Assembly: GCA_017618115.1 (NCBI GenBank)
Contig: JAFZUX010000018.1
Span: forward strand, 1-64,000
DNA from: Bacteroidales bacterium
GTDB lineage: Bacteria > Bacteroidota > Bacteroidia > Bacteroidales > UBA932
Length of the DNA stretch: 64,000 nucleotides
Reading direction: 5' to 3'
Below the pieces are notes generated by a model. The model did no database searches. It was not told the DNA's origin and was given only the letters and a program-made list of their open reading frames with translations. Each line of letters opens with the position of its first letter. Position 1 is the first letter of the stretch. Shown piece after piece: positions 1 through 64,000 of the stretch. Both the position numbers and the translations under genes were made by a program.

Positions 1-117
1 AAGTTGGGATTGGAAAATATTATTGGCCGTGAGGTGGATATAATCCGGAATGGCTCTTTGAAGCCTTTTGCCGTGGAGTCTGCAAACAAAGATAAGTACT
101 TGATATATGAGAGATAA
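1..117 (+). CDS. Nucleotidyltransferase-domain protein, C-terminal end (partial)
   Basis: The window opens inside this gene; 38 residues up to a TAA stop at 115-117 are visible. The segment GREVDIIRNGSLKPF followed by a basic tail ending in LIYER resembles the end of small MNT-type nucleotidyltransferases, where 'G+.VDLv....LKP' is conserved. The catalytic GSxARG and Dx[DE] residues would lie upstream of the window and cannot be checked. The stop overlaps the start of the next small gene by 11 bases, so the two are probably co-translated. In this family such proteins often belong to toxin-antitoxin pairs, but that is inference here. Confidence 0.5.
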   Translation, partial: KLGLENIIGREVDIIRNGSLKPFAVESANKDKYLIYER

Positions 118-286
118 AGTTAATGATCCTGCTAGGATTGAGTTTGAATCTGAGGAAGACGTTGCTCTTAGAAGAGCTGTGGAATCTATTCAGAGTTTTA
201 GGAATCAGGCCGCTAAGAATGGAACGGCAGATTTCTCTTTAGAAGAAATAAACAAGGAGATAAAGAGATATAGATCTGGTAAGTAA
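107..286 (+). CDS. Small antitoxin-like protein (59 aa)
   Basis: The ATG at 107 lies inside the end of the previous gene and gives 59 residues ending at TAA 284-286. The protein is highly charged. It has an acidic stretch (FESEEDVALRRA) and a C-terminal FSLEEINKEIKRYRSGK, similar to the 'SLEEINAEI..YR' tail found in many small Bacteroidetes antitoxins that precede RelE or PIN toxins. No toxin gene follows directly: the next 179 bases (287-465) are AT-rich and hold nothing I recognise. It may be an orphan antitoxin or the partner of the upstream nucleotidyltransferase. Confidence 0.55.
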   Translation: MRDKVNDPARIEFESEEDVALRRAVESIQSFRNQAAKNGTADFSLEEINKEIKRYRSGK

Positions 287-465
287 TTGATTAGTATGAT
301 GTGGGGTTACTAGGTGCATTGCTCGTTGGAGAGCCACCTTTTAGTAACACCACTCTGAAGTTATTACGGAAATGCAACTTCTGTATTTTGGTTAGTTCTA
401 TCTTTGTTCCGTTAGACAACTTAGCATATAAGCTAATTTTATTTATATTTGTATTTGATTTTATT

Positions 466-951
466 ATGGAAGTGAAAAAGAAAACTACTGTAGAGCTTAT
501 TGACAAATCCGAGAAGACGGCGCTTTACTCTATCAGTTTTGAGATGGATGGCACAACAGAATTTGAGAAATTTGTGGCAGAATTTGAGATGAATGCAACT
601 TACAACAGAGATTATCAGCGTATTATAGCGGCGCTACAATCAATCTTAAACTTGGGGGCTCTTGAACGTTTCTTTCGTCCGGAAGGAAGGATGGGTGATA
701 GCGTTGCGGCAATTCCTATTGATGGAGGTAGTCTTAGGTTATATTGCTTAAGGATTTCTGAACAGATTCTTATATTGGGGAACGGTGGAGTTAAAATGGC
801 TAAAGCCTATGAAAATGACCCCAAAATGTATGGATATGTTCTTGATTTGCAGAAATTTGAAAGGATTTTAAATGAAGTTGTTGCTAAGGGTTTTGTGAGC
901 ATTGAGGAGAGAGCTCTTAATGGTATAGAAGACCTAACATTTGAAATATGA
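466..951 (+). CDS. Putative toxin of a toxin/XRE-antitoxin pair (161 aa)
   Basis: I chose the ATG at 466 because the longer GTG-started frame from 301 adds an implausible leader. The 161-residue protein has a central LERFFRPEGRMGDSVAAIP segment followed by strands SLRLYCLRISEQILILGNGG, a pattern seen in RelE/HigB-like ribonuclease folds. Its stop overlaps the start of the XRE gene downstream (ATGA at 948-951), the usual arrangement of a HigBA-type module with the toxin first. Toxicity and fold are inferred from context and pattern; I do not recognise a named family. No signal peptide or membrane segment is visible. Confidence 0.6.
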   Translation: MEVKKKTTVELIDKSEKTALYSISFEMDGTTEFEKFVAEFEMNATYNRDYQRIIAALQSILNLGALERFFRPEGRMGDSVAAIPIDGGSLRLYCLRISEQILILGNGGVKMAKAYENDPKMYGYVLDLQKFERILNEVVAKGFVSIEERALNGIEDLTFEI

Positions 952-1217
952 AAGACAAACAAAAATGGTTTAAAGAAAAGTTAAAGAAAGTTTCTCCGGA
1001 AATAAAAATGGAGATGCAATTGTCTGCTGAGATAATTGCTAAGATAGATTCTATCCTAAAGGAGAAGAATATAACTCAAAGGGAGTTGGCAAAAAAAATG
1101 GGAAAGAGTGAGGCCGTTGTATCTCGTTGGACTACAGGCTTTCCAAATCTTACGCTAAGATCTATCGCGGAGCTTTCTGTTGCTCTTGGAGAACCACTTA
1201 TTTGTGTAAATGTGTGA
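948..1217 (+). CDS. XRE-family helix-turn-helix antitoxin-like regulator
   Basis: This is an 89-residue DNA-binding protein. Residues about 40-80 form a Cro/CI-type helix-turn-helix: ITQRELAKKMGKSEAVVSRW with the following LTLRSIAELSVALGEPL. The N-terminal 35 residues are lysine-rich and probably contact the toxin. Translation is coupled to the preceding gene by a 4-base ATGA overlap. As in HigA-type antitoxins, it would neutralise the upstream protein and repress the shared promoter. It ends 1 base before the stop of the convergent gene on the other strand. Confidence 0.7.
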   Translation: MKDKQKWFKEKLKKVSPEIKMEMQLSAEIIAKIDSILKEKNITQRELAKKMGKSEAVVSRWTTGFPNLTLRSIAELSVALGEPLICVNV

Positions 1218-1218
1218 G

Positions 1219-1833
1219 TTATTTTATGCGGGTTAGCTTGAACGGTGTTGACTCATCCATTTTTCCGTATAGTAAGCGTCCGTCTCTGCTGAGGGTCATT
1301 GTATCTCTGTCTTCCGGTTTATTTCCAGTTCCGGTATACATATAGATAACAGTATCTCTAACTGTGTATTTGCCTTTTTCACTTGGAGTTACAGCCAATG
1401 CAGCCTTTATTGCCTTACGCTTTGCCCATCCCATTCCGGCTGCTTTTAAGACTTCCTCGTTTACCTTAATATCCGGCTTCATAACAATTTCAGTCTCACT
1501 CTTAAACTCCATAGTTATAGCTACAACGGTTCCATTCTTTATTGCAATAGCCATATCCATAGCTTTCTTAAGGTCATTATCAATCTCAGCAATCTCCTCT
1601 TTTGTAAGCGGTCTGCCCTTCTCTTTCTCCACCTCTGCAATCTTTCTTCTTCTGGCCTCAGGCAATTCCTTTTCCAACTCTTGAGTAAGATTGTTCAACT
1701 GTCCCTTCAAAATATTTGGGTTATAATAAACTCTGCCAGATAAGCTTTTGCTCTCAATGTTCTGAGCAATAGCATTTTGGACAAATAACAGAGCTATTAC
1801 TGCAACAACCGTAAAGACTTTAATTGTTTTCAT
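1219..1833 (-). CDS. Secreted hypothetical protein (204 aa)
   Basis: An N-terminal signal peptide (MKTIKVFTVVAVIALLFVQN, cleavage probably after AIAQ near residue 24) sends this protein to the periplasm or surface. The middle (residues 45-90) is a charged predicted helix rich in E, K and R; the C-terminal half looks beta-rich and ends in LLYGKMDESTPFKLTRIK. I do not recognise the family. The same C-terminal peptide, with two changes, survives as a gene fragment at 5522-5584, so this gene belongs to a small paralogous family that was duplicated in this neighbourhood. It converges on the XRE gene with a 1-base gap. Confidence 0.65.
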   Translation of the reverse strand: MKTIKVFTVVAVIALLFVQNAIAQNIESKSLSGRVYYNPNILKGQLNNLTQELEKELPEARRRKIAEVEKEKGRPLTKEEIAEIDNDLKKAMDMAIAIKNGTVVAITMEFKSETEIVMKPDIKVNEEVLKAAGMGWAKRKAIKAALAVTPSEKGKYTVRDTVIYMYTGTGNKPEDRDTMTLSRDGRLLYGKMDESTPFKLTRIK

Positions 1834-1912
1834 AAGTCATTTGTTATAACAGCTTCAATGAATCACAATAACCATTCCATCTCTTTGTGGTCAAAAAGAT
1901 TTTACGAAAATG

Positions 1913-1943
1913 CTTGCAAAGTTGTTTCAGATAATTAATTTTG
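1913..1943 (+). promoter_or_regulatory. Bacteroidetes-type promoter
   Basis: CTTG at 1913-1916, a 19-base spacer, then TAATTTTG at 1936-1943. The second element matches TAnnTTTG exactly and the first matches TTTG at 3 of 4 bases. The predicted start is near 1950. It is not followed by an obvious gene but by a terminator hairpin about 60 bases further on. Confidence 0.45.
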
Positions 1944-1949
1944 CATTTG

Positions 1950-2008
1950 AAAAAGCGATTCTACGGATTCGTGCTGCGGGGGGAGTCCATACTCCCTACC
2001 GCTTTTTT
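1950..2008 (+). ncRNA. Candidate small RNA or attenuated leader (~59 nt)
   Basis: The predicted transcript would run from the promoter at 1913-1943 to the T-run at 2003-2008. Its 3' half is a strong intrinsic terminator; the 5' half contains a weaker inverted pair (CGATT..GGATTCG). No open reading frame of any length lies within it. It could be a free small RNA, or a leader whose read-through reaches the genes at 2133 and 2369. No known RNA family is recognised. Confidence 0.35.
1976..2008 (+). terminator. Intrinsic terminator
   Basis: GCGG (1976-1979) pairs with CCGC (1999-2002) and GGGAGT (1981-1986) pairs with ACTCCC (1991-1996) around a CCAT loop, followed by six T at 2003-2008. The orientation is plus strand. 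Confidence 0.75.
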
Positions 2009-2132
2009 ATATAATGACACGCTGAAAGTGGTATGTTCTTGATTTGTAGCTGGATCTAAAGTCGGAACTGTTAGAACCTTCAACCTTATCTTTCCCATAT
2101 ATCAACTATTTAACAGTTCCATTTGATCGTGG

Positions 2133-2348
2133 ATGGAGAACCAGACAATGCAAAAGTATAAAGGGAATCATTATCCTCCAAGCAATTGGGTAAAAAGTTT
2201 TAAATTTGCGGGCGTTATGAACAGCAAGGTATTTTATTCGGCTCCGGAGGTTCTGATTCTGGAGGTTAAAACTGAGGGTGTATTCTGCCAAACGGGCGGG
2301 GTTAAGAACTATAATGTTCAGGATCCTGTGGAGTGGGGGAATGGTTAA
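2133..2348 (+). CDS. Small protein preceding a surface lipoprotein (71 aa)
   Basis: This 71-residue protein has no signal peptide. Its C-terminal half, SAPEVLILEVKTEGVFCQTGG, resembles the '..PEVEVIEI..EGVLC.SGG' segment of short proteins that often precede fimbrillin or BspA-like lipoprotein genes in Bacteroidales. It ends 20 bases before the start of the composite lipoprotein, so the two are likely co-transcribed. An in-frame ATG at 2148 is an alternative start. Function is unknown. Confidence 0.55.
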   Translation: MENQTMQKYKGNHYPPSNWVKSFKFAGVMNSKVFYSAPEVLILEVKTEGVFCQTGGVKNYNVQDPVEWGNG

Positions 2349-2368
2349 CCAACTAAACGTAGAGGGCT

Positions 2369-4885
2369 ATGAAACAGATGTTTAGATTTCTTAGAATAGC
2401 AGCGGCTGCGGTTATGGTTACGGTGGTTGGTTGTACCAGCTTGAAGGAGGAGTTTATTCCGGATGATACGGGAGTTGTTGATGTGCCTAAGGAGGGAAAG
2501 AGCGTTACGTTGAAGGGCGTTATCTCTATGGGTGGCGGAAGCCCTGTAAGCAAGGCACTTACAGAGGGGGGCGTTAAGACTTTTGTGGTGGGAGATAAGA
2601 TTACGGTTGTATACAAGAATACGGGTGGAGAGACGGTGAAGGCTGTGAGTGAGCCTCTTACGGCGGAGGATATTCATGAAGAGGGGAAGAAGGCGGATAT
2701 AAAGGTTACGCTTGTTGATCCTGTGGCAGATGGCGCTTTGCGTTATATTTATCCTGCGGCAATGGCAAAGGAGGAGATTGCGGCATCTGCTGTTGTTGAC
2801 AGTGATGAGGCGACGATTGCTTTTGAGAGGCTTGCAAATCAGGACGGTACGCTGGCATCCATTGCCAGCGGTTTGGATTTGGCGGTGTTTGACGGTTCTC
2901 TTACCGCAGGGGCGGAGTTACCTGTTAGCGCATCGCTGAATAATAAATTGACTATCTGCAAGTTTACGGTAAAAGAGGGGGGCGTTGATATAACTAACAA
3001 ACTTTCAAGTTTTTCGGTGAGCAATGGTGGACATACCTACACTCTGGCTCCTAAGGCTCCTGAGGTTAAGTTTGCGGGGGCTCCTATTTATGTGGCAATG
3101 AGGCCGGTAGTGAGCGGGGATATTTCATTTACGGCCACGGATAATGTTAACGGGTATGAGAAGAGCGTGAGTGGGAAAACGCTTGCTGCCGGAAGTATCT
3201 ATCCTATTGGTATTACTTTGAGCAAGACTTTTGAAGGTAAGGCTACTCCGCTCACTTTTGAGGCAATTACGGCTGGGACAGAGGTGTCATTTAAGTTGCC
3301 TTCTAATGCGTTGGCGGGTGAGGTGCAATATAGTCTGAATGGCGGAGCGTGGACCAATTACACTGTTTCAAATGCAGCCATTACACTTGAAAATGTTGGA
3401 GATAAGGTGCAGTTCCGCGGTAATAGGTCTACATATTTTGTTAAAAAGGCTACTTATGACTACGGCCAGTTCTCCTGTTCGGTAGATTGTTACGTTTATG
3501 GTAATGTAATGAGTTTGGTTACGGATTACTCTGATCCGAATGCTTTTGCAAGCAATGTTACCTTTACCGGAGAGTACACGTTTTTTAGATTATTTGAGAA
3601 CAATACACATATTAAGAATCACTCAACCAAACCGTTGGTTTTGCCGGCTACTACATTGACTAATAACTGTTATGAAGGGATGTTCTCTAACACCGGCTTA
3701 ACAAAAGCTCCGGAACTGCCTGCTATGACATTGACAGAAGAGTGTTATGCAAGTATGTTTTCTAACTGTGAATTGTTAACAGCATCACCTGTTTTGCCGG
3801 CAGAAACTTTGGCAGAGTCATGCTATCGTAGGATGTTCATGGGTTGTAAGAGTCTTACTATAGCACCGAAATTGCCAGCTGAAACGTTGGCAGCATCATG
3901 CTATTCTGAGATGTTCTCTGACTGTACATCATTAACAACAGCACCGGAATTGCCGGCAACGGAGATGGTCTCTTGTTGCTATATTTATATGTTTTCTGGA
4001 TGTAGCTCATTAACAACTGCCCCAGAACTCCCGGCTACTGTGCTTGCATATTCTTGTTATAGTTCTATGTTTGAGTACTGCACCAGCCTTACAACAGCAC
4101 CTGTTTTGCCGGCAGAAACTTTGGTGATGGGTTGCTATAATATGATGTTCTACAAGTGTTCTAACTTGAACAGTGTTACTTGTCTTGCTACAGACTACGA
4201 AACTTTAAATCTTCAAGATTGTACAAATGATTGGCTTAATGGAGTTGCTGGAACGGGAACTTTCACTTGTCCTTCCTGGATAAATTGGGTGCCTGGGAAT
4301 TATGGTATTCCGTATTATTGGACACAAGCATTTAAGGGTATATCTTTGGTTACTCCATCTGATGTTGGAAAAGTAGTAGGTGCAGATGGCAAAGTTTATT
4401 ATAATGCTCATGATGCTGAGTATTATGGCACTACTGCAGTTGCAATGATTGCATACGTGGGTGCTGTTGCGGGAGTTTGCGAGCATGGACTGGCTATTTC
4501 ACTGACAGATATTCAAGACTATAACATGACATACTCTCAAGCAGTTGGGGAGTATGGAATTCCTGCTTGGGCTGCCGCTCATCCTTTAACCGGTGCAACC
4601 TGGCGTTTGCCTTCATTCAAGGATTGGCAGTATATGCTTTGGGGGTATTATGTTGATGCTCCGGAAGTTACGGATATAAGTTCTTTCAATAACAAACTAA
4701 GTGATGCTATTTGGGGGACCTCACTGCCTTCTGCTTCACTTCCTGTTGATGCATATTTTTGGACAAGTTCTATTGTTGATGAGGATAATGCAAAGGCCCT
4801 ATATCAAGACTCTTTGCAAGAGGCAGGTTTTCAGAGTACTTTAAAGACCCAGGAATGGCATGTGCGTGCCTGCCTGGCCTTCTAG
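2369..4885 (+). CDS. Composite surface lipoprotein: fimbrillin-like, leucine-rich repeats, FISUMP-like C-terminus
   Basis: This is an 838-residue predicted lipoprotein with the lipobox Cys at residue 22 (VVGC). Residues about 45-290 look like a fimbrillin-type beta domain (…YPIGITLSKTF). Residues about 425-605 hold seven 26-residue BspA-like repeats of the form LPAxTLxxxCYxxMFxxCxSLTxAPx. The C-terminus (about 680-838) has the TWRLPS…W…FWTSS…WHVR pattern of FISUMP/DUF1566-like domains. The family context is surface display and adhesion; ligand and role are unknown. It is probably co-transcribed with the small gene at 2133 and converges on another FISUMP-like lipoprotein at 4901. The combination of three architectures in one chain is unusual. 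Confidence 0.75.
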   Translation: MKQMFRFLRIAAAAVMVTVVGCTSLKEEFIPDDTGVVDVPKEGKSVTLKGVISMGGGSPVSKALTEGGVKTFVVGDKITVVYKNTGGETVKAVSEPLTAEDIHEEGKKADIKVTLVDPVADGALRYIYPAAMAKEEIAASAVVDSDEATIAFERLANQDGTLASIASGLDLAVFDGSLTAGAELPVSASLNNKLTICKFTVKEGGVDITNKLSSFSVSNGGHTYTLAPKAPEVKFAGAPIYVAMRPVVSGDISFTATDNVNGYEKSVSGKTLAAGSIYPIGITLSKTFEGKATPLTFEAITAGTEVSFKLPSNALAGEVQYSLNGGAWTNYTVSNAAITLENVGDKVQFRGNRSTYFVKKATYDYGQFSCSVDCYVYGNVMSLVTDYSDPNAFASNVTFTGEYTFFRLFENNTHIKNHSTKPLVLPATTLTNNCYEGMFSNTGLTKAPELPAMTLTEECYASMFSNCELLTASPVLPAETLAESCYRRMFMGCKSLTIAPKLPAETLAASCYSEMFSDCTSLTTAPELPATEMVSCCYIYMFSGCSSLTTAPELPATVLAYSCYSSMFEYCTSLTTAPVLPAETLVMGCYNMMFYKCSNLNSVTCLATDYETLNLQDCTNDWLNGVAGTGTFTCPSWINWVPGNYGIPYYWTQAFKGISLVTPSDVGKVVGADGKVYYNAHDAEYYGTTAVAMIAYVGAVAGVCEHGLAISLTDIQDYNMTYSQAVGEYGIPAWAAAHPLTGATWRLPSFKDWQYMLWGYYVDAPEVTDISSFNNKLSDAIWGTSLPSASLPVDAYFWTSSIVDEDNAKALYQDSLQEAGFQSTLKTQEWHVRACLAF
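3641..4186 (+). repeat. Seven 78-bp coding repeats (26-aa BspA-like units)
   Basis: Each unit encodes about LPAETLAxSCYxxMFxxCxSLTTAPE. The first unit is more divergent and the central units are closest. Copy number could change in frame by recombination, altering the length of the surface domain. Confidence 0.8.
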
Positions 4886-4900
4886 AGGCGGGCAGAGGAA

Positions 4901-5518
4901 TTAGTTGCAGATGACGCGGATGGAAAGGGCCTGCTTGGTTGCGTGGAAGCTGTCTATGCCAACTGCAACCTGCTGGAACTTAGCACCCCAGGCGTAGTCA
5001 TCCGTTCCGTTGGAGGAGTTGAATGAGGAGGACCAGTAGCAGGCCCAATCTCCAACGTTCATAGGTCCGTAGATGTCTTTTAGTCCGCAGGCCGGGAAGA
5101 AGAGAACGTTGTGGTTCTTGTTGCTTTCTACTCTGGCACCTTTGATTCCGTTTATTGTGACCCAGGTGATTTTGCTGTTGTCCATCAACTTTTTCCAGTC
5201 ATCTTTTGAAGGGAGACGCCAGGAACCTTTAAGGTCACTGCTAAGGTCTGAAAGGCTGCCGGAAAGATTGGAGGAAAAGTTATAGTAATCACCAAATTCA
5301 GAGGACTTTGAAGCACCTAAGTTCATAGTGGCCCATTTAACACCGGTACCCATATCAACCATTGTAAACTTTGCGGTATTGGTGTAGTCTGTTCCCTTCT
5401 TGGATTCAGTCTTATCCTCGTCATCATTGAGCAGTTTATCCAAACTCTTTGAACAAGAGGTGCATGTGAGAGAAATCAATGTTAAAGATGCAACTGCAAA
5501 AAAGAATAACTTTTTCAT
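4901..5518 (-). CDS. FISUMP-like surface lipoprotein (205 aa)
   Basis: A lipoprotein signal has its Cys at residue 22 (CTSC). After a short charged linker, the mature part carries VDMGTGVKWATMNLGAS, GSWRLPSKDDWKKLM, ACGLK, YWSSS and a final ALSIRVICN, the ordered motifs of the Fibrobacter-major-paralogous (FISUMP) / DUF1566-like beta domain. The same domain type ends the convergent lipoprotein at 2369-4885, 15 bases away. Likely surface or periplasmic; ligand unknown. Confidence 0.7.
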   Translation of the reverse strand: MKKLFFFAVASLTLISLTCTSCSKSLDKLLNDDEDKTESKKGTDYTNTAKFTMVDMGTGVKWATMNLGASKSSEFGDYYNFSSNLSGSLSDLSSDLKGSWRLPSKDDWKKLMDNSKITWVTINGIKGARVESNKNHNVLFFPACGLKDIYGPMNVGDWACYWSSSFNSSNGTDDYAWGAKFQQVAVGIDSFHATKQALSIRVICN

Positions 5519-5521
5519 ATC

Positions 5522-5584
5522 TTACTTTGTTCTTGTTAACTTGAAAGGAGTCTGTTCATCCATTTTTCCGTAAAGGAAATGCCT
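5522..5584 (-). pseudogene. 3' remnant of a paralogue of the 1219-1833 gene
   Basis: Read on the minus strand this gives ..FLYGKMDEQTPFKLTRTK and a stop at 5522-5524. The intact gene at 1219-1833 ends in LLYGKMDESTPFKLTRIK and a stop. Sixteen consecutive bases are identical in the two copies. Only the last ~20 codons remain; upstream lies directly the stop of the thioredoxin-like gene. It has no start codon of its own and is best explained as the leftover of a deleted duplicate. Confidence 0.7.
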
Positions 5585-5603
5585 ATTTAAACGCGTTCCG
5601 CAA

Positions 5604-6200
5604 TTAGAGTTTGGAGAGGGCAGCCGGAGTCCAGTTCTTAAAGAAACGGAGGACTTTGGCGCGGTCATAGCCATCTCCCTCCTCCAGGAAACTAGAGTCT
5701 TGGATGTGAATTACTTTTCCCTTACCGTTCAGGATAACGAATACCGGGTAACCAAAGCGGCCGGCGTTATTGAGGCGTTTGAGAAGTTTTTTGGACTTCT
5801 CTTCGTATGCCTTATCTTTTTTAGCCTGCTTAGGGTTGTAGTTTACGTGAATGTATACAAAGTTATGCCTAAGCAGTTTAGAGATCTCATGGTCTTTGGA
5901 GATGAAGTCTGCAAACTTAAGGCACCAAGGGCACCAGTTGCCACCCAGTTGGCAGATAACAAACTTACCCTCTCTTTTTGCCTGTGAAACGGCCTGGTCT
6001 ATCTGCTTTAACGGATCTATATTCTCATCATAAACTTTCTTAAGAGCAGGTGAGTGTGCCTTTGGACCTGCCTGAAGTTTAGTCTGTTGAGGGGCTGCCT
6101 TCATTGTCTTAGGTCCCTGCTGAGGAGTCTGTTGTGGATTCTGAGAGTATGCGGCTATTGCAATGCAAACTACTATAATTGAAATGATTATCTTTTTCAT
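5604..6200 (-). CDS. Periplasmic thioredoxin-fold protein with WCPWC motif
   Basis: The signal peptide ends near AYSQ (residue 20) and is followed by a Q/P-rich linker to about residue 50. A thioredoxin fold follows, with GGNWCPWCLKF at residues 86-96 and the cis-proline loop GYPVFVIL near 150, typical of DUF255/thioredoxin_7-like proteins. CxxC thiols in the periplasm suggest disulfide reduction or isomerisation; the substrate is unknown. It is 12 bases downstream of the lipoprotein gene at 6213-6905 and probably in the same transcript. Confidence 0.75.
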   Translation of the reverse strand: MKKIIISIIVVCIAIAAYSQNPQQTPQQGPKTMKAAPQQTKLQAGPKAHSPALKKVYDENIDPLKQIDQAVSQAKREGKFVICQLGGNWCPWCLKFADFISKDHEISKLLRHNFVYIHVNYNPKQAKKDKAYEEKSKKLLKRLNNAGRFGYPVFVILNGKGKVIHIQDSSFLEEGDGYDRAKVLRFFKNWTPAALSKL

Positions 6201-6212
6201 ATTATGTTGTTT

Positions 6213-6905
6213 TTAAAAATTCAGACAGAAAATAACTTGCCACCAATCGTTGCGGCGGCCAACTTTGGTGAAGTAGCAGAGGTAGTTCTCTGCATCCTTA
6301 ATGAACTCAACAGATTGCACCTTGCCGGTTTTCTTCTTTGGAACGTAGCAGTCATGGCCCTGATCTTCTGAGTAACCGTAAGATGTGGCCTGCTCCAGGA
6401 AACTCTGGTAATCTGCTTTCTCTCTGAAGAATACAACGGCTCCGCTCATTGCGTCTTTGCCCAAGAGGAAGTAGTAAGGGTGCGGCCCCTCCGGTTCAAA
6501 AACCATCTCCTTCTTTCCAAAGAAGTTCTTCTCCAACCAGCTGACATTCTTGCCGTAATAGAGGTAGGTGATGTGAACGCCCTCCTCAGTTTTATCATCG
6601 GTGAAGAGGTATTTGAAGCCGAACTCTTCTCCCTTCTTGCCTTGAGAGTCACTCCAATCTCCTGAGAGTTTTTGCATCAGCCCCAAAAGGTTTTCAAAAT
6701 TCACGATGGTTGTATCTGTGATATCCATAGAGGCGTTGAGGGGAGTGTTGACACTCTGCTGTTTAGAAGAGTCTGCGCTCTGCTGCGGGGTAGGGGTGTT
6801 GGTGCCCTGCTTGGTCTTATCGCACTTGCAAGAGGCGGTAATTATCGCGGAGGCAGAAAGCAGAACCAGAGCTGTTTTAAAAGTTATGTTGAAAATTGTT
6901 TTCAT
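6213..6905 (-). CDS. Hypothetical lipoprotein (230 aa)
   Basis: I chose the ATG at 6905, not 6926, because it gives a compact lipoprotein signal (MKTIFNITFKTALVLLSASA.. with Cys at 26, TASC). The mature protein starts with a T/Q/S-rich linker. The body contains EGVHITYLYYGKNVSWLEKNFFGKK and later PYYFLLGKDAMSG, an alpha/beta pattern I cannot assign to a family. It is first in a likely operon with the thioredoxin-fold gene. Confidence 0.6.
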   Translation of the reverse strand: MKTIFNITFKTALVLLSASAIITASCKCDKTKQGTNTPTPQQSADSSKQQSVNTPLNASMDITDTTIVNFENLLGLMQKLSGDWSDSQGKKGEEFGFKYLFTDDKTEEGVHITYLYYGKNVSWLEKNFFGKKEMVFEPEGPHPYYFLLGKDAMSGAVVFFREKADYQSFLEQATSYGYSEDQGHDCYVPKKKTGKVQSVEFIKDAENYLCYFTKVGRRNDWWQVIFCLNF

Positions 6906-6928
6906 ATCTAAGACAAAGTTAATCATAA

Positions 6929-6960
6929 TTTGTTTTTTGGGCCCATTTTTTGTATATTTA
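6929..6960 (+). promoter_or_regulatory. Promoter of hpf
   Basis: TTTG at 6929-6932, a 20-base spacer and TATATTTA at 6953-6960 (7 of 8 to TAnnTTTG). The predicted start is near 6967, leaving a leader of about 30 bases. Confidence 0.5.
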
Positions 6961-6995
6961 CATACAGTTAAACCAATTATTTAAGGAGGTTAGTT

Positions 6996-7289
6996 ATGGA
7001 AATTAGAATCCAATCAGTTAAGTTTGATGCAGATGAGAAACTTCTTGCATTTGTAAACAAGAAAGTTGAGAAGTTGGCAAAGTTCTTTGACGGATTTATG
7101 GAGGCGGATGTTACACTAAGTCTTCTACCGGATCAGTTGAACAAAGAGTGCAAGATTAAACTGCAGGTACCGGGAGACGATATCCATGTTTCCAGAAATG
7201 CAAAGAGTTTTGAGGATGCAGTTGTAGATTGTGTAGATGTCCTTAAGGGCCAGTTGGTTAAAATGAAGGAAAAGAAGTTCGGCAAATAA
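6996..7289 (+). CDS. hpf: Ribosome hibernation-promoting factor, short form
   Basis: This is a 97-residue HPF/RaiA-family protein that binds the 30S decoding region and inactivates ribosomes in slow growth. MEIRIQSVKFDADEKLLAFV..K..KL.KFFD and the later KIKLQVPGDDIHVSRNAKSFEDAV segment match the family; the length fits the short form lacking the dimerising C-terminal domain. The start is fixed by AAGGAGG 8 bases before the ATG, an unusually strong Shine-Dalgarno sequence for Bacteroidota. It has its own promoter upstream. Confidence 0.92.
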   Translation: MEIRIQSVKFDADEKLLAFVNKKVEKLAKFFDGFMEADVTLSLLPDQLNKECKIKLQVPGDDIHVSRNAKSFEDAVVDCVDVLKGQLVKMKEKKFGK

Positions 7290-7292
7290 GAG

Positions 7293-7319
7293 TTAACCTG
7301 TTAAAAGAACAGGTTAACG
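7293..7319. terminator. Inverted repeat between convergent hpf and lplA
   Basis: GTTAACCTGTT (7293-7303) and AACAGGTTAAC (7309-7319) are perfect 11-base arms around AAAAG. They overlap the last codons of lplA. There is no T-run on either side, so its role as a terminator is uncertain. Confidence 0.45.
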
Positions 7320-8380
7320 ATATCTTCCGGCTGAGTATCAGCAAAGTAGGCGTTCAAATTGAGAGCGCCTATTTTTTTTGCTATCTCCTCTCTGGTGTGC
7401 GGCGTTCCAACTATCTGTTTTATAAACTCTTCCGTTGGGTTGGTAAAGAAGTAATCTCCGCGGATGTCCAGTTTTGTGATGATGCCTTTATCTACCGTAA
7501 CGTAGAATTCCATTATGCCGCCCTTGAGTTTCTTGATGGTCCCGTAGGTGTATTTTGGCGAGTGGCCGTAGTTCCATTTGTCTGTGGAGTAGCGCTTTAG
7601 GGTGAGGAAGTCTATCTCCTTGTTTTGCTGTGGTGTAAAGATGAATGGAGTGATGGCCTCTTTTGTGATGTACTCTCCAAGGTAGTTCATAAACCAGATG
7701 ACATCCGCCTCCTTGAGCGTTGGTCTGGACTCCAGACGTTGCAGCTCTAACGCGCGCTCTTTGAGGAGGTTATAGGCGAGGAGGTTCTTCTTGATGCCCG
7801 CCAGAGTGAGGTGCTCTTTTATGTTGGTTACTCTGGAACGGTTGCTCTTTACCGCCTTGTCCTGGAACTTCTCAGGCCGAGATTTAAGCGCAGAGGAGAG
7901 GTTGTTGGTTGAGACGTCAAACATCAGCGTACCGTGCTGGAGTATACGGTTCTTATGGATGCAGATGGCGTTGCCGGAGAACTTGCGGCCATCTATCAGG
8001 AGGTCATTACGCCCTTCTAATGAGGCGTTTACATTGATTGCCCGGAGCGCTTCAATGATGGGCTTTGTGAAGCGACGGAACATTGCGTTAACCTCCTCTC
8101 TCTTCTCTCCCTCCTTTTTATTCTCGATGAATGTATAGTTGAGATTTCCCAGATCGTGAAAAACAGCGCCACCTCCGGTGAGTCTTCTCACTACTGTTAT
8201 GTTGTTATCTTTCACGTAGTTATAGTCTATCTCCGCCAGGGTATTCTGGTAGCGTCCCACAATAATTGAGGGAGCGTTTCTCCAAAGACGGAAGATGGGC
8301 TCTTTGAAGTTCTTGAGAAGATACTCCTCCGTTGCCAAGTTACGCTGAGGATCTGTACAACTGTCTGAAATATATAACAT
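7301..8380 (-). CDS. lplA: Lipoate-protein ligase A
   Basis: This enzyme adenylates lipoate and attaches it to lipoyl domains of dehydrogenase complexes. Visible motifs are RRLTGGGAVFHD (residues 65-76), LIDGRKFSGNA with the catalytic Lys at about 133, and a C-terminal accessory domain (KWNYGHSPKY) present in full-length enzymes. I chose the ATG at 8380 because it starts 2 bases after the PAP2 stop and gives 359 residues; the longer frame to 8566 only reads through the PAP2 gene. It is the last gene of the hpt-adk-obg-PAP2-lplA run. Confidence 0.92.
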   Translation of the reverse strand: MLYISDSCTDPQRNLATEEYLLKNFKEPIFRLWRNAPSIIVGRYQNTLAEIDYNYVKDNNITVVRRLTGGGAVFHDLGNLNYTFIENKKEGEKREEVNAMFRRFTKPIIEALRAINVNASLEGRNDLLIDGRKFSGNAICIHKNRILQHGTLMFDVSTNNLSSALKSRPEKFQDKAVKSNRSRVTNIKEHLTLAGIKKNLLAYNLLKERALELQRLESRPTLKEADVIWFMNYLGEYITKEAITPFIFTPQQNKEIDFLTLKRYSTDKWNYGHSPKYTYGTIKKLKGGIMEFYVTVDKGIITKLDIRGDYFFTNPTEEFIKQIVGTPHTREEIAKKIGALNLNAYFADTQPEDIVNLFF

Positions 8381-8382
8381 GA

Positions 8383-9003
8383 TCAACGTATTTCTTTGAT
8401 CTTGTAACTTCTTCCAAGAGAATAGATTATAGACTTGGTGATCCAGTAAACAATATAGCCGGCAACTATGCCGAATATGATTCCGCAGATAACGTCTCCA
8501 AGGAAATGTCTGCCCAGATAGATTCTGCTGTAGCAAACGGCAAGCGCTACTATCCAGATGAACCACGTGTAGAACTTCTTTCTAATGAGCAGAGTAGAGA
8601 TGGTTGCAAAGCCCGCCCAGTTTGCAGCGTGCAGACTTACAAAGCTGTAAAGTCCTCCTTTTCCGGCCGGTAGACGCACAAGGTCCCAGATATAAGGGTC
8701 ATAGCCCGGGCGCAGACGGTGGAAGTAGGGCTTGATTACATCGTGACCAAACTTCTCCGTTATAAGGAAGGTGACTACGCACGCAATGACGGTTAAAAGG
8801 CTAATGATCCAGGAGTTGAAAAATTCCTTTCTGCCAATGGTGACTCTGGTGCGGAAGAGGATGTAGACAAGCAGGATTACGTAGAGCGGTGCCAGCCCAA
8901 AGTCTTTGGAGATGAAGATCATGATCTTGTCCCAAAACTCGCTGTGCCAGCTATTTATAGCCAGTGACGCCACTCTGTCTATGTGTTCCAGTTCCTGTAG
9001 CAT
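8383..9003 (-). CDS. PAP2-family membrane phosphatase
   Basis: This is a 206-residue protein with about five membrane segments. The phosphatase motifs are KPYFHRLRP (91-99), SFVSLHAAN (120-128, in place of the common PSGH) and SRIYLGRHFLGD (159-170). Family members dephosphorylate undecaprenyl pyrophosphate, phosphatidate or lipid A; which applies here is unknown. The altered second motif keeps the His, so activity is plausible. It starts 1 base after the obg stop codon. Confidence 0.85.
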   Translation of the reverse strand: MLQELEHIDRVASLAINSWHSEFWDKIMIFISKDFGLAPLYVILLVYILFRTRVTIGRKEFFNSWIISLLTVIACVVTFLITEKFGHDVIKPYFHRLRPGYDPYIWDLVRLPAGKGGLYSFVSLHAANWAGFATISTLLIRKKFYTWFIWIVALAVCYSRIYLGRHFLGDVICGIIFGIVAGYIVYWITKSIIYSLGRSYKIKEIR

Positions 9004-9004
9004 A

Positions 9005-10000
9005 TCAATGCAGAGCGTCCCAGATAAGGTCTTTGAGCTCTTTGATTCCCTCTCCCGTGACGCTTGAAATGAAAACGTATGGAACTTTCTTTGGCACTTT
9101 CCTCTTGAGTGCGGTAATCATCTCTTTGTCTCCGCCCAGCAAATCACACTTTGTGATAGCCAGAATACGTTGTTTATCAAGCAACTCCGGGTTATACTGC
9201 TTTAGCTCGTTGAGCAGAATCTTGTACTCTTTTGCTATATCCAGATTCTCTGCAGACACCAAAAACAGCAGAATGGAATTCCTTTCAATGTGGCGTAAGA
9301 ATCTGTATCCCAGTCCTTTGCCTTCATGCGCTCCCTCAATGATTCCCGGTATGTCTGCCATCACAAAGGACATATCATCATAGTAACGGACAATGCCTAT
9401 GCTCGGCTCCAGTGTTGTGAAGGCGTAATCTGCAATCTTTGGATGGGCTGCAGAAACTGTAGAGAGCAGGGTGGATTTGCCGGCGTTGGGGAAGCCCACA
9501 AGTCCCACATCTGCAAGCACTTTCAGCTCCAGTATGAACCAACCCTCCTGGCCCGGTTCTCCCTCTTGCGCAAACTTTGGAGTCTGACGGGTGGCGCTTT
9601 TAAAGAAGGCATTGCCTTTGCCGCCTCTTCCGCCTTTGAGGAGCGTGCACCTTTGCCCGTGTTCTGTTACTTCCCCGATGATTTCTCCGGTCTCAGCATC
9701 CTTTGCTACCGTTCCCAGCGGAACCTTGAGGATGATATCCTTGGCATCCGCTCCGGTGCAGAGGTTTCCGCTTCCGTTGCCACCGTTCTCAGCATCAATG
9801 TGTTTGCGGTACTTGAGGGAGATGAGGGTCCACATCTGGCTGTCTCCCTGCATAATGATGCTGCCGCCTTTGCCTCCGTCTCCTCCATCGGGACCCCCCT
9901 TGTCTATGTACTTCTCCCTGTGGAGGTGCATAGAGCCGTTACCCCCGGCACCGGAGGTAAGGTGAAGTTTGACGTAATCTACAAAGTCCGTGTTTGGCAT
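9005..10000 (-). CDS. obg: Obg/CgtA GTPase
   Basis: An essential GTPase of 50S ribosome assembly. The glycine-rich Obg fold spans residues 1-160 ([22 protein letters not shown]). The G domain follows, with GFPNAGKST (169-177), DIPG (217-220) and TKCD. At 331 residues it lacks the C-terminal OCT domain, as is usual in Bacteroidetes. I chose the ATG at 10000, 7 bases after the adk stop, rather than 10039, because [12 protein letters not shown] is the conserved beginning. Confidence 0.95.
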
Positions 10001-10007
10001 AGGACTG

Positions 10008-10577
10008 CTATTTGCTGAGTGTCTTGCAGATGCAGTCAAATACTTCCTCTATGGTTTGCTCACCCGGGATCTCAAAATATTTGTCCTGCTTCTTGTAGAA
10101 GTCAATCAGCGGTTCTGTCTTCTGATGGTAGGTATCTATTCTGTTCTGGATTGTTGCAGGGTCTGCATCATCCTTTCTGCCCTCAATCTCCGCTCTCTTT
10201 GCAATTCTTTCAAAGATTGTGGAATCCTTGATTGCCAGAGAGATAACTTTATCTACTCCCTCATTTTGCTCCTGCAGCATCTTATCCAGCATCTCTGCCT
10301 GAGCGGTAGTCCTTGGGAAACCGTCCAGCAGAAATCCCTCCACGTTCTTATTGTTTGCAAAAGTGCTCTTAATCATTCCAACAACAACCTCATCGGGAAC
10401 AAGATTGCCGTTCTCAATCAATTCTTTTGCCTTGAGTCCCAGCGGAGTACCCTCCTTCATCTCCTTACGCAGAAGATCTCCTGTGGAGATATGCATAAGG
10501 TTGAACTTTTCTACAATAAACTTAGCCTGTGTTCCCTTTCCCGCACCCGGAGGGCCAAACAAAATGTAATACTTCAT
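10008..10577 (-). CDS. adk: Adenylate kinase
   Basis: It interconverts ATP, ADP and AMP. The P-loop GPPGAGKGT (8-16), the AMP-site HISTGDLLR and [10 protein letters not shown] motifs are intact. The 189-residue length fits the short-lid form without a zinc site. It lies between hpt (32 bases upstream) and obg (7 bases downstream) in one operon. Confidence 0.95.
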
Positions 10578-10609
10578 TTCTCTATCTATCTAAATTTTTA
10601 CTAACGTTT

Positions 10610-11185
10610 TTACCTCACATTAATGGACTTACGTCTCTCGGTTTCATCTTCATCCAGCACGTAGATATCCTTGTACTGCCTTCCCAGCTGGTCGTAGTCC
10701 AAACCATAACCAACTATGAAGTCTCTTGGAATCTGGAGTGCAGGGTACTGAACTTCTATGTGTCCCTTATAGTTATCCGGCTTGAAGAGCAGGGTGCAGT
10801 ACTTGATATCCTTTGCTCCTGCGTCCTTGAGGATGCTGTCCAACTCCGTTATTGTTCCACCTGTATCCACTATGTCCTCCACAACCACTACGGTTCTGTT
10901 TTTTACGTTCTGAGTGAGTCCCAGTAACTGTTTAACCTTTCCCGTGGAGGAGGTTCCCTCGTATGAGGCAAGGCGGATGAAACAGATCTCGCAAGGGATT
11001 TCTATGTTCTTCATCAAATCTGAGAGGAACATAAAAGAGCCTGTCAATACGCCTATAAAGAGCGGAGTATCAACGTCTTTGAGGTCATTGTTAATCTTGT
11101 CTGCTACATTCTTTACGGCTGCCTGGATATCATCGTGAGGCATATAGAGCCTAAAGATTTTGTCGTGGAGTTGGATTCTTTTCAT
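10610..11185 (-). CDS. hpt: Hypoxanthine phosphoribosyltransferase
   Basis: A purine-salvage enzyme converting hypoxanthine or guanine plus PRPP to IMP or GMP. The PRPP-binding motif VVVVEDIVDTGGT and the loop GVLTGSFMF are visible; length (191 aa) is normal. It heads the hpt-adk-obg-PAP2-lplA run and is divergent from purE, so two purine genes share one intergenic control region of 65 bases. Confidence 0.92.
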   Translation of the reverse strand: MKRIQLHDKIFRLYMPHDDIQAAVKNVADKINNDLKDVDTPLFIGVLTGSFMFLSDLMKNIEIPCEICFIRLASYEGTSSTGKVKQLLGLTQNVKNRTVVVVEDIVDTGGTITELDSILKDAGAKDIKYCTLLFKPDNYKGHIEVQYPALQIPRDFIVGYGLDYDQLGRQYKDIYVLDEDETERRKSINVR

Positions 11186-11193
11186 AGTCAGTT

Positions 11194-11225
11194 TTTGTTA
11201 TAGAACCCAAATTTAGATAAATTTG
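11194..11225 (+). promoter_or_regulatory. Promoter of purE
   Basis: TTTG at 11194-11197, 20-base spacer, TAAATTTG at 11218-11225 (exact TAnnTTTG). The predicted start near 11232 leaves a leader of about 19 bases. Confidence 0.6.
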
Positions 11226-11250
11226 CGGAAGTTTTAAAAAATACCGCAAT

Positions 11251-11763
11251 ATGAAACCGGTTGTAAGTATCATAATGGGCAGCACCTCAGACCTCAAAGT
11301 TATGGAGGCGGCTGCAAAGTTCCTGGATGAAATGGAGGTTCCTTTTGAGATTAACGCGCTTTCTGCACATCGTACGCCGGAGGCTGTGGCAGAGTTTGCA
11401 AAAGGGGCTGCAGACAGGGGAGTTAAGGTGATAATTGCAGGAGCGGGTGGAGCCGCTCACCTGCCGGGAGTAATTGCGGCTTCTACAACGCTGCCGGTTA
11501 TTGGAGTGCCAATCAAGTCCTCTAACTCTATGGATGGTTGGGATTCCATTCTTTCTATCCTTCAGATGCCTTCCGGAATTCCGGTTGCAACAATGGCTAT
11601 TGACGGAGCAAAGAACGCTGCCATCTATGCAGTTCAGATGCTGGCTCTCTCAGATGAAACTCTGAAGGCTAAGTTTGCTGCATTCAAAGGAGAACTTGCA
11701 AAGAAGATTGCCAAGGCCAACAAGGAATTGGCAGAGGTAAAGTTCAAGTTCAAAACCAACTAA
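11251..11763 (+). CDS. purE: 5-(carboxyamino)imidazole ribonucleotide mutase
   Basis: Class I PurE converts N5-CAIR to CAIR in purine synthesis. GSTSDL (10-15), LSAHRTPE and [12 protein letters not shown] are the active-site segments. Residues 150-170 form a lysine-rich tail typical of the family. It is monocistronic by context. purC of the same pathway is at 40656-41606. Confidence 0.95.
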
Positions 11764-11872
11764 CCCTGCAAAAGAGTAAAAAATTTTTGTTGAGGGCAAA
11801 AGTTTTTACGCAAATGCATCCTGCCTATTGAGCGGGGTGCTATTTTTGTTTCCGTTAAAACGTGTTGTAGTT

Positions 11873-13684
11873 ATGAAGCGGATGTTACAGTTGTGTGTGT
11901 TGATTGCCGTGATAACGGTCTTTCAGTCAATTGATTTGCGTGGTGCGGATTTGCGGATAGCAAGAGATACTATTGAGGAAGTGATTGAGGGGGTGGATGT
12001 TATGGATGAGATTGCGGAGAGCGGTGAAGCGAATGTTGAGGGAGCGTTGGAAGAGATAGCCGTGCATCTTGCTCATTACAAGAGACATCCATTGAACATT
12101 AACTCTGCTTCAAAGAAAGAACTTGAACGCAGTGGTCTCTTTACGGAGTTTCAGATTGAGTCCTTGCTCAAGTATATCGGCCGTACGGGCGCTGTGCTCT
12201 CCTTTGCGGAACTCTCTCTGCTGTACGGCTTTAACGAGGATCTTGTTAAGAGGATTGCTCCATATATTGTGCTTGGAGAAAAGAAGAGAGTAAGCCGAGG
12301 CCTCCGTTATGACCTCTCTTCAGATATCTACTTCCGCTACACGGGAACGCTTGAAAATTCCGGGCTGAGCAAGGAGACTTATCTTGCCAGGATGAAGAGT
12401 TCTTATGCGGAGAAGGTGGAGGTGGCGGCTCTGTGGAGCGGCTCTGCAACAGCCTCATCTGCAGGAAGTAAATCGGGAGGAAGAAAGGTTTCCAAAGAGA
12501 GTTTTGTAGGGGGCGGGGTCTCTGTTAAAGATATTGCCATGGGGAAGATTACAATTGACAGAGTGGTGGTGGGAGACTTTGCGGCAAAGTTTGGGCAGGG
12601 GCTCTCGGTGTGGAACAGTTTTACATACTCGGGGGTGGATGAGAACTACGGTTTTTCAAAGAGGGGGGAGGCAATTTCTCTCTACAACTCCTCTGATTCT
12701 TCAAAAACTTTAAGAGGTGGGGCGGTCTCCGTCTCCCTTGGAAAGATTTCATATTCAGGCGGATATGCTGTCGAGAAAAAGATTTTGCTGAACCGCCTTT
12801 CATATAACGGCTCTCTATTGAAAGTTGCTTTGAACCATTTTCAAAAAGAGAATGCTACGCCAATTCTTTCTGCAGATTTTAAGACGGGGATTGGGGCAAC
12901 AAGAATTTTTGGAGAGGGGGCCTGGAACTATACTACAAATGCAACAGCCTTTCTGTTAGGCTGTTCTACGGAATACGGAAAGTGGAGTATGCACCTTATT
13001 ACTCTCATCTACACAAACAGTTTCATATCTTCATTATCCGGTGCATACTCTTCACTTTCTCATCCTGCTAACCAACGGGGATTTGCGGCAGTTGCAGCAG
13101 GACCGCTATACAAGAAGCTTAAACTCTCCGGCTCTTTTCAGTATATGCAGTACCCTAAAGAGAGGTACCATCTGAACTATCCTTCTGCGATGTACAAGGG
13201 GTACGTTAAACTTTCTATTGATGACGCGGATTTCACTACGCCTGCCCGTAATGAGCTGTACTTCAGGTTCTACACAAGGTGCAACATTACCTATAAGGAG
13301 CCGGCGGAGAGAGTGGCGCTCTACTCTTTGAGATTGGCGGGGAAGAAATCTCTGGGTTCTAATCTTTCATTGGGAGTGAGAGGTGAGTGGAACAACTACA
13401 ATTGTTACGGGGTGATGGCTTACTTGCGTTCTCTGTTTCTGAGGAGTAAGGCTTCTGCTGTTGCCGGGGCTGTGGGGTATGACGTGAAGGATTGGAATGG
13501 GAGGATATATTTTCCTGAGAGTGAGCTCCCTATGACGTTCTCTTCTCACTTGCTGTACGGCAGGGGTGTGGACTGGTTTGCTATGGTGAGCGCAAAGTTT
13601 ACCCGTTGGCTGAGTCTGCACTTTAAGATTCAGCAGCGTGGGAAAAAGCTGACACTGAAAGGTGCACTTAGATTGTTGCTTTGA
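11873..13684 (+). CDS. Helix-hairpin-helix outer-membrane barrel protein
   Basis: The ATG at 11873 gives a signal peptide (MKRMLQLCVLIAVITVFQS). Residues about 65-125 contain a ComEA-like helix-hairpin-helix (HPLNINSASKKELERSGLF..FQIESLLKYI). The remaining ~450 residues show alternating beta strands with aromatic girdles and end in a short basic strand, consistent with an outer-membrane barrel. This architecture recurs in Bacteroidales and is sometimes linked to DNA uptake, but function is not established. It ends 5 bases before repeat array 1. Confidence 0.7.
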   Translation: MKRMLQLCVLIAVITVFQSIDLRGADLRIARDTIEEVIEGVDVMDEIAESGEANVEGALEEIAVHLAHYKRHPLNINSASKKELERSGLFTEFQIESLLKYIGRTGAVLSFAELSLLYGFNEDLVKRIAPYIVLGEKKRVSRGLRYDLSSDIYFRYTGTLENSGLSKETYLARMKSSYAEKVEVAALWSGSATASSAGSKSGGRKVSKESFVGGGVSVKDIAMGKITIDRVVVGDFAAKFGQGLSVWNSFTYSGVDENYGFSKRGEAISLYNSSDSSKTLRGGAVSVSLGKISYSGGYAVEKKILLNRLSYNGSLLKVALNHFQKENATPILSADFKTGIGATRIFGEGAWNYTTNATAFLLGCSTEYGKWSMHLITLIYTNSFISSLSGAYSSLSHPANQRGFAAVAAGPLYKKLKLSGSFQYMQYPKERYHLNYPSAMYKGYVKLSIDDADFTTPARNELYFRFYTRCNITYKEPAERVALYSLRLAGKKSLGSNLSLGVRGEWNNYNCYGVMAYLRSLFLRSKASAVAGAVGYDVKDWNGRIYFPESELPMTFSSHLLYGRGVDWFAMVSAKFTRWLSLHFKIQQRGKKLTLKGALRLLL

Positions 13685-13688
13685 AGCA

Positions 13689-14007
13689 GGACACTGGGAA
13701 CGAAAAGTGGGTGACACTGGGAACGAAAAGTGGGCAAAAGTGTTCCTGGTGTCCGGATTTTAGGGACACTGGGAACGAAAATGGGGTAAAAGTGTTTCTG
13801 GTGTCCGGGATATAGGGACACTGGGAACGGAAAGTGGGCAAAAGTGTTCCTGGTGTCCGGGATTTAGGGACACTGGGAACGAAAAGTGGGTGACACTGGG
13901 AACGGAAAGTGGGGTAAGGTGCTTGAGGTGTCCGGATTTTAGGGACACCTCGAGCAAAAAGGGGGGTAAAATGCTTGAGGTGTCCGGGATTTAGGGACAC
14001 CTCGAGC
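13689..14007. repeat. Palindromic REP-like array 1 (five 35-bp units)
   Basis: Full units lie at 13742-13776, 13794-13828, 13846-13880, 13921-13955 and 13973-14007. They are spaced by 17-bp linkers of the form rrAAAgtGGGGtAAAAgt, a 52-bp period; the 75-bp step before the fourth holds an extra 23-bp half unit. Units 1-3 are type A (GTTCCTGGTGTCC…GGGACACTGGGAAC); units 4-5 are type B (GCTTGAGGTGTCC…GGGACACCTCGAGC). Two further half units open the array (13689-13741). It lies between convergent genes ending at 13684 and 14090. On the plus strand the arm mismatches are mostly G·T. Confidence 0.92.
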
Positions 14008-14026
14008 AGTAAGGGCTTCTTGGAGT

Positions 14027-14062
14027 GTAGCTGTGAAGTGGAACGTAGCTGTGAAGTGGAAT
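14027..14062. repeat. 18-bp tandem duplication
   Basis: GTAGCTGTGAAGTGGAAC at 14027-14044 is followed by a copy differing only at its last base (14045-14062) and then a decayed third copy. It lies between array 1 and the end of the ferredoxin gene. Confidence 0.7.
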
Positions 14063-14089
14063 GTGGCTGCGGTTTGGTTGCGGCGGAGG

Positions 14090-15610
14090 TTACATTGGGG
14101 AGAGTTTGTGCTCCGGGTGGCCCTCTACGTAGATGGCTGGGATTGGGTTTACCGGGCAGGCGTTTTCACAGGCCCCGCAACCTATGCAGATCTCCTCATC
14201 CACAACCGGGAATCTTGGACTTGCTTCATCTGAAGGATTAACGGCAACAAGGGTGATCGCTCCTGTAGGACAGTGTCTTTCGCATCTTCCGCAACGTTTC
14301 TCTTTTGCTATCGGGATGCAAAGAGAGGCGTCCCAAACGGCATGTCCAATCTGGGTGAAAAACTTTTGAGAGAGGTCTATCTTTTTGATGGCTCCGGTTG
14401 GGCAGACGGTTGAGCATTTGTTGCATTCAGGTGCGCAGAAGCCTTTTTCAAAAGTTAGGTGTGGTTGCATCAGCGTCATGAGGTTGCCGGATGGTTTGAG
14501 CACCTTGTTCGGGCAGACGGCAACGCAGAGTTGGCAGGCGGTGCAGTGCTGCGTAAAGTGCTTAATGCCAATGGCTCCGGCTGGGACAATCTCTGTTTCT
14601 CGTCTGACGGTTTCTCTTTTGATGATAGGTGGAAGTTCTTTGTCTCTGGCTTTTGCTGCAACGGTGGCGGCCATCATTCCTGCAATTGCCAGGAAGGTTC
14701 TTCTTTCCATGCCTCCCTTTTCATTCACTTGATTATCAGAAGCTTTCTCTGCGGCACTATTATTCAAAGAGCCCTTTTCAACAGTGTTGTTCTTCACCTC
14801 AGACTTCATCTGAACAGTTACTTCTTCCACTGGAGCGGGGTAACGTTTTGTGGTGTAGGAGATTGCGCCCTTATGGCAGTTGGAGATGCAGTCTCCGCAC
14901 ATAACGCATCTGGAGTAATCTATCTTGTGCTCTTTGGTGTTAATACAGGAGGCTTTGCACTTCTTTCCGCAGAGTGTGCAGTTGACGCACTTGCTGGTGT
15001 TTATCACCGGTCTAAGGAGCGGGAATCTTGAGAAGAAACTCAGGATGGTTCCTACAGGGCAGATGGTGTTGCACCAGGTTCTGCCGTTTCTGAAGGCGAG
15101 AACTGCTATGATGATTAAGGTTACTGCGGCAACGGCAAAGGTTCCTATTGACCTGATATAAATCTCTTTATGAAACGCCCAAAGTGAAATTGGGGAGAAG
15201 ATATTCTGTGCTATTCTGCCGTATGCGCTGTATGGTGCAAGCAGTGCAACAAAGGAGTTAATGCCTGCAAGTAAGGCAATTACAAAGAGTGCCAGTACTG
15301 GATATCTTATCCAATTTTTAGGCTTGGAGTAGGTGTAACGGCTCTTTTTGAATCTTCTTCCGAGCCATCCAAAGATATCTTGCAGTATTCCAAGAGGACA
15401 GATTACGGAGCAGTAAATCCTTCCAAATATGAGTGTTACAACGAGCAATACTCCAACGATAATTAGGTTGAGGGCCAGTAGTGCAGGAAGGAACTGGACT
15501 TTGGCCATCCAACTGAAATAGGGGTGCAACACTCCTGTGAAGTCCAGAAACAGGAGGGTAATGCCAACAAAAAATATTGTTGCAAGAATTATTCTGACGG
15601 TCCTCAACAT
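14090..15610 (-). CDS. NapH/NapG-like membrane ferredoxin fusion
   Basis: This 506-residue iron-sulfur protein has an N-terminal half with about five membrane segments, two CxxxCP motifs (YCSVICPLG, WCNTICPVG) and two 4Fe-4S clusters (CVNCTLCGKKC, CVMCGDCISNC), as in NapH/CcoG-type quinol oxidoreductases. After a polar linker it restarts with ERRTFLAIAGMMAATVAA, like a NapG twin-arginine leader, followed by four more clusters (CTACQLCVAVC, CNKCSTVC, CGRCERHC, CIGCGACENAC). Electron transfer from quinol to a periplasmic acceptor is likely; the acceptor is unknown, as no nap or nrf genes are adjacent. Confidence 0.8.
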   Translation of the reverse strand: MLRTVRIILATIFFVGITLLFLDFTGVLHPYFSWMAKVQFLPALLALNLIIVGVLLVVTLIFGRIYCSVICPLGILQDIFGWLGRRFKKSRYTYSKPKNWIRYPVLALFVIALLAGINSFVALLAPYSAYGRIAQNIFSPISLWAFHKEIYIRSIGTFAVAAVTLIIIAVLAFRNGRTWCNTICPVGTILSFFSRFPLLRPVINTSKCVNCTLCGKKCKASCINTKEHKIDYSRCVMCGDCISNCHKGAISYTTKRYPAPVEEVTVQMKSEVKNNTVEKGSLNNSAAEKASDNQVNEKGGMERRTFLAIAGMMAATVAAKARDKELPPIIKRETVRRETEIVPAGAIGIKHFTQHCTACQLCVAVCPNKVLKPSGNLMTLMQPHLTFEKGFCAPECNKCSTVCPTGAIKKIDLSQKFFTQIGHAVWDASLCIPIAKEKRCGRCERHCPTGAITLVAVNPSDEASPRFPVVDEEICIGCGACENACPVNPIPAIYVEGHPEHKLSPM

Positions 15611-15881
15611 GTCTGTATTATTTGAATGAGCTTTCTAATTTCTTTGCAAACGTGCTCTGTCAATGTGTTTTTACAGATTGCTCCGCTCGCTTGCATTTTT
15701 GCCTTCTGTCTGCATCTTTCTGTGTGACAGCTACTTGTTTATTGTGTTTAATAGCTGTGCTTCTGTGTTTTACAGTTGAACCTCTGCGCTTGGCAGAACG
15801 AGCTGCGGGTGCTTGGCTGCGGTCTGCAGGTACGCAGCTTGGCAACGGTTGCGGCTGCGACGTTTGGCAACGGCGGGGCGG
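15611..15881. other. Intergenic region without recognised genes
   Basis: This 271-base gap lies between mltD and the ferredoxin fusion, both on the minus strand. The part nearest the mltD stop (about 15790-15880) is a G/C-rich, degenerate series of TTGGCAACGG- and GGCTGCG-type repeats. No exact TTTG/TAnnTTTG promoter was found for the downstream gene. Confidence 0.5.
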
Positions 15882-17504
15882 TTATTTCTTCACTTTGAGC
15901 TTCTTGCCGGCGTGGATCTTGGACTTGGTTGTGAGTCCGTTAATCTTAAGCAGGTCATTGAGGCTCATATTGTGCTTTTTAGCAATGCCGTAGAGCGTGT
16001 CTCCGGCCTTAACGGTGTAAGTGCCGTAGTTGCCGCCGGTTGCAGGGGTCTTACTTGAGCTGTTACTCTTTGCGGTGTTATGTGAAGAAGAGGATTCCTT
16101 GCGGTAGATGGCAAGTGTCTCTCCCGGTTTAACGCTGTTCTTTCCAAGACGGTTCCACTTCTTAAGCTGTGCGGTAGTAACTCCGTAACGCTTTGCTATA
16201 GAGGCCAATGTCTGTCCTTTGCGAACCTTGTGGTAGATGATTCTGTTGTCGCTCTGAGCCTCTTTGTACTTGTTGTAAACTATCGGGTTGAAGTAGATGG
16301 AATCTTTGTAACTGTAGATGGTTTTCTCGTTGTCTACAAACGGTACGGTGTAGTTGTAAGGGAGACGGAGAATCATACCCTGTGTGGTGCCCGGAATTAT
16401 ATCGTGAAGATACTGAGGGTTCAACTGGCGGATCTCATCCAAAGGAATACCTACAACCTCTGAAATCTGCTCAAAATGAAGGTTTTTGTGAATCATAAAG
16501 GTGTCTACGTGAGGCGGCATGCCAACCTTCTCAGGCACAATGTTGTAGTTCTTGTAGTACTTGAGAAGATAGAGGGCTCCGATGAATGAAGGGACATATC
16601 CGCGAGTCTCTTTTGGAAGGTATGGGTAGATGTCCCAGAACTCCTTGCTGCCGGCTCTTCTGATGGCTTTGTTCACATTGCCGGAACCGCAGTTGTATGA
16701 GGAGATTGCAAGGGCCCAGTCTCCGAAAATCTGATATGCGTCTCTGAGGTATCTTGCCGCTGCGTCACAACTCTTCTCCGGATCAAATCTCTCGTCTACG
16801 TAGGAGTCAATGTCCAGATCATACTGTCTTGCAGCGGAATAGATGAACTGCCACATTCCTTTGGCGTTGGCTCTGGAGACTGCGAACGGGTTGAGTGCAG
16901 ACTCTATGATGGCCATTGCGGAGAGTTCTTTTGGAAGTCCGTAACTGTCAAAGATGTTCTCAAAGATTGGGAGGTAGTAGGTGCTGAGTCCCAGGATGTT
17001 GGCAGCACGCTTAGGCATCTTCTCAGTGTATAGGATGATGAAGTTTCTGACAATGCTGTTGTACGGAACAGGAATGTAGGAGTTCATCTTTTTGATGTTC
17101 TCTATGTAAACTTCATCCGGAATGTCTGACTTGTAGTTTGCATTTTCAATGTCAGGAACATCTTCTCCTATGGTTTTTGCCATAGCCGCCTGTCTCTGTA
17201 AATACCAGAGGGTGAGGAGGGTATCCTGGTTCTCTCCCGGAACGGTCTCATAAAACTCAGGGTTTAAGAATCCGTTGGTGCCGGCGTTGATGGTATCTCC
17301 CACGGTTGTGGTATCTGATACTTCAATCTCCTCCCCGATAAGGTTTAAGAGAGAGTCAATGGTCTTTCTCAGTTGCTCGTTCTCTTTTAAAAGTTCCTTT
17401 TTACTCTTCTTGGAGTTTTGATTGGTATTTTGAGAAAATGCCGGTGTTGCAACTGCTGCGCAACCAAACACCACTAGCATTACGGCTAAAAATCTTGTCT
17501 TCAT
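15882..17504 (-). CDS. mltD: Membrane-bound lytic murein transglycosylase D-like, two LysM domains
   Basis: It cleaves peptidoglycan glycan strands. A signal peptide (to about residue 25) is followed by a K/E/L-rich coiled linker, then the SLT domain with the catalytic Glu at about 201 in AIIESALNPFAVS, GMWQFIYSAAR, and AISSYNCGSGNV. Two LysM domains follow (about 424-467 and 496-540; HKVRKGQTLASIAKRYG, YTVKAGDTLYGIAKKH). It follows the DUF5683 gene by 13 bases and closes the parA-parB-DUF5683-mltD run. Confidence 0.92.
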   Translation of the reverse strand: MKTRFLAVMLVVFGCAAVATPAFSQNTNQNSKKSKKELLKENEQLRKTIDSLLNLIGEEIEVSDTTTVGDTINAGTNGFLNPEFYETVPGENQDTLLTLWYLQRQAAMAKTIGEDVPDIENANYKSDIPDEVYIENIKKMNSYIPVPYNSIVRNFIILYTEKMPKRAANILGLSTYYLPIFENIFDSYGLPKELSAMAIIESALNPFAVSRANAKGMWQFIYSAARQYDLDIDSYVDERFDPEKSCDAAARYLRDAYQIFGDWALAISSYNCGSGNVNKAIRRAGSKEFWDIYPYLPKETRGYVPSFIGALYLLKYYKNYNIVPEKVGMPPHVDTFMIHKNLHFEQISEVVGIPLDEIRQLNPQYLHDIIPGTTQGMILRLPYNYTVPFVDNEKTIYSYKDSIYFNPIVYNKYKEAQSDNRIIYHKVRKGQTLASIAKRYGVTTAQLKKWNRLGKNSVKPGETLAIYRKESSSSHNTAKSNSSSKTPATGGNYGTYTVKAGDTLYGIAKKHNMSLNDLLKINGLTTKSKIHAGKKLKVKK

Positions 17505-17517
17505 ATCTCCTTTGTTT

Positions 17518-18453
17518 TTAGAAGGTTATGTTCATCTGCATTCCAAACTTGTTTGCCCGGTACATTGGATTGGATGTGTAAAATTTTCCATCCTGGATGA
17601 TAGGCTCTATAATGGCAGGTTGAACATTAAATGTTATATCGTCAGATATATCAAAGTTTGCAAAGTGCGCGAACACGTTGGCATCCACAACGTTAAGGAT
17701 GTAAATGAGCAGTGTTGCAACTACGGAGTAATCTCTGTTGCGTCTGTAATAGTCTCTGTACCAGATTAAATTCTCCTCCGTGAGGTGTCCTTCATACGTT
17801 CCCTCTCCCCACTCTTTGTAGTACTTGCGGAAACGTTTGTACTGTTTTTGGTTGAAGGCCCAGCAGTATCCGCTTATCATAAAGCCTCCGTAGTAGATTG
17901 GAATATGCCAGTAATCTCCGTTGTATGCCTGTCCCAATCCCGGAAGCAGTGCGGAGTAGATGGAGGCTCTTCCAGGCAGCGGTTTTTCTACGGACTTATA
18001 GCATGCCGCTCCGTCTAAAAGTTGTCCCCAGTACGTTGCTACTGCGCCCCAAATTAGGGCGTTACGCATATCCTTATCTTTGCTCAATCCGTTCTTTTTC
18101 CACTTGACGTTGTATGCAACCGCTCCGCCAATACATCCTCCCAACGCTCCGTAGATAACGGGAACTTTCCAGTAATCTCTGTTGTAAATCTGTCCCGCTC
18201 CCGGAACTACCATTGAACCGAAGAAGGAGTTGGAAACGGTCATTGAATCTTTGTGAGCCAGGGAGCGCACGAACCTCTTGATGGAGAAGGTCCTGATTGT
18301 GGTGTCCGTCTCATAGTAGGTTGTATCTTCCTGATAGAGTGTGGATTTCATTGTTCCGGCGGCATTGGAGTTTATGAACTGTGCAGATGCGGCTTTAGGC
18401 AGCACCAGCAGTGCCGTAACAATGATGAATATGAACTTTATCTTTGATCTCAC
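17518..18453 (-). CDS. DUF5683 envelope protein
   Basis: A signal peptide ends near SAQF (residue 26). The body has two copies of the motif PGxGQxYNxDYWxxPxxYG (VVPGAGQIYNRDYWKVPVIYG; LLPGLGQAYNGDYWHIPIYYG), each followed by hydrophobic segments, which define DUF5683. Function is unknown. It is conserved directly after parB in Bacteroidetes, suggesting a link between envelope and segregation, but that is only context. Confidence 0.85.
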   Translation of the reverse strand: MRSKIKFIFIIVTALLVLPKAASAQFINSNAAGTMKSTLYQEDTTYYETDTTIRTFSIKRFVRSLAHKDSMTVSNSFFGSMVVPGAGQIYNRDYWKVPVIYGALGGCIGGAVAYNVKWKKNGLSKDKDMRNALIWGAVATYWGQLLDGAACYKSVEKPLPGRASIYSALLPGLGQAYNGDYWHIPIYYGGFMISGYCWAFNQKQYKRFRKYYKEWGEGTYEGHLTEENLIWYRDYYRRNRDYSVVATLLIYILNVVDANVFAHFANFDISDDITFNVQPAIIEPIIQDGKFYTSNPMYRANKFGMQMNITF

Positions 18454-18464
18454 AATAAAATTCT

Positions 18465-19364
18465 CTACAAATTGTGTTCCTGTATAGCCTTAAGGAAGTT
18501 ATCTAACTGAGCCTCATCCTTGTAACGGATAACCACCTCTCCGCCCTTCTCTTTTGGCTTAATCTTTATCTGATTCTTAAAGTATCTTCCCAAAATTGAC
18601 ACAACCTTTTGTGCAGATTCTGAGCTTGTTGCAGCCTTCTTTGGAGCCGGTGCCTTAGGAACGTCTCCTTTCTGTGCAATCTTTTCCGCCTCTCTTACGG
18701 ATATACCCTCCTCTATAATCTTCTTTGTAAGAGCGAGTTGTGACTTTTCCTTGGTGAGGGAGAGGATGGCCTTTGCATGACCCATCGTGATTTTTCCCTC
18801 CTTTAGAGCCATCTGAATCTCCGGCGGCAGTTTGAGCAGACGGAGGTAGTTTGCAATGGTCGCTCTGTTTTTTCCCACCCTTGGAGAGAGCTGTTCCTGA
18901 GTGAGATTGCACTCCTCGATGAGTCTTTGGAAACTGATGGCGATATCTACAGGATCCAAATCTTCTCTCTGTATGTTCTCTACCAGCGCCATCTCCAGCA
19001 GCGCAACTTCCTCAGCATCTTTAACATAGACCGGTATGCTCTTTAATCCCGCCATCTTGCTTGCGCGGAATCTTCTCTCTCCACTTATGATTTGGTATCT
19101 CCCGACAGATATCTTCTTTACCGTAATCGGCTGAATCACACCCATCTGCTTGATGCTCTCAGAGAGCTCCTGCAGCTTGGCCTCGTCAAAGGCGCTGCGG
19201 GGCTGATAGGGGTTAGGAACTATGGCGGAGAGTTCCAATTCTTTAATTGAGGTGAGGGGAGAAACCGGTACTCTCTCCTGATTTATACTGGATTGAGTGG
19301 CGTTGGGGAGGAGAGATTCCAACCCTCTTCCCAGCCCCTTGGAAAAATTCTTCTTTGAGGACAT
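18465..19364 (-). CDS. parB: Chromosome-partitioning protein ParB
   Basis: A CTPase clamp that loads at parS sites and works with ParA in origin segregation. The N-terminus KGLGRGLESLLP, the box II segment ISGERRFRASKMAG and the helix-turn-helix region RVGKNRATIANYLRLLKLPPEIQ are intact; 299 residues is normal. It begins 3 bases after the parA stop. I saw no convincing parS 16-mer in the window, but I could not search systematically. Confidence 0.95.
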   Translation of the reverse strand: MSSKKNFSKGLGRGLESLLPNATQSSINQERVPVSPLTSIKELELSAIVPNPYQPRSAFDEAKLQELSESIKQMGVIQPITVKKISVGRYQIISGERRFRASKMAGLKSIPVYVKDAEEVALLEMALVENIQREDLDPVDIAISFQRLIEECNLTQEQLSPRVGKNRATIANYLRLLKLPPEIQMALKEGKITMGHAKAILSLTKEKSQLALTKKIIEEGISVREAEKIAQKGDVPKAPAPKKAATSSESAQKVVSILGRYFKNQIKIKPKEKGGEVVIRYKDEAQLDNFLKAIQEHNL

Positions 19365-19367
19365 AGA

Positions 19368-20147
19368 CTAAAGGTTTTTAGCTATAACCTCTTTTGCGAG
19401 GTTGAGGTAATTGTTTGATCCGTTGCTGAGAGCGTCATAGAGAATGACCGGTTTTCCGTGGCTCGGAGCCTCTGAAAGACGGACGTTTCTGTTGATGATG
19501 GTCTCAAACACCATATTGCCAAAGTGGAGGCGCACATCCTCCGCAACCTGGTTTGCCAGGCGCAGACGAGAGTCGAACATCGTGAGTAAAAAGCCCTCAA
19601 TGGTAAGGTCCGGGTTCAATTCTCCCTGTATCAACTTGATGTTGTTGAGGAGTTTGCCCAAACCTTCAAGAGCAAAAAATTCGCTCTGAATAGGGATGAT
19701 TACGGAATCTGCTGCCACCAAGGCGTTTATGGTTACGGTTGCCAGTGACGGTGCACAATCTATGATTATGTAGTCAAATTTGTCCCTTACTGAGGCCAGC
19801 CCCTTCTTCATTGCGTTGGCCCTCTCCTCTACGTCATCTATGTTCTCCACCAGTTCTATCTCCGCTCCGGCCAGATTAATATGAGAGGGAGCCACATAGA
19901 GGTTCTTGATTTCCGTCTCCAAAAGTATATCCTCTATCTTTCTGGTTCCTATAAGGACTTCATAGATGGTCTTTTTGTCTGTGGAGTTGGGGTTGAAGTT
20001 CAAACCTGATGTTGCATTGGCCTGAGGGTCAGCATCAATAAGCAGGGTCTTTTTCTCCAGCACGGCCAAGGATGCAGCAAGGTTGATGGCTGTGGTTGTC
20101 TTGCCCACGCCACCCTTCTGATTAGCTATTGCGATAACTTTTCCCAT
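19368..20147 (-). CDS. parA: Chromosome-partitioning ATPase ParA (Soj)
   Basis: A deviant Walker ATPase. KGGVGKTT is at residues 11-18, with LLIDADPQANAT and YIIIDCAPS as the other Walker motifs. I chose the ATG at 20147 since MGKVIAIANQKGG is the conserved beginning; the frame extends to 20234 without support. First gene of the parA-parB-DUF5683-mltD operon. On the minus strand TATTTTTG (20173-20166) matches the TAnnTTTG promoter element, with a weak upstream element. Confidence 0.95.
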   Translation of the reverse strand: MGKVIAIANQKGGVGKTTTAINLAASLAVLEKKTLLIDADPQANATSGLNFNPNSTDKKTIYEVLIGTRKIEDILLETEIKNLYVAPSHINLAGAEIELVENIDDVEERANAMKKGLASVRDKFDYIIIDCAPSLATVTINALVAADSVIIPIQSEFFALEGLGKLLNNIKLIQGELNPDLTIEGFLLTMFDSRLRLANQVAEDVRLHFGNMVFETIINRNVRLSEAPSHGKPVILYDALSNGSNNYLNLAKEVIAKNL

Positions 20148-20239
20148 ATAAAAATGCTTAACGTACAAAAATAACAAAAAAATCGGCACTGAATAAAGAC
20201 TCCTTAATTTATTATCTTTGTCTTCAGAAACCACGTTGT

Positions 20240-21199
20240 ATGACCAAAGAAAAATGGATGGTGATAGTAAACCCCAAGGCGGGAAGCGGGCGCGGTCTTA
20301 AGGACTGGCCTGTGATTTCCAACCAGATGTATAATAGCGGTTTGAGGTTTACCTGCGTCTTCACCGAGCATAAATTCCACGCTATAGAATTGACCGTTAA
20401 GGCCATTGTAGATGGTTTCCGTCACATTGTGGCGGTTGGGGGAGACGGTACCATTCACGAGGTTGTAAACGGCATTTTCATTCAGAAGGAAGTTCCAACT
20501 ACAGATATCTTCCTGGCGGTGATTCCTGCCGGTACCGGTAATGACTGGATTCGTATGTACGGCATCTCCTCCACATACTCCGAGGCCGTGGATGCTTTGG
20601 TTCAGAAGAGGACCGTTCTGCAGGATGTTGGCCGGGTGGAGTTCTTTGAGACCCGCGTTCCTCACGTACGCTATATGGCTAACGTGGCCGGTCTGGGTTT
20701 TGACGCGGTGGTCAATCTCAAGTACAACAACCTCAAAGACCAGGGCAAATACGGTAAGAGCCTCTATCTGAGGAGCACCCTGAGCACCTTCCTGAAGTAC
20801 ACCTCCAAACATTTTGAGATTAAGGTGGATGGGGAGCCGTTCTACAACGGGATGGTCTTCTCCGGAGCGGTAGGTATTGGAAAGTTTAACGGAGGCGGTA
20901 TGCAGCAGACTCCAAATGCGGCTGTAGATGACGGACTTATGGACCTTACTATCATTACTCACATGAGTAAGATTAAGGTTCTGAAGAACTTCAACATGCT
21001 CTTCTCCGGCAAAATCTACTCCCTGCCTAGCGTCCTTTTCCGCCAGTGTAAGACCATAGAAATCAGCACCAATCCGGAGACCAGAATAGAGATAGACGGT
21101 GAGGCGGTAGGCACTTCACCTTTCCGTTTTGAACTGGTACCAAAGAGCATCCGCGTAGTTGTGGGCCACTCCTACGTTATACCTGGAGAGAAAATCTAA
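20240..21199 (+). CDS. Diacylglycerol/lipid kinase family protein
   Basis: A DAGK-catalytic protein of 319 residues: NPKAGSGRG near the N-terminus, VAVGGDGTIHEVVNG and PAGTGNDWIR are the nucleotide-binding and catalytic segments; RIEIDGEAVG near the end is the second conserved block. Members phosphorylate diacylglycerol or related lipids (DgkB/YegS-like). It is divergent from parA; TATCTTTG at 20213-20220 is a perfect -7 element for it. Confidence 0.88.
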   Translation: MTKEKWMVIVNPKAGSGRGLKDWPVISNQMYNSGLRFTCVFTEHKFHAIELTVKAIVDGFRHIVAVGGDGTIHEVVNGIFIQKEVPTTDIFLAVIPAGTGNDWIRMYGISSTYSEAVDALVQKRTVLQDVGRVEFFETRVPHVRYMANVAGLGFDAVVNLKYNNLKDQGKYGKSLYLRSTLSTFLKYTSKHFEIKVDGEPFYNGMVFSGAVGIGKFNGGGMQQTPNAAVDDGLMDLTIITHMSKIKVLKNFNMLFSGKIYSLPSVLFRQCKTIEISTNPETRIEIDGEAVGTSPFRFELVPKSIRVVVGHSYVIPGEKI

Positions 21200-21277
21200 T
21201 ACATCCAAAAACTGCACTGAGCTTCTGGCAACAGACATTTATATGATCTGTAGAGCAGTCTGAATCTTGCAGGCTTT

Positions 21278-22327
21278 TTAGAATCTCACACAAAAGAAGG
21301 ATCTGACTGTCCAGTCATCTGAGAAGACGTAATAGCTCTTCTTCTTTCCCACTCTGAAGTTGTTGTAGAGTCCTGCCAATCCCACCTGGAAACGGTCATG
21401 CCCCCAACGGTAAGAGATTGAGCCTCTTAAGACATAGTTGAACGTATAACGGGTCTTGTCTCCGAACACTTTTGTCATCTTATCATCCCAATCCTTGGCG
21501 TATGAACCATGTTTGTCCGTAATGAGGAGCATAGGCAGCACTGAGGAGTGAAACATCAGTTTAGGTGTGATAACCCAGTTGTATGCGTAACCTAAGCCGA
21601 TAGATAACTGCTTGGATTTGACGCTGTTAAGCTGGGCCATAAAGGAGAGCACTTCATCAGTAAAACTCAAACGTTGCTGGTGTATGGTTATTCCTGCAAA
21701 GAGGCTTCCCGCACTCTTCTTTTGGTAAGTGCTGTAAGTCATCGCGGAGGAATAAGAGAAAGTCTTGGTATTGAAGAGGTAGTAGGCGTTCAGAATGAAA
21801 GAGGTCACCTTGGCAGCCCCGGAATTTATCTTCATTGTGTCATCCTCAATTATCCCCTCCTTGTAGAGTTCATCCAGAATTCCTGCGTGAATTGTTCCGT
21901 GTATCATATTGGTTTTGTGATACCTGAGCTCCATTCCAACAGGGGATGAGTAGGTAGAGAACGATAGGTCTTTTCTGTATCCCTTCTGGGTATCCCAGGA
22001 GTATGAGAATCCGTAACCTCTGTAATATGCACCAACGGCCATCTGTCCCTGAGGATCTGTGTCTATTTTAATGTCTACCCTTCCAAAAAAATCGGGATCC
22101 AGATTACTTATTATATTGAGGTTCATATCTGACAGATACCTGTTTACAAAGATTGACCAGTGATGTTTGTGAACTCCGATGTAGTTGGTATCTATGCCGG
22201 AACCCTCCATCTTTGCAAGCATGTTGTCCACCTTGCCCAGCAGGTGTTGCAATGAAGAAGACTGTGCACTCAAAGATGCTGTGGTTATTGAAATAACAAG
22301 CAGTAGAAGAGAGAGTTTTTTGACCAT
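21278..22327 (-). CDS. DUF4421 family outer-membrane protein
   Basis: A signal peptide to about residue 22 (SLSAQ) is followed by about 325 residues of alternating beta strands ending in WTVRSFFCVRF, an outer-membrane barrel-like C-terminus. TNYIGVHKHHWSIFVN, the YRGYGFSYSWD segment and the SIGLGYAYNWV strand fit DUF4421. Function unknown. The 78-base gap to the convergent lipid kinase holds no clear terminator and no REP-like unit. Confidence 0.75.
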   Translation of the reverse strand: MVKKLSLLLLVISITTASLSAQSSSLQHLLGKVDNMLAKMEGSGIDTNYIGVHKHHWSIFVNRYLSDMNLNIISNLDPDFFGRVDIKIDTDPQGQMAVGAYYRGYGFSYSWDTQKGYRKDLSFSTYSSPVGMELRYHKTNMIHGTIHAGILDELYKEGIIEDDTMKINSGAAKVTSFILNAYYLFNTKTFSYSSAMTYSTYQKKSAGSLFAGITIHQQRLSFTDEVLSFMAQLNSVKSKQLSIGLGYAYNWVITPKLMFHSSVLPMLLITDKHGSYAKDWDDKMTKVFGDKTRYTFNYVLRGSISYRWGHDRFQVGLAGLYNNFRVGKKKSYYVFSDDWTVRSFFCVRF

Positions 22328-22396
22328 CGTTTTCTAATTTGACTTCAAAGATAGGTAAATCTCCCTAAAAACCGCTACATTTGTTAAACAGTAAAG

Positions 22397-23815
22397 ATGT
22401 TTTTTATGAGAAGAGTTTTTATCCTTTCAGTTGCGGCACTTATTTTTGCGGCCGTTGTTTCTACGCTTAACGCTCAGCCTTATAAAGGGCCTCAAACCAG
22501 CAAAGTATATGCGGTTCCGGACCGTCAGCAGGTAGAAGAGAACTTCTCCCTGGTGCTCTCAGACTACTGCCCTTATCCTATCACGGATGCCAATCCGGCT
22601 TCCATACCTGCTCTGACCAAAGCACCTAAAGGATACAAACCTTTCTATATCAGCCATTACGGAAGACATGGCTCACGATGGTTAATCAGCACCAGAACCT
22701 ACACTGAACCTGTCTTTTTCCTACAGAAGGCCAGGGAAGCGGGAGTGCTAACCGCTCAGGGAGAGGAGGTTCTAAAGAAGTTGGAGGTTGTGGAGGCTGC
22801 TGCCAGAGGACGTTACGGGGAACTCACACGCCTTGGTGCTCAGCAACATAGAGAGATTGCCGGAAGAATGTACAAGAACTTCCCGGAGGTCTTTAAGAAG
22901 AATGCAAACATAGATGCGCGCTCTACCGTTATCATTAGATGCATACTCAGTATGGAGGCTGCCTGCATGAGATTCAAGGAGTTAAATCCAACTCTCAACA
23001 TCACCAACGACGCCTCTTATCACGATATGTACTACATGAACAATCAGGATCCGGACGGCTTCTTCAATAAGATCACCTCATCTGAAGAGAATAGGGAACT
23101 GATGCTTTCCTTCCGCCATAAAACCATTCACGGTCAGCGTCTTGCAGCTGCTCTGCTTAAAGATACCTCCTTCTTCAAGACCTTTAACGAGAAGTATGCA
23201 TACAAGGATAATCCGGAGAAGGTGAGAAAGTATAAGGCAGATTATCTGGTATATGACGTTGGAGAAATTGCTATAAGTCTGCCGAATACAGACCTGGATA
23301 TATCTCTCTTTGAATACGTTACGCTGGATGAGCTCTACAATATGAACCTCTATAGAAACGTAAGTTCCTACAGATATGCCGGCTTCAGCGACATGGGTCA
23401 GCGCGTTACCCCGTTCCGTCAGACCTACCTTCTGAAGAACATCATAAAGACCGCAGACTCAGTCATTAACGCAGTTGGTACAACGGGAAAAGTTTGCGGA
23501 GGTGCAACTCTCCGTTTTGGTCACGATTCCAACCTTCTTCCTCTCTGTTCTCTTATGAACATAGACGGTGCAGGAGTATACGAGACCAATATGGACAACC
23601 TTGCAAATGTCTGGGACATGAACCATTACATCCCTAAGGCCGGCAACCTGCAGTTCATCTTCTACGGCAAGAAGGATGCACCCGTACTGATAAAAGTATT
23701 GTTGAACGAACACGAGGCCACTCTCCCTGTAGAGACTGACAACTTCCCATACTACGAGTGGGAGAAGGTAAAGGCCTTCTACCAGAACATCCTCTCCCAG
23801 TCCCCTCTGAAGTAA
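22397..23815 (+). CDS. Histidine-type phosphatase (MINPP/phytase-like)
   Basis: A secreted acid phosphatase of 472 residues. Signal peptide to about residue 26 (LNAQ); the catalytic motif HYGRHGSRW is at 87-95 and the proton-donor segment LRFGHDSNLLPL near 375. Histidine acid phosphatases of Bacteroidetes include inositol-polyphosphate phosphatases, but the substrate here is not determined. TACATTTG at 22376-22383 is a perfect -7 promoter element. Its stop overlaps a duplicated start segment of the next gene. Confidence 0.87.
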   Translation: MFFMRRVFILSVAALIFAAVVSTLNAQPYKGPQTSKVYAVPDRQQVEENFSLVLSDYCPYPITDANPASIPALTKAPKGYKPFYISHYGRHGSRWLISTRTYTEPVFFLQKAREAGVLTAQGEEVLKKLEVVEAAARGRYGELTRLGAQQHREIAGRMYKNFPEVFKKNANIDARSTVIIRCILSMEAACMRFKELNPTLNITNDASYHDMYYMNNQDPDGFFNKITSSEENRELMLSFRHKTIHGQRLAAALLKDTSFFKTFNEKYAYKDNPEKVRKYKADYLVYDVGEIAISLPNTDLDISLFEYVTLDELYNMNLYRNVSSYRYAGFSDMGQRVTPFRQTYLLKNIIKTADSVINAVGTTGKVCGGATLRFGHDSNLLPLCSLMNIDGAGVYETNMDNLANVWDMNHYIPKAGNLQFIFYGKKDAPVLIKVLLNEHEATLPVETDNFPYYEWEKVKAFYQNILSQSPLK

Positions 23816-23856
23816 TGAACATTTATGGAATAAAGTAATGAACATTTATGGAATAA
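23811..23856 (+). repeat. 23-bp tandem duplication at a stop/start junction
   Basis: The 23 bases at 23811-23833 are repeated exactly at 23834-23856. Each copy carries TAATG. The first copy joins the phosphatase stop (23813-23815) to a 7-codon reading frame MNIYGIK; the second joins that frame's stop to the true DUF4491 start. Confidence 0.9.
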
Positions 23857-24161
23857 TAGTAGGGGCGGCCGTATTCCTGATAATTGGAATATGCCATCCC
23901 ATTGTAATAAAGATGGAGTACTACTGGGGTAAAAAGAGCTGGTGGGTACTCCTCGTTGTCGGCCTTGCTTTGGCTGCAGCATCTCTCTTTGTTAACGGCC
24001 TGGTGGTCAGCACAATATTGGGAGCCTTTGCCTTCTCCTGCTTTTGGGGAATACTTGAGATCTTCTCCCAGGAAAAACGGGTTCTGAAGGGATGGTTCCC
24101 GGAAAACCCCGCCCGCCACGCCTACTACCAAACCCTCCGAGACCGCCACTCCGCTTCCTAA
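23838..24161 (+). CDS. DUF4491 membrane protein (107 aa)
   Basis: A small membrane protein with three hydrophobic segments (IIVGAAVFLIIGICHP, WWVLLVVGLALAAASLFV and VVSTILGAFAFSCFWGILE) and the C-terminal KGWFPENP motif typical of DUF4491. Function unknown. It is translationally coupled to the upstream genes through TAATG, in duplicate. The reading frame ends 2 bases before REP-like array 2. Confidence 0.85.
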   Translation: MNIYGIIVGAAVFLIIGICHPIVIKMEYYWGKKSWWVLLVVGLALAAASLFVNGLVVSTILGAFAFSCFWGILEIFSQEKRVLKGWFPENPARHAYYQTLRDRHSAS

Positions 24162-24163
24162 CC

Positions 24164-24375
24164 GTTTCCAGTGTCCCTGTTTTCCGGACACCGGGAACGT
24201 TTTACCCCCCTTTTCGTTTCCAGTGTCCCTAATTTCCGGACACCGGGAACACTTACCCCCACTTTCCGTTCCCATCGTCCCCTTTTCCCGGACATTGGGC
24301 ACACGTCCACCCTGTCCACCCAGTTTTTTCCGCCCCAAGTGCTCGAGGTGTCCGTAAATCCGGGACACCTCAAGC
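24164..24375. repeat. Palindromic REP-like array 2 (four 35-bp units)
   Basis: Units lie at 24164-24198, 24216-24250, 24268-24302 and 24341-24375. The first two linkers are 17 bp (TTTTACCCC.. orientation, reverse of arrays 1 and 3), a 52-bp period. Units 3 and 4 are separated by a 38-bp C/G-rich spacer (24303-24340) whose reverse complement also occurs in array 3. The last unit ends 22 bp from the stop of the RAYT gene. It lies between convergent genes ending at 24161 and 24398. Confidence 0.92.
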
Positions 24376-24397
24376 ACTTCTTCTCTCCTCAGATTTC

Positions 24398-25258
24398 TTA
24401 ATAGTCTTCCAGCATCCTACATACCTCTTCAAACTGCATTCCTGATATGCGGGATAGTTGATTAGGTTCAGAAGAGAATCTGTATCTAAGCTGTTTAAGA
24501 ATCTCAGACTTCTGAAGATTAGTAAGGTCTCCAAAAGTCTTTTTTCTGAAAAGAGAGACCGATAAATCTTGCATTGCGGAAACTATTAGTTGATCTTTGA
24601 ATGAAGGAGCCTCTTTTATAAGCTTGGCTTTTGATGAAGATTGAAGAAAATAGTTCATCCTCTTTGCTGACCGAAATATAGATTCTACCATCTTAACATC
24701 TATATATGAAGAAGGGAGAACAATACCCTCTAATACAGTATAATGTGGCGGAATAGGAACGCAACTGTGTAAAAGTTTGATACACTCTCTTTTACTTAGT
24801 TCTCCAATGATTCTACCCTTAGTCTTGTTTTCATTGAAGAAGAGCCCTCCGGTTCCCCATGGATATCCAGATGGGCTTAAACAAATATTTGCTGCCACGC
24901 TATTCATTTGAACGTATGCGATAGCTCTTTCCAAAGATTCGTCATTCAGATGTAATTCTCTGAAGTCCACCTTATTCTCTCTAAGGAACTCTTTTATAGA
25001 ATACTTTTTCGCATAATACTGAGAAAAACGTTTCTTAAAAGAGGTAATGAAATCTGTAGCATCATCCTTGGTTCCGCCAAGTACAAAATGTACATGGTTA
25101 GACATCAATATGAACGCCATTATTTGTACTGATGATGTTGCAGCAAGAACTGCTACTTGGTTCATTCCAACCTTGAAATCTTCTTCATCCCTAAACCAGA
25201 GTCGGTCTTCCAGATGCTCGGTAGTGACTAGCCAGTAAAAATTTTTCATACCCTTCAT
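24398..25258 (-). CDS. REP-associated tyrosine transposase (RAYT, IS200/IS605-like HUH)
   Basis: This 286-residue protein matches Y1 HUH transposases domesticated with REP repeats. The HUH motif is HVH at residues 55-57 in FILMSNHVHFVLGG; the catalytic Tyr is Y115 in AIAYVQMNSVAANI; the GYPWGTGG segment follows near 131. The C-terminal part, about residues 140-286, is longer than in minimal RAYTs and ends in a possible helix-turn-helix (NQLSRISGMQFEEVCRML). The gene is intact, AT-richer than its neighbours, and is flanked on its 3' side by array 2. Family members cut and rejoin single-stranded REP hairpins. No terminal inverted repeats or accessory tnpB gene were seen, consistent with a single-copy domesticated gene. 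Confidence 0.88.
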   Translation of the reverse strand: MKGMKNFYWLVTTEHLEDRLWFRDEEDFKVGMNQVAVLAATSSVQIMAFILMSNHVHFVLGGTKDDATDFITSFKKRFSQYYAKKYSIKEFLRENKVDFRELHLNDESLERAIAYVQMNSVAANICLSPSGYPWGTGGLFFNENKTKGRIIGELSKRECIKLLHSCVPIPPHYTVLEGIVLPSSYIDVKMVESIFRSAKRMNYFLQSSSKAKLIKEAPSFKDQLIVSAMQDLSVSLFRKKTFGDLTNLQKSEILKQLRYRFSSEPNQLSRISGMQFEEVCRMLEDY

Positions 25259-25361
25259 CTCTAATAAATGTTTTAATAATTCTTCTTCTCAAAATCTCGC
25301 TCCCCGCTACTAAAACTCTCATTCTCACGTCTCTCAAACAGTACACTACATATCTCATTCA

Positions 25362-25369
25362 CAAAGGTA
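25362..25369 (-). promoter_or_regulatory. Possible -7 element for the RAYT gene
   Basis: The minus strand reads TACCTTTG, an exact TAnnTTTG match, inside a small inverted repeat AAAGGTA…TACCTTT. The upstream TTTG is present (25389-25386) but the spacer is 16 rather than 19-20 bases. The leader would be about 100 bases. Confidence 0.3.
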
Positions 25370-25460
25370 GCAAAATACCTTTAACCAAATAGCACTAATT
25401 GAAATTTTTGGTGCTAAGCAACTGGACAAAGACCACAACGCCAAGAGAGCAGAGTGGTAA

Positions 25461-25622
25461 AAAGGGCGATTTTAGGTGCGAGGAGAGCCCTTCAATAGCT
25501 CCCCGCAGCAACCTAAAATTAGCCCTTTCTTTTAAATGTCTCGTCACTACTAAGTTAGCGTTAAAAAAAGACCGGTGATTGGGCTGCGGGGAGCTCGCCG
25601 GAAGGGCTCTCCTCGCGCCCAA
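25461..25622. repeat. Pair of related large palindromes
   Basis: Element 1 (about 25461-25531) has outer arms AAAGGGCGATTTTAGGT and ACCTAAAATTAGCCCTTT enclosing GCGAGGAGAGCCCTT..AGCTCCCCGC. Element 2 (25580-25622) has outer arms TTGGGC and GCCCAA enclosing GCGGGGAGCT..GAAGGGCTCTCCTCGC. The inner cores (25478-25509 and 25583-25616) are inverted copies of each other. The sequence is unrelated to the REP-like units. No protein-coding gene is credible here. Confidence 0.75.
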
Positions 25623-25648
25623 CCATCCTACTTTTTGACACATTGACC

Positions 25649-25835
25649 CGCGAATGCGCAGTAGATAGAGTGCCATTAGGTGCCACCAACAAAAAAGACA
25701 ATTATAAAGTTGCGAAGCAACCGGCCAAAGGCCGCATCGGCGCGAATGCGCCGTAGATACAGCGCCTCCGGGCGCCACACCCAGCCGAAGGCTGGTTTCA
25801 CCACGAAGTGGTGTAAAGACAGTGCCATTAGGCAC
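25649..25835. repeat. Chain of short perfect hairpins
   Basis: Seven perfect stem-loops follow each other: GTTGC-GAA-GCAAC (25709-25721), CGGCC-AAA-GGCCG (25722-25734), GGCGC-GAAT-GCGCC (25739-25752), GCGCC-TCCG-GGCGC (25762-25775), CCAGCC-GAA-GGCTGG (25781-25795), CACCAC-GAA-GTGGTG (25799-25813) and GTGCC-ATTA-GGCAC (25822-25835). A weaker one (CGC-GAAT-GCG) is at 25649-25658. A 30-base direct repeat GTGCCATTAGG..CCA.CAACAAAAAAGAC occurs at 25670-25699 and 25822-25851. Frames crossing this DNA look like chance frames. Confidence 0.8.
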
Positions 25836-25842
25836 CAGCAAC

Positions 25843-25868
25843 AAAAAAGACTCGCGATTGCGAGTCTT
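25843..25868 (-). terminator. Intrinsic terminator of tRNA-Phe
   Basis: On the minus strand AAGACTCGC and GCGAGTCTT (25868-25847) form a perfect 9-bp stem with a 4-base loop, followed by a T-run (25848-25843). It starts 8 bases after the tRNA 3' end. Confidence 0.85.
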
Positions 25869-25876
25869 CTTTTGCT

Positions 25877-25952
25877 TGGTGGTGCCTCCGGGAGTCGAAC
25901 CAGGGACACAAGGATTTTCAGTCCTTTGCTCTACCAGCTGAGCTAAGGCACC
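25877..25952 (-). tRNA. tRNA-Phe (anticodon GAA)
   Basis: Acceptor arms GGTGCCT/AGGCACC with discriminator A and encoded CCA, D arm TAGCTCAGCTGGTAGAGC, anticodon arm AGGACTGAAAATCCT with GAA, and T arm CCCTGGTTCGACTCCCGG. The length is 76 with CCA. All stems pair. Confidence 0.97.
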
Positions 25953-25966
25953 AGCAAATGGGAGTG

Positions 25967-25997
25967 CAAATATATGGATTATTTTTAATTTTGCAAC
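25967..25997 (-). promoter_or_regulatory. Promoter of tRNA-Phe
   Basis: On the minus strand GTTG (25997-25994), a 19-base spacer, TATATTTG (25974-25967, exact). The predicted start is about 8 bases before the mature tRNA. It overlaps the immediate upstream region of the divergent priA gene, which has its own TAATTTTG at 25986-25993. Confidence 0.6.
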
Positions 25998-25998
25998 A

Positions 25999-28395
25999 AT
26001 GGTTGGGGAATTTAAATATGCATCCGTGATTCTCCATGTGAAATTCTCACAGGAGCTGTTCTACATACTGCCTGACAGTGAGGTAACTGCGGGTTGTTGG
26101 GTTAAGGTGCAGCTAGCCACAAAGCACTACTATGGGGTGGTTTACAGGGTACTGACAAAAGCTGAGCTGCCTCATTATGCACAAAGCATTGAGATAAAAC
26201 CTATAGAGGAGGTTGCAGATGACCGCCAGAAGGTGGAGATAACTGAGATTAAGTTTTGGGAGATTGTTGCAAAGTATTGGCTCTGCACTGTTGGAGAGGT
26301 ATTTAAGGCGGCCTATCCTATCCAGACCATAAAACAAGAGGAGGTAAAAGCGCACAAGACTCCTCAGGACCTTTTCTCCCAAATCAATGAGGAGCTCTCA
26401 AAGACTAGAGAGGAGGAGATGGCTGAAACTCAAGAGAAGAGATATCGGGAAGTTGAGAGGGAGATAGAGGCCAATGGAGGTAAGGAAGATGTGGAGAAGA
26501 AAGAGGAGAAGAAAACTCTTAAATGTGAAAAGGCTGTTGGAAAGAGGAGAGTTCAATGTGAAAAAGTGGTGCTGTCAGAGGCACAGGAGGAGGCTTATCG
26601 GGAGATAGAAAAACAGATTGAAAATAAGACTGTTCTGCTTGAGGGGGTGACTGGAAGCGGAAAGACGGAAATTTATATCAACCTGATAGATAAAGAATTA
26701 GAGCGGGGTAAGGATGTGCTCTACATGGTTCCTGAGATATCTATGAGCACCCAGTTGGAGGAGCGCCTTAAGAAGCATTACGGGGCAAGACTCTTTACTT
26801 TCCACTCCGGGCAGACCGCGGCGAAGAAGAAACTCATCAGAGAGATTCTCTCGTTCAAAGGTCCTGAGAAAAAGCCGGTTGTAGTGTTGGGTACTCGTTC
26901 TTCCGTATTCCTTCCTTTCAATAATCTGGGACTCATCGTAATAGATGAGGAGCACGACACAAGTTACAAGCAGGAAGATCCTGCACCAAGATATAACGGC
27001 AGAGACGCAGCTCTCTTTTTGGCTCAGATTCACAAGGCTAAAGTGCTGATGGGCAGCGCAACTCCATCTTTTGAAACTCTCTTTAACTGCATAAGCAGAA
27101 AGTTTGCAAGAGTACTTTTGAAGGAAAAATACTTCACATCTCCGGCACCGGAAGTTACCGTAATTGATACCATCTGGACTCGCAAGAGCCATCAGATGAA
27201 GGGCAGTTTCTCCCAACAGCTTATTAATCTGATAGAGAATACTTTAGCAGATAAGAAACAGGTACTTGTGTTCCGCAATATTCGTTCCTTTGCACCTGTA
27301 GTGCAGTGTGCAGACTGCGGAGAAATTATCAAGTGTTCGCACTGCAATGTCCCTATGAGTTATCATCGTTATGACAACACCTTAAGGTGCCATTACTGTG
27401 AAACTAAGTGGAATATGGCGCTTGCGGAGTGTCCCAAGTGTAAGGGTAAAAACCTGGAGTTCAGAGGTGCGGGAACCGAGCGCATTGAGGAGGAACTTAA
27501 GGAACTCTTCCCTACTGCAAACATTGCACGGTATGACAGAGATATCTCACTGACCCGCAAAACAGCGGAGAAGGTGCTTAAGCAATTCTCTGAGGGAGAG
27601 ACGGATATACTTGTGGGAACTCAGATGATAAGCAAAGGTTTTGACTTCAAAAACCTTACGCTTGTGGCCGTTATTCAGGCAGATACCATTCTCTCTCAGC
27701 AAGATTTCCGTGCAGATGAAAAGTCTATGCAACTCTTCATCCAACTTCTTGGAAGAAGCGGAAGAAGAGACGGGAAGGGACATCTGGTAATTCAGACTAA
27801 CCAGAAGGACCATCCTGTGATTCAGGAGATTGTGGCAATGGCTCGCAGAATGGAGGAACAGCAGAGAGAGGCCTTTGCCAGACGGCAGAAGTCTGTGGAG
27901 TTGGGTGGGGATAGCAATCAGCAGACCTCTGGTAACGATAATGAAAGTGTCGGTAATCAGACTAATGCTGGAATAGAGATTGTTGAACATCAAAAGCAGG
28001 TGGCAGGGAAAGAGAACTTTGAGGATGTGCAAAAGACGAATGTTGAGTTGAAGGTGGAGAACAGTACAGATATGATGGCGGAAAGAAGTATGTACTGCTT
28101 CCCTCCATTTGTAAGGATGGTGAACATCACCCTTAAACACAAGAACTTACACAAGCTGAGCAGCATTGCAATGTCTCTTTCACACGTTCTCAAAAACACC
28201 AAGGCATACAATGCAGTTGAGGTAAGTGGCCCGTACACTCCTAGGATAGAGAAGGTTAGGGACGAGTATCAAATATGCTTCACGATAAAGTTTGCGCGTG
28301 ACAAGTTCCTCTCTCAAAACAAGGAGGGATTAAGAGGAGTCATTGAAGCGCTCAAGCTTCCAGTCCAGGTCAACATAGACGTTGACCCTTCATAA
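25999..28395 (+). CDS. priA: Primosomal protein N' (replication restart helicase PriA)
   Basis: A 3'-5' helicase that restarts collapsed forks. The N-terminal 3'-DNA-binding domain (1-110) is followed by a charged linker (about 115-195). Walker A is EGVTGSGKTE near 216 and the DEEH box near 315. Four zinc CxxC pairs lie in about 437-480 (CADCGEIIKCSHCN, CHYCE, CPKC), then the motif V/VI region SKGFDFKN and LGRSGRRDGKG. An acidic, Q/N-rich insertion of about 70 residues (about 625-695) separates the helicase core from the C-terminal domain. Divergent from tRNA-Phe; it ends 31 bp before REP-like array 3. Confidence 0.94.
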   Translation: MVGEFKYASVILHVKFSQELFYILPDSEVTAGCWVKVQLATKHYYGVVYRVLTKAELPHYAQSIEIKPIEEVADDRQKVEITEIKFWEIVAKYWLCTVGEVFKAAYPIQTIKQEEVKAHKTPQDLFSQINEELSKTREEEMAETQEKRYREVEREIEANGGKEDVEKKEEKKTLKCEKAVGKRRVQCEKVVLSEAQEEAYREIEKQIENKTVLLEGVTGSGKTEIYINLIDKELERGKDVLYMVPEISMSTQLEERLKKHYGARLFTFHSGQTAAKKKLIREILSFKGPEKKPVVVLGTRSSVFLPFNNLGLIVIDEEHDTSYKQEDPAPRYNGRDAALFLAQIHKAKVLMGSATPSFETLFNCISRKFARVLLKEKYFTSPAPEVTVIDTIWTRKSHQMKGSFSQQLINLIENTLADKKQVLVFRNIRSFAPVVQCADCGEIIKCSHCNVPMSYHRYDNTLRCHYCETKWNMALAECPKCKGKNLEFRGAGTERIEEELKELFPTANIARYDRDISLTRKTAEKVLKQFSEGETDILVGTQMISKGFDFKNLTLVAVIQADTILSQQDFRADEKSMQLFIQLLGRSGRRDGKGHLVIQTNQKDHPVIQEIVAMARRMEEQQREAFARRQKSVELGGDSNQQTSGNDNESVGNQTNAGIEIVEHQKQVAGKENFEDVQKTNVELKVENSTDMMAERSMYCFPPFVRMVNITLKHKNLHKLSSIAMSLSHVLKNTKAYNAVEVSGPYTPRIEKVRDEYQICFTIKFARDKFLSQNKEGLRGVIEALKLPVQVNIDVDPS

Positions 28396-28426
28396 CGTAT
28401 AATCCTCTAATGATAATTGTTTAAGT

Positions 28427-28689
28427 GCTTGAGGTGTCCCGGATTTACGGACACCTCGAGCAAAAAGGGGGGTAAAACGCTTGAGGTGTCCGGTTTTTGG
28501 GGACACCTCAAGCACTTGGGGCGGAAATACTGGGTGGACAGGGTGGACGTGTGCCCAATGTCCGGAAAAAGGGGACGATGGGAACGGATAGTGGGGGTAA
28601 GTGTTCCTGGTGTCCGGGAAAAGGGGACGATGGGAACGGAAAGTGGGGGAAAGTGTGCCCAATGTCCGGAAATTAGGGACACCGGGAAC
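28427..28689. repeat. Palindromic REP-like array 3 (five 35-bp units)
   Basis: Units lie at 28427-28461, 28479-28513, 28551-28585, 28603-28637 and 28655-28689. Linkers are 17 bp except between units 2 and 3, where a 37-bp G-rich spacer (28514-28550) matches the 38-bp spacer of array 2 in reverse. Unit 2 is a perfect 14-bp-arm palindrome. Unit 3 (GTGCCCAATGTCC…GGGACGATGGGAAC) differs from its array-2 counterpart at one base. The array lies between convergent priA and the PIG-L gene, whose stop is 2 bp away. Confidence 0.92.
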
Positions 28690-28691
28690 AG

Positions 28692-29531
28692 TTAGAGCTC
28701 CACAAAGGAGGGGGAGAGGTGGGCGGTGAGGTGGATGAAGCCTTCTGCGTAGGCGCATCCGTACTCCATGCCGCGGAACTTCTCCATTGGGATATGCCAG
28801 TCTGAGAGGAGTTCCGGCATTCCCTGGCTCTCATGGCAGAGGCAGGCCTTGTGCTTCTTCTCTGCAACGGCGGATATGTCTACGTAATCTGTTGGGAGGA
28901 ACTTCATACTCTGCATTCCGGTCATTGCTTCTGCATAGAAGAGATTGAAGTTGTAGCCGCTCTGCCTCCAGGCATCATAGACGAGGATTGAGCAGATGCG
29001 ATGGTCTCTGTGAGTGTCTATAGGCCAGTGGGTTATGACAATCTCAGGATTCTCTTTCTTGATGACGGCGAGCATCTCCGCATATCTTTCTTTGGTGATT
29101 TCTGTTGCTCCATCTACCTGTGACATAAATTGATATCTGGCACCGGTAACTTTGCAGGCGGCAATGCATTCTTTCTCTCTGATAGCTGCGGCCTGGTCTC
29201 CGCTCATTCCTTTTATGCCTGCTTCACCTCTGGTAAGATAGACGCAGAGGACATCCCATCCGGCTTCCAGAAGACGGATCATGGTGCCACCTGCAATGGT
29301 CTCAGGATCATCCGGATGCGCGCCTATGATGAGGGCCTTTCTCCTACTGTTTCTAGGTTTTGAACCGAACTCCCCTGCGGAGTTTTTGGAATTGGAATTT
29401 CCAAATGCAGAATTCAAGGAATTAGGACCTCCGGAGGCGGCGTTGAGGATGGATGGAAGTGAGAGGGCTGCTGCTGAGGCTGCTACGCCTGCAGATGCCT
29501 TAATCCAATTTCTTCTTGAAACTTTTTTCAT
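28692..29531 (-). CDS. Secreted PIG-L/LmbE-family deacetylase
   Basis: A zinc-dependent N-acetylglucosaminyl-type deacetylase. The ATG at 29531 gives a twin-arginine leader (MKKVSRRNWIKASAGVAASAAAL); a 35-residue N/S/G-rich linker follows. The fold has IIGAHPDDPETIAGG (about 69-83) and ITHWPIDTHRDHR, the expected metal ligands. Export by Tat suggests a folded metalloenzyme in the periplasm. It follows the symporter and racemase genes closely (10- and 10-base gaps), so the three may act on related amino-compounds; the substrate is unknown. Confidence 0.85.
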   Translation of the reverse strand: MKKVSRRNWIKASAGVAASAAALSLPSILNAASGGPNSLNSAFGNSNSKNSAGEFGSKPRNSRRKALIIGAHPDDPETIAGGTMIRLLEAGWDVLCVYLTRGEAGIKGMSGDQAAAIREKECIAACKVTGARYQFMSQVDGATEITKERYAEMLAVIKKENPEIVITHWPIDTHRDHRICSILVYDAWRQSGYNFNLFYAEAMTGMQSMKFLPTDYVDISAVAEKKHKACLCHESQGMPELLSDWHIPMEKFRGMEYGCAYAEGFIHLTAHLSPSFVEL

Positions 29532-29541
29532 ACTGTATGTT

Positions 29542-30777
29542 TTAAATGGTGAGGGTTTCGCCTTCACTCTTTGCTATGACTACGGCACCGCAAGCGTCTC
29601 CGTATGAGTTGGTTGCAGTACGCGGCATATCGCAGAGCTGGTCTATAGCGAGCACGAGTCCCATAGCCTCCAGCGGAAGTCCGGCAACGGAGAGGGCGAT
29701 GGAGAGCATAACGAATCCGGCCATCGGGATACCGGCGGTTCCAATGGCGGAGAGCATTACGGTTCCAAGCACGATGAGTTGCTGTGCAATGCTCATATCC
29801 ACGCCGTAAACCTGTGCAATGAAGAGCACTGTAACTCCCTCATACAAAGCGGTTCCGTTCATGTTGACGGTTGCGCCTAACGGGAGTACGAAGCTGGTGA
29901 TTTTGTTGGAGATTCCGCACTTCTGCTCCGAGTCTCTCATGGAGATTGGAAGGGCGGCGCCTGATGAACAGGTGGAGAAGGCGGTGAGGATTGCGGTGGA
30001 CATCTTCTGCATGTGGCGGTACGGATGTTCCTTTCCAACGAAGTATACTGCAGCAGGAAGTACGCCAAAGAACTGGATTATCATTCCGGCCCAAACAACT
30101 ATGAGGTAGATACCCAGGGATGCTATCAACTGTGATATGCTGTTGCCCGCAAGTATCTGTTTAGCAAGCATATTGGAGATTATTGCAAAGACTCCTATAG
30201 GCGCAAGTGAGATAACGAACATTGTTATCTTCATTATGACGTCGTTAACCGCGTTGCAAAGATCCAGGAGGGTTGTGCGGGTTTTGTCGCCGCACTTTGT
30301 AATGAAGAATCCGAAGATGATAGCAAAGAAAATTACAGGAAGGATGTTGCCCATGCTCATCTCATAGAAAATGTTTGCCGGGACGATTCCTATAATTTGA
30401 TCCATGAAGGAAGTGCTTGATTTCCCGATGGTTGAGAGGTCTACATCTTGTGGCGTAGGGAGGTTTGCTCCAACTCCCGGCCTTATGAGGTTAACCAGGA
30501 TGAGACCTATAGCGATGGCTATGGCTGTTGTAACCAGGTAGAAACCAATGGTTTTGCCGGCCAGTCTTCCCAGGTCTTTGGAGGAGTTGAGGCTTGCCAC
30601 TCCAACTACCAGCGATGTGAAGACCAACGGTATGATGATCATTTTCAGAGCTCTGAGGAAAATCTGCCCCGCCCAATCTATGTAGTGGGCGTACTTAGGA
30701 AGGAGGATTCCAAAGACGGCTCCCAAAACCAATCCTATCAGAATCTGCCACGGTAACGCTATCTTAAGTTTCTTCAT
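29542..30777 (-). CDS. Dicarboxylate/amino acid:cation symporter
   Basis: A 411-residue DAACS (GltP/DctA-like) membrane transporter with about eight helices. The re-entrant loop STCSSGAALPISM and the NMNGTALYEGV cation/substrate motif are intact, as is the DQLCDMPRTATNSYGD segment of the last helix, where the Arg favours acidic amino acids. It lies between an Asp/Glu racemase and the PIG-L deacetylase in one operon; aspartate or glutamate is the likely cargo. Confidence 0.92.
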   Translation of the reverse strand: MKKLKIALPWQILIGLVLGAVFGILLPKYAHYIDWAGQIFLRALKMIIIPLVFTSLVVGVASLNSSKDLGRLAGKTIGFYLVTTAIAIAIGLILVNLIRPGVGANLPTPQDVDLSTIGKSSTSFMDQIIGIVPANIFYEMSMGNILPVIFFAIIFGFFITKCGDKTRTTLLDLCNAVNDVIMKITMFVISLAPIGVFAIISNMLAKQILAGNSISQLIASLGIYLIVVWAGMIIQFFGVLPAAVYFVGKEHPYRHMQKMSTAILTAFSTCSSGAALPISMRDSEQKCGISNKITSFVLPLGATVNMNGTALYEGVTVLFIAQVYGVDMSIAQQLIVLGTVMLSAIGTAGIPMAGFVMLSIALSVAGLPLEAMGLVLAIDQLCDMPRTATNSYGDACGAVVIAKSEGETLTI

Positions 30778-30787
30778 ATCTCAAAAA

Positions 30788-31489
30788 TTAAAGTTCCACT
30801 CCGTAAAGTTCTCTGACGCAGCCGTCTGCGAGGGCTTCCAGGGAGCTGATGTGCATCTTTGGATCCAGTCCGGTGGCTGCGTATGCAATTGGAATCTCTG
30901 TGCAGGCGCCAACTATCGGCTGCTCTTTTTTCTTCCAAAGTCCCTCAACTATAGGGCGGAACTTGCGTCCGGCCTCTTCAATTTTGCCGGCCTTTACAAG
31001 ATCCGTTACATCATGAATCTCAACCTGAGTGGCGTAATCTGCTGTGTCAAAGCAGTATCCGCTGTCCTGAGCGTGCTTTTGATAGATGCCCGTCTTCATG
31101 GTGCCGAGTGTGGCGGTAAGCCAAGCTCCTTGTGGTGAGACCTTTGCAACTTTGCGGATGGTCTCGTCTATGATGTGAATCACAGGGCGTGAGAGCTCAC
31201 TGCGGAACTCGTCTATGAAAAAGTGGGCGGTGTTGCAGGTTACGCAGAGGTAATCCGCTCCCCAGCCGATAAGGGTTTCCAGCCCTTCTCTCAGGTACTT
31301 ACGAGGGTCCGGTCCTTTGCCCAAGAGGTAGGTTGTACGGTCCGGAGTCTCAGTGTACTCGTATACAATCATTCTGGGATGTTCCTGATCACAGTTAGCG
31401 GGATCTTTCTCCGCCAATATCTTTAGAAAGTCTGCGGTGGCGGCTGGTCCCATTCCACCCAGAACTCCAAGTGTCTTGTTGGTCTTCAT
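30788..31489 (-). CDS. Aspartate/glutamate racemase family protein
   Basis: The 233-residue protein has LGVLGGMGPAATADF at its start and two catalytic cysteines in CVTCNTAHFF and VGACTEIPIA, as in cofactor-independent aspartate racemases. It interconverts L- and D-forms. It precedes the acidic amino acid symporter by 10 bases and probably processes what that imports. It is distinct from murI (61807), which has the cell-wall glutamate racemase sequence. Confidence 0.9.
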   Translation of the reverse strand: MKTNKTLGVLGGMGPAATADFLKILAEKDPANCDQEHPRMIVYEYTETPDRTTYLLGKGPDPRKYLREGLETLIGWGADYLCVTCNTAHFFIDEFRSELSRPVIHIIDETIRKVAKVSPQGAWLTATLGTMKTGIYQKHAQDSGYCFDTADYATQVEIHDVTDLVKAGKIEEAGRKFRPIVEGLWKKKEQPIVGACTEIPIAYAATGLDPKMHISSLEALADGCVRELYGVEL

Positions 31490-31528
31490 AACTAAAATTA
31501 TAACAATGCGAATTTACTCAAATTATCA

Positions 31529-31560
31529 ATTGATGACAAAGGGAAAAATGCTTAAATTCG
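31529..31560 (+). promoter_or_regulatory. Promoter of rubrerythrin gene
   Basis: ATTG at 31529-31532, 20-base spacer, TAAATTCG at 31553-31560 (7 of 8 to TAnnTTTG). Predicted start near 31567. Confidence 0.4.
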
Positions 31561-31587
31561 CAGAAAGAAACTATTATCCAAATAAAT

Positions 31588-32163
31588 ATGAAAAGTTTAA
31601 AAGGCACCAAAACTGAGAAAAACCTCCTCACCGCATTTGCAGGAGAGAGCCAGGCAAGAAACCGTTACACCTTCTTTGCAAGTGCCGCAAAGAAAGAGGG
31701 TTACGAGCAGATAAGCGCATTCTTTACAGAGACTGCAGAGAATGAAAAAGAGCACGCCAAGAAGTTCTTCAAGTTCCTTGAGGGCGGCTGCGTAGAGATA
31801 AAGGCCTCTTTCCCTGCCGGAATCATCGGGAGTACTGCAGATAATCTGAAGGCTTCCGCAGCGGGAGAGCACGAGGAGTGGAGCCATGACTATCCTATGT
31901 TTGCAAAGATTGCAAAGGAGGAGGGCTTTGACGAGATTGCAAAGTGCTTTAAGGAGGTTGCAGTTGCAGAGAAGGCTCACGAGAAGAGATATCTTGCTCT
32001 GCTTAAGAATATTAAGAGCGGTAAGGTGTTTGAAAGAGATGAGATTGTAACCTGGCAGTGCCGTAACTGCGGTTACGTTACACGCGCTAAGAAGGCTCCG
32101 GAGAAGTGCCCTGCTTGCGCTCATCCTCAGGCTTACTTCCAGCTTATTCAGGATAATTTCTAA
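31588..32163 (+). CDS. rbr: Rubrerythrin
   Basis: A peroxide-reducing di-iron protein of anaerobes. The ferritin-like four-helix domain (about 1-140) has AGESQARNRYTFFA, ETAENEKEHAKKF and EVAVAEKAHEKRY as iron-binding helices. The C-terminal rubredoxin-like domain carries CRNCGY and CPACAHP. It precedes a transporter-like gene and trxB, a redox-defence context that fits an anaerobe. Confidence 0.95.
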   Translation: MKSLKGTKTEKNLLTAFAGESQARNRYTFFASAAKKEGYEQISAFFTETAENEKEHAKKFFKFLEGGCVEIKASFPAGIIGSTADNLKASAAGEHEEWSHDYPMFAKIAKEEGFDEIAKCFKEVAVAEKAHEKRYLALLKNIKSGKVFERDEIVTWQCRNCGYVTRAKKAPEKCPACAHPQAYFQLIQDNF

Positions 32164-32169
32164 GTCAAC

Positions 32170-33126
32170 ATGCAGAATAATTCCAAGACACCCGTTGCGG
32201 AGTCCTTTTGGCAGCGGGTGTTAAGGTGTGTCAAAGAGGCAACTCCCTCCGCGGTAAAGACTATGATTTGGGTCATCAAGATTACCGCGGTGGTTTCCGT
32301 GTTGATTTATCTTCTCAAACTCTTTGGTATTCTGCCCTATATCAGCCACTTCCTTGAGCCGGTGATGAACTTTGTGGGACTGCCCGGCGAGGCCTCTCTG
32401 GCATACGTGAGCGGCTATTTTGTAAATGTATACTCCGCGATAGCTGCAGCGGTAACTCTCAATCTTTCAGCCCGTTCTATGACCATTTTGGCCATTATGG
32501 TGCTCTGCTCTCACAACATGATTGTGGAGACGGCGGTGCAGAAGAAGACCGGCAGCAGCGCTTTGAGAATTGTTCTTACCAGAACTTTGAGCGGTATTCT
32601 TTTGGGATTTATTTTGAGCCGTCTCTGGCCGGCTGAACCTCAGGCTTTTACCGGAGAGGTGGTGGAGGAGCATATAACTCTGGCGGAGAGTTTTATGCCG
32701 TGGCTGCTCTCTCTTCTGAAACTCTGCCTTAAGATGGCGGTGCTGATTCTTCTGCTCTCAATTTTGCAACAGATAATTAATGAGTTTGGGGTTATGAAGA
32801 AACTTACGGCGGCTCTCAGATGGCCCCTTAAGTTCTTTGGATTGGGAGAGGATACCTCCTTCCTTTGGATTGTGGCAAACACCCTGGGACTGGCTTACGG
32901 TGCCGCTGTAATGTTCCAGGAGAAGGAAAAGGGGAACATCTCCGAGAGGGACATACAGCTTCTGAATACACATATCTCTATCTCTCACAGCAACTTGGAG
33001 GATCTGCTGCTCTTTGTCTCCGTTGGAGGGGTGTGGTGGATAATCCTGCTTATTCGCTGGGCCTGCTCTCTCATTCTTGTCTGGGAAGAGCGATTGGAAT
33101 TTTATATTCGCGACAGATTTTATTAA
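32170..33126 (+). CDS. Gate/nucleoside-recognition domain membrane protein
   Basis: This 318-residue protein has about eight hydrophobic segments and two repeats of the Gate (nucleoside recognition) domain. The second half contains an ATLGLAYG-like helix (ANTLGLAYGAAVM) and HISISHSNLEDLLLF. Similar proteins include SpmA/FeoB-gate-like transporters; the substrate is unknown. It starts 6 bases after the rubrerythrin stop and is likely co-transcribed. Confidence 0.75.
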   Translation: MQNNSKTPVAESFWQRVLRCVKEATPSAVKTMIWVIKITAVVSVLIYLLKLFGILPYISHFLEPVMNFVGLPGEASLAYVSGYFVNVYSAIAAAVTLNLSARSMTILAIMVLCSHNMIVETAVQKKTGSSALRIVLTRTLSGILLGFILSRLWPAEPQAFTGEVVEEHITLAESFMPWLLSLLKLCLKMAVLILLLSILQQIINEFGVMKKLTAALRWPLKFFGLGEDTSFLWIVANTLGLAYGAAVMFQEKEKGNISERDIQLLNTHISISHSNLEDLLLFVSVGGVWWIILLIRWACSLILVWEERLEFYIRDRFY

Positions 33127-33131
33127 ATTTG
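33101..33131 (+). promoter_or_regulatory. Promoter of trxB
   Basis: TTTA (33101-33104), a 19-base spacer and TAAATTTG (33124-33131, exact). It lies across the end of the Gate-protein gene; predicted start near 33138. Confidence 0.5.
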
Positions 33132-33155
33132 CCGTCTGGCACATTTTGAAGTGTT

Positions 33156-34082
33156 ATGGAGAGAATCAAATGCCTAATTGCCGGCAGCGGCCCGGCAGGT
33201 TATACAGCCGCTATCTATGCTTCCAGAGCTAACCTTTCTCCGGTGATTTACAGCGGGTTGGAGCTCGGAGGACAGCTCACTACAACTACCGTTGTAGAGA
33301 ACTTCCCCGGTTTTCCGGAGGGGATAGACGGTACCATGCTGGTAGACAACATGAGAAGGCAGGCAGAGAGGCTGGGAGCCCAAATCCGCACCGGATGTGT
33401 CACAAAATGTGATTTTTCTGCCCGTCCGTTTAAGGTTGAGATAGACGGGAACCTTACCGTGGAGGCTGAGACTCTGATTATTGCAACCGGAGCCAGCGCC
33501 AAGTATCTGGGCATTCCGGGAGAGAGCGAGTTCAGAGGGAGCGGGGTGTCTGCCTGCGCCACCTGTGACGGCTTTTTCTATCGCAAGCAGGATGTGGCGG
33601 TGATTGGAGGAGGGGATACGGCCTGTGAGGAGGCGGTATATCTATCGGGACTTTGCAAAAAAGTCTACATGATTATCCGAAGGGATGTTATGCGTGCCTC
33701 AAAGGCTATGCAACAGAAAGTTGCGGCAAGGGAAAATATTGAAATCCTCTGGAATTCTCTTCCAAAAGAGGTTGTGGGAGACCTTAAAGGGGTTAATGGC
33801 ATAAAGATTGAAGATAAAGTGAGCGGAGTTCAGAGGGTGGTTCCGGTGCAGGGAGTATTTCTGGCAATAGGTCACCATCCTAACTCTGAGGTTTTTGCTC
33901 CTTGGATTAATACTAATTCCGAGGGGTACATTCTTACAGAACCTGACTCTCCAAAGACAAACGTTGCAGGTGTTTTTGCTGCCGGTGACGTTATGGATTT
34001 ACATTATAAACAAGCAATTACGGCTGCTGCCTCAGGATGTAAGGCGGCAATGGAGGCTGAGCGTTTCCTGGCCGATAACTAA
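33156..34082 (+). CDS. trxB: Thioredoxin-disulfide reductase
   Basis: An NADPH-dependent FAD enzyme that reduces thioredoxin. The FAD motif GSGPAGYTAAIYASRA (10-25), the redox pair CATC (134-137), the NADPH motif GGGDTACEEAVYL and the C-terminal AAGDV segment are intact. It carries its own promoter inside the end of the preceding gene and is followed by bamD at 7 bases. Confidence 0.96.
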   Translation: MERIKCLIAGSGPAGYTAAIYASRANLSPVIYSGLELGGQLTTTTVVENFPGFPEGIDGTMLVDNMRRQAERLGAQIRTGCVTKCDFSARPFKVEIDGNLTVEAETLIIATGASAKYLGIPGESEFRGSGVSACATCDGFFYRKQDVAVIGGGDTACEEAVYLSGLCKKVYMIIRRDVMRASKAMQQKVAARENIEILWNSLPKEVVGDLKGVNGIKIEDKVSGVQRVVPVQGVFLAIGHHPNSEVFAPWINTNSEGYILTEPDSPKTNVAGVFAAGDVMDLHYKQAITAAASGCKAAMEAERFLADN

Positions 34083-34089
34083 ACTTAAA

Positions 34090-35250
34090 ATGAAGAAAGT
34101 TAAAGTATTTGCACTATTTGCGCTGACACTTATTTCACTCCAGGGATGCAAGAGTTACTATGAGTCCCTCTTCAGAAGCAACGATATCTACGTCCGCTTC
34201 AGAGGTGCTCAAGATTACTATAACAGAGGGAAATACCACAAGGCTGCAGCATTGTTTGAGAGTATGATTCTGCTTGCTCAGGGTACGGAGTTGGAGGACA
34301 GTGTTCAGTACTTTAACGCAATGAGTAACTACCGTTACGGAGATTACATTACAGCGGAGCAAAACTTCAGCAAATTCCTGGAAGTGTTCCCTCGCAGTCA
34401 GTTTGCCGAGGAGGCAAGATTCCTGAGAATCAAATGCTTATATGAGGGCACGTACAGATGGGAGTTGGACCAGGTTCCTACCCAAAAGGCTATGGCAATC
34501 ATTGCTGAGTTTATGTATGACAACCCTGAGAGCCAGTACTATCCAATCTGTAAGGCTATGGTGGATGAGTTCTCTGAAAGGCTTGACCGTAAGGCTTATG
34601 AGAGCGCCAAGATGTACTACACCATGGATGATTACAAGGCTGCTCACTATGCACTCAAGGGTGTTTTGAGAGACAATTCAGATAACCGTTACAGAGAGCA
34701 GATCCTCTATTACACTGCAATGTCCTCTTACAAGTACGCTCTTAACAGTGTGAAAGAGAAGCAGAAAGAGAGGTACATGACATTCATCGACGATTACTAC
34801 AACTTCATTGGAGAGTATCCTACCGTTCCGGAGAGACGCCAGTTGGACAATATGTTCATCAGGGCTCAGAAGTCTGTAGGTCTTAAGACAGGTTTGGATT
34901 CCGCTCAGATCGCAGCGGCTGCAGAACTGGCTAAGAGCGAGGGTGTTACTCCGCGTACATCTCAGAAGATTAAGGCAGACCGCCGCAACACTCGCAGAGC
35001 TATAAAGGAGGCTAAGAAGGCTGTTCAGGAGGCTGAGAGCCGCAACGAGGTTGCTCGTAAACTTGAGGAGCAGAAGAACTTGAGTCAGAAGAGAGCAGAT
35101 CGCAGAAAGGAGAAGGCAGAGAGAAAGGAGGCCTTGAGAATCTACAAAGAGGCTAAGGCTAAGCAAGATGCAGAGAAGAAGGCTAAGGAAGAGGCAGAAA
35201 AGGGAGATAAAAAGTCTAAGAAAGAGAAGAAGAAAAAATCTAAAGATTAA
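34090..35250 (+). CDS. bamD: Outer-membrane assembly lipoprotein BamD
   Basis: A component of the BAM complex. The ATG at 34090 gives a lipoprotein signal with Cys at 20 (LQGC). TPR repeats fill about residues 38-270 (AQDYYNRGKYHKAAALFE, AMSNYRYGDYITAEQNFSKF). Residues about 300-386 form a lysine/glutamate/alanine-rich helical tail ending in KKKSKD, longer than in proteobacterial BamD; Bacteroidetes BamD proteins commonly have such tails. bamA is at 45905. Confidence 0.92.
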   Translation: MKKVKVFALFALTLISLQGCKSYYESLFRSNDIYVRFRGAQDYYNRGKYHKAAALFESMILLAQGTELEDSVQYFNAMSNYRYGDYITAEQNFSKFLEVFPRSQFAEEARFLRIKCLYEGTYRWELDQVPTQKAMAIIAEFMYDNPESQYYPICKAMVDEFSERLDRKAYESAKMYYTMDDYKAAHYALKGVLRDNSDNRYREQILYYTAMSSYKYALNSVKEKQKERYMTFIDDYYNFIGEYPTVPERRQLDNMFIRAQKSVGLKTGLDSAQIAAAAELAKSEGVTPRTSQKIKADRRNTRRAIKEAKKAVQEAESRNEVARKLEEQKNLSQKRADRRKEKAERKEALRIYKEAKAKQDAEKKAKEEAEKGDKKSKKEKKKKSKD

Positions 35251-35258
35251 CTAATTAT

Positions 35259-35585
35259 ATGGAAGAGAAGAAAGTTGTAAAAGTTCCGGACAACACAGTT
35301 ACCAGAGATGTTATCAAACTCTCTGAGCCTACCGGAAACATTTATGAATCAGTGGTTATCATTGCCAAGAGAGCAAATCAGATAGCAGCAGAGCTTAAGA
35401 AAGAGCTCTCAGAGAAGTTGGAGGAGTTCTCTCAGAGCAACGTAGTGGATACATTGGAAGAGACTTATGAGAACAGGGAGCAGATAGAGATTTCCCGTCA
35501 CTACGAGAAACTTCCAAAACCAACATTAACAGCAATTAAGGAGTTCCAGGACGGGGAGATTTACTGGCGCAAGATTGACTCTTAG
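35259..35585 (+). CDS. rpoZ: RNA polymerase omega subunit, Bacteroidetes type
   Basis: A 108-residue protein with GNIYESVVIIAKRANQIA at about 27-44, the conserved Rpb6/omega helix, followed by a Bacteroidetes-specific extension. Its position between bamD and recN is conserved in the order. coaBC, often found between rpoZ and recN in relatives, is absent here. The stop TAG overlaps the recN GTG start by one base. Confidence 0.88.
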   Translation: MEEKKVVKVPDNTVTRDVIKLSEPTGNIYESVVIIAKRANQIAAELKKELSEKLEEFSQSNVVDTLEETYENREQIEISRHYEKLPKPTLTAIKEFQDGEIYWRKIDS

Positions 35586-37201
35586 TGCTTAGTAAACTGT
35601 CCATAAAGAATTATACTCTCATTGAGAGTTTGGAACTTGAGTTCCCGGATCACTTGGTGATCATAACAGGGGAGACAGGTGCCGGCAAGTCTATTTTGCT
35701 AGGCGCCGTTTCTCTTTTATTGGGGGGTAAAGCTGAGGCCTCTCAACTCAAGGACCAATCAAAAAACTGTGTGGTGGAGGCTATCTTCCAAACCGCTGAG
35801 GGTGAGAAGATTTTAAGGAGGGTGATTGCTCCTTCCATGCGCTCCAGATTTTTTATAGATGATGAGCCTGTAAGTGTTTCCCAGATGGAGGAGACTGCCT
35901 CCTCACTTTTGGACATTCACGCCCAGCACAACCATCTTTTGCTCTACAACAAAGAGTTTCAACTCAGTGTGTTGGACGGTTACTCCTCCAACGCATCTCT
36001 GCTCTCCTCATACAGAGAAGAGTATGAAAAGGTAAGGGAGTTGAAAGGGGAACTATCGGGAGTAGAAAAAAAGATAGAGAGGGCAAAAGAGGAGAGTGCA
36101 TTGAGAGAAAAAGAGCTGAGGCTTTTGCAGAGTGCGTCATTGCAAGAAGGTCAGACTGAGGCGCTTGAGAAGGAACAACTGCAGTTGGAGAATGCTCAGC
36201 AGATAATAGAAAGTTGCAGCGAGGCCACCAATCTGCTGGAGGGCGGAGAGGGGTCCGTTACTCAAAATATCAAGGAGGCAATACGCCTTATTGAAAAGTC
36301 TTCTAACTTTGCGCCCGAATTTGAGGAGTTGGCAAAAAGATTGGAGAGTTGCAGGATTGAGTGCAAGGATGTTGCTTCAGATATAGACAGAGTGCTCAGT
36401 TCCACCTCTTTGTCTCCGGAGAGACTTGCTATGGTGGAGGAGAAGTTGAGTGCTATTTACTCACTGCTGAAGAGATTCAATCTTACTACTGAGAGCGAAC
36501 TGATTGCGCTTAGAGATAAGTTGGAGGAGGAGAGCCAATCTACGGAGATGCTTGAAGAGTTGAAGCAGAAGTTAGAGACTGATATTAAAGAACATACAAA
36601 GGAGAGAAATGCTCTTGCAGCAAAACTTTCCAAGAGGAGAAAAGAGGGGGCGGTTAAACTGGAGAACCTGCTTACTAAGGAGATTCGTTCATTGGAGATG
36701 CCGGTTGCAGTGTTTAAGGCTGAGGTTGAGGATGCTGAGGATTACACCCCAAGCGGCGCAGACAAAGTCCGGTTCCTCTTCTCTGCAAACGGTGATGAGA
36801 AACTAGTTGAACTCCAGAAGGTTGCAAGCGGCGGAGAACTCTCCAGAATTATGCTCTGCATAAAGAAAGTGATGGCGGGTTACAGAGGAATGCCTACGTT
36901 GTTCTTTGATGAGATAGATGTGGGAGTTTCCGGCAGCATAGCAGATAAAGTGGGACAGCTTTTGGATGCAATGGGGGAGAAGATGCAGATTCTTGCAATT
37001 ACCCATCTTCCGCAAGTGGCATCAAAAGGGAAGGCTCACCTGCTGGTTACCAAGGAGTTGGGGAAACAGGGCGCACGTTCCGCCTTTACGTTTATTAAAG
37101 GAAAGGATAGAGTGATGGAGATTGCCCGCCTGCTCAGCGGTGAGAAGACCACTCCACAGGCGGTTGCCAACGCCAAGGTGCTCCTGCAAGCAGCAAAGTA
37201 G
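35585..37201 (+). CDS. recN: DNA repair protein RecN
   Basis: An SMC-like ATPase for double-strand break repair. Walker A is GETGAGKS (29-36); the coiled coil fills about 150-380; the signature LVELQKVASGGELSRIMLCIK and Walker B TLFFDEIDVGVSG follow. The start is GTG at 35585 within TAGTG, coupled to rpoZ. Downstream is a low-complexity tail. Confidence 0.94.
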   Translation: MLSKLSIKNYTLIESLELEFPDHLVIITGETGAGKSILLGAVSLLLGGKAEASQLKDQSKNCVVEAIFQTAEGEKILRRVIAPSMRSRFFIDDEPVSVSQMEETASSLLDIHAQHNHLLLYNKEFQLSVLDGYSSNASLLSSYREEYEKVRELKGELSGVEKKIERAKEESALREKELRLLQSASLQEGQTEALEKEQLQLENAQQIIESCSEATNLLEGGEGSVTQNIKEAIRLIEKSSNFAPEFEELAKRLESCRIECKDVASDIDRVLSSTSLSPERLAMVEEKLSAIYSLLKRFNLTTESELIALRDKLEEESQSTEMLEELKQKLETDIKEHTKERNALAAKLSKRRKEGAVKLENLLTKEIRSLEMPVAVFKAEVEDAEDYTPSGADKVRFLFSANGDEKLVELQKVASGGELSRIMLCIKKVMAGYRGMPTLFFDEIDVGVSGSIADKVGQLLDAMGEKMQILAITHLPQVASKGKAHLLVTKELGKQGARSAFTFIKGKDRVMEIARLLSGEKTTPQAVANAKVLLQAAK

Positions 37202-37475
37202 CAGCGGTAGCAAACAGCAAGTAGCAACAAAGCCGGCAGCAGCAAAAGCAAAGTAGCAGCAGCGGCAAAGCAAACAGCAACAAGCCGGCAGCAGCAAAAC
37301 AGTAGCTGCATAAAGCAAGCAAAAAGCGGCAGCAACAAAAGCAGCGCTCTGGGAATAGAAGTTAGAAGTTAAGCAAGCAATGTAACGCTCAGGAAGAGAG
37401 AACGTAGTAGCAGAGAGCAAGCAACACAGTGACTTGGAAGACAGATAGTTGAAATAAAAATAAATAATAGATATT
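37202..37475. repeat. Low-complexity AGCAGCAAA-type repeat tail after recN
   Basis: The 274 bases between recN and nagB begin with degenerate AGCAGCAAAGC repeats on the plus strand. They include two near copies, about 60 bp apart, of an approximately 24-bp segment AGCAACAAAGCCGGCAGCAG.. (near 37220 and 37280). Frames on the minus strand here are poly-L/C/A and look spurious. The last ~40 bases are AT-rich and lead to nagB; no exact promoter was seen. Confidence 0.6.
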
Positions 37476-38279
37476 ATGAGATTAATTATTCAAAAGTCTT
37501 ATGCAGACATGTCCAAATGGGCAGCATCTCTGATTGTTAAGAGAATAAACGAGTTCAACCCAACACCTGAGCGTCCTTTCGTTCTGGGTCTTCCTACAGG
37601 TTCAACTCCTATTGGAACTTACAAAGAGTTGGTTCGTTACTACAATGAGGGCAAGATCTCCTTTAAGAATGTTGTAACCTTCAATATGGATGAGTATGTT
37701 GGAATTCCGGAGAACCATCCTGAGAGTTATCACACCTTTATGAGAGAGAACTTCTTCAGTCACATAGACATTCCGGCAGAGAATATCAACATTCTCAACG
37801 GTAATGCAGCAGACCTCATTAAGGAGTGTGAAAATTACGAGGCAAAGATTAAGTCTTACGGCGGAATCAAACTCTTTATGGGCGGTATTGGTCCGGACGG
37901 CCACATTGCATTCAACGAGCCTGGTTCTTCTCTGACTTCCAGAACAAGACTTAAATATCTGACTACCGATACTATCATTGCTAACTCAAGATTCTTTAAC
38001 AATGACATCAACTTGGTTCCTAAGACCGCTCTGACAGTGGGAGTTGGAACAATTATGGATGCTGAGGAGGTAATGATTCTTGTTAACGGTCACAACAAGG
38101 CAAGAGCTCTCCGCCACGCTATTGAGGAGGGTATCAGCCAGATGTGGACGGTAAGCGTTCTTCAGATGCACAAGAAGGGCATCATTGTTTGCGATGACGC
38201 TGCCACCGTTGAACTGAAGGTAGGAACCGTTAACTACTTCAAGGACATAGAGAAACGTGAACTCCTCAGCGAGGAGTAA
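37476..38279 (+). CDS. nagB: Glucosamine-6-phosphate deaminase
   Basis: It converts glucosamine-6-phosphate to fructose-6-phosphate and ammonia. [12 protein letters not shown], the active-site [26 protein letters not shown] and the [10 protein letters not shown] allosteric-site region are intact; 267 residues is normal. It allows use of amino sugars from mucin or peptidoglycan. The stop codon lies inside the first copy of a tandem repeat that continues downstream. Confidence 0.95.
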
Positions 38280-38412
38280 CAGCCTTGCACTCCGAGCAAG
38301 CAGTAACAGCTTGGAACTCTTGAATAAGGAGTAACAGCTTGCCGCTGAACAAAAAGTAACAACGTTTGAACTCTTGAATAAGGAGTAACAGCTTGCCGCT
38401 GAACAAGAAGTA
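38254..38412 (+). repeat. Tandem copies of the nagB 3' end
   Basis: The segment GAACTC…AGGAGTAACAGC..TTG, which includes the nagB stop codon, recurs three times: at the nagB end (from about 38260), from 38314 and from 38368. The last two copies are nearly identical over about 50 bp with a 54-bp period. They encode nothing. Confidence 0.75.
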
Positions 38413-38434
38413 ACTGCGTTTGCTTGAAACAGAA

Positions 38435-38470
38435 AGGGATGGCCATCAGTGGTCATCCCTATTTTGTTTT
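38435..38470 (+). terminator. Intrinsic terminator downstream of nagB
   Basis: AGGGATGGCCA and TGGTCATCCCT (38435-38445/38450-38460) pair with one G·T, followed by ATTTTGTTTT. A close relative of this hairpin is at 54052-54080. Confidence 0.75.
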
Positions 38471-38496
38471 ACTCACTTCCGCCACCAAGCCATCTG

Positions 38497-38608
38497 GCCG
38501 TGCAACGTTAAATGTTAATAATCAGGTATTTAAGCAATTACCTCTCCCCAATATCTTTACTAGGCAAAGCGGTAAAACGCACATTATCAGACACATCCGT
38601 TGCACGGC
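38497..38608. repeat. Perfect 11-bp inverted repeat around ~90 bp
   Basis: GCCGTGCAACG at 38497-38507 and CGTTGCACGGC at 38598-38608. The interior is AT-rich and non-coding. It could be the base of a structured RNA or a decayed element; it lies between the nagB terminator and array 4. Confidence 0.5.
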
Positions 38609-38629
38609 ATTTATCAATACTCCCCAAGT

Positions 38630-38795
38630 GCTTGAGGTGTCCGTTTTTTGGGGACACCTCGAGCGTTTTACCCCACTTTTTGCTTGAGGTGTCCGTAATT
38701 TAGGGACACCTCGAGCACTTTTGCGGGGTTAGCGTTCCCGGTGTCCCTGAATTCCGGACACTGGGCACACTTTAGCGGGGTTTTCGTTCCCGGGG
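38630..38795. repeat. Palindromic REP-like array 4 (three full units and a fragment)
   Basis: Full units lie at 38630-38664, 38682-38716 and 38734-38768 with 17-bp linkers (52-bp period). A fourth unit starts at 38786 (GTTCCCGG) and is cut after about 10 bp, just before the stop of the LysM gene at 38800. The first two units are type B, the third type A. Linker orientation is partly mixed. The flanking genes (nagB and the LysM gene) are convergent. Confidence 0.9.
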
Positions 38796-38799
38796 GCTG

Positions 38800-40659
38800 T
38801 TACTCTGAAGTGACGGTGTAGTTTGGATTGAAGAGGACCTTGAAGGCGGCACGGTTTACGTAGGCTCCCTGAGGTGACTTCACAAAGTCAAACTTCTGCT
38901 GCAACATATCCTGCTGAAGCAGATGAGTTTGCACGTAGTCCAAAGCCTTGTAGTTGTAAGGATCCTTCATGCACTCATACAAACCGTTGCTAAGCGCTTT
39001 ACCAAAGAAGTAGAGAATGTCATATCCGCTGAATGAGTTGGCGGATGGTTCATCTTTATATAGAGCGCGGTAACGTCGTATGAAACTTCTTACCTCCGGT
39101 TTCTGAAGGTCTACGTTGTAAGGCATACAGAGTGTGAGGTTGTACTTGAAGAGAAGGTTCATATCTATTGTTTCAAAGCCCTTCCATCTAGGAGTACCGA
39201 ACAGGGTGACTTTGTCTCCCTCTACCATCTGAATATCCAGGTTTCTAACAATCTCAATAGCAGTTGCTTCTACGGTTGTGTGAGCAATTACTATGTTGTC
39301 CTTTCCCTTCTTCATACTCTTAAGAATATCTACATAGCCGGCCTGGTCTACATAGAGTCCCTTCTCCATAAGTATGTTCCTGAGGTTCTCTGCAGAGGCG
39401 GAATCCTTTGAGTGATTTCTGTTGAAGACCAAAAGGATGTTAGGGTTGCTGAGTTCCTGGCACTTCTCAATGATCATGTCTGCAAGAGCCTCGTTCTGAC
39501 GCTCTTGTGAAAGAGGGGCCTGGAAGAAGCAACTGCTCATATCCAGCAGTGAATCTGCAGAGGCATCCAACGGTGATACAATAGGGATTCTCTTATAATC
39601 TGCAACAGGGATGAAGACTCTCAGAGCGGAACTTCTTACAGGGCCTATAATGAGGTCAGATTCAAGAAGTTCATCTGAGTTGAGAATGGACTCCAAGGTA
39701 TTTCCGGCGCTCTGATCAATTACGTTTATCTGAAGGTTGACTCCCTCTTCCTTGAGCTGAGTTGCAGCAATCAGCGCTCCGGCGTAAAAGTCCATGTAGT
39801 TGCCATTTACTTTTCCGGTGGCGTTGATTGGAAGTACCATGGAGATGACCCTCTTACGGTTAGCGTCTATTGATGGTATCTCCTTGTAACCATCATAATC
39901 ATAATTTTTTGCAACGTTATTATTGCCGTTGTTACCGTTGTTGTGATTATTGTTGTTGTTCCAGTTACCGTTATTCTGGTTGTTACCGTTGTTGTGGTTG
40001 TTACCGTTGTTCCAGTTACCGTTGTGGTTGTTATTGTTGTTGCTGCCGTTGTTGTTACCGTTGTTCCATTTACCGTTATTCTGGTTGTTGCCGTTGCTGA
40101 GATCTGTGGAAGTGTTTGTTGGATCAGTGTTTACGTCTTCCACAGGGGTGCCGGTTCCTGTTTGAGGAATGCGGAGAACTTTGTATCCCTTAAGACGGTC
40201 TGAGGTCATTCCGTTGAACTGCTTGATGAGGGCTTTGGAGACTCCGTACTTCTTGGCAATATCGTCCAAGTCTTCAAACCACCTCACTTTGTGGTTTATG
40301 TAAGGAACGTCATCCGAAGTTTTCTGCACCTCTGTTCCAGTGTTTTCAGTGTTTTCAGTGTTTCCGCTCTTTGGGGTAACGGGAATGTAGAGTATCTGGC
40401 CCTCTTTCAGGCCGTTGGAGAGTGCGGGATTCTCCAACTGAAGTTCATTGGCGGAGATATTGTACGCTTTGCAAATGGAGTAAATAGTCTCTCCCTTTTT
40501 GACGTAGTGGACATACATCTTCCTTCCTCTTTGGCTGATGATTTCTGTAGATACGGTTACTTTCACCTGAGCTTCAATAAGTTGAGGTGAAAGCAGCAGA
40601 AGGAGCATCAAAGCAGTAGATGCACATCCTCTGCCTAATATGGCAGATAAACGTCTCAT
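38800..40659 (-). CDS. LysM and type-1 periplasmic-binding fold protein with Asn/Gly-rich linker
   Basis: A secreted 619-residue protein. Signal peptide to about residue 30; a LysM domain at about 48-92 ([18 protein letters not shown]); a second LysM-like repeat at about 123-166 ([14 protein letters not shown]); a striking N/G/H/W low-complexity linker at about 190-253; then a type-1 periplasmic-binding domain (about 268-619; [37 protein letters not shown]). It probably binds peptidoglycan and senses or scaffolds a ligand. The start overlaps the purC stop by 4 bases (ATGA). Confidence 0.82.
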
Positions 40660-41606
40660 AATCTTGCAAGCATGTTCTTTATATTCTCTTCTATTCTCTC
40701 AAAAATGTTCTCGTCATAAGGTTGCTTTACAAACTTCTCTCCCACAACGGCTTCATAGAGTTCAATGTAACGGTTGGAGATGCCCTCTACAATCTCATCC
40801 GTCATTGGAGGAACAACCTCACCTTTGCGTCCCTGGAATCCGTTATCCATAAGCCACTCTCTTACAAACTCTTTGGAGAGCTGTTTCTGTTGCTCGCCCT
40901 TGTCAAATCTCTCCTGATATCCCTCTTTGTAGAAATATCTGGAGGAGTCAGGTGTATGGATCTCATCCATAAGGCAAATCTCTCCGTCCAAAATACCGAA
41001 CTCATATTTTGTATCTACAAGTATCAGGCCTCTCTCTGCAGCAATCTCAGTTCCTCTTGCAAAGAGCTTAAGGGCAGCCTCTTCCACCTTTGCATAAATG
41101 TCTGCAGGAATAATGCCTTTGGCAATAATCTCCTCTTTTGAGATATCCTGGTCATGTCCGCCTATCTCCGCTTTGGTGGTAGGGGTTACAATTGGGTGGT
41201 CAAATTTCTGGTGCTCTCTCATACCCTCCGGAATCTTAACGCCGCAAATCTCTCTTGCACCTGCTTTGTAAGCTCTCCAGGAACTTCCTGTAAGATAGCC
41301 TCTTACTATCATCTCAACAGGCAGCGGCTGGCACTTGTATCCAACGGTTACCATAGGGTCCGGAGTTGCAATCTTCCAGTTGCGAACAATGTCTGTAGTG
41401 CAATCCAGGAACTTGGATGCTATCTGGTTGAGAACCTGTCCCTTGTAAGGGATGCCCTTTGGAAGTACAACATCAAACGCAGAGATTCTGTCTGTTGCAA
41501 CCATCACCATGTACTTGTCTTTGATGAAATAGACGTCACGGACTTTCCCGGTATACTTCCCGGTAAGATCCTTGAAGTCGAAGTCTGTTCTTGTAATAGA
41601 GTTCAT
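40656..41606 (-). CDS. purC: Phosphoribosylaminoimidazole-succinocarboxamide synthase
   Basis: SAICAR synthase of purine synthesis: it joins CAIR and aspartate with [13 protein letters not shown] near the start, [27 protein letters not shown] and LVDTKYEFG are the family motifs. I chose the ATG at 41606 (316 aa); upstream in-frame residues to 41654 run into the glycosyltransferase end. It follows the glycosyltransferase by 10 bases. Confidence 0.94.
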
Positions 41607-41616
41607 AATATTTGTG

Positions 41617-42765
41617 TTACAAAGTTTTAGCAAATTGTTCCAATTTCTCTGCAAACGTCTCCCAACTCAGCTCTTTTTTAAGCGCCTCAATATTAGAAAC
41701 GTACAGCTCTTTCTTTCCCTCTTTGAAATACTCCTCGATGGCTTGGGCAACAGAGGCAGCACTCACCTCTTTTGTAAGGAGTCCCGTCCCTTTTCCTCCT
41801 ATGCTCTCTACCAATCCTCCCACCGGAGTGGTAATCATAGGGAGGTTGAAACTCCAACTGATGGAGCTTATACCGCTCTGAGTGGCAGAGCGATAGGGCA
41901 GAACGCATACATCCGCAGCGGAGAAATATCTCTTTACTTCCCCATCGGGAATAAAGCGGTTAAAGATAAGGGTGTTTTTCTTGCAGCGTGCAAAAGGCTC
42001 GCTCTCAATGATTTTGGTGCAGTAGTCAAAACTGCCGTAGGTCTCTCCCGCAACTACGAGAGTGTAGGAATCATCCAGGCGTGTCATTGCCTCCAGCAGC
42101 AGATCCAACCCTTTGTAAGGGCGGATAAGACCAAAGAAGAGCAGCACTTTGCGCTTCAGTATCTCCTCATCCGTTCCGCTGATACCCAGTTCTTTACGAG
42201 CTTGAAGGGTATCTATTCTCTCACCAAAGTTGGAGTAGAGTGGGTGGGGAATTACAACAGATTTTTTATCCGGAGTTATATTTTTCAAATCCTCCTCAAC
42301 GGCTTTGCTGAGGGTGATTATGCCGTCCTGTTTGGAGATAAAATACTTAGCCAGAGGGGCGTCAAAGAAGTGACGTTCGTGAGGTAAAACGTTGTCCATT
42401 ATGGAGATACATTTTACTCCACGCTTTTTAAGTTTGGACGAGACTTTACCCAGTGAAGGGGCAAAGTAACTCATCCAATATCTTGTGATAAGAAGATCCG
42501 GCTCCCACTCCAAAATCTTGCGGGCCGCAGAGCCCCAGTTAAACGGGTTGGCCGTATCCAGAAGTGCCTCGCTTTCAACAGGCGAGGCATCATCATCTTT
42601 TGCAACCAGCTGCGTCTTACCCGGAAAAAGGAAGGAAGGATATTGCCTTGAGAAGTTGAACGCCTTAACGGTGTGCTTTTTAGAAAGCTCCTTTAGAAGA
42701 TAGGTGTTGAACTGCGATATCCCGCCCCTGAAAGGGTAAAACGAAGACAGAATTGCTATTTTCAT
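41617..42765 (-). CDS. GT4-like glycosyltransferase
   Basis: A 382-residue GT-B enzyme. The N-terminal [15 protein letters not shown] is the acceptor-domain start; [19 protein letters not shown] and the later [14 protein letters not shown]…[12 protein letters not shown] contain the EX7E-region equivalent of GT4 enzymes. Sugar donor and acceptor are unknown; it may act in surface glycan or lipid modification. It lies 11 bases after the OmpH lipoprotein gene and before purC. Confidence 0.85.
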
Positions 42766-42776
42766 TAGGCTACGCT

Positions 42777-43415
42777 CTATTTTGCAGCCTCTTTCTTCTC
42801 ACTCTTAGTCTCTGATTCTGAATCTGTTGAGCTCTTCTTCTTGTTCTTTACATACTCGTTGTTGAGCCCCTCGATAATATCATTGGTGATATCCAATGAA
42901 GGCTCTCCGCAAAGAACGGTTGTAGTTGCAGAAGTGGTGGTGAGGATAAGAGCGAACTTCTTCTCCTGGTTGTACTTCTTAACGTAAGTCTCAACTGCAT
43001 CCATCACCTTGTTGAGCATAACAGCTTGTTCCTCCTGAATCTCAGCCTCTTTCTGTGCTGTGAGGTTCTGAAGATCTTGCTGACGGTTGGTAAGAACGCG
43101 GTTGCGCTCCTGTGCCTCAGCCTGAGTGAGCAGGCCTTTATTGATCTTATTTTCAAAGTCTTTTGCTGCGTTCTGGAAATCTCTTCCCTTTGCCTGAAGC
43201 TCGTTCTGAATCTTCTCAACCTTAACCTCCAACTCGCTCTTGAGATCGTTGAACATATCAAAGTTGTTGATAACGGAATCCAACTGAACATATACTATGC
43301 TGCCTGCTACAGGAGCTGCGCTGCCGTCTCCGTTGGCTACATTGTTCTGATTCTGTTTGCAAGAGGTGAAAGCAATGGCAAGAGCCACGCAAAGGATTAA
43401 CTTAATCTGTTTCAT
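42777..43415 (-). CDS. OmpH/Skp-like lipoprotein
   Basis: A lipoprotein signal with Cys at 19 (FTSC) is followed by a short linker and a Skp-type fold (IVYVQLDSVINNFDMF…, then a long coiled coil, residues about 60-140, and ALILTTTSATTTVLCGEPSLDITNDII). The C-terminus is K/S/E-rich. Unlike the two soluble paralogues after bamA, it is lipid-anchored. On the minus strand TAAATTTG (43476-43469) is a perfect -7 element about 55 bases upstream. Confidence 0.82.
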   Translation of the reverse strand: MKQIKLILCVALAIAFTSCKQNQNNVANGDGSAAPVAGSIVYVQLDSVINNFDMFNDLKSELEVKVEKIQNELQAKGRDFQNAAKDFENKINKGLLTQAEAQERNRVLTNRQQDLQNLTAQKEAEIQEEQAVMLNKVMDAVETYVKKYNQEKKFALILTTTSATTTVLCGEPSLDITNDIIEGLNNEYVKNKKKSSTDSESETKSEKKEAAK

Positions 43416-43496
43416 CTTATTATATTGTTATGTTTATAATTCACTTTAGCCGTCCGCTTTGGGCGGGGCAAATTTAGTAAAAAAGGCGCTAAATCA

Positions 43497-44213
43497 CTAT
43501 TTGAGTTGCCGTCTGTAGGCCTGAATTGTGTTTTCCAGTCCCATATAGAGAGCGTCACAAACCAGGGCGTGCCCAATGGATACCTCCAAAAGTGCAGGAA
43601 TGGTTTGAGCAAAGTACCTGAGGTTCTCCAGGTTAAGATCGTGACCGGCATTCAGCCCAAGGCCGCATCTTACCGCCTCCTCAGCCGCTTTGAAGTATGG
43701 CTCAATGGCTTTCTCTCTGTTCTCTCGATAGCCTTTTGCGTATGCCTCAGTGTAGAGCTCAACCCTGTCACAGCCGCATTCGGCGGCGTGTGCAACCATC
43801 TGAGGGTTTGGATCTACAAAGATGGAGACGCGTATTCCCGCCTCTTTGAACATCTTACAGATGCCCTTGAGGTACTCTTTGTTCTTTACGGTATCCCAGC
43901 CCGCATTGGAGGTGAGAGCATTTTCCGCATCGGGGACAAGAGTTACCTGCGCCGGTACAACGCTCAGCACCAGTTTGTTAAAAGGCTCTTTGGGGTTTCC
44001 CTCAATGTTGAACTCTGTTGTCACGATGGGCTTGAGGTCTATTACATCCTGCCTTCTTATGTGCCTCTCATCCGGCCTCGGGTGCACCGTAATTCCCTGT
44101 GCTCCAAACTTTTCACAGTCTATAGCGCATTTGAGAACGTCCGGCATGTTACCGCCGCGTGCGTTTCTGATGAGTGCTATTTTATTAATGTTAACGCTAA
44201 GTCTTGTTTCCAT
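43497..44213 (-). CDS. pdxJ: Pyridoxine 5'-phosphate synthase
   Basis: The last step of the DXP-dependent vitamin B6 route. [39 protein letters not shown]-like SIFVDPNPQ and [12 protein letters not shown] are the substrate-binding segments. I chose the ATG at 44213 (238 aa), the conserved beginning. It is divergent from nadK with a 73-base gap. Confidence 0.95.
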
Positions 44214-44286
44214 TTCTTTTGAAGAAGAGTTATAACAGAGCAAAATTATGAAAATATACGTAACTTGCGAAAAATTAAAAGATACT

Positions 44287-45165
44287 ATGAAAGTAGCTCT
44301 CTTTGGCAGAACAATCGGACCCGGCAGCATACCTAAACTGACTGAACTTCTTGGAGTAATACTCGCTCACAAGAGTGTTCAGGTTGTGGTTTACCGCCCC
44401 TTTTTGGAGCATGTGAGGTCTTTGGGGGAGAACCTTTTACCCTCTGACTGCCAGACATTTTCCTCATATAATGACCTGCCGGAAGATACCGGCCTGCTGC
44501 TCTCTTTGGGCGGAGACGGAACTTTTCTGAGCAGCGTGCCTCTCATCAGGGACAAGAGAATCCCGATAGCGGGCATCAACTTTGGCCGCCTGGGCTTTCT
44601 CACCACCTCTCAGACAGCGGAGGGGATGGAGAAACTGCTTACCGGCAACTTTAAGACGGAGAGTCGCAACCTTCTGAAAATGGACTACAGTGAGATGCCG
44701 GAGGGCTTTTACCCATTTGCACTTAACGAGTTCTCAGTTCAGAGGAGCGGTCCGGCGGTTCTGGAGTTGGAGATAAGGGTGAACGGTACAGCCATTCCGC
44801 GCTATATGGCAGACGGTGTGCTCATTGCAACCTCCACGGGTTCAACCGCTTACTCTATGAGTGCCGGGGGACCCATCGTGATGCCGGGCTGTAAGGTGCT
44901 GATTATAGTGCCGGTTGCACCGCACAACCTCAACATAAGGCCTTTGGTGGTGCCGGACAGTTCCGTTATAGAAGTTACATTCTCAACTCGTTATAAGAAT
45001 GCAACGGTCTCTGCAGACAACCGTTCGTTTCAGGTTCCAAACGGTTCTACAATGAAATTCACAAGCAGTGACAGCGGTGTGATTCTGGCAGATTCCGATA
45101 ACGATTTTGTTCAGACGCTCAGCCGCAAGCTTTATTGGGGGGCAGATTGGCGCAATACGGTATAA
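44287..45165 (+). CDS. nadK: NAD kinase
   Basis: It phosphorylates NAD to NADP. The ATG at 44287 gives 292 residues with [10 protein letters not shown] (73-82), NEFSVQR and [17 protein letters not shown]. First gene of the nadK-uppS-bamA-skp-skp cluster; the next gene starts 31 bases later behind its own TATATTTG element (45172-45179). Confidence 0.94.
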
Positions 45166-45171
45166 AATTGT

Positions 45172-45179
45172 TATATTTG
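45172..45179 (+). promoter_or_regulatory. -7 promoter element before uppS
   Basis: TATATTTG matches TAnnTTTG exactly, 17 bases before the uppS start. The best upstream TTG is 22 bases away, slightly too far. Confidence 0.4.
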
Positions 45180-45196
45180 CCACCTATTGACTGTTT

Positions 45197-45892
45197 ATGG
45201 AACAAATGTCTACACTTCCCACTCACGTCTCCATTATAATGGACGGCAACGGGCGCTGGGCCAAAAGGCTCGGCAAAGATAGATTGGAGGGGCACAAAGA
45301 GGGTATTGAGAGTGTTCGCGCCTGCATAGAACTCAGCGTTGAACTCAAGATAAAGTACCTCAGCATTTTTGCTTTCTCCACGGAGAACTGGGGGCGTCCA
45401 ACCGCAGAGATTGAGGGGCTTTGGGCTTTGATGCTCAAGGCTTTGCGTGCAGAATTGGGAACCTTCATGAAGAATGACGTGAGGCTGCTCATCCTTGGAG
45501 ATCTCTCTCAGCTGGGAGAGGAACTCAGGGGCGAGATAGAGCATTGCACCAGGGAAACCGCTCAGAATAAGGGCACAACCCTAATCATTATGCTCAACTA
45601 CAGCGGCAAGTGGGATATTGTTCAGGCAACCAACAGATTCATTAAGGAGAATCCGGGAAAGCAACTTACCCCGGAGGAGATGGATAATTATCTTATAACC
45701 GCTCAAATTCCTGATCCAGACCTACTTATACGTACAAGCGGAGAGCAGAGGATTAGTAATTACATGCTTTGGCAGAGCGCTTATACAGAGTTTTATTTTA
45801 CGGAGACTCTTTGGCCCGATTTTCGCAAAAATGAGTTCCGTCTTGCCTTGGATGCCTTTTCTCACAGAGAGAGGAGGTACGGCAAAGTTTAA
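45197..45892 (+). CDS. uppS: Undecaprenyl pyrophosphate synthase
   Basis: A cis-prenyltransferase making the C55 carrier for peptidoglycan. SIIMDGNGRWAKRLG (12-26), LSIFAFSTENWGRP and DLLIRTSGEQRISNYMLWQ are the family signatures. It is 6 bases before the bamA GTG/12 bases before the bamA ATG, so the two are co-transcribed. Confidence 0.95.
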   Translation: MEQMSTLPTHVSIIMDGNGRWAKRLGKDRLEGHKEGIESVRACIELSVELKIKYLSIFAFSTENWGRPTAEIEGLWALMLKALRAELGTFMKNDVRLLILGDLSQLGEELRGEIEHCTRETAQNKGTTLIIMLNYSGKWDIVQATNRFIKENPGKQLTPEEMDNYLITAQIPDPDLLIRTSGEQRISNYMLWQSAYTEFYFTETLWPDFRKNEFRLALDAFSHRERRYGKV

Positions 45893-45904
45893 TTAAAAGT
45901 GAAG

Positions 45905-48403
45905 ATGAAGTTTTTTAGATCTGTTATTCTCTTGATTTTGGCTCTGGCGCCGCTCACTCTGAGGGCTCAGGAAGTAAATTATGTAACTCCAAAGACATAC
46001 GTTCTGGGAGGTATTAAGGTTTCCGGAGTGAAGTATTTGAGCGAGGAGCAAATCATCTCTGTTACAGGACTTAACGTTGGAGAAAAGATAACAATTCCGA
46101 GTATAGAACTCTCAGACATTCTTAAGAGAGTTTGGGCACAGCGTTACTTTTCAGACGCAGGTTTTTACATTGATTCCCTCTCTCAGGCCAAGGATACCGT
46201 TTGGCTGGGACTGCGTCTTACGGAGAGGCCTAGAGTTTCACGCTGGATATTCAACGGAATACGTTCCGGCCAGAGATCTGACTTGGATCAGAGACTTAAA
46301 CTTAAGAGAGGAACAGAACTTTCAGACTACGTAATTGCTTCATCTACAGATATTATCAAGAGATATTTCCATGAGAAGGGCTTCCTTAAATGTGAGGTAA
46401 AAGTTTCTCAGCAGGAGGATCCGGTTATCAGTAATGCAGTGAGGGTTACCTTTGATATTGACAAGGGTCCGAGGGTTAAGATTGCAAAGATTACATTTGA
46501 CGGAAACAAGAATCTCTCAGACTGGACCATAATGAAGTCCATGAAGCATACAAGAGACAAGCGTCTTCTCAATATGTTCAAATCCAAGAGGTTCAAGGAG
46601 AAGGAGTTTAAGGAGGATAAGAACAATCTCATAAACAAGTTTAATGAGATGGGTTACAGAGACGCCCGAATCCTCAAGGATACAATGTATTACATTGAGC
46701 CAGACCGTCTCCAGATAGACTTTAAACTTGAGGAGGGAGACAGATATTACTTCAGAGATATCACCTGGACAGGTAACAGTATCTACTCTACAGATCAGCT
46801 CAACTCCGTTCTAAGAATCAAGAAGGGAGACGTTTATGACCTTGTTACAATGGACAAGCGTCTCAACGGAGACCCTAAACAGGCGGAGCCGGACGTAAAG
46901 AAAATGTATACGGATAACGGTTACCTCTTCTTCAATATCCTCCCTGTGGAGAAGAAGATTGAGAAAGACTCCGTAGATGTTGAGATGAGAATTTACGAGG
47001 GTAAGCCTGCAACCTTTAACAAGGTGATTATCAACGGAAACAACATTACCTCAGAGAAGATTGCACGTAGAGCGCTCTTTACAAAACCGGGTTACCTCTT
47101 CTCTCAGAGTGACTTTGAAAGATCCGTCCGTGAGCTTTCATCCATAGGTCACTTCAACCCTGAGGTATTCCAGACGGGAGCGGGATACAGTTTGGTTCCT
47201 GATGCAAACAAGAATACCGTAGATATTGCATACAACCTTGAGGAGAAACCTAACAGCCAGGTTGAGCTCTCCGGTGGTTGGGGCGGTAATACATTTGTTG
47301 GTACTTTAGGTCTGAGTTTCAATAACTTTGCTATTAAGAGAGTCTTCAAACCGGGTGCCTGGAGGCCTGTTCCTCTTGGAGACGGACAGACTCTTTCTAT
47401 CAGATTCCAGACCAGCGGTACATACTATACTGCATTGAGTGCCAGCTTCTCAGAGCCTTGGCTTATGGGTAACAAACCTGTAAGTTTAAGTGTAGGAACT
47501 TATTACACAAGACAGACAAACTCCACATACTTCTACAAACATTCAGATCAGTATATGGAGGTGTTCGGATTCAACGCAGGTTTGGGTTCCAGACTCAACT
47601 GGCCGGACAACTACTTTATCCTCTTCCACTCACTCAGTTGGCAGACCTATAGGTTGAAGAACTGGTACTACAACTTCCTCTTCTCAACCGGTAAGTCTCA
47701 CAATATCAGTTACACTATAACTCTCAACCGTAACTCTACAGACCAGCAGATTTATCCGAGAAAGGGTTCAGACTTCCTGGCAAGTCTCCAGTTAACTCCT
47801 CCTTTCTCACTCTTCAGAGGTCATAGAGATTACAAGAATATGAGCAGTGAGGAGAAGTACAAATGGATTGAGTATCACAAGTGGCAGTTCAAGAGTGACG
47901 TATATGTTCCTCTCTATGGAAGCCTGGTTCTCAGAGGCGCTGCAAACTTCGGATACATAGGATATTACAAGAAGTCATTGGGCTACTCTCCGTTTGAGGG
48001 ATTTGAACTTGGAGGAGACGGAATGAGCGGTTACAACACTTACGGTTCAGACATTATCTCACTCAGAGGTTATCCTAACTACTCGCTTACTCCGTTGGAG
48101 AACAGCGCATACGTAGGACACATATATGACAAGTTTACTTTGGAACTCCGTTACCCTCTGATTCTCCAGCCGTCATCTACAATCTATGCTCTTGCATTCC
48201 TTGAGGGCGGTAACTGTTGGAAGGATCTGAGTGACTTCAACCCGTTTGAGATTAAGAGAAGTGCCGGTGTTGGTGTAAGAATCATGCTTCCGGTTGTCGG
48301 TATGATGGGTATTGACTGGGGCTACGGATTTGATCCGGTTCCTAACGAGAACAAGAAGAGGGGAGGAAGCCAGTTCCACTTTATGATTGGACAGCAGTTC
48401 TAA
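45905..48403 (+). CDS. bamA: Outer-membrane protein assembly factor BamA
   Basis: The central Omp85 protein of the BAM complex. The ATG at 45905 gives a signal peptide ending at LRAQ; a GTG at 45899 is the alternative. Five POTRA domains fill about residues 25-430 and the barrel runs to the C-terminal HFMIGQQF, which ends in the Phe typical of barrel proteins. The conserved loop-6 motif IRGYP is present as LRGYPNY. It sits directly before two OmpH chaperone genes. Confidence 0.95.
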   Translation: MKFFRSVILLILALAPLTLRAQEVNYVTPKTYVLGGIKVSGVKYLSEEQIISVTGLNVGEKITIPSIELSDILKRVWAQRYFSDAGFYIDSLSQAKDTVWLGLRLTERPRVSRWIFNGIRSGQRSDLDQRLKLKRGTELSDYVIASSTDIIKRYFHEKGFLKCEVKVSQQEDPVISNAVRVTFDIDKGPRVKIAKITFDGNKNLSDWTIMKSMKHTRDKRLLNMFKSKRFKEKEFKEDKNNLINKFNEMGYRDARILKDTMYYIEPDRLQIDFKLEEGDRYYFRDITWTGNSIYSTDQLNSVLRIKKGDVYDLVTMDKRLNGDPKQAEPDVKKMYTDNGYLFFNILPVEKKIEKDSVDVEMRIYEGKPATFNKVIINGNNITSEKIARRALFTKPGYLFSQSDFERSVRELSSIGHFNPEVFQTGAGYSLVPDANKNTVDIAYNLEEKPNSQVELSGGWGGNTFVGTLGLSFNNFAIKRVFKPGAWRPVPLGDGQTLSIRFQTSGTYYTALSASFSEPWLMGNKPVSLSVGTYYTRQTNSTYFYKHSDQYMEVFGFNAGLGSRLNWPDNYFILFHSLSWQTYRLKNWYYNFLFSTGKSHNISYTITLNRNSTDQQIYPRKGSDFLASLQLTPPFSLFRGHRDYKNMSSEEKYKWIEYHKWQFKSDVYVPLYGSLVLRGAANFGYIGYYKKSLGYSPFEGFELGGDGMSGYNTYGSDIISLRGYPNYSLTPLENSAYVGHIYDKFTLELRYPLILQPSSTIYALAFLEGGNCWKDLSDFNPFEIKRSAGVGVRIMLPVVGMMGIDWGYGFDPVPNENKKRGGSQFHFMIGQQF

Positions 48404-48428
48404 TAACTTAATAATAGGAGGATTAAAG

Positions 48429-48956
48429 ATGAAAAGATTATTGCTTTTTACCGCATTGTCATTCTTTATGATGGCATCTGCAATGGGACAGAACGTTCCT
48501 CAGAAGATAGGTTATGTGAATACTGAGACTATACTTGCGGCAATACCGGAGTATAAGGTTGCATCAGAGAAACTTGAGACCTTGAGCAATCAGTATCAGG
48601 AGAAGATTAAACAGGAGTACTCAAAGATTGAGACACTGTACAACAATTACCAGAAACAGAAAGCCACTCTCAGCGCTGCTACCCGCCAAGCCAAAGAGAA
48701 TGAGATTATTACAAGGGAGAGAGAGGTAAAGAAACTCCAGCAGTCTTACTTTGGACAGGAGGGTCAGATTCAGAAAAAGAGTGAAGAACTCATAGGCCCT
48801 ATCAAGGAGAAAGTACAGAAGGCCATAGATATGGTTGCAGAGAAGGGCGGTTATATGCTGATTATAGATATTGCAACCAGCGGCGGTGTGGTTTATGCCG
48901 CATCTGACGCAGATCTCAGTCAGCAGGTTATAAAAATCTATCCTACACTCAAATAA
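48429..48956 (+). CDS. OmpH/Skp periplasmic chaperone (first copy)
   Basis: A signal peptide (MKRLLLFTALSFFMMASAMG) precedes KIGYVNTETILAAIPEYK, a long coiled coil and IIDIATSGGVVYA. I chose the ATG at 48429 because AGGAGG lies 8 bases upstream; the upstream in-frame ATG at 48387 lies inside bamA. Skp escorts unfolded outer-membrane proteins to BAM, matching its place after bamA. Confidence 0.92.
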   Translation: MKRLLLFTALSFFMMASAMGQNVPQKIGYVNTETILAAIPEYKVASEKLETLSNQYQEKIKQEYSKIETLYNNYQKQKATLSAATRQAKENEIITREREVKKLQQSYFGQEGQIQKKSEELIGPIKEKVQKAIDMVAEKGGYMLIIDIATSGGVVYAASDADLSQQVIKIYPTLK

Positions 48957-48989
48957 GAAATAAACAATATTAAATCTGATAAATACATT

Positions 48990-49544
48990 ATGAAGAAGAC
49001 TTTAAAATTGATGGTGGTAGCCCTTCTTTTTGGTGCTGCCGTAGCTATTCCATCAAAGGCCGACGCTCAGAAGTTCGGTCACATCAACTCACAGGAGATT
49101 GTTGCTCTTATGCCTGAGAGAGATTCCGCTATTGTTAAACTCCAGAAGTTTGGAAAGGAACTTACTGAGGTTCAGCAGGCCATGCAGAAGGACTTTGAGG
49201 CAAAACTTAAAGAGTATCAAGATAAAAGAGCTACTTGGACTGAGGCTACCATTAAGGTAAAGGAGGAGGAGCTCACTTCACTTCAGCAGCGTATTGAGCA
49301 GTACACTCAGACCGCTCAGCAGGATTTCAATTCACGCCAGGAGGCTCTTCTTACTCCGGTAATGAAGAAGGCTCAGGAGGCTATTGACAAGGTTGCAAAG
49401 GCTCAGGGCATCACTTACGTGTTTGACCTTGCAACAGGTGCTATCATCTACACAGATGAGGCTACTTCAGTTAACCTGCTTCCTCTTGTAAAGGCAGAGC
49501 TCGGCATACCTGCATCTAAGGTTCAGCCTACACAGTTCCAGTAA
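48990..49544 (+). CDS. OmpH/Skp periplasmic chaperone (second copy)
   Basis: A paralogue of the preceding gene: signal peptide to about residue 27 (ADAQ), KFGHINSQEIVALMPERD, a coiled coil with Q-rich heptads (QQRIEQYTQTAQQD) and YVFDLATGAIIYTDE. 33 bases separate it from the first copy. The cluster ends 32 bases later with an intrinsic terminator. Confidence 0.92.
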   Translation: MKKTLKLMVVALLFGAAVAIPSKADAQKFGHINSQEIVALMPERDSAIVKLQKFGKELTEVQQAMQKDFEAKLKEYQDKRATWTEATIKVKEEELTSLQQRIEQYTQTAQQDFNSRQEALLTPVMKKAQEAIDKVAKAQGITYVFDLATGAIIYTDEATSVNLLPLVKAELGIPASKVQPTQFQ

Positions 49545-49576
49545 AATTTTTTCAAATTTTTATTGAATCTTTAAAA

Positions 49577-49602
49577 AACCTTCGGGAAACCGAAGGTTTT
49601 TT
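49577..49602 (+). terminator. Intrinsic terminator of the bamA-skp cluster
   Basis: AACCTTCGG (49577-49585) and CCGAAGGTT (49590-49598) with a GAAA tetraloop, then a T-run to 49602. Confidence 0.9.
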
Positions 49603-49630
49603 AGTTTTGTTAAAAATAAGAAGCAAAATA

Positions 49631-49662
49631 ATTGCTCATGGTTAAAAAAACACTTATATTTG
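49631..49662 (+). promoter_or_regulatory. Promoter of korAB
   Basis: ATTG (49631-49634), a 20-base spacer and TATATTTG (49655-49662, exact). The predicted start near 49669 leaves a 40-base leader. Confidence 0.55.
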
Positions 49663-49708
49663 GGGATAATTAAGTAATAATTATAAGAGTAACAGCATAT
49701 ACATTTAT

Positions 49709-51541
49709 ATGGAAAGAAAAGTGGTTGACGTTCAAGATGTGGTAATCCGTTTCACCGGTGATTCCGGTGATGGAATGCAACTTACGGGAACTCTGTTTGC
49801 GGACGCTTCTGCGTTGTACGGAAACGAGATCTCTACATTCCCGGATTATCCTGCAGAAATTAGAGCGCCGCAAGGCACCGTATCCGGAGTATCAGGCTTC
49901 CAAGTACATATAGGTCAGAAAGATGTGAAGACACCTGGAGATCTTGCAGATGTGCTTGTATCTATGAATCCTGCTGCACTTATGGCAAACGCAAAGTTTG
50001 CAAAACCGGGCGGAAGCATTATTCTGGATCAGGACAGTTTTGATGAGCAGGGCTTGGAAAAGGCTGGTTTTAAGACACTTGATCCTATCGAGGAACTTAA
50101 TCTCAAAGATTACAATGTTATTTGGGCTCCTATAACTTCCTTAACCAAAGAGAGTTTGAAGGACAGCGGTATGGATATGAAATCTATCGTGAGATGTAAA
50201 AATATCTTCACGCTGGGTATGTGCTACTTCATGTTCGGCCGTCCGCTCCACTTTACAGAGGAGTATCTTAAGAAAAAGTTTGCAAAGAAACCTAACCTTA
50301 TTGAGCCTAATATCAAGGTTTTAAATGACGGTTACAACTACGCTCACAATACTCACGCAATAGGTAATACATATACGATTGCACCTGCTAAGGTTGAGAA
50401 GGGTGTTTACAGAAGCATCAACGGAAATCAGGCTACGGCCTGGGGTCTTATTGCCGCTTCCGAGAAATCCGGCAGACCAATGTTTGTGGGTTCTTATCCT
50501 ATCACTCCGGCCACTGCAATTCTGGAGGAGTTGGCTATTCATAAGAATCTGGGTGTTAAGACAATGCAGTGTGAGGATGAGATCTCCGGTATCTGTACTT
50601 CCATAGGTGCAGCTTACGCCGGAAATATGGCTGTTACTACAACTTCAGGTCCCGGTCTTTCACTTAAGAGTGAGGCGCTGGGTCTTGCCTTCATAGCTGA
50701 GCTTCCTCTGGTAATAGTTGACGTTCAGCGTAGTGGCCCTTCTACAGGTATTCCTACAAAGACAGAACAGACAGACCTTGCACAGGCTCTCTACGGACGT
50801 AACGGCGAGTGTCCTGTGATGGTTATGGCAGCCCGTACTCCAAGTGACTGCTTCCGTGCAGCCTTCTATGCAGCAAAATTTGCAATGGAGCACATGATGC
50901 CAGTTATCTTCCTGTCAGAGGGTTACCTGGGTAACGGAAGCGAGCCTTGGAAGATTCCTTCAATGAGTGATTATCCTTCTATCACTCCTCCTATCATTAC
51001 CGAGTGCAACGGAAAATTCAAACCGTTTGAAAGAGATCCGGAGACCTTTGTAAGACGTTGGGCTATCCCTGGAACTCCTGGTTTGGAGCACAGAGTAGGT
51101 GGTTTGGAGAAGACTCCGGGCGGAGCGGTAAGTTCTGATCCTGAGGTACATGAGATGATGGTTAAGAACCGTGCTGAGAAACTCAGGAAGGTCAGCGAGG
51201 TTATTCCGCCGCTGGAAGTTATTGGAAAAGAGAAGGGTGACGTTCTCCTGGTTGGTTGGGGCGGAACTTACGGACACCTCTACACAGCTGTTAACCAGTT
51301 GCTTGAAGAGGGTAAGAGCGTAGGATTCGCACAGTTTGATTATATCAATCCGCTTCCTAAGAACACCGCGGAGATATTCAAGAACTTTAAGAAGATTCTG
51401 GTATGCGAGCTTAACAGCGGACAGTTTGCAGATTATCTGAGAGCAAAGCTGCCTGAATTTAAGTATCAGCAGTTCAATAAGGTACAGGGCCAGCCGTTTA
51501 TGGTTCACGAGATTGTGGAGGCCGTTAAGAATCTTAAATAG
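49709..51541 (+). CDS. korA: 2-oxoacid:ferredoxin oxidoreductase alpha subunit (gamma-alpha fusion)
   Basis: This 610-residue subunit has the gamma domain first (about 1-190; VVIRFTGDSGDGMQLTG, FPDYPAEIRAPQGT) and then the pyrimidine-binding alpha domain (about 235-610; GSYPITPATAILEELA, QCEDEISGICTSIGAAYAG, TTSGPGLSLKSEALGLA). This layout fits KorA of 2-oxoglutarate:ferredoxin oxidoreductase, though other 2-oxoacids are possible. It links to korB 12 bases downstream and is near glutamate dehydrogenase, which uses 2-oxoglutarate. Confidence 0.9.
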   Translation: MERKVVDVQDVVIRFTGDSGDGMQLTGTLFADASALYGNEISTFPDYPAEIRAPQGTVSGVSGFQVHIGQKDVKTPGDLADVLVSMNPAALMANAKFAKPGGSIILDQDSFDEQGLEKAGFKTLDPIEELNLKDYNVIWAPITSLTKESLKDSGMDMKSIVRCKNIFTLGMCYFMFGRPLHFTEEYLKKKFAKKPNLIEPNIKVLNDGYNYAHNTHAIGNTYTIAPAKVEKGVYRSINGNQATAWGLIAASEKSGRPMFVGSYPITPATAILEELAIHKNLGVKTMQCEDEISGICTSIGAAYAGNMAVTTTSGPGLSLKSEALGLAFIAELPLVIVDVQRSGPSTGIPTKTEQTDLAQALYGRNGECPVMVMAARTPSDCFRAAFYAAKFAMEHMMPVIFLSEGYLGNGSEPWKIPSMSDYPSITPPIITECNGKFKPFERDPETFVRRWAIPGTPGLEHRVGGLEKTPGGAVSSDPEVHEMMVKNRAEKLRKVSEVIPPLEVIGKEKGDVLLVGWGGTYGHLYTAVNQLLEEGKSVGFAQFDYINPLPKNTAEIFKNFKKILVCELNSGQFADYLRAKLPEFKYQQFNKVQGQPFMVHEIVEAVKNLK

Positions 51542-51553
51542 GGAGGAACAACT

Positions 51554-52570
51554 ATGAAATATACACAACAAGATTTCAAGAGCGATCAGATAGTTAAATG
51601 GTGTCCGGGTTGTGGAGACCACGCTATTCTTGCAGCGGTTTTAAGAGCTATGCCGGAGATTTGCGAGAAGACGGGAATGAGTAAGGAGCAGTTTGTATTT
51701 GTCTCTGGTATTGGTTGTTCCAGCCGCTTCCCTTACTACATGAACACTTACGGATTCCACGGAATTCACGGTAGAGCGGGTGCGCTTGCTACCGGAATGA
51801 AGGTTGCAAATCCAAACCTCTCCGTATGGCAGATGACCGGAGACGGTGACGCTCTGGCAATTGGCGGTAACCACTTCATCCATGAGATCCGCAGAAACAT
51901 TGACGTCAATATTATCCTGTTTAACAACAGAATATACGGTCTTACCAAAGGTCAGTACTCTCCAACTTCAAAGTTCGGTATGGTAACCAAGACCTCTCCT
52001 TACGGTACGGTTGAGTATCCGTTTACTCCGGGTGAGTTGGTTCTGGGTGCAAGAGGAACTTTCTTTGCAAGAAGTTTGGACTCCGAACTGGCTTTGAACC
52101 AGGAGATTATGGTAAGAGCTGCTCTGCATAAGGGAACTTCCGTTATGGAGATGCTGGTTAACTGTATGATTTACAACAACGGAACTCATGCAGATATTTC
52201 TGACCGTGAGGTTAGAGCAGACCGCACCATAGTTCTCAGAGACGGCGAGCCTATGATATTCGGTAAGAACAAAGACAAGGGTATTGTTCTGGACGGTCTC
52301 TCTCTTAAGGTTGTTAAGATTGGAGAGAACGGTTTCACAGAGAAAGACATCCTTGTACATGACTCTAAATCAGATAATTTTGGTATCCACAGCATGCTGG
52401 TGGATATGAAAGGTCCGGACTTCCCTGTTGCTCTTGGAGTTATCAGAGATGTTGCAGATAAGACATACGATGAGAGTCTCCACAAACAGGTTGCCGAGGT
52501 TAAAGAGAAGGCAAAGATCCACTCAATGGATGAACTCCTCCACAGCGGCGCAACCTGGAAGGTAGAATAG
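51554..52570 (+). CDS. korB: 2-oxoacid:ferredoxin oxidoreductase beta subunit (TPP-binding)
   Basis: The thiamine-diphosphate subunit, 338 residues: WCPGCGDHAILAAV near the start, GIGCSSRFPYYM, HGRAGALATGMK and the TPP/Mg motif MTGDGDALAIGGNHFIH…NNRIYGLTKGQYSPTS. GGAGG lies 8 bases before the ATG. With korA it makes succinyl-CoA from 2-oxoglutarate or runs in reverse in anaerobes. Confidence 0.92.
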   Translation: MKYTQQDFKSDQIVKWCPGCGDHAILAAVLRAMPEICEKTGMSKEQFVFVSGIGCSSRFPYYMNTYGFHGIHGRAGALATGMKVANPNLSVWQMTGDGDALAIGGNHFIHEIRRNIDVNIILFNNRIYGLTKGQYSPTSKFGMVTKTSPYGTVEYPFTPGELVLGARGTFFARSLDSELALNQEIMVRAALHKGTSVMEMLVNCMIYNNGTHADISDREVRADRTIVLRDGEPMIFGKNKDKGIVLDGLSLKVVKIGENGFTEKDILVHDSKSDNFGIHSMLVDMKGPDFPVALGVIRDVADKTYDESLHKQVAEVKEKAKIHSMDELLHSGATWKVE

Positions 52571-52620
52571 AAACTTTTACACAAATCAAACAAATACAAA
52601 AATTTTAAAATCATAATTTT

Positions 52621-53964
52621 ATGAAAACAGCTGAAATAATGGCTAACCTGGAGGCAAAGCATCCTGGTGAGAAAGAGTACCTACAGGCAGTTCAGGAAGT
52701 TCTCGAGTCTATCGAGGAGGTTTATAACCAGCATCCTGAGTTTGAGAAGGCAAAAATCGTTGAGAGAATGGTTGAGCCTGATCGTATCTTCACATTCCGT
52801 GTTACTTGGGTAGACGATAAGGGTGAGGTTCAGACTAACCTCGGTTATCGTATCCAGTTCAACAGCGCCATAGGTCCTTACAAGGGAGGTCTCCGTTTCC
52901 ATAAGGCAGTGGTTCCTTCAATGCTTAAGTTCCTGGGATTTGAGCAGACTTTCAAAAACGCTCTTACTACTCTTCCTATGGGTGGTGCAAAGGGTGGTTC
53001 AGACTTTGACCCGGTTGGAAAATCCAACGATGAGATTATGCGTTTCTGCCAGGCATTCATGACTGAACTTTGGAACTGCATTGGTCCTGATCAGGATATC
53101 CCTGCAGGTGACGTAGGAGTTGGCGGCCGTGAGATCGGTTTCCTCTATGGTATGTACAAAAAGCTTGCAAGAGAGTACAATACAGGCGTTCTTACAGGTA
53201 AGGGTGCAACTTGGGGAGGTTCTATTCTCCGTCCTGAGGCTACCGGTTTCGGTGCTCTCTACTTTACTCAGCACCTTCTTGAGAAGGCAGGTAAAGACCT
53301 CGTAGGTAAGAAGATTGCTCTCTCAGGTTTCGGTAACGTTGCTTGGGGTGCAGCTACTAAGGCTAAAGAGCTTGGTGCAAAGGTTGTTGCTATCTCTGGT
53401 CCAGACGGAGTTTGCGAGATTCCAGACGGTATTACAGACGAGATGATCAACTACATGCTTGATATGCGTGCTTCTAACCGTAATAAGGTTGAGGATATGG
53501 CAACTAAGTTCCCTGGAAAGGCTCTCTTTACCGCAGGTAAGAAGGCTTGGAGCATTAAGTGCGATATCGCTCTCCCTTGCGCATTCCAGAACGAGCTTTC
53601 TGAGGATGATGCTAAGGAGCTTAAGGCTAACGGTTGCTGGTGCTGCTGCGAGGTATCCAACATGGGTTGCCAGCCTGGTGCTATCCACTTCTTCCAGAAT
53701 AACGGCGTTCTCTTCGCTCCTGGTAAGGCTGTTAACGCAGGTGGTGTTGCAACTTCAGGTCTTGAGATGACTCAGAATGCTGAGCATATCAGCTGGGATG
53801 CAAAAGAGGTTGATGACAAACTTCACTTCATTATGAAGAGCATCCACGAGCAGTGCGTTAAATATGGTACTCAGGCAGACGGTCATGTAGACTATGTTAA
53901 GGGTGCTAATATTGCCGGCTTCATGAAGGTTGCTACTGCAATGCTTGAGCAGGGAATTATTTAA
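52621..53964 (+). CDS. gdhA: NADP-type glutamate dehydrogenase
   Basis: The 447-residue hexameric enzyme interconverts 2-oxoglutarate plus ammonia with glutamate. The catalytic segment PYKGGLRFHKAV, PMGGAKGGSDFDP and the Rossmann motif ALSGFGNVAWGAATKA are intact. Codon use is narrow (GCT, GGT, AAC, CTC), like a highly expressed gene. No exact TAnnTTTG was seen in the 50-base AT-rich gap after korB. A strong terminator follows at 53990. Confidence 0.95.
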   Translation: MKTAEIMANLEAKHPGEKEYLQAVQEVLESIEEVYNQHPEFEKAKIVERMVEPDRIFTFRVTWVDDKGEVQTNLGYRIQFNSAIGPYKGGLRFHKAVVPSMLKFLGFEQTFKNALTTLPMGGAKGGSDFDPVGKSNDEIMRFCQAFMTELWNCIGPDQDIPAGDVGVGGREIGFLYGMYKKLAREYNTGVLTGKGATWGGSILRPEATGFGALYFTQHLLEKAGKDLVGKKIALSGFGNVAWGAATKAKELGAKVVAISGPDGVCEIPDGITDEMINYMLDMRASNRNKVEDMATKFPGKALFTAGKKAWSIKCDIALPCAFQNELSEDDAKELKANGCWCCCEVSNMGCQPGAIHFFQNNGVLFAPGKAVNAGGVATSGLEMTQNAEHISWDAKEVDDKLHFIMKSIHEQCVKYGTQADGHVDYVKGANIAGFMKVATAMLEQGII

Positions 53965-53989
53965 TTGCTAGGCAATTAAATAAGATTAA

Positions 53990-54024
53990 AGAGGATGATT
54001 TTTAAAGTCATCCTCTTTTTTTTT
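53990..54024 (+). terminator. Intrinsic terminator of gdhA
   Basis: AGAGGATGA (53990-53998) and TCATCCTCT (54008-54016) form a perfect stem followed by a run of nine or more T. Confidence 0.92.
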
Positions 54025-54047
54025 GAGCTCAAAAAATAGTGAAATAG

Positions 54048-54080
54048 AAAAAAGGGATGGCCTTATTTTGGTCATCCCTT
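54048..54080 (-). terminator. Intrinsic terminator of the M64 peptidase gene
   Basis: On the minus strand AAGGGATGACC…GGCCATCCCTT (54080-54052) is followed by a T-run (54053-54048). The hairpin resembles the one after nagB (38435-38460). Confidence 0.8.
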
Positions 54081-54103
54081 TCTTTGCTATGTGGTAAAAG
54101 CCA

Positions 54104-55993
54104 TTATTTCAGTCTGTAAGGCTTGCGGTGGAAGTCATCCTCCAAGAGTGGGCCTTCACACATTCTTGTAGGTTGTGATGACTTGGTTGCAGTGCCATTA
54201 CCATAAGTATTTTCAACGTCTGTATCATTTGCCATAAACTGTGACAGTGACGGAGTTTCTCCTGCAGTTAACTTAATTCTGCAGTAAATCTTCCATCTAC
54301 TTACGGTGTTGAAGTGCATAATGTTGTTAACCATACAACTATTCTGCTCTGAACGATAGATACCTGAAACGTACATCATTGCTCCTGCATATAAAGATAT
54401 TTGTGCAGGGTCATACTTGGTTTGAGTTGCAAATGAGTTCCAGTTTTCGTTCTCTAATACAGGTGTTTTAGTCATATCCGGAGATGACCAAGCATAGTTG
54501 GATGCATCCCAAGTAGGCAGATAAATGTTATAATAAGCACCAAAGGCCTGCCACATGCGGAATCTTTCCTCGTTTGCCTGAGGGTAAGGTTTATTATACT
54601 CCGCGTATGAAGGGTAGCGATACTCATCTCCCAAAATACCTATTCCATGGCCGCCATACTCGTGTCTTAAGGTGTTTCCAAATCCACCATAACCTGAACC
54701 TGAAGGGTGTCTTGCAGGTGTCATTGCTATAGACAAAACTTTCCAACCACCGTAAGAATCGCTGGCACTCCAGCTACAAGTTCCTGCATACTGGTCTGCA
54801 TTGATGATTATGCTGATTGGGGATGCTGTAACAGCAGCCATAGTATTCATGTTAGGAATTGTTTGGACAACGGAAAGTACAATATTCTTGTCACATCCTA
54901 TACTGGTGGAATTTCCGCCATACCAGGTGCATCTGAACTTAGTGTCATATTTGTGTGTTGCAGTGCTCCAATCCGGTCCGTCTCCAGTACCTCCGTTATC
55001 ACTCATACCGGCCTCATTGGAGTAAGCGGCTATCTTCCAAATTGCAAAGTAATAGTAGTAATGCTTATAAGGCTCTATTTGGAAGAGTTCCTTGATACCC
55101 TTATCTACCTCCTGATCAAACTGTCCGCCGTACTTGAAAAGATCCTGAGTATAGCCATCTCCGGTGAAGATGAGTTTGAACGGTCTTGAAGTTGAAGAAA
55201 CCTCTGTAATTGAGCCGTCTGCATTAACCTCATAGAGTTTGTACTCACCGTCTGACCAATAGTCTTTTGTTGAGGTGGTTGTGAAGGTAACAACATCACT
55301 CTCAGTCTTTCCTTTATCATAACCGTCATCAGAAACAACTTTGTAATAGTAAGTTGTGTTCTTCTCCAACTCGGTAGTATTTGTTACCTTGGTGTTCTTG
55401 GTAGTTGCAACGGTTGTCCAAGTGCTGTTGTCCTTGGAAATCATTACGGTATAGGTGATTGGATCATTGTTGGCATCTGTAGATGCTGTCCATGAGAACT
55501 CGGTTATTGTACTAACCCCGCTTCCGGTAGGTGCAAGGTTGGTTGCCTTTGTAGGTGGGGTATTAGGTGCTCCGGCTTTTACAATAGTCAGATACTTTTG
55601 GTTAGAACCGCTCTTAACAGTTATAAAAGTTTGATCTGCAGTTCTTGAAGTGCTTTCTGCAGTAGTAATGGTTACTGTACCGTTACCTGTTCCTGCCTGT
55701 GGAGTTACAGATGTAAGCCATGCTGGTTTCGGACTAGGAAGTGTGATAGTCCATGAACCGGTGCAAGTTACTGTAAAAGAAGCAGTCTGCCCAGCTGAGT
55801 ACAATAACTCAACCTTCTCTACTGAGAGGGTAACCGGGGCATCAGGTGTAGGAGTTGGTGTTGGAGTTGGAGTAGGAGTTGGAGTAGGGGTTATTGAGGA
55901 ACCTCCTCCGCCACAGGAAACCAGTGACAATGATACTACAACTGCAATTGCATAAGTCTGCAAAGCTCTCATTTTTCTGAAAATAGGTTTCAT
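54104..55993 (-). CDS. M64 (IgA-type) metallopeptidase lipoprotein with BACON-like and FN3 domains
   Basis: A surface lipoprotein with Cys at 27 (LVSC), then a Thr-Pro tract of about eight repeats (35-50). A BACON-like domain (about 53-140; WTITLPSPKPAWLTSVTPQAG) and a fibronectin-III-like domain (about 147-240) follow. The M64 peptidase domain (about 265-590) has the zinc motif HEYGGHGIGILGDEY at 444-458. Members of M64 include an IgA-cleaving enzyme; the substrate here is unknown. It lies downstream of a SusCD operon but has its own consensus promoter, so it may be expressed independently. Confidence 0.88.
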   Translation of the reverse strand: MKPIFRKMRALQTYAIAVVVSLSLVSCGGGGSSITPTPTPTPTPTPTPTPDAPVTLSVEKVELLYSAGQTASFTVTCTGSWTITLPSPKPAWLTSVTPQAGTGNGTVTITTAESTSRTADQTFITVKSGSNQKYLTIVKAGAPNTPPTKATNLAPTGSGVSTITEFSWTASTDANNDPITYTVMISKDNSTWTTVATTKNTKVTNTTELEKNTTYYYKVVSDDGYDKGKTESDVVTFTTTSTKDYWSDGEYKLYEVNADGSITEVSSTSRPFKLIFTGDGYTQDLFKYGGQFDQEVDKGIKELFQIEPYKHYYYYFAIWKIAAYSNEAGMSDNGGTGDGPDWSTATHKYDTKFRCTWYGGNSTSIGCDKNIVLSVVQTIPNMNTMAAVTASPISIIINADQYAGTCSWSASDSYGGWKVLSIAMTPARHPSGSGYGGFGNTLRHEYGGHGIGILGDEYRYPSYAEYNKPYPQANEERFRMWQAFGAYYNIYLPTWDASNYAWSSPDMTKTPVLENENWNSFATQTKYDPAQISLYAGAMMYVSGIYRSEQNSCMVNNIMHFNTVSRWKIYCRIKLTAGETPSLSQFMANDTDVENTYGNGTATKSSQPTRMCEGPLLEDDFHRKPYRLK

Positions 55994-56046
55994 ATCAAAA
56001 TTAATATGTTATTATTTCACATTAGTTACTGCAAGAATAGTACCAA

Positions 56047-56077
56047 CAAATATACTCTTTTTCCCTCTAAAACCAAA
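56047..56077 (-). promoter_or_regulatory. Promoter of the M64 peptidase gene
   Basis: On the minus strand TTTG (56077-56074), a 19-base spacer and TATATTTG (56054-56047): both boxes and the spacing match the Bacteroidetes consensus exactly. Predicted start near 56040. Confidence 0.7.
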
Positions 56078-56087
56078 CAGACTTATT

Positions 56088-56122
56088 TAAAAAAGAGAGG
56101 GGTAACCTTTCGGTCACCCCTC
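56088..56122 (-). terminator. Intrinsic terminator of the SusCD operon
   Basis: On the minus strand GAGGGGTGACC…GGTTACCCCTC (56122-56097) is followed by a T-run at 56094-56088. It separates the SusCD operon from the M64 gene. Confidence 0.85.
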
Positions 56123-56147
56123 ATCTCAATTCTATACTCTATAAAGA

Positions 56148-57014
56148 TTAGAATGCGTAATCTCTGTAAGTATTGTAGCTGTTTGGCCAGTAACCACCGT
56201 CTTTCTGAATCCAACCCTCAAACTCAATGTAAGTAGCCATATCTGCAGAGCAGTTAGCTTCTCTAAGAGTGAAGTAGAAAGCACTGCCACCTACATAAGC
56301 ATAGTAGTTAAGACGTCTTGTTGAAGCGTTCCAAGCATTAGCCCACTCGTTGTATCCAGAGTACTTGTCTATAGTGATAGTCTCGTCACCATTGTACTTG
56401 AACTCAACCTCGCAAGCAGTTGTAGAACCTTCCTTCAAAACTAACTTGTAGTAAGAGGTAGTTCCCTTAGCTTTCTGAACCATGAATTTGCAAGCATCCC
56501 AATTCTCATCAAGAGAACCAATTCTGTAAGTAAATGCTGTAGCTGTTGCGTTTACAAACCAGAATACATCTGGATAGAATTCACAATCATCCTCATAAAC
56601 GAGCTCCATCATACCGTTGCCCTTCATAACGTTAGAGCAAGCAGGACCTGCCATAGCTTGGCTGAATGTAAGGTCAAATGTGTACTCAACGCCAGGGGTA
56701 AGTGCAGCATAATTGTAAGTAAGGGTGATAGTCTTCTTGAACTCACCAGCAGCAAAGTTCACAGAGTTAGTGCTAACTTTGTAAACATTGTGAGGATCTG
56801 TAAGGGTGATAGGTACAGTAAGTGCCTCTGTAGCTACACCTCTCTGGATTGTTATCTCAATAGGGGTTTCATTTGCCTGCAGACTGTATGTTTTCTCACT
56901 CAGTTCCCAAGTTACATCCTCGTTTGTTGGAGTGAAATATGGCCACTTGCTTTCACAAGAGGATAACAACATTACAGAGAGCAATAACCCTAATCCGTAT
57001 TTAAAAATTTTCAT
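56148..57014 (-). CDS. SusCD-associated surface lipoprotein (288 aa)
   Basis: The ATG at 57014 gives a lipoprotein signal with Cys at 20 (LSSC). The N-terminal third has a Calx-beta/BT_3987-like strand pattern (YSLQANETPIEITIQRG…NFAAGEFKKTITLTYN) common in DUF4843/DUF1735-like proteins of SusCD operons. The C-terminal half is W/Y-rich and unassigned (WANAWNASTRRLNYYAYVGG). It follows susD by 39 bases and probably binds ligand at the surface. Confidence 0.75.
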   Translation of the reverse strand: MKIFKYGLGLLLSVMLLSSCESKWPYFTPTNEDVTWELSEKTYSLQANETPIEITIQRGVATEALTVPITLTDPHNVYKVSTNSVNFAAGEFKKTITLTYNYAALTPGVEYTFDLTFSQAMAGPACSNVMKGNGMMELVYEDDCEFYPDVFWFVNATATAFTYRIGSLDENWDACKFMVQKAKGTTSYYKLVLKEGSTTACEVEFKYNGDETITIDKYSGYNEWANAWNASTRRLNYYAYVGGSAFYFTLREANCSADMATYIEFEGWIQKDGGYWPNSYNTYRDYAF

Positions 57015-57053
57015 AATAATCAATTTTAAAGTTTGTTAGGTTTAATCTATCTG

Positions 57054-58565
57054 TTAGTAACCAGGATTTTGCTGATCTCTGATCTGAGGGTTAGCTGCCA
57101 ACTCGTCTGTTGGAATAGGACCAGCCCAACGGTGGTCAGATGCAGCGATTGCAAGGTTAAGAGCAGGACCGTTAGAACCACCGGTGTGGATCAAAGCCTT
57201 AAGCTGTGGATCTGGTCTTGCAGCCATACCCTTTCCCCATCTCTTGAGGTCATTCCATCTGAAGCCCTCGCCGATGAGCTCTCTTACTCTCTCCTCTTTG
57301 ATGTACTCCTTAAGAGCATCACCGGAAATAGAAAGTGGAGTGTGAGCCGCAATTCTCTTAGAGAGAAGTTTATCCAAATAAGAGCAAGCTACAGCATCTC
57401 CACCGGAGTTTGCTAATGCCTCTGCAGCAATCAAGTACTGCTCAGCAATACGGAAGAGCTTAATCTTATTGATGTGAGCTGTCTCTGAAGAAACCAAAGC
57501 AGAGTTACCAGGGAACTTATCCATGATAGTCATACCGCTTGCAGTACCTATAGATACAGTAATTTTCTGACCGGTCTTGAACCAAGTCTTGAATCTGAGG
57601 TCTGTAGGATCATAGAGTCCGGAAGCAACCCACTTGTTAAGAATCCAGTCTGGTCTGTACTGACCGTTAGAAGGGTTGTATCCAACATAACCAGGGTCAT
57701 TTGTACTTGGATAAGACTGAGTATCTGACCAAAGCTGCATGATACACTCCTTACCTGAGTCATTCTTCCACAGAGCAGTCATGTCTGCCTGAGTCTCGCA
57801 GAGTGGATATTTGCCGCCGTCAACAAGAGCTGTTGAGAGGGCAACTGCTGTATTCCAATCCTGCATCTCAAGAGCAAGTCTTGCCTGGAATGCGTGAACT
57901 GCATCAATAGTAAGTTCGTCTGCTCCAACTGAACCTGCAAATGGAGTGAGGTAGCCCTCAGCCTTCTTAGCGTTAGCAATTACCCACTGATAAGACTCCT
58001 CAAGAGTGCTTCTTCCTGGGTAAGAGGTGATATCGCCGGAAGGACGGTTGTAGTCTACCAACATGATACCATAACCATTCTTGGTATTAGCGTTATAAGG
58101 CTGACAATAATAGTTCAAAAGCTTAAGTCCAAAGTATGCCTTTGTGAAGTAGAATACACCAAGGCACTTGTTAAGACGCTGGAGTTCTTCCATGTCCAAA
58201 TCTGACTTATCCATTTTCTCAACTGCCTCAATAGCGAAGCAAGCGTGGTTAATTGCGCTGTAAGCACCGCCCCAAATGTCAACAAATGGATCTCCGGAAT
58301 TCCAGTCCCATCTGTAGTAAGCTCCGTTACGGTTACCGTAATCGAGTGAAGGGTTCCAGAAGTCTGAAGCAATCTCAGGGATGTAAACATAAGAACCGGC
58401 AGTATAAGCTCTGTAGTAAACATACTCATAATTAGCCCATCCCTCTGCATCATCTACGCTTATGATAGCGGTCTCTTTCTCAAGAACCCATTTAGGCTTC
58501 TCATCCAAGTTACAACTTGCAACTATAAGAGCCAAAACTGTGAGTGCAAATATTATCTTTTTCAT
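57054..58565 (-). CDS. SusD/RagB-family outer-membrane lipoprotein
   Basis: The 503-residue lipid-anchored lid of a SusCD importer, with Cys at 18 (VASC). WGGAYSAINHACFAIEAVEK, GVFYFTKAYFGLKLLNYY and the C-terminal EERVRELIGEGFRWNDLKRWGKG are SusD/RagB signatures. The SusC partner is 13 bases upstream. The ligand is unknown; the neighbouring M64 peptidase and the absence of glycoside hydrolases favour peptides. Confidence 0.93.
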   Translation of the reverse strand: MKKIIFALTVLALIVASCNLDEKPKWVLEKETAIISVDDAEGWANYEYVYYRAYTAGSYVYIPEIASDFWNPSLDYGNRNGAYYRWDWNSGDPFVDIWGGAYSAINHACFAIEAVEKMDKSDLDMEELQRLNKCLGVFYFTKAYFGLKLLNYYCQPYNANTKNGYGIMLVDYNRPSGDITSYPGRSTLEESYQWVIANAKKAEGYLTPFAGSVGADELTIDAVHAFQARLALEMQDWNTAVALSTALVDGGKYPLCETQADMTALWKNDSGKECIMQLWSDTQSYPSTNDPGYVGYNPSNGQYRPDWILNKWVASGLYDPTDLRFKTWFKTGQKITVSIGTASGMTIMDKFPGNSALVSSETAHINKIKLFRIAEQYLIAAEALANSGGDAVACSYLDKLLSKRIAAHTPLSISGDALKEYIKEERVRELIGEGFRWNDLKRWGKGMAARPDPQLKALIHTGGSNGPALNLAIAASDHRWAGPIPTDELAANPQIRDQQNPGY

Positions 58566-58578
58566 AATCTTTACTGTA

Positions 58579-61500
58579 TTAGAAGGTTATCTCAACACCA
58601 GCTGCATACTGCTTACTGTTAGGGTAAACAGCCAACTGAAGGTTGATATTCTGCTCAGGATCCCAACCAGAGTACTTAGTGAAAGTAAGAAGGTTACGAC
58701 CTGTTACGAAGAATCTAACTCCTGTAAATACGCCACCCAACTTGTTAAGAGTGCTCTTATTCAATGAGTAAGAGAGGGTAACGCCCTTGAGTCTTACGAA
58801 TGAGGCGTTCTCAACCAATCTTGAGTCAAAGCACTCACCGTTTACAACATATTCAGGATTAGGATATTTAGCCTTCTGACCCGGAGTCGTCCACATCTGT
58901 GTCAGCAACTCGCTTGCAAGACGGTTATCTGCAAAGTTAGAGTTGGTGTAGAAGTAGCGGTCATTGTTGATCAGATATTTACCAAAGATACCTGAGAACT
59001 GAGCCTGCAATGCAAACTGCTTGTAAGTGAAGTCAATCTGAAGACCTGCAGACCAAGGAGCATATCTTGATTTACCAAGGAGAATACGGTTATCATCTGA
59101 GTAAACGTCTGTGATGTTACCATCCTTGTCATACCAGAGAGGTTTTCCGTTTGCAGGATCAATACCGGCACTCTTAACGTACCAGAGCTCACCTGCTGAG
59201 TGACCTACCTTGTAGTTCAAACCGTAATCAGGAAGCTGGAACTCGTCACGGCCGTCGAACAGCTCGGTGATTCTATCCTTGTTGTAGGATACGTTCAAAC
59301 TTGCCTGGAGGAACATATTCTCTGAACGAACGAAGTCATAAGTAATAGTAGCCTCAATACCCTCGTTCTTCATGTTACCGATGTTACCATAACCACCGTC
59401 TGTACCAGTTGAATAAGACCAAGGAATAGTAAGGAGCATATCCTTTGTATTCTTTCTGTAAACCTCCAACTTAGTCTCTAACTTATCCCAAAGTCTGAAG
59501 TCCAAAGCGATGTTTGCAGTTTCCAAAGTCTCCCAAGTCAGGTTATCATTACCGTAACCGCTGATGTAGTAAGTCAAGCCTTTATACTGAGTACCAGTAG
59601 AAACGGTAGCACGTGACAAGTAGTTGGAAATACCGGAGTTACCTACTGTACCGTAAGATACGGAGAGCTGTAACTTGTTGATCCAATCTGTATTCTGAAG
59701 GAGGGTCTTCTTAATGTTCCACATACCTCCTACAGACCAGAAGTTTGCATATCTCTTGTTCTTTCCAAAGAGTGAAGAACCATCACGACGGAATGAAGCG
59801 TCCAAGAAGTACTTGCCGTCATAGTCGTATGAAAGTCTTGAGAACAAAGAGTTGTATTTGTACTGTGAATAACTCTCACTTACAGAGCTAAGAAGGTCTT
59901 CACCATTACCCAGGGAAGCAAGACGTGCATCCGGCTGACCGGACTGCTCTGCGCTGAAGCCCTCAGAGTGGTTGATAATAGCCTCTTGTCCAACCAAAGC
60001 GGTGATGTTGTGTTTTTCACCAAGCTGGAATCTGTACTCAGCTGTATTAGTGGTAGTTAAACGATAGTATCTTGTAAAGCTCTGTCCAACATAAGGACCA
60101 TTTTGACGATAGATGTGAATCCAGTCCATAGGATCCTGGAGGTCACGTCTTGTCCATCTGTAGTCATATCCCTCAAGACCCTGAGCGAATCTGAAGGTAA
60201 GACCCTGGATAGGCTTAATCTCCTCATAGAGGTTACCGTTAAGTCTGAAGGTATTGTCCTTAACTTTCAGATATTTAAATCTGTAGTGAGGGTTCCATGA
60301 ACCAAAGTCATCCATATAAGGAGTCTCCTCACCAAGACCAACGAAGTTACCCTTTGCGTCAGTTATGATCTCTCTTGGAGTCCACCAAGTTGGAGCCCAC
60401 AAAGCAAAGTTAACAGGGTTGTTCCAGTTATTTCTGTTACCAGAAGAGTAATCTGAGTTGTAAGGGTTCTCTCTAGACTGCTGATATGCAAGACCCATAG
60501 CAATACCGAACTTGAACCACTCTGTAGGTTTTACGTTCATGTTGATACGAGCAGCATAACGGTTGTGAGCTGTCATAGGCTCAACACCTTCCATTCTGTT
60601 GGCAGCCATTGAGATATAGTAGTCTACAACCTGAGTTCTACCGGATACGGATACGTCTGCACCCATAGTAGGAACGTTCTGGTTCAAAGCCCACTTCATC
60701 CAGTTAGTTTCAATCTTATTGCTAAGTCTGAAGTTCTTCATTGCCTGGAAATCAGCGTCTGTTCTCATTGAAGGGTCTACCATCTCATAGAGGGTGAACC
60801 ACTCCTCAGAGTTAACTCGCTTGATAGGGTTTCTTGCCAAGTTGGAAACTCCGTAGTTAGCAGAAACTTTTACTGAAGGTTTCTCACTTGTACCCTTCTT
60901 AGTTGTGATGTAAACTACACCGTTAGCAGCACGAGAACCGTAGATAGCTGTAGAGGAAGCATCCTTAAGGATGGTAACGCTCTCAATATCATTAGGGTTC
61001 AATGTGTTGAAAATGTCACTCAATACAGGAGTTCCGTCCAATACGAACAGAGGAGCGGTAGATGCCTCCAAAGAGTTGACACCTCTAATACGCATAGATA
61101 CTGTAGCTGAAGGGTCTCCGGATGAGGTATAAACCTGCAGACCGGCTACCTGACCCTGAAGAGCATCTGCGGCGTTGATAACCGGTTTGTCCTTCAAAGC
61201 TTTAGCCTTAACGGTCTGAGCAGAACCTACCACTGAGGAGATCTTTCTTGCAGAACCGTAACCTACAACGATGGTAGGCTCCAGAAGCTGAGCATCTTCT
61301 GCCAATGATACGTTGATAACTGTTCTTCCGTTAACAGGAACTTCCTGAGCGGTATAACCTACAGCTGTGAAAACCAAAACAGCATCTCTTCTTGCGTTGA
61401 GAACGTACTGTCCGTTTCCGTCAGCAGCGGTACCGGTCTTTGTTCCTTTAACCATTACAGTAGCACCTGCAACTGGCTCGCCATCAGACGCTCCGGTAAC

Positions 61501-61587
61501 GGTACCTGTTACTTTTATTGTTTGTGCCCATCCAAACTGAGGAAGACACAACAACAGTAACGCTAAAACAAATGTAATTCGTTTCAT
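58579..61587 (-). CDS. SusC/RagA-family TonB-dependent transporter
   Basis: The 1002-residue outer-membrane transporter has a signal peptide to about residue 21, a carboxypeptidase-regulatory-like domain (about 25-100; VTGTVTGASDGEPVAGATVMVKGT), then a TonB-box/plug region (EPTIVVGYGSARKI…NAADALQGQVAGLQV, IRGVNSLEAST, VTILKDASSTAIYGSRAANGVV) and a 22-strand barrel ending in AAGVEITF. No STN domain, so no direct anti-sigma signalling. The 219 bases upstream hold no exact TAnnTTTG promoter on this strand and no regulator gene is adjacent. Confidence 0.95.
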   Translation of the reverse strand: MKRITFVLALLLLCLPQFGWAQTIKVTGTVTGASDGEPVAGATVMVKGTKTGTAADGNGQYVLNARRDAVLVFTAVGYTAQEVPVNGRTVINVSLAEDAQLLEPTIVVGYGSARKISSVVGSAQTVKAKALKDKPVINAADALQGQVAGLQVYTSSGDPSATVSMRIRGVNSLEASTAPLFVLDGTPVLSDIFNTLNPNDIESVTILKDASSTAIYGSRAANGVVYITTKKGTSEKPSVKVSANYGVSNLARNPIKRVNSEEWFTLYEMVDPSMRTDADFQAMKNFRLSNKIETNWMKWALNQNVPTMGADVSVSGRTQVVDYYISMAANRMEGVEPMTAHNRYAARINMNVKPTEWFKFGIAMGLAYQQSRENPYNSDYSSGNRNNWNNPVNFALWAPTWWTPREIITDAKGNFVGLGEETPYMDDFGSWNPHYRFKYLKVKDNTFRLNGNLYEEIKPIQGLTFRFAQGLEGYDYRWTRRDLQDPMDWIHIYRQNGPYVGQSFTRYYRLTTTNTAEYRFQLGEKHNITALVGQEAIINHSEGFSAEQSGQPDARLASLGNGEDLLSSVSESYSQYKYNSLFSRLSYDYDGKYFLDASFRRDGSSLFGKNKRYANFWSVGGMWNIKKTLLQNTDWINKLQLSVSYGTVGNSGISNYLSRATVSTGTQYKGLTYYISGYGNDNLTWETLETANIALDFRLWDKLETKLEVYRKNTKDMLLTIPWSYSTGTDGGYGNIGNMKNEGIEATITYDFVRSENMFLQASLNVSYNKDRITELFDGRDEFQLPDYGLNYKVGHSAGELWYVKSAGIDPANGKPLWYDKDGNITDVYSDDNRILLGKSRYAPWSAGLQIDFTYKQFALQAQFSGIFGKYLINNDRYFYTNSNFADNRLASELLTQMWTTPGQKAKYPNPEYVVNGECFDSRLVENASFVRLKGVTLSYSLNKSTLNKLGGVFTGVRFFVTGRNLLTFTKYSGWDPEQNINLQLAVYPNSKQYAAGVEITF

Positions 61588-61806
61588 TAGGTTAAATTTT
61601 AAGTTAATTTTTAGTAGTGTTGTTTTATTTGTTAATAATTTTCTTTTGGTCGGGTTTTAGTTAGGAGTGCAAGATACTGCTTTTTTTCTTTCCTACAAAT
61701 TATTTCTCAACTATTTTCAGCGAGATTGTATTTTATAACCAAAAACGCACCTTTTTTGTTACATTTGTAAAAGAAATTTTACAAAGCATATAATCAAGGG
61801 GGTTCT

Positions 61807-62661
61807 ATGATTGGAATTTTTGATTCCGGAGCAGGTGGTCTTTCAGTTTGGAAGGAGCTTATAACTATCATGCCATCAGAGGATTATTACTACATATCTG
61901 ACGCCGAGTACTGCCCTTATGGTCCAAAATGTAAGGAAATAGTAGAAAAAAGAGCGGAAACAATTTCCTCATACCTTATTAATAAGGGGGCGGAAATTAT
62001 AGTGGTTGCCTGCAACACAGCAACCGCCGCAGCCATATCTCACCTTAGGCAAACCTTTGATACTCCGTTTGTTGGAATGGAACCGGCGGTAAAACCGGCG
62101 GCTCAGCAGACCAAGAGCGGAGTGATTGGAGTGCTTGCTACACAGGGTACTTTCAAAGGGGAGTTATATCACTCTACATCAGAAAAATATGCAAAGAATA
62201 AGCAAGTCAAAATCATAGAGAAAGTTGGAGAGGGGCTGGTGGAACTGGTTGAACAGGGTAAAACACAAACACCTGAGGCTGAAGCTCTTGTACGTAAATA
62301 CGTAGAATCTATGATTGAAGAGGGAGCAGATTGCGTGGTACTGGGATGCACCCATTATCCGTTTCTTACCCCTGTTATAGAGAAAGTTGCGGCCAACAGA
62401 CTTAAAATTATCAACCCGGCGCCGGCAGTGGCCAAAAGAGCAAAGGAGGTTTTGGCCAAAGTGAGGGAGAAGAACGGGGGCCCAACCAAGAGATCTGACC
62501 TCTTCAAGGAGGGGAACATCATTGCCACAACGGGAGAGGGTGTGGAGCTGCTGGGCAAGATGAGCAAAGAGATTATCGCGGAGATAGAGAGAAGAGGGGT
62601 GCTTACTGAAAAGGAGCTGAATAATATCAAGAGAGAAAAAGTATTAACTTTGAAACTATAA
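61807..62661 (+). CDS. murI: Glutamate racemase
   Basis: It supplies D-glutamate for peptidoglycan. IGIFDSGAGGLSVWKEL at the start, the catalytic cysteines in VVACNTATAAAI and VLGCTHYPFLTP, and 284 residues fit MurI. AAGGGG lies 6-11 bases before the ATG. TACATTTG (61760-61767) is a perfect -7 element, without a clear upstream box. hppA follows after 13 bases. Confidence 0.94.
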   Translation: MIGIFDSGAGGLSVWKELITIMPSEDYYYISDAEYCPYGPKCKEIVEKRAETISSYLINKGAEIIVVACNTATAAAISHLRQTFDTPFVGMEPAVKPAAQQTKSGVIGVLATQGTFKGELYHSTSEKYAKNKQVKIIEKVGEGLVELVEQGKTQTPEAEALVRKYVESMIEEGADCVVLGCTHYPFLTPVIEKVAANRLKIINPAPAVAKRAKEVLAKVREKNGGPTKRSDLFKEGNIIATTGEGVELLGKMSKEIIAEIERRGVLTEKELNNIKREKVLTLKL

Positions 62662-62674
62662 TACATTTATAAAT

Positions 62675-64000
62675 ATGGATACCTCTATTCTATTTTGGTT
62701 AGTCCCGATTGCCTCTATTGTGGCACTGGGCTTTGCCTTCATCTTTTACAGGCAGATGCTGCGCCAGGATGAAGGAACTCCTAAGATGAAGGAGATTGCT
62801 CTCTATGTAAGACAGGGAGCCATGGCTTACCTTAAGCAGCAGTACAAAGTTGTAATTGTAGTATTTATTGTTCTGGCCGGACTCTTTGCCTTTTTGGCGT
62901 ACGGGCTTGGTATTCAGAACGGTTGGGTGCCTTTCGCATTCCTTACGGGAGGTTTCTTCAGCGGTTTGGCAGGCTTTATAGGAATGAAGACCGCTACTTT
63001 TGCCTCTGCACGAACCGCAGCCGCAGCCCGCAAATCTCTCAACGGAGGTCTTAAGGTTGCTTTCCGCAGCGGTGCCGTTATGGGACTTACCGTTGTAGGA
63101 CTGGGACTTTTGGATATTTCAATGTGGTATCTGATTCTGGATTACTTTGTTAACCCTGCAGATCTCTCTCAGAAACTGACAATTATAACCACCACAATGC
63201 TGACCTTCGGAATGGGAGCGTCTACTCAGGCTCTCTTTGCAAGAGTTGGCGGAGGTATATACACCAAGGCGGCAGACGTTGGAGCAGACCTTGTTGGAAA
63301 GGTTGAGGCCGGCGTTCCGGAGGATGACCCTCGTAACCCTGCAACCATTGCAGACAACGTTGGTGATAACGTAGGTGACGTTGCAGGTATGGGTGCAGAC
63401 CTTTACGAGTCTTACTGCGGAAGTATTCTGGCAACCGCAGCGCTCGGAGCCTCCTGTTTCATAGGCTCTTCCGAGATGCAGCTCAAGGCAGTCTTTGCCC
63501 CTATGCTTATTGCTGCAGTAGGAGTATTCCTCTCTATATTCGGAGTCTTTCTGGTTAAGACCAAGGAGAAGGCCGGTATGGCGCAACTGCTTAAGTCACT
63601 GAGCCGTGGAGTGAACGTCTCATCTGTTCTGATTGCAGTATTGGCTTTTGGAATTCTCTATCTTCTGCAACTCGAGCACTGGTTGGGAATCTCTTTCTCC
63701 GTTGTGACCGGTCTTATTGCAGGCGTTATAATTGGCAAGACTACAGAGTATTACACATCTCACTCATATAAACCTACACAGAAAATTGCAGAGAGTGCCG
63801 CAACCGGACCTGCTACCGTTATTATTCACGGTGTGGGAACCGGTATGATCTCTACCGCCATTCCTGTCATCACGATAGGTGTTGCAATCATTCTCTCATA
63901 CCTCTGTGCTACAGAGTTTTCCGCTAACCTGCTTGCAAAAGAGAACCTCTCATTCGGCCTTTACGGAATTGGTATTGCCGCTGTAGGTATGCTCTCTACC
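62675..64000 (+). CDS. hppA: Membrane-bound sodium/proton-translocating pyrophosphatase (partial)
   Basis: The gene starts at ATG 62675 (MDTSILFWLVPIASIVALGF) and runs off the window after 442 codons, so the full enzyme (about 700-750 aa) is cut. About nine membrane segments are visible. The catalytic loop VGADLVGKVEAGVPEDDPRN continuing to PATIADNVGDNVGDVAGMGADLYESY (from about residue 205) is intact. It couples pyrophosphate hydrolysis to ion export. The residues that separate potassium-dependent from independent types lie beyond the window. Confidence 0.95.
   Translation, partial: MDTSILFWLVPIASIVALGFAFIFYRQMLRQDEGTPKMKEIALYVRQGAMAYLKQQYKVVIVVFIVLAGLFAFLAYGLGIQNGWVPFAFLTGGFFSGLAGFIGMKTATFASARTAAAARKSLNGGLKVAFRSGAVMGLTVVGLGLLDISMWYLILDYFVNPADLSQKLTIITTTMLTFGMGASTQALFARVGGGIYTKAADVGADLVGKVEAGVPEDDPRNPATIADNVGDNVGDVAGMGADLYESYCGSILATAALGASCFIGSSEMQLKAVFAPMLIAAVGVFLSIFGVFLVKTKEKAGMAQLLKSLSRGVNVSSVLIAVLAFGILYLLQLEHWLGISFSVVTGLIAGVIIGKTTEYYTSHSYKPTQKIAESAATGPATVIIHGVGTGMISTAIPVITIGVAIILSYLCATEFSANLLAKENLSFGLYGIGIAAVGMLST

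Follow-up and report, generated by a model that had tools for sequence, protein, structure and literature searches.

Paired hairpins of fixed geometry that adjoin, and probably belong to, a one-tyrosine transposase in Bacteroidales

REP-RAYT systems are widespread bacterial repeats. The recognition of a REP by its own RAYT has been worked out mainly for the GTAG type (see PMC6006769). In Pseudomonas fluorescens SBW25, REPINs possess invariant 16-mer ends that overlap REPs, with 71 bp between the first residues of the 16-mers in the GI REPINs (Bertels and Rainey 2011, PMC3116915). The RAYTs of Bacteroidetes assigned to group 5 of Bertels correspond to TnpA_Y1 subclass 2.6 (PMC6006769). The GTAG- and CGTC-tagged REPs include the Rickettsia RPEs, and in PMC3733652 the CGTC REPs are reported without a dedicated transposase.

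The hairpins described here occur in Bacteroidales, of which many were sampled from the stomachs of ruminants; they stand next to a one-tyrosine enzyme and are probably its own elements. As in the SBW25 REPIN/RAYT system, their doublets can be folded as one long hairpin (the folds predicted here are one long hairpin or two short ones), a different doublet family stands beside each RAYT, and tandem clusters and compensatory changes occur. Unlike in the SBW25 REPINs, the arms change between lineages, each half of a doublet is a full 37-nt palindrome, most doublets found have a pitch of 51/52, and the linker is conserved. With subclass 2.6 the system shares the phylum, the occurrence at the gene of hairpins that have no GT[AG]G tag, and copies elsewhere in the genome. 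However, subclass 2.6 has the tyrosine motif YIH[QN]NP and a median HuH-Y distance of 82, whereas the enzymes studied here have YV[QH]MN[S/C/P] and 58 residues, and because of these two differences the system is not filed under that subclass; the passages of PMC6006769 consulted make no mention of a fixed pitch or linker for it. Like the GTAG and CGTC REPs of PMC3733652, the hairpins are short palindromes that often lie between convergent genes, form dimers and in some cases are located inside genes, but they carry no conserved GTAG or CGTC at the hairpin foot, and ACGTC occurs within some arms. Since the GTAG tag is absent, they are not filed under the GTAG REPs. A literature search that covered listings and text passages returned no description of the 51/52 pitch or of this linker.

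Arrays and hairpin units in the window genome

The window is the stretch of 64,000 nt analysed here, positions 1-64,000 of contig JAFZUX010000018.1 of Bacteroidales bacterium GCA_017618115.1 (UBA932), a genome labelled G000. The sequence-only reading had reported four arrays with 17 full palindromes, and the recount (5 + 4 + 5 + 3) bears this out. Array 1 (13741..14008, + strand) contains 5 full units, 3 of the GTTCC type and 2 of the GCTTGAGG type, together with truncated half-units at 13689-13739 and about 13890-13915. Array 2 (24163..24376, - strand) consists of 4 hairpin units, array 3 (28426..28690, + strand) of 5 units, and array 4 (38629..38769, + strand) of 3 units followed by a truncated unit that extends to about 38795. 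Within array 3, a segment of 178 nt (28518-28695) repeats part of array 2 in inverted orientation, with 85% complementarity. All four arrays are located between convergent ORFs (ORFs of at least 100 aa). In a search of positions 13000-39000 against Rfam at gathering scores, no family was found at the arrays, the sole match being a tRNA gene (25880-25952, - strand) that sits between the transposase gene RAYT-A and the next long ORF (25999-28395). The window also holds tandem repeats of about 54-55 bp at 38258-38418, extending across the 3' end of ORF 37476-38279 into the sequence that follows, a dense short repeat at 39915-40100 within ORF 38800-40659 (- strand) that, judged by its codons, is probably asparagine-rich, and a 60-nt repeat present three times (72-80% alike) at 3779-4150 within ORF 2369-4885.

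The spacings between neighbouring units are 52, 52, 75 and 52 in array 1, 52, 52 and 73 in array 2, 52, 72, 52 and 52 in array 3, and 52 and 52 in array 4. The proposed period of 52 bp is therefore exact in 10 of 13 cases, while its division into a 35-bp unit and a 17-bp linker is better replaced by one into a 37-nt palindrome (YG...CR) and a 15-nt linker. One such linker (13957..13971, + strand) is A-rich, has a G-run and is A-rich again, joining two 37-nt hairpins. The conservation of the linker, also claimed earlier, was confirmed and could be generalised to doublets from other RAYT loci. The distinction of two arm types is borne out as well, although the GTTCC type is not uniform, its cores being GGTGTCC, CATCGTCC and CAATGTCC.

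The unit is not restricted to the window. Among the G000 loci brought in by BLAST, GTCC-N6-10-GGAC occurs at 44 places, of which two with another spacing (window 60084 and C8:9202) were left out, and the remaining 42 fit one frame of 37 nt that starts with TG or CG, ends with CA or CG and has 14 nominal pairs and a 9-nt loop, leaving a linker of 15 nt at pitch 52. The exact pattern YG-N8-GTCC-N9-GGAC-N8-CR is found at 42 places in the whole G000 assembly, compared to 0 for the reversed control, and further copies are present in relatives. A few of these 42 units may be counted twice, because the contig ends C24 and C26, with 3 units each, look like one array. Of 30 neighbour spacings below 150 bp in the assembly, 20 are 52 and 3 are 51. 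The units lie mostly outside genes, 34 of 42 being outside the two genes with in-frame units and 8 inside them (an aroE-like and a LuxE-like gene), and at least one other array, on contig C8, lies between ORFs of one strand. Short palindromes that are dispersed in many copies (42 places plus 12 of a second pattern described below) and mostly extragenic are what defines REPs, and the earlier suggestion of a REP/BIME-like family remains the best reading, all the more as the palindromes are linked to a RAYT-like gene that had been missed.

Single-strand DNA folds of three chosen window doublets gave z values of -9.2 to -10.5, with 0 of 200 shuffles as good in each case; two were folded as one long hairpin and one as two hairpins. 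In the 38 distinct rows among the 42 units, 91.4% of the pair cells are standard, compared to 84.5% after shuffling and 28-48% after a shift of the partner by 1-3 columns. Covariation scores 0.273 versus 0.180 for the shuffles. Three of five covariation measures beat the shuffles, the two that do not being pairs changed on both sides (6 versus 6.1) and further pair types (11 versus 13.4). The invariance of GTCC and GGAC is no evidence here, because both were part of the selecting pattern.

RAYT genes and the doublets beside them

RAYT-A (24398..25258, - strand) encodes a 286-aa HUH/Y1 transposase-like protein with NHVH at residues 54-57 and Tyr115 in YVQMNS. Its ORF is one of three places in G000 returned by a search for the IS200-type transposase family. 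The protein scores 22.0-23.6 bits against Pfam Y1_Tnp (cut-off 23) and 47.6 bits (E 1.5e-12) against NCBIfam REP_Tyr_transpos (NF047646), below the cut-off of 80. All 17 proteins tested match the latter model at E <= 0.001, RAYT-A with the best E-value, and 0 of 17 reach the equivalog cut-off of 80. Residues H55, H57, Y115 and N119 are invariant in 17 of 17 aligned homologues, and H57 and Y115 are 58 residues apart, so that RAYT-A has an HUH motif and one downstream, putatively catalytic tyrosine. The YxxxNP motif given for class 2 in PMC6006769 is not present in RAYT-A, which has YVQMNS; the motif ends in NP in 2 of the 17 aligned homologues (L043 and L045), the others having S or C. Neither RAYT-A nor its profile returned a meaningful match when searched against PDB sequences, and no RAYT homologues were found in plasmid and phage collections at E 1e-5.

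A distance of 21 bp separates the stop of RAYT-A from the first unit of array 2, the arrangement of a REP-flanked gene, or REPtron. A paralogue on contig C19 of G000, RAYT-B, is 51% identical to RAYT-A and is directly followed by a palindrome type of its own, GTGCAAGGTG... (GTGTGCAAGGTGGTGC...GGGACACCTTGCACAC). At up to 2 mismatches this palindrome occurs at 12 places in G000 (the one at RAYT-B included), 13 in G030 and 10 in G019, and neighbouring places in G000 are 52 apart, the length of 37 nt being part of the search pattern. The third IS200-type transposase-like gene of G000 (253 aa, C15:81153-81482, L030) is distant from both RAYT-A and RAYT-B.

The pitch recurs at related RAYT loci. From 288 such loci, the best 80 were sampled, ranked with the 17-relative alignment and taken from named genomes; their titles read Bacteroidales or Bacteroidia, once Prevotellaceae, and many come from rumen, omasum, reticulum or abomasum. 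Some of them recur from the 16 close loci in which the pitch was first seen, and some genomes contribute more than one. At a direct-repeat threshold of at least 24/36, a repeat is found in 51 of 79 downstream flanks among these best 80, 49 of 79 at a shift of 51 or 52, leaving 30 of 79 without a repeat of that pitch at this threshold. Of 80 upstream flanks, 35 pass and 28 have a shift of 51/52, compared to 18 of 792 and 3 of 792, respectively, for control windows taken at these loci. With a loose hairpin criterion the separation is partial: 58 of 79 RAYT 3' ends pass it, compared to 204 of 575 other ORF ends. Some genomes (G067, G084, G070 and others) contain up to 12 RAYT homologues each, mostly about 30% identical. 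At the loci of such distant paralogues the 51 pitch was seen in 1 of the 14 read (L057); another of the 14, L054, has a 39-bp repeat.

From these loci 78 doublets were obtained (one of pitch 53), of which 66 have 37-nt centred units at pitch 51/52 and 65 are distinct. Because the doublet centres had been chosen to maximise pairing, the procedure was rerun after shuffling the columns in a way that preserves the direct repeat; of 1540 such nulls, 28 reached their own observed two-hairpin score, and mean pairing fell from 17.5 to 9.1 of 22. Arm positions 3-10 form Watson-Crick pairs in 35-62 of 65 doublets versus about 20-29 with shuffled partners. With one count for each of the two units, G occupies position 2 in 63 and 64 of the 65 doublets, and C occupies position 36 in 60 and 63. 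The 14-nt linkers (n=43) lean strongly to W4-N-GGCC-N-W4, with 31-36 of 43 in the GGCC columns, and the 15-nt linkers (n=22) to W4-N-S-run-W4. The outer flanks lean to AAG (31, 37 and 41 of 65) and CTT (32, 35 and 25 of 65), and the 5' foot of the hairpin thus leans to AAG followed by YG rather than to GT[AG]G. YG, CR and the linker, for which no selection had been made, are among the most constant parts of the doublet. The arm letters differ widely but pair, and the features that stay constant are the pitch, the YG/CR ends and a linker resembling W4-GGCC-W4.

The outer arms of a doublet pair with one another about as well as, or better than, the arms within a unit, and the inner arms pair less well at several positions. 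The doublets thereby resemble REPINs, whose inverted ends allow one long hairpin, as do the two of three window doublets that fold in this manner. Among the pairs whose two sides both change from one unit to the other, 50 of 122 form in cis and 45 of 122 in trans, counts that favour neither two hairpins nor one long hairpin.

Arm sequence follows RAYT lineage. Over 52 loci, RAYT identity and arm identity give a Mantel rho of 0.187 (2 of 2000 permutations as high), a correlation that is weak overall and carried mostly by close pairs: mean arm identity is 0.78-1.0 for the 24 RAYT pairs above 65% identity and 0.50 for the 984 pairs at 45-55%. The cleanest case of co-evolution is the genome pair G000/G030. 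Here, RAYT-B is identical at 285 of 289 residues and its arms are unchanged, whereas RAYT-A is 87% identical and its adjoining arms have changed on both sides, from GGTGTCC..GGACAC to ATCGTCC..GGACGTT. The RAYT-A stretch (24161-25535) has 79.7% DNA identity versus 90.8% and 86.9% in the stretches on either side, although another nearby gene (14117-15610) is lower still at 69.4%. An arm type from G003 was found in 3 of 14 genomes searched (G003, G037 and G028) at up to 3 mismatches.

Distribution and dynamics in relatives

More than 4 copies of the GTCC/GGAC-core pattern are present in 7 of 148 relatives (43 in G019, 42 in G000, 38 in G028, 30 in G030, 16 in G052, 15 in G026 and 6 in G051), counted as exact matches for which the reversed control has a maximum of 6, reached in one of the 148 genomes. 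Six of the seven possess a close RAYT relative; in the 73% complete G026, with 15 copies, no RAYT match was found. The pattern occurs 0-4 times in each of at least 10 further genomes that possess a close RAYT, their arms being without that core or outside the search.

Many arrays are common to two or three of the close species G000, G030 and G019 and differ in unit number and arms; movement is therefore slow or old. At 10604..10613 of the window, where G000 has no array, the equivalent place holds 4 units in G030 and 4 in G019. For array 4, the 3 units in G000 compare to at least 5 in G019, which have another arm type, and the 346 nt read in G030 contain no unit. Array 3, with 5 units in G000, is represented by 1 unit in the 301 nt read in G030. 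Array 1, likewise with 5, has 3 in G019, and the 700 nt read in G030 are free of units. At the sites read, neither a target duplication nor a clean insertion boundary with a defined target was apparent. The aroE-like gene contains 4 in-frame units in G000 and 1 in G019, and the corresponding loci of nine more relatives (L151-L159) have no unit. The LuxE-like gene contains 4 in G000, 4 in G030 (2 of which have ATCGTCC/GGACGTT arms) and 3 in G019, and eight further loci (L172-L179) are likewise without units. Separate from the hairpins, the aroE-like gene of G000 and G019 (L149 and L150) carries another in-frame tandem repeat, whose unit encodes about SCSTKTETN. Furthermore, the RAYT-A segment (window 24399-28506; L146 9441-13504) is inverted in G019 with hairpin arrays at both breakpoints, likely by recombination between the inverted arrays 2 and 3.

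Candidate mechanism and competing explanations

We consider it very likely that these hairpins are REP-type doublets that the linked HUH transposase binds, cuts and copies in trans, the arms co-evolving with the enzyme while the geometry is kept. The working unit would be the doublet, i.e. two 37-nt imperfect hairpins with a 14/15-nt linker at pitch 51/52 and an AAG...CTT leaning outside. The single-tyrosine, RAYT/TnpA_REP-like enzyme most likely binds the hairpins as single-stranded DNA, and it may cut and rejoin at the doublet edges or the linker and so copy or replace doublets in trans. Arrays may then grow by slippage, recombination or repeated insertion, and each transposase would co-evolve with its own arm sequence under retention of the geometry. 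The geometry, the linkage, the dispersal, the pairing of changing arms, their lineage specificity and the presence or absence of arrays at orthologous sites are observed, whereas binding, cutting and movement are inferred. Movement by single-strand excision and insertion is proposed by analogy to the known biochemistry of E. coli TnpA_REP and IS200/IS605 (summarised in PMC6006769).

The hairpins could instead serve to terminate transcription or to stabilise mRNA 3' ends where genes converge, with the transposase as an accidental neighbour, and both the position of all four window arrays and the TTTT that follows many hairpins on one strand agree with such a role. A terminator, however, has no need of a fixed 51/52 pitch, a conserved linker or lineage-specific arms. 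In addition, the 8 of 42 copies in coding frames, the array on C8 (at least one) between same-strand ORFs and the recurrence of the RAYT linkage at 49 of 79 loci among the best 80 of 288 argue against this role, which we regard as improbable. If the repeats were passive and spread solely through recombination and gene conversion, it would be hard to explain why doublets stand beside RAYT genes in many genomes and why arm types track two RAYTs in one genome pair. Such enzyme-free spread would account for the many orthologous arrays whose differences are chiefly in the arms and the number of units, as well as for the inversion in G019 of a segment flanked by inverted arrays, but is in our judgement very improbable. 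The inverted pair formed by the AAG and CTT leanings of the outer flanks recalls non-autonomous MITEs of a DDE transposon; as the sites read show no apparent target duplication and the conserved part consists of the internal hairpins and linker instead, this origin is hardly credible. A CRISPR array was rejected, since the linkers are alike and 14/15 nt long and are not unique spacers, and an attC reading was considered and rejected as well.

Returning to RAYT-driven doublets, the transposase might read geometry over letters, using a two-hairpin ruler of 37-14/15-37, the W4-GGCC-W4-like linker and the YG/CR feet, a tentative extension that we lean against rather than towards. If it were true, the arms would be free to diversify with the enzyme and each lineage would therefore keep a private REP type; newly arriving doublets could insert into existing ones, or replace them, at fixed sites that include reading frames. 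We read the system as one of the REP/REPIN-RAYT kind, set apart by the lack of a GTAG tag, the different tyrosine motif and the strict ruler. The analysis provides a definite architecture for a little-described branch of Bacteroidales, with dozens of natural enzyme-hairpin pairs, including two from a single genome, that share one geometry while their letters differ, so that the recognition code can be tested by swapping arms, linker and pitch.
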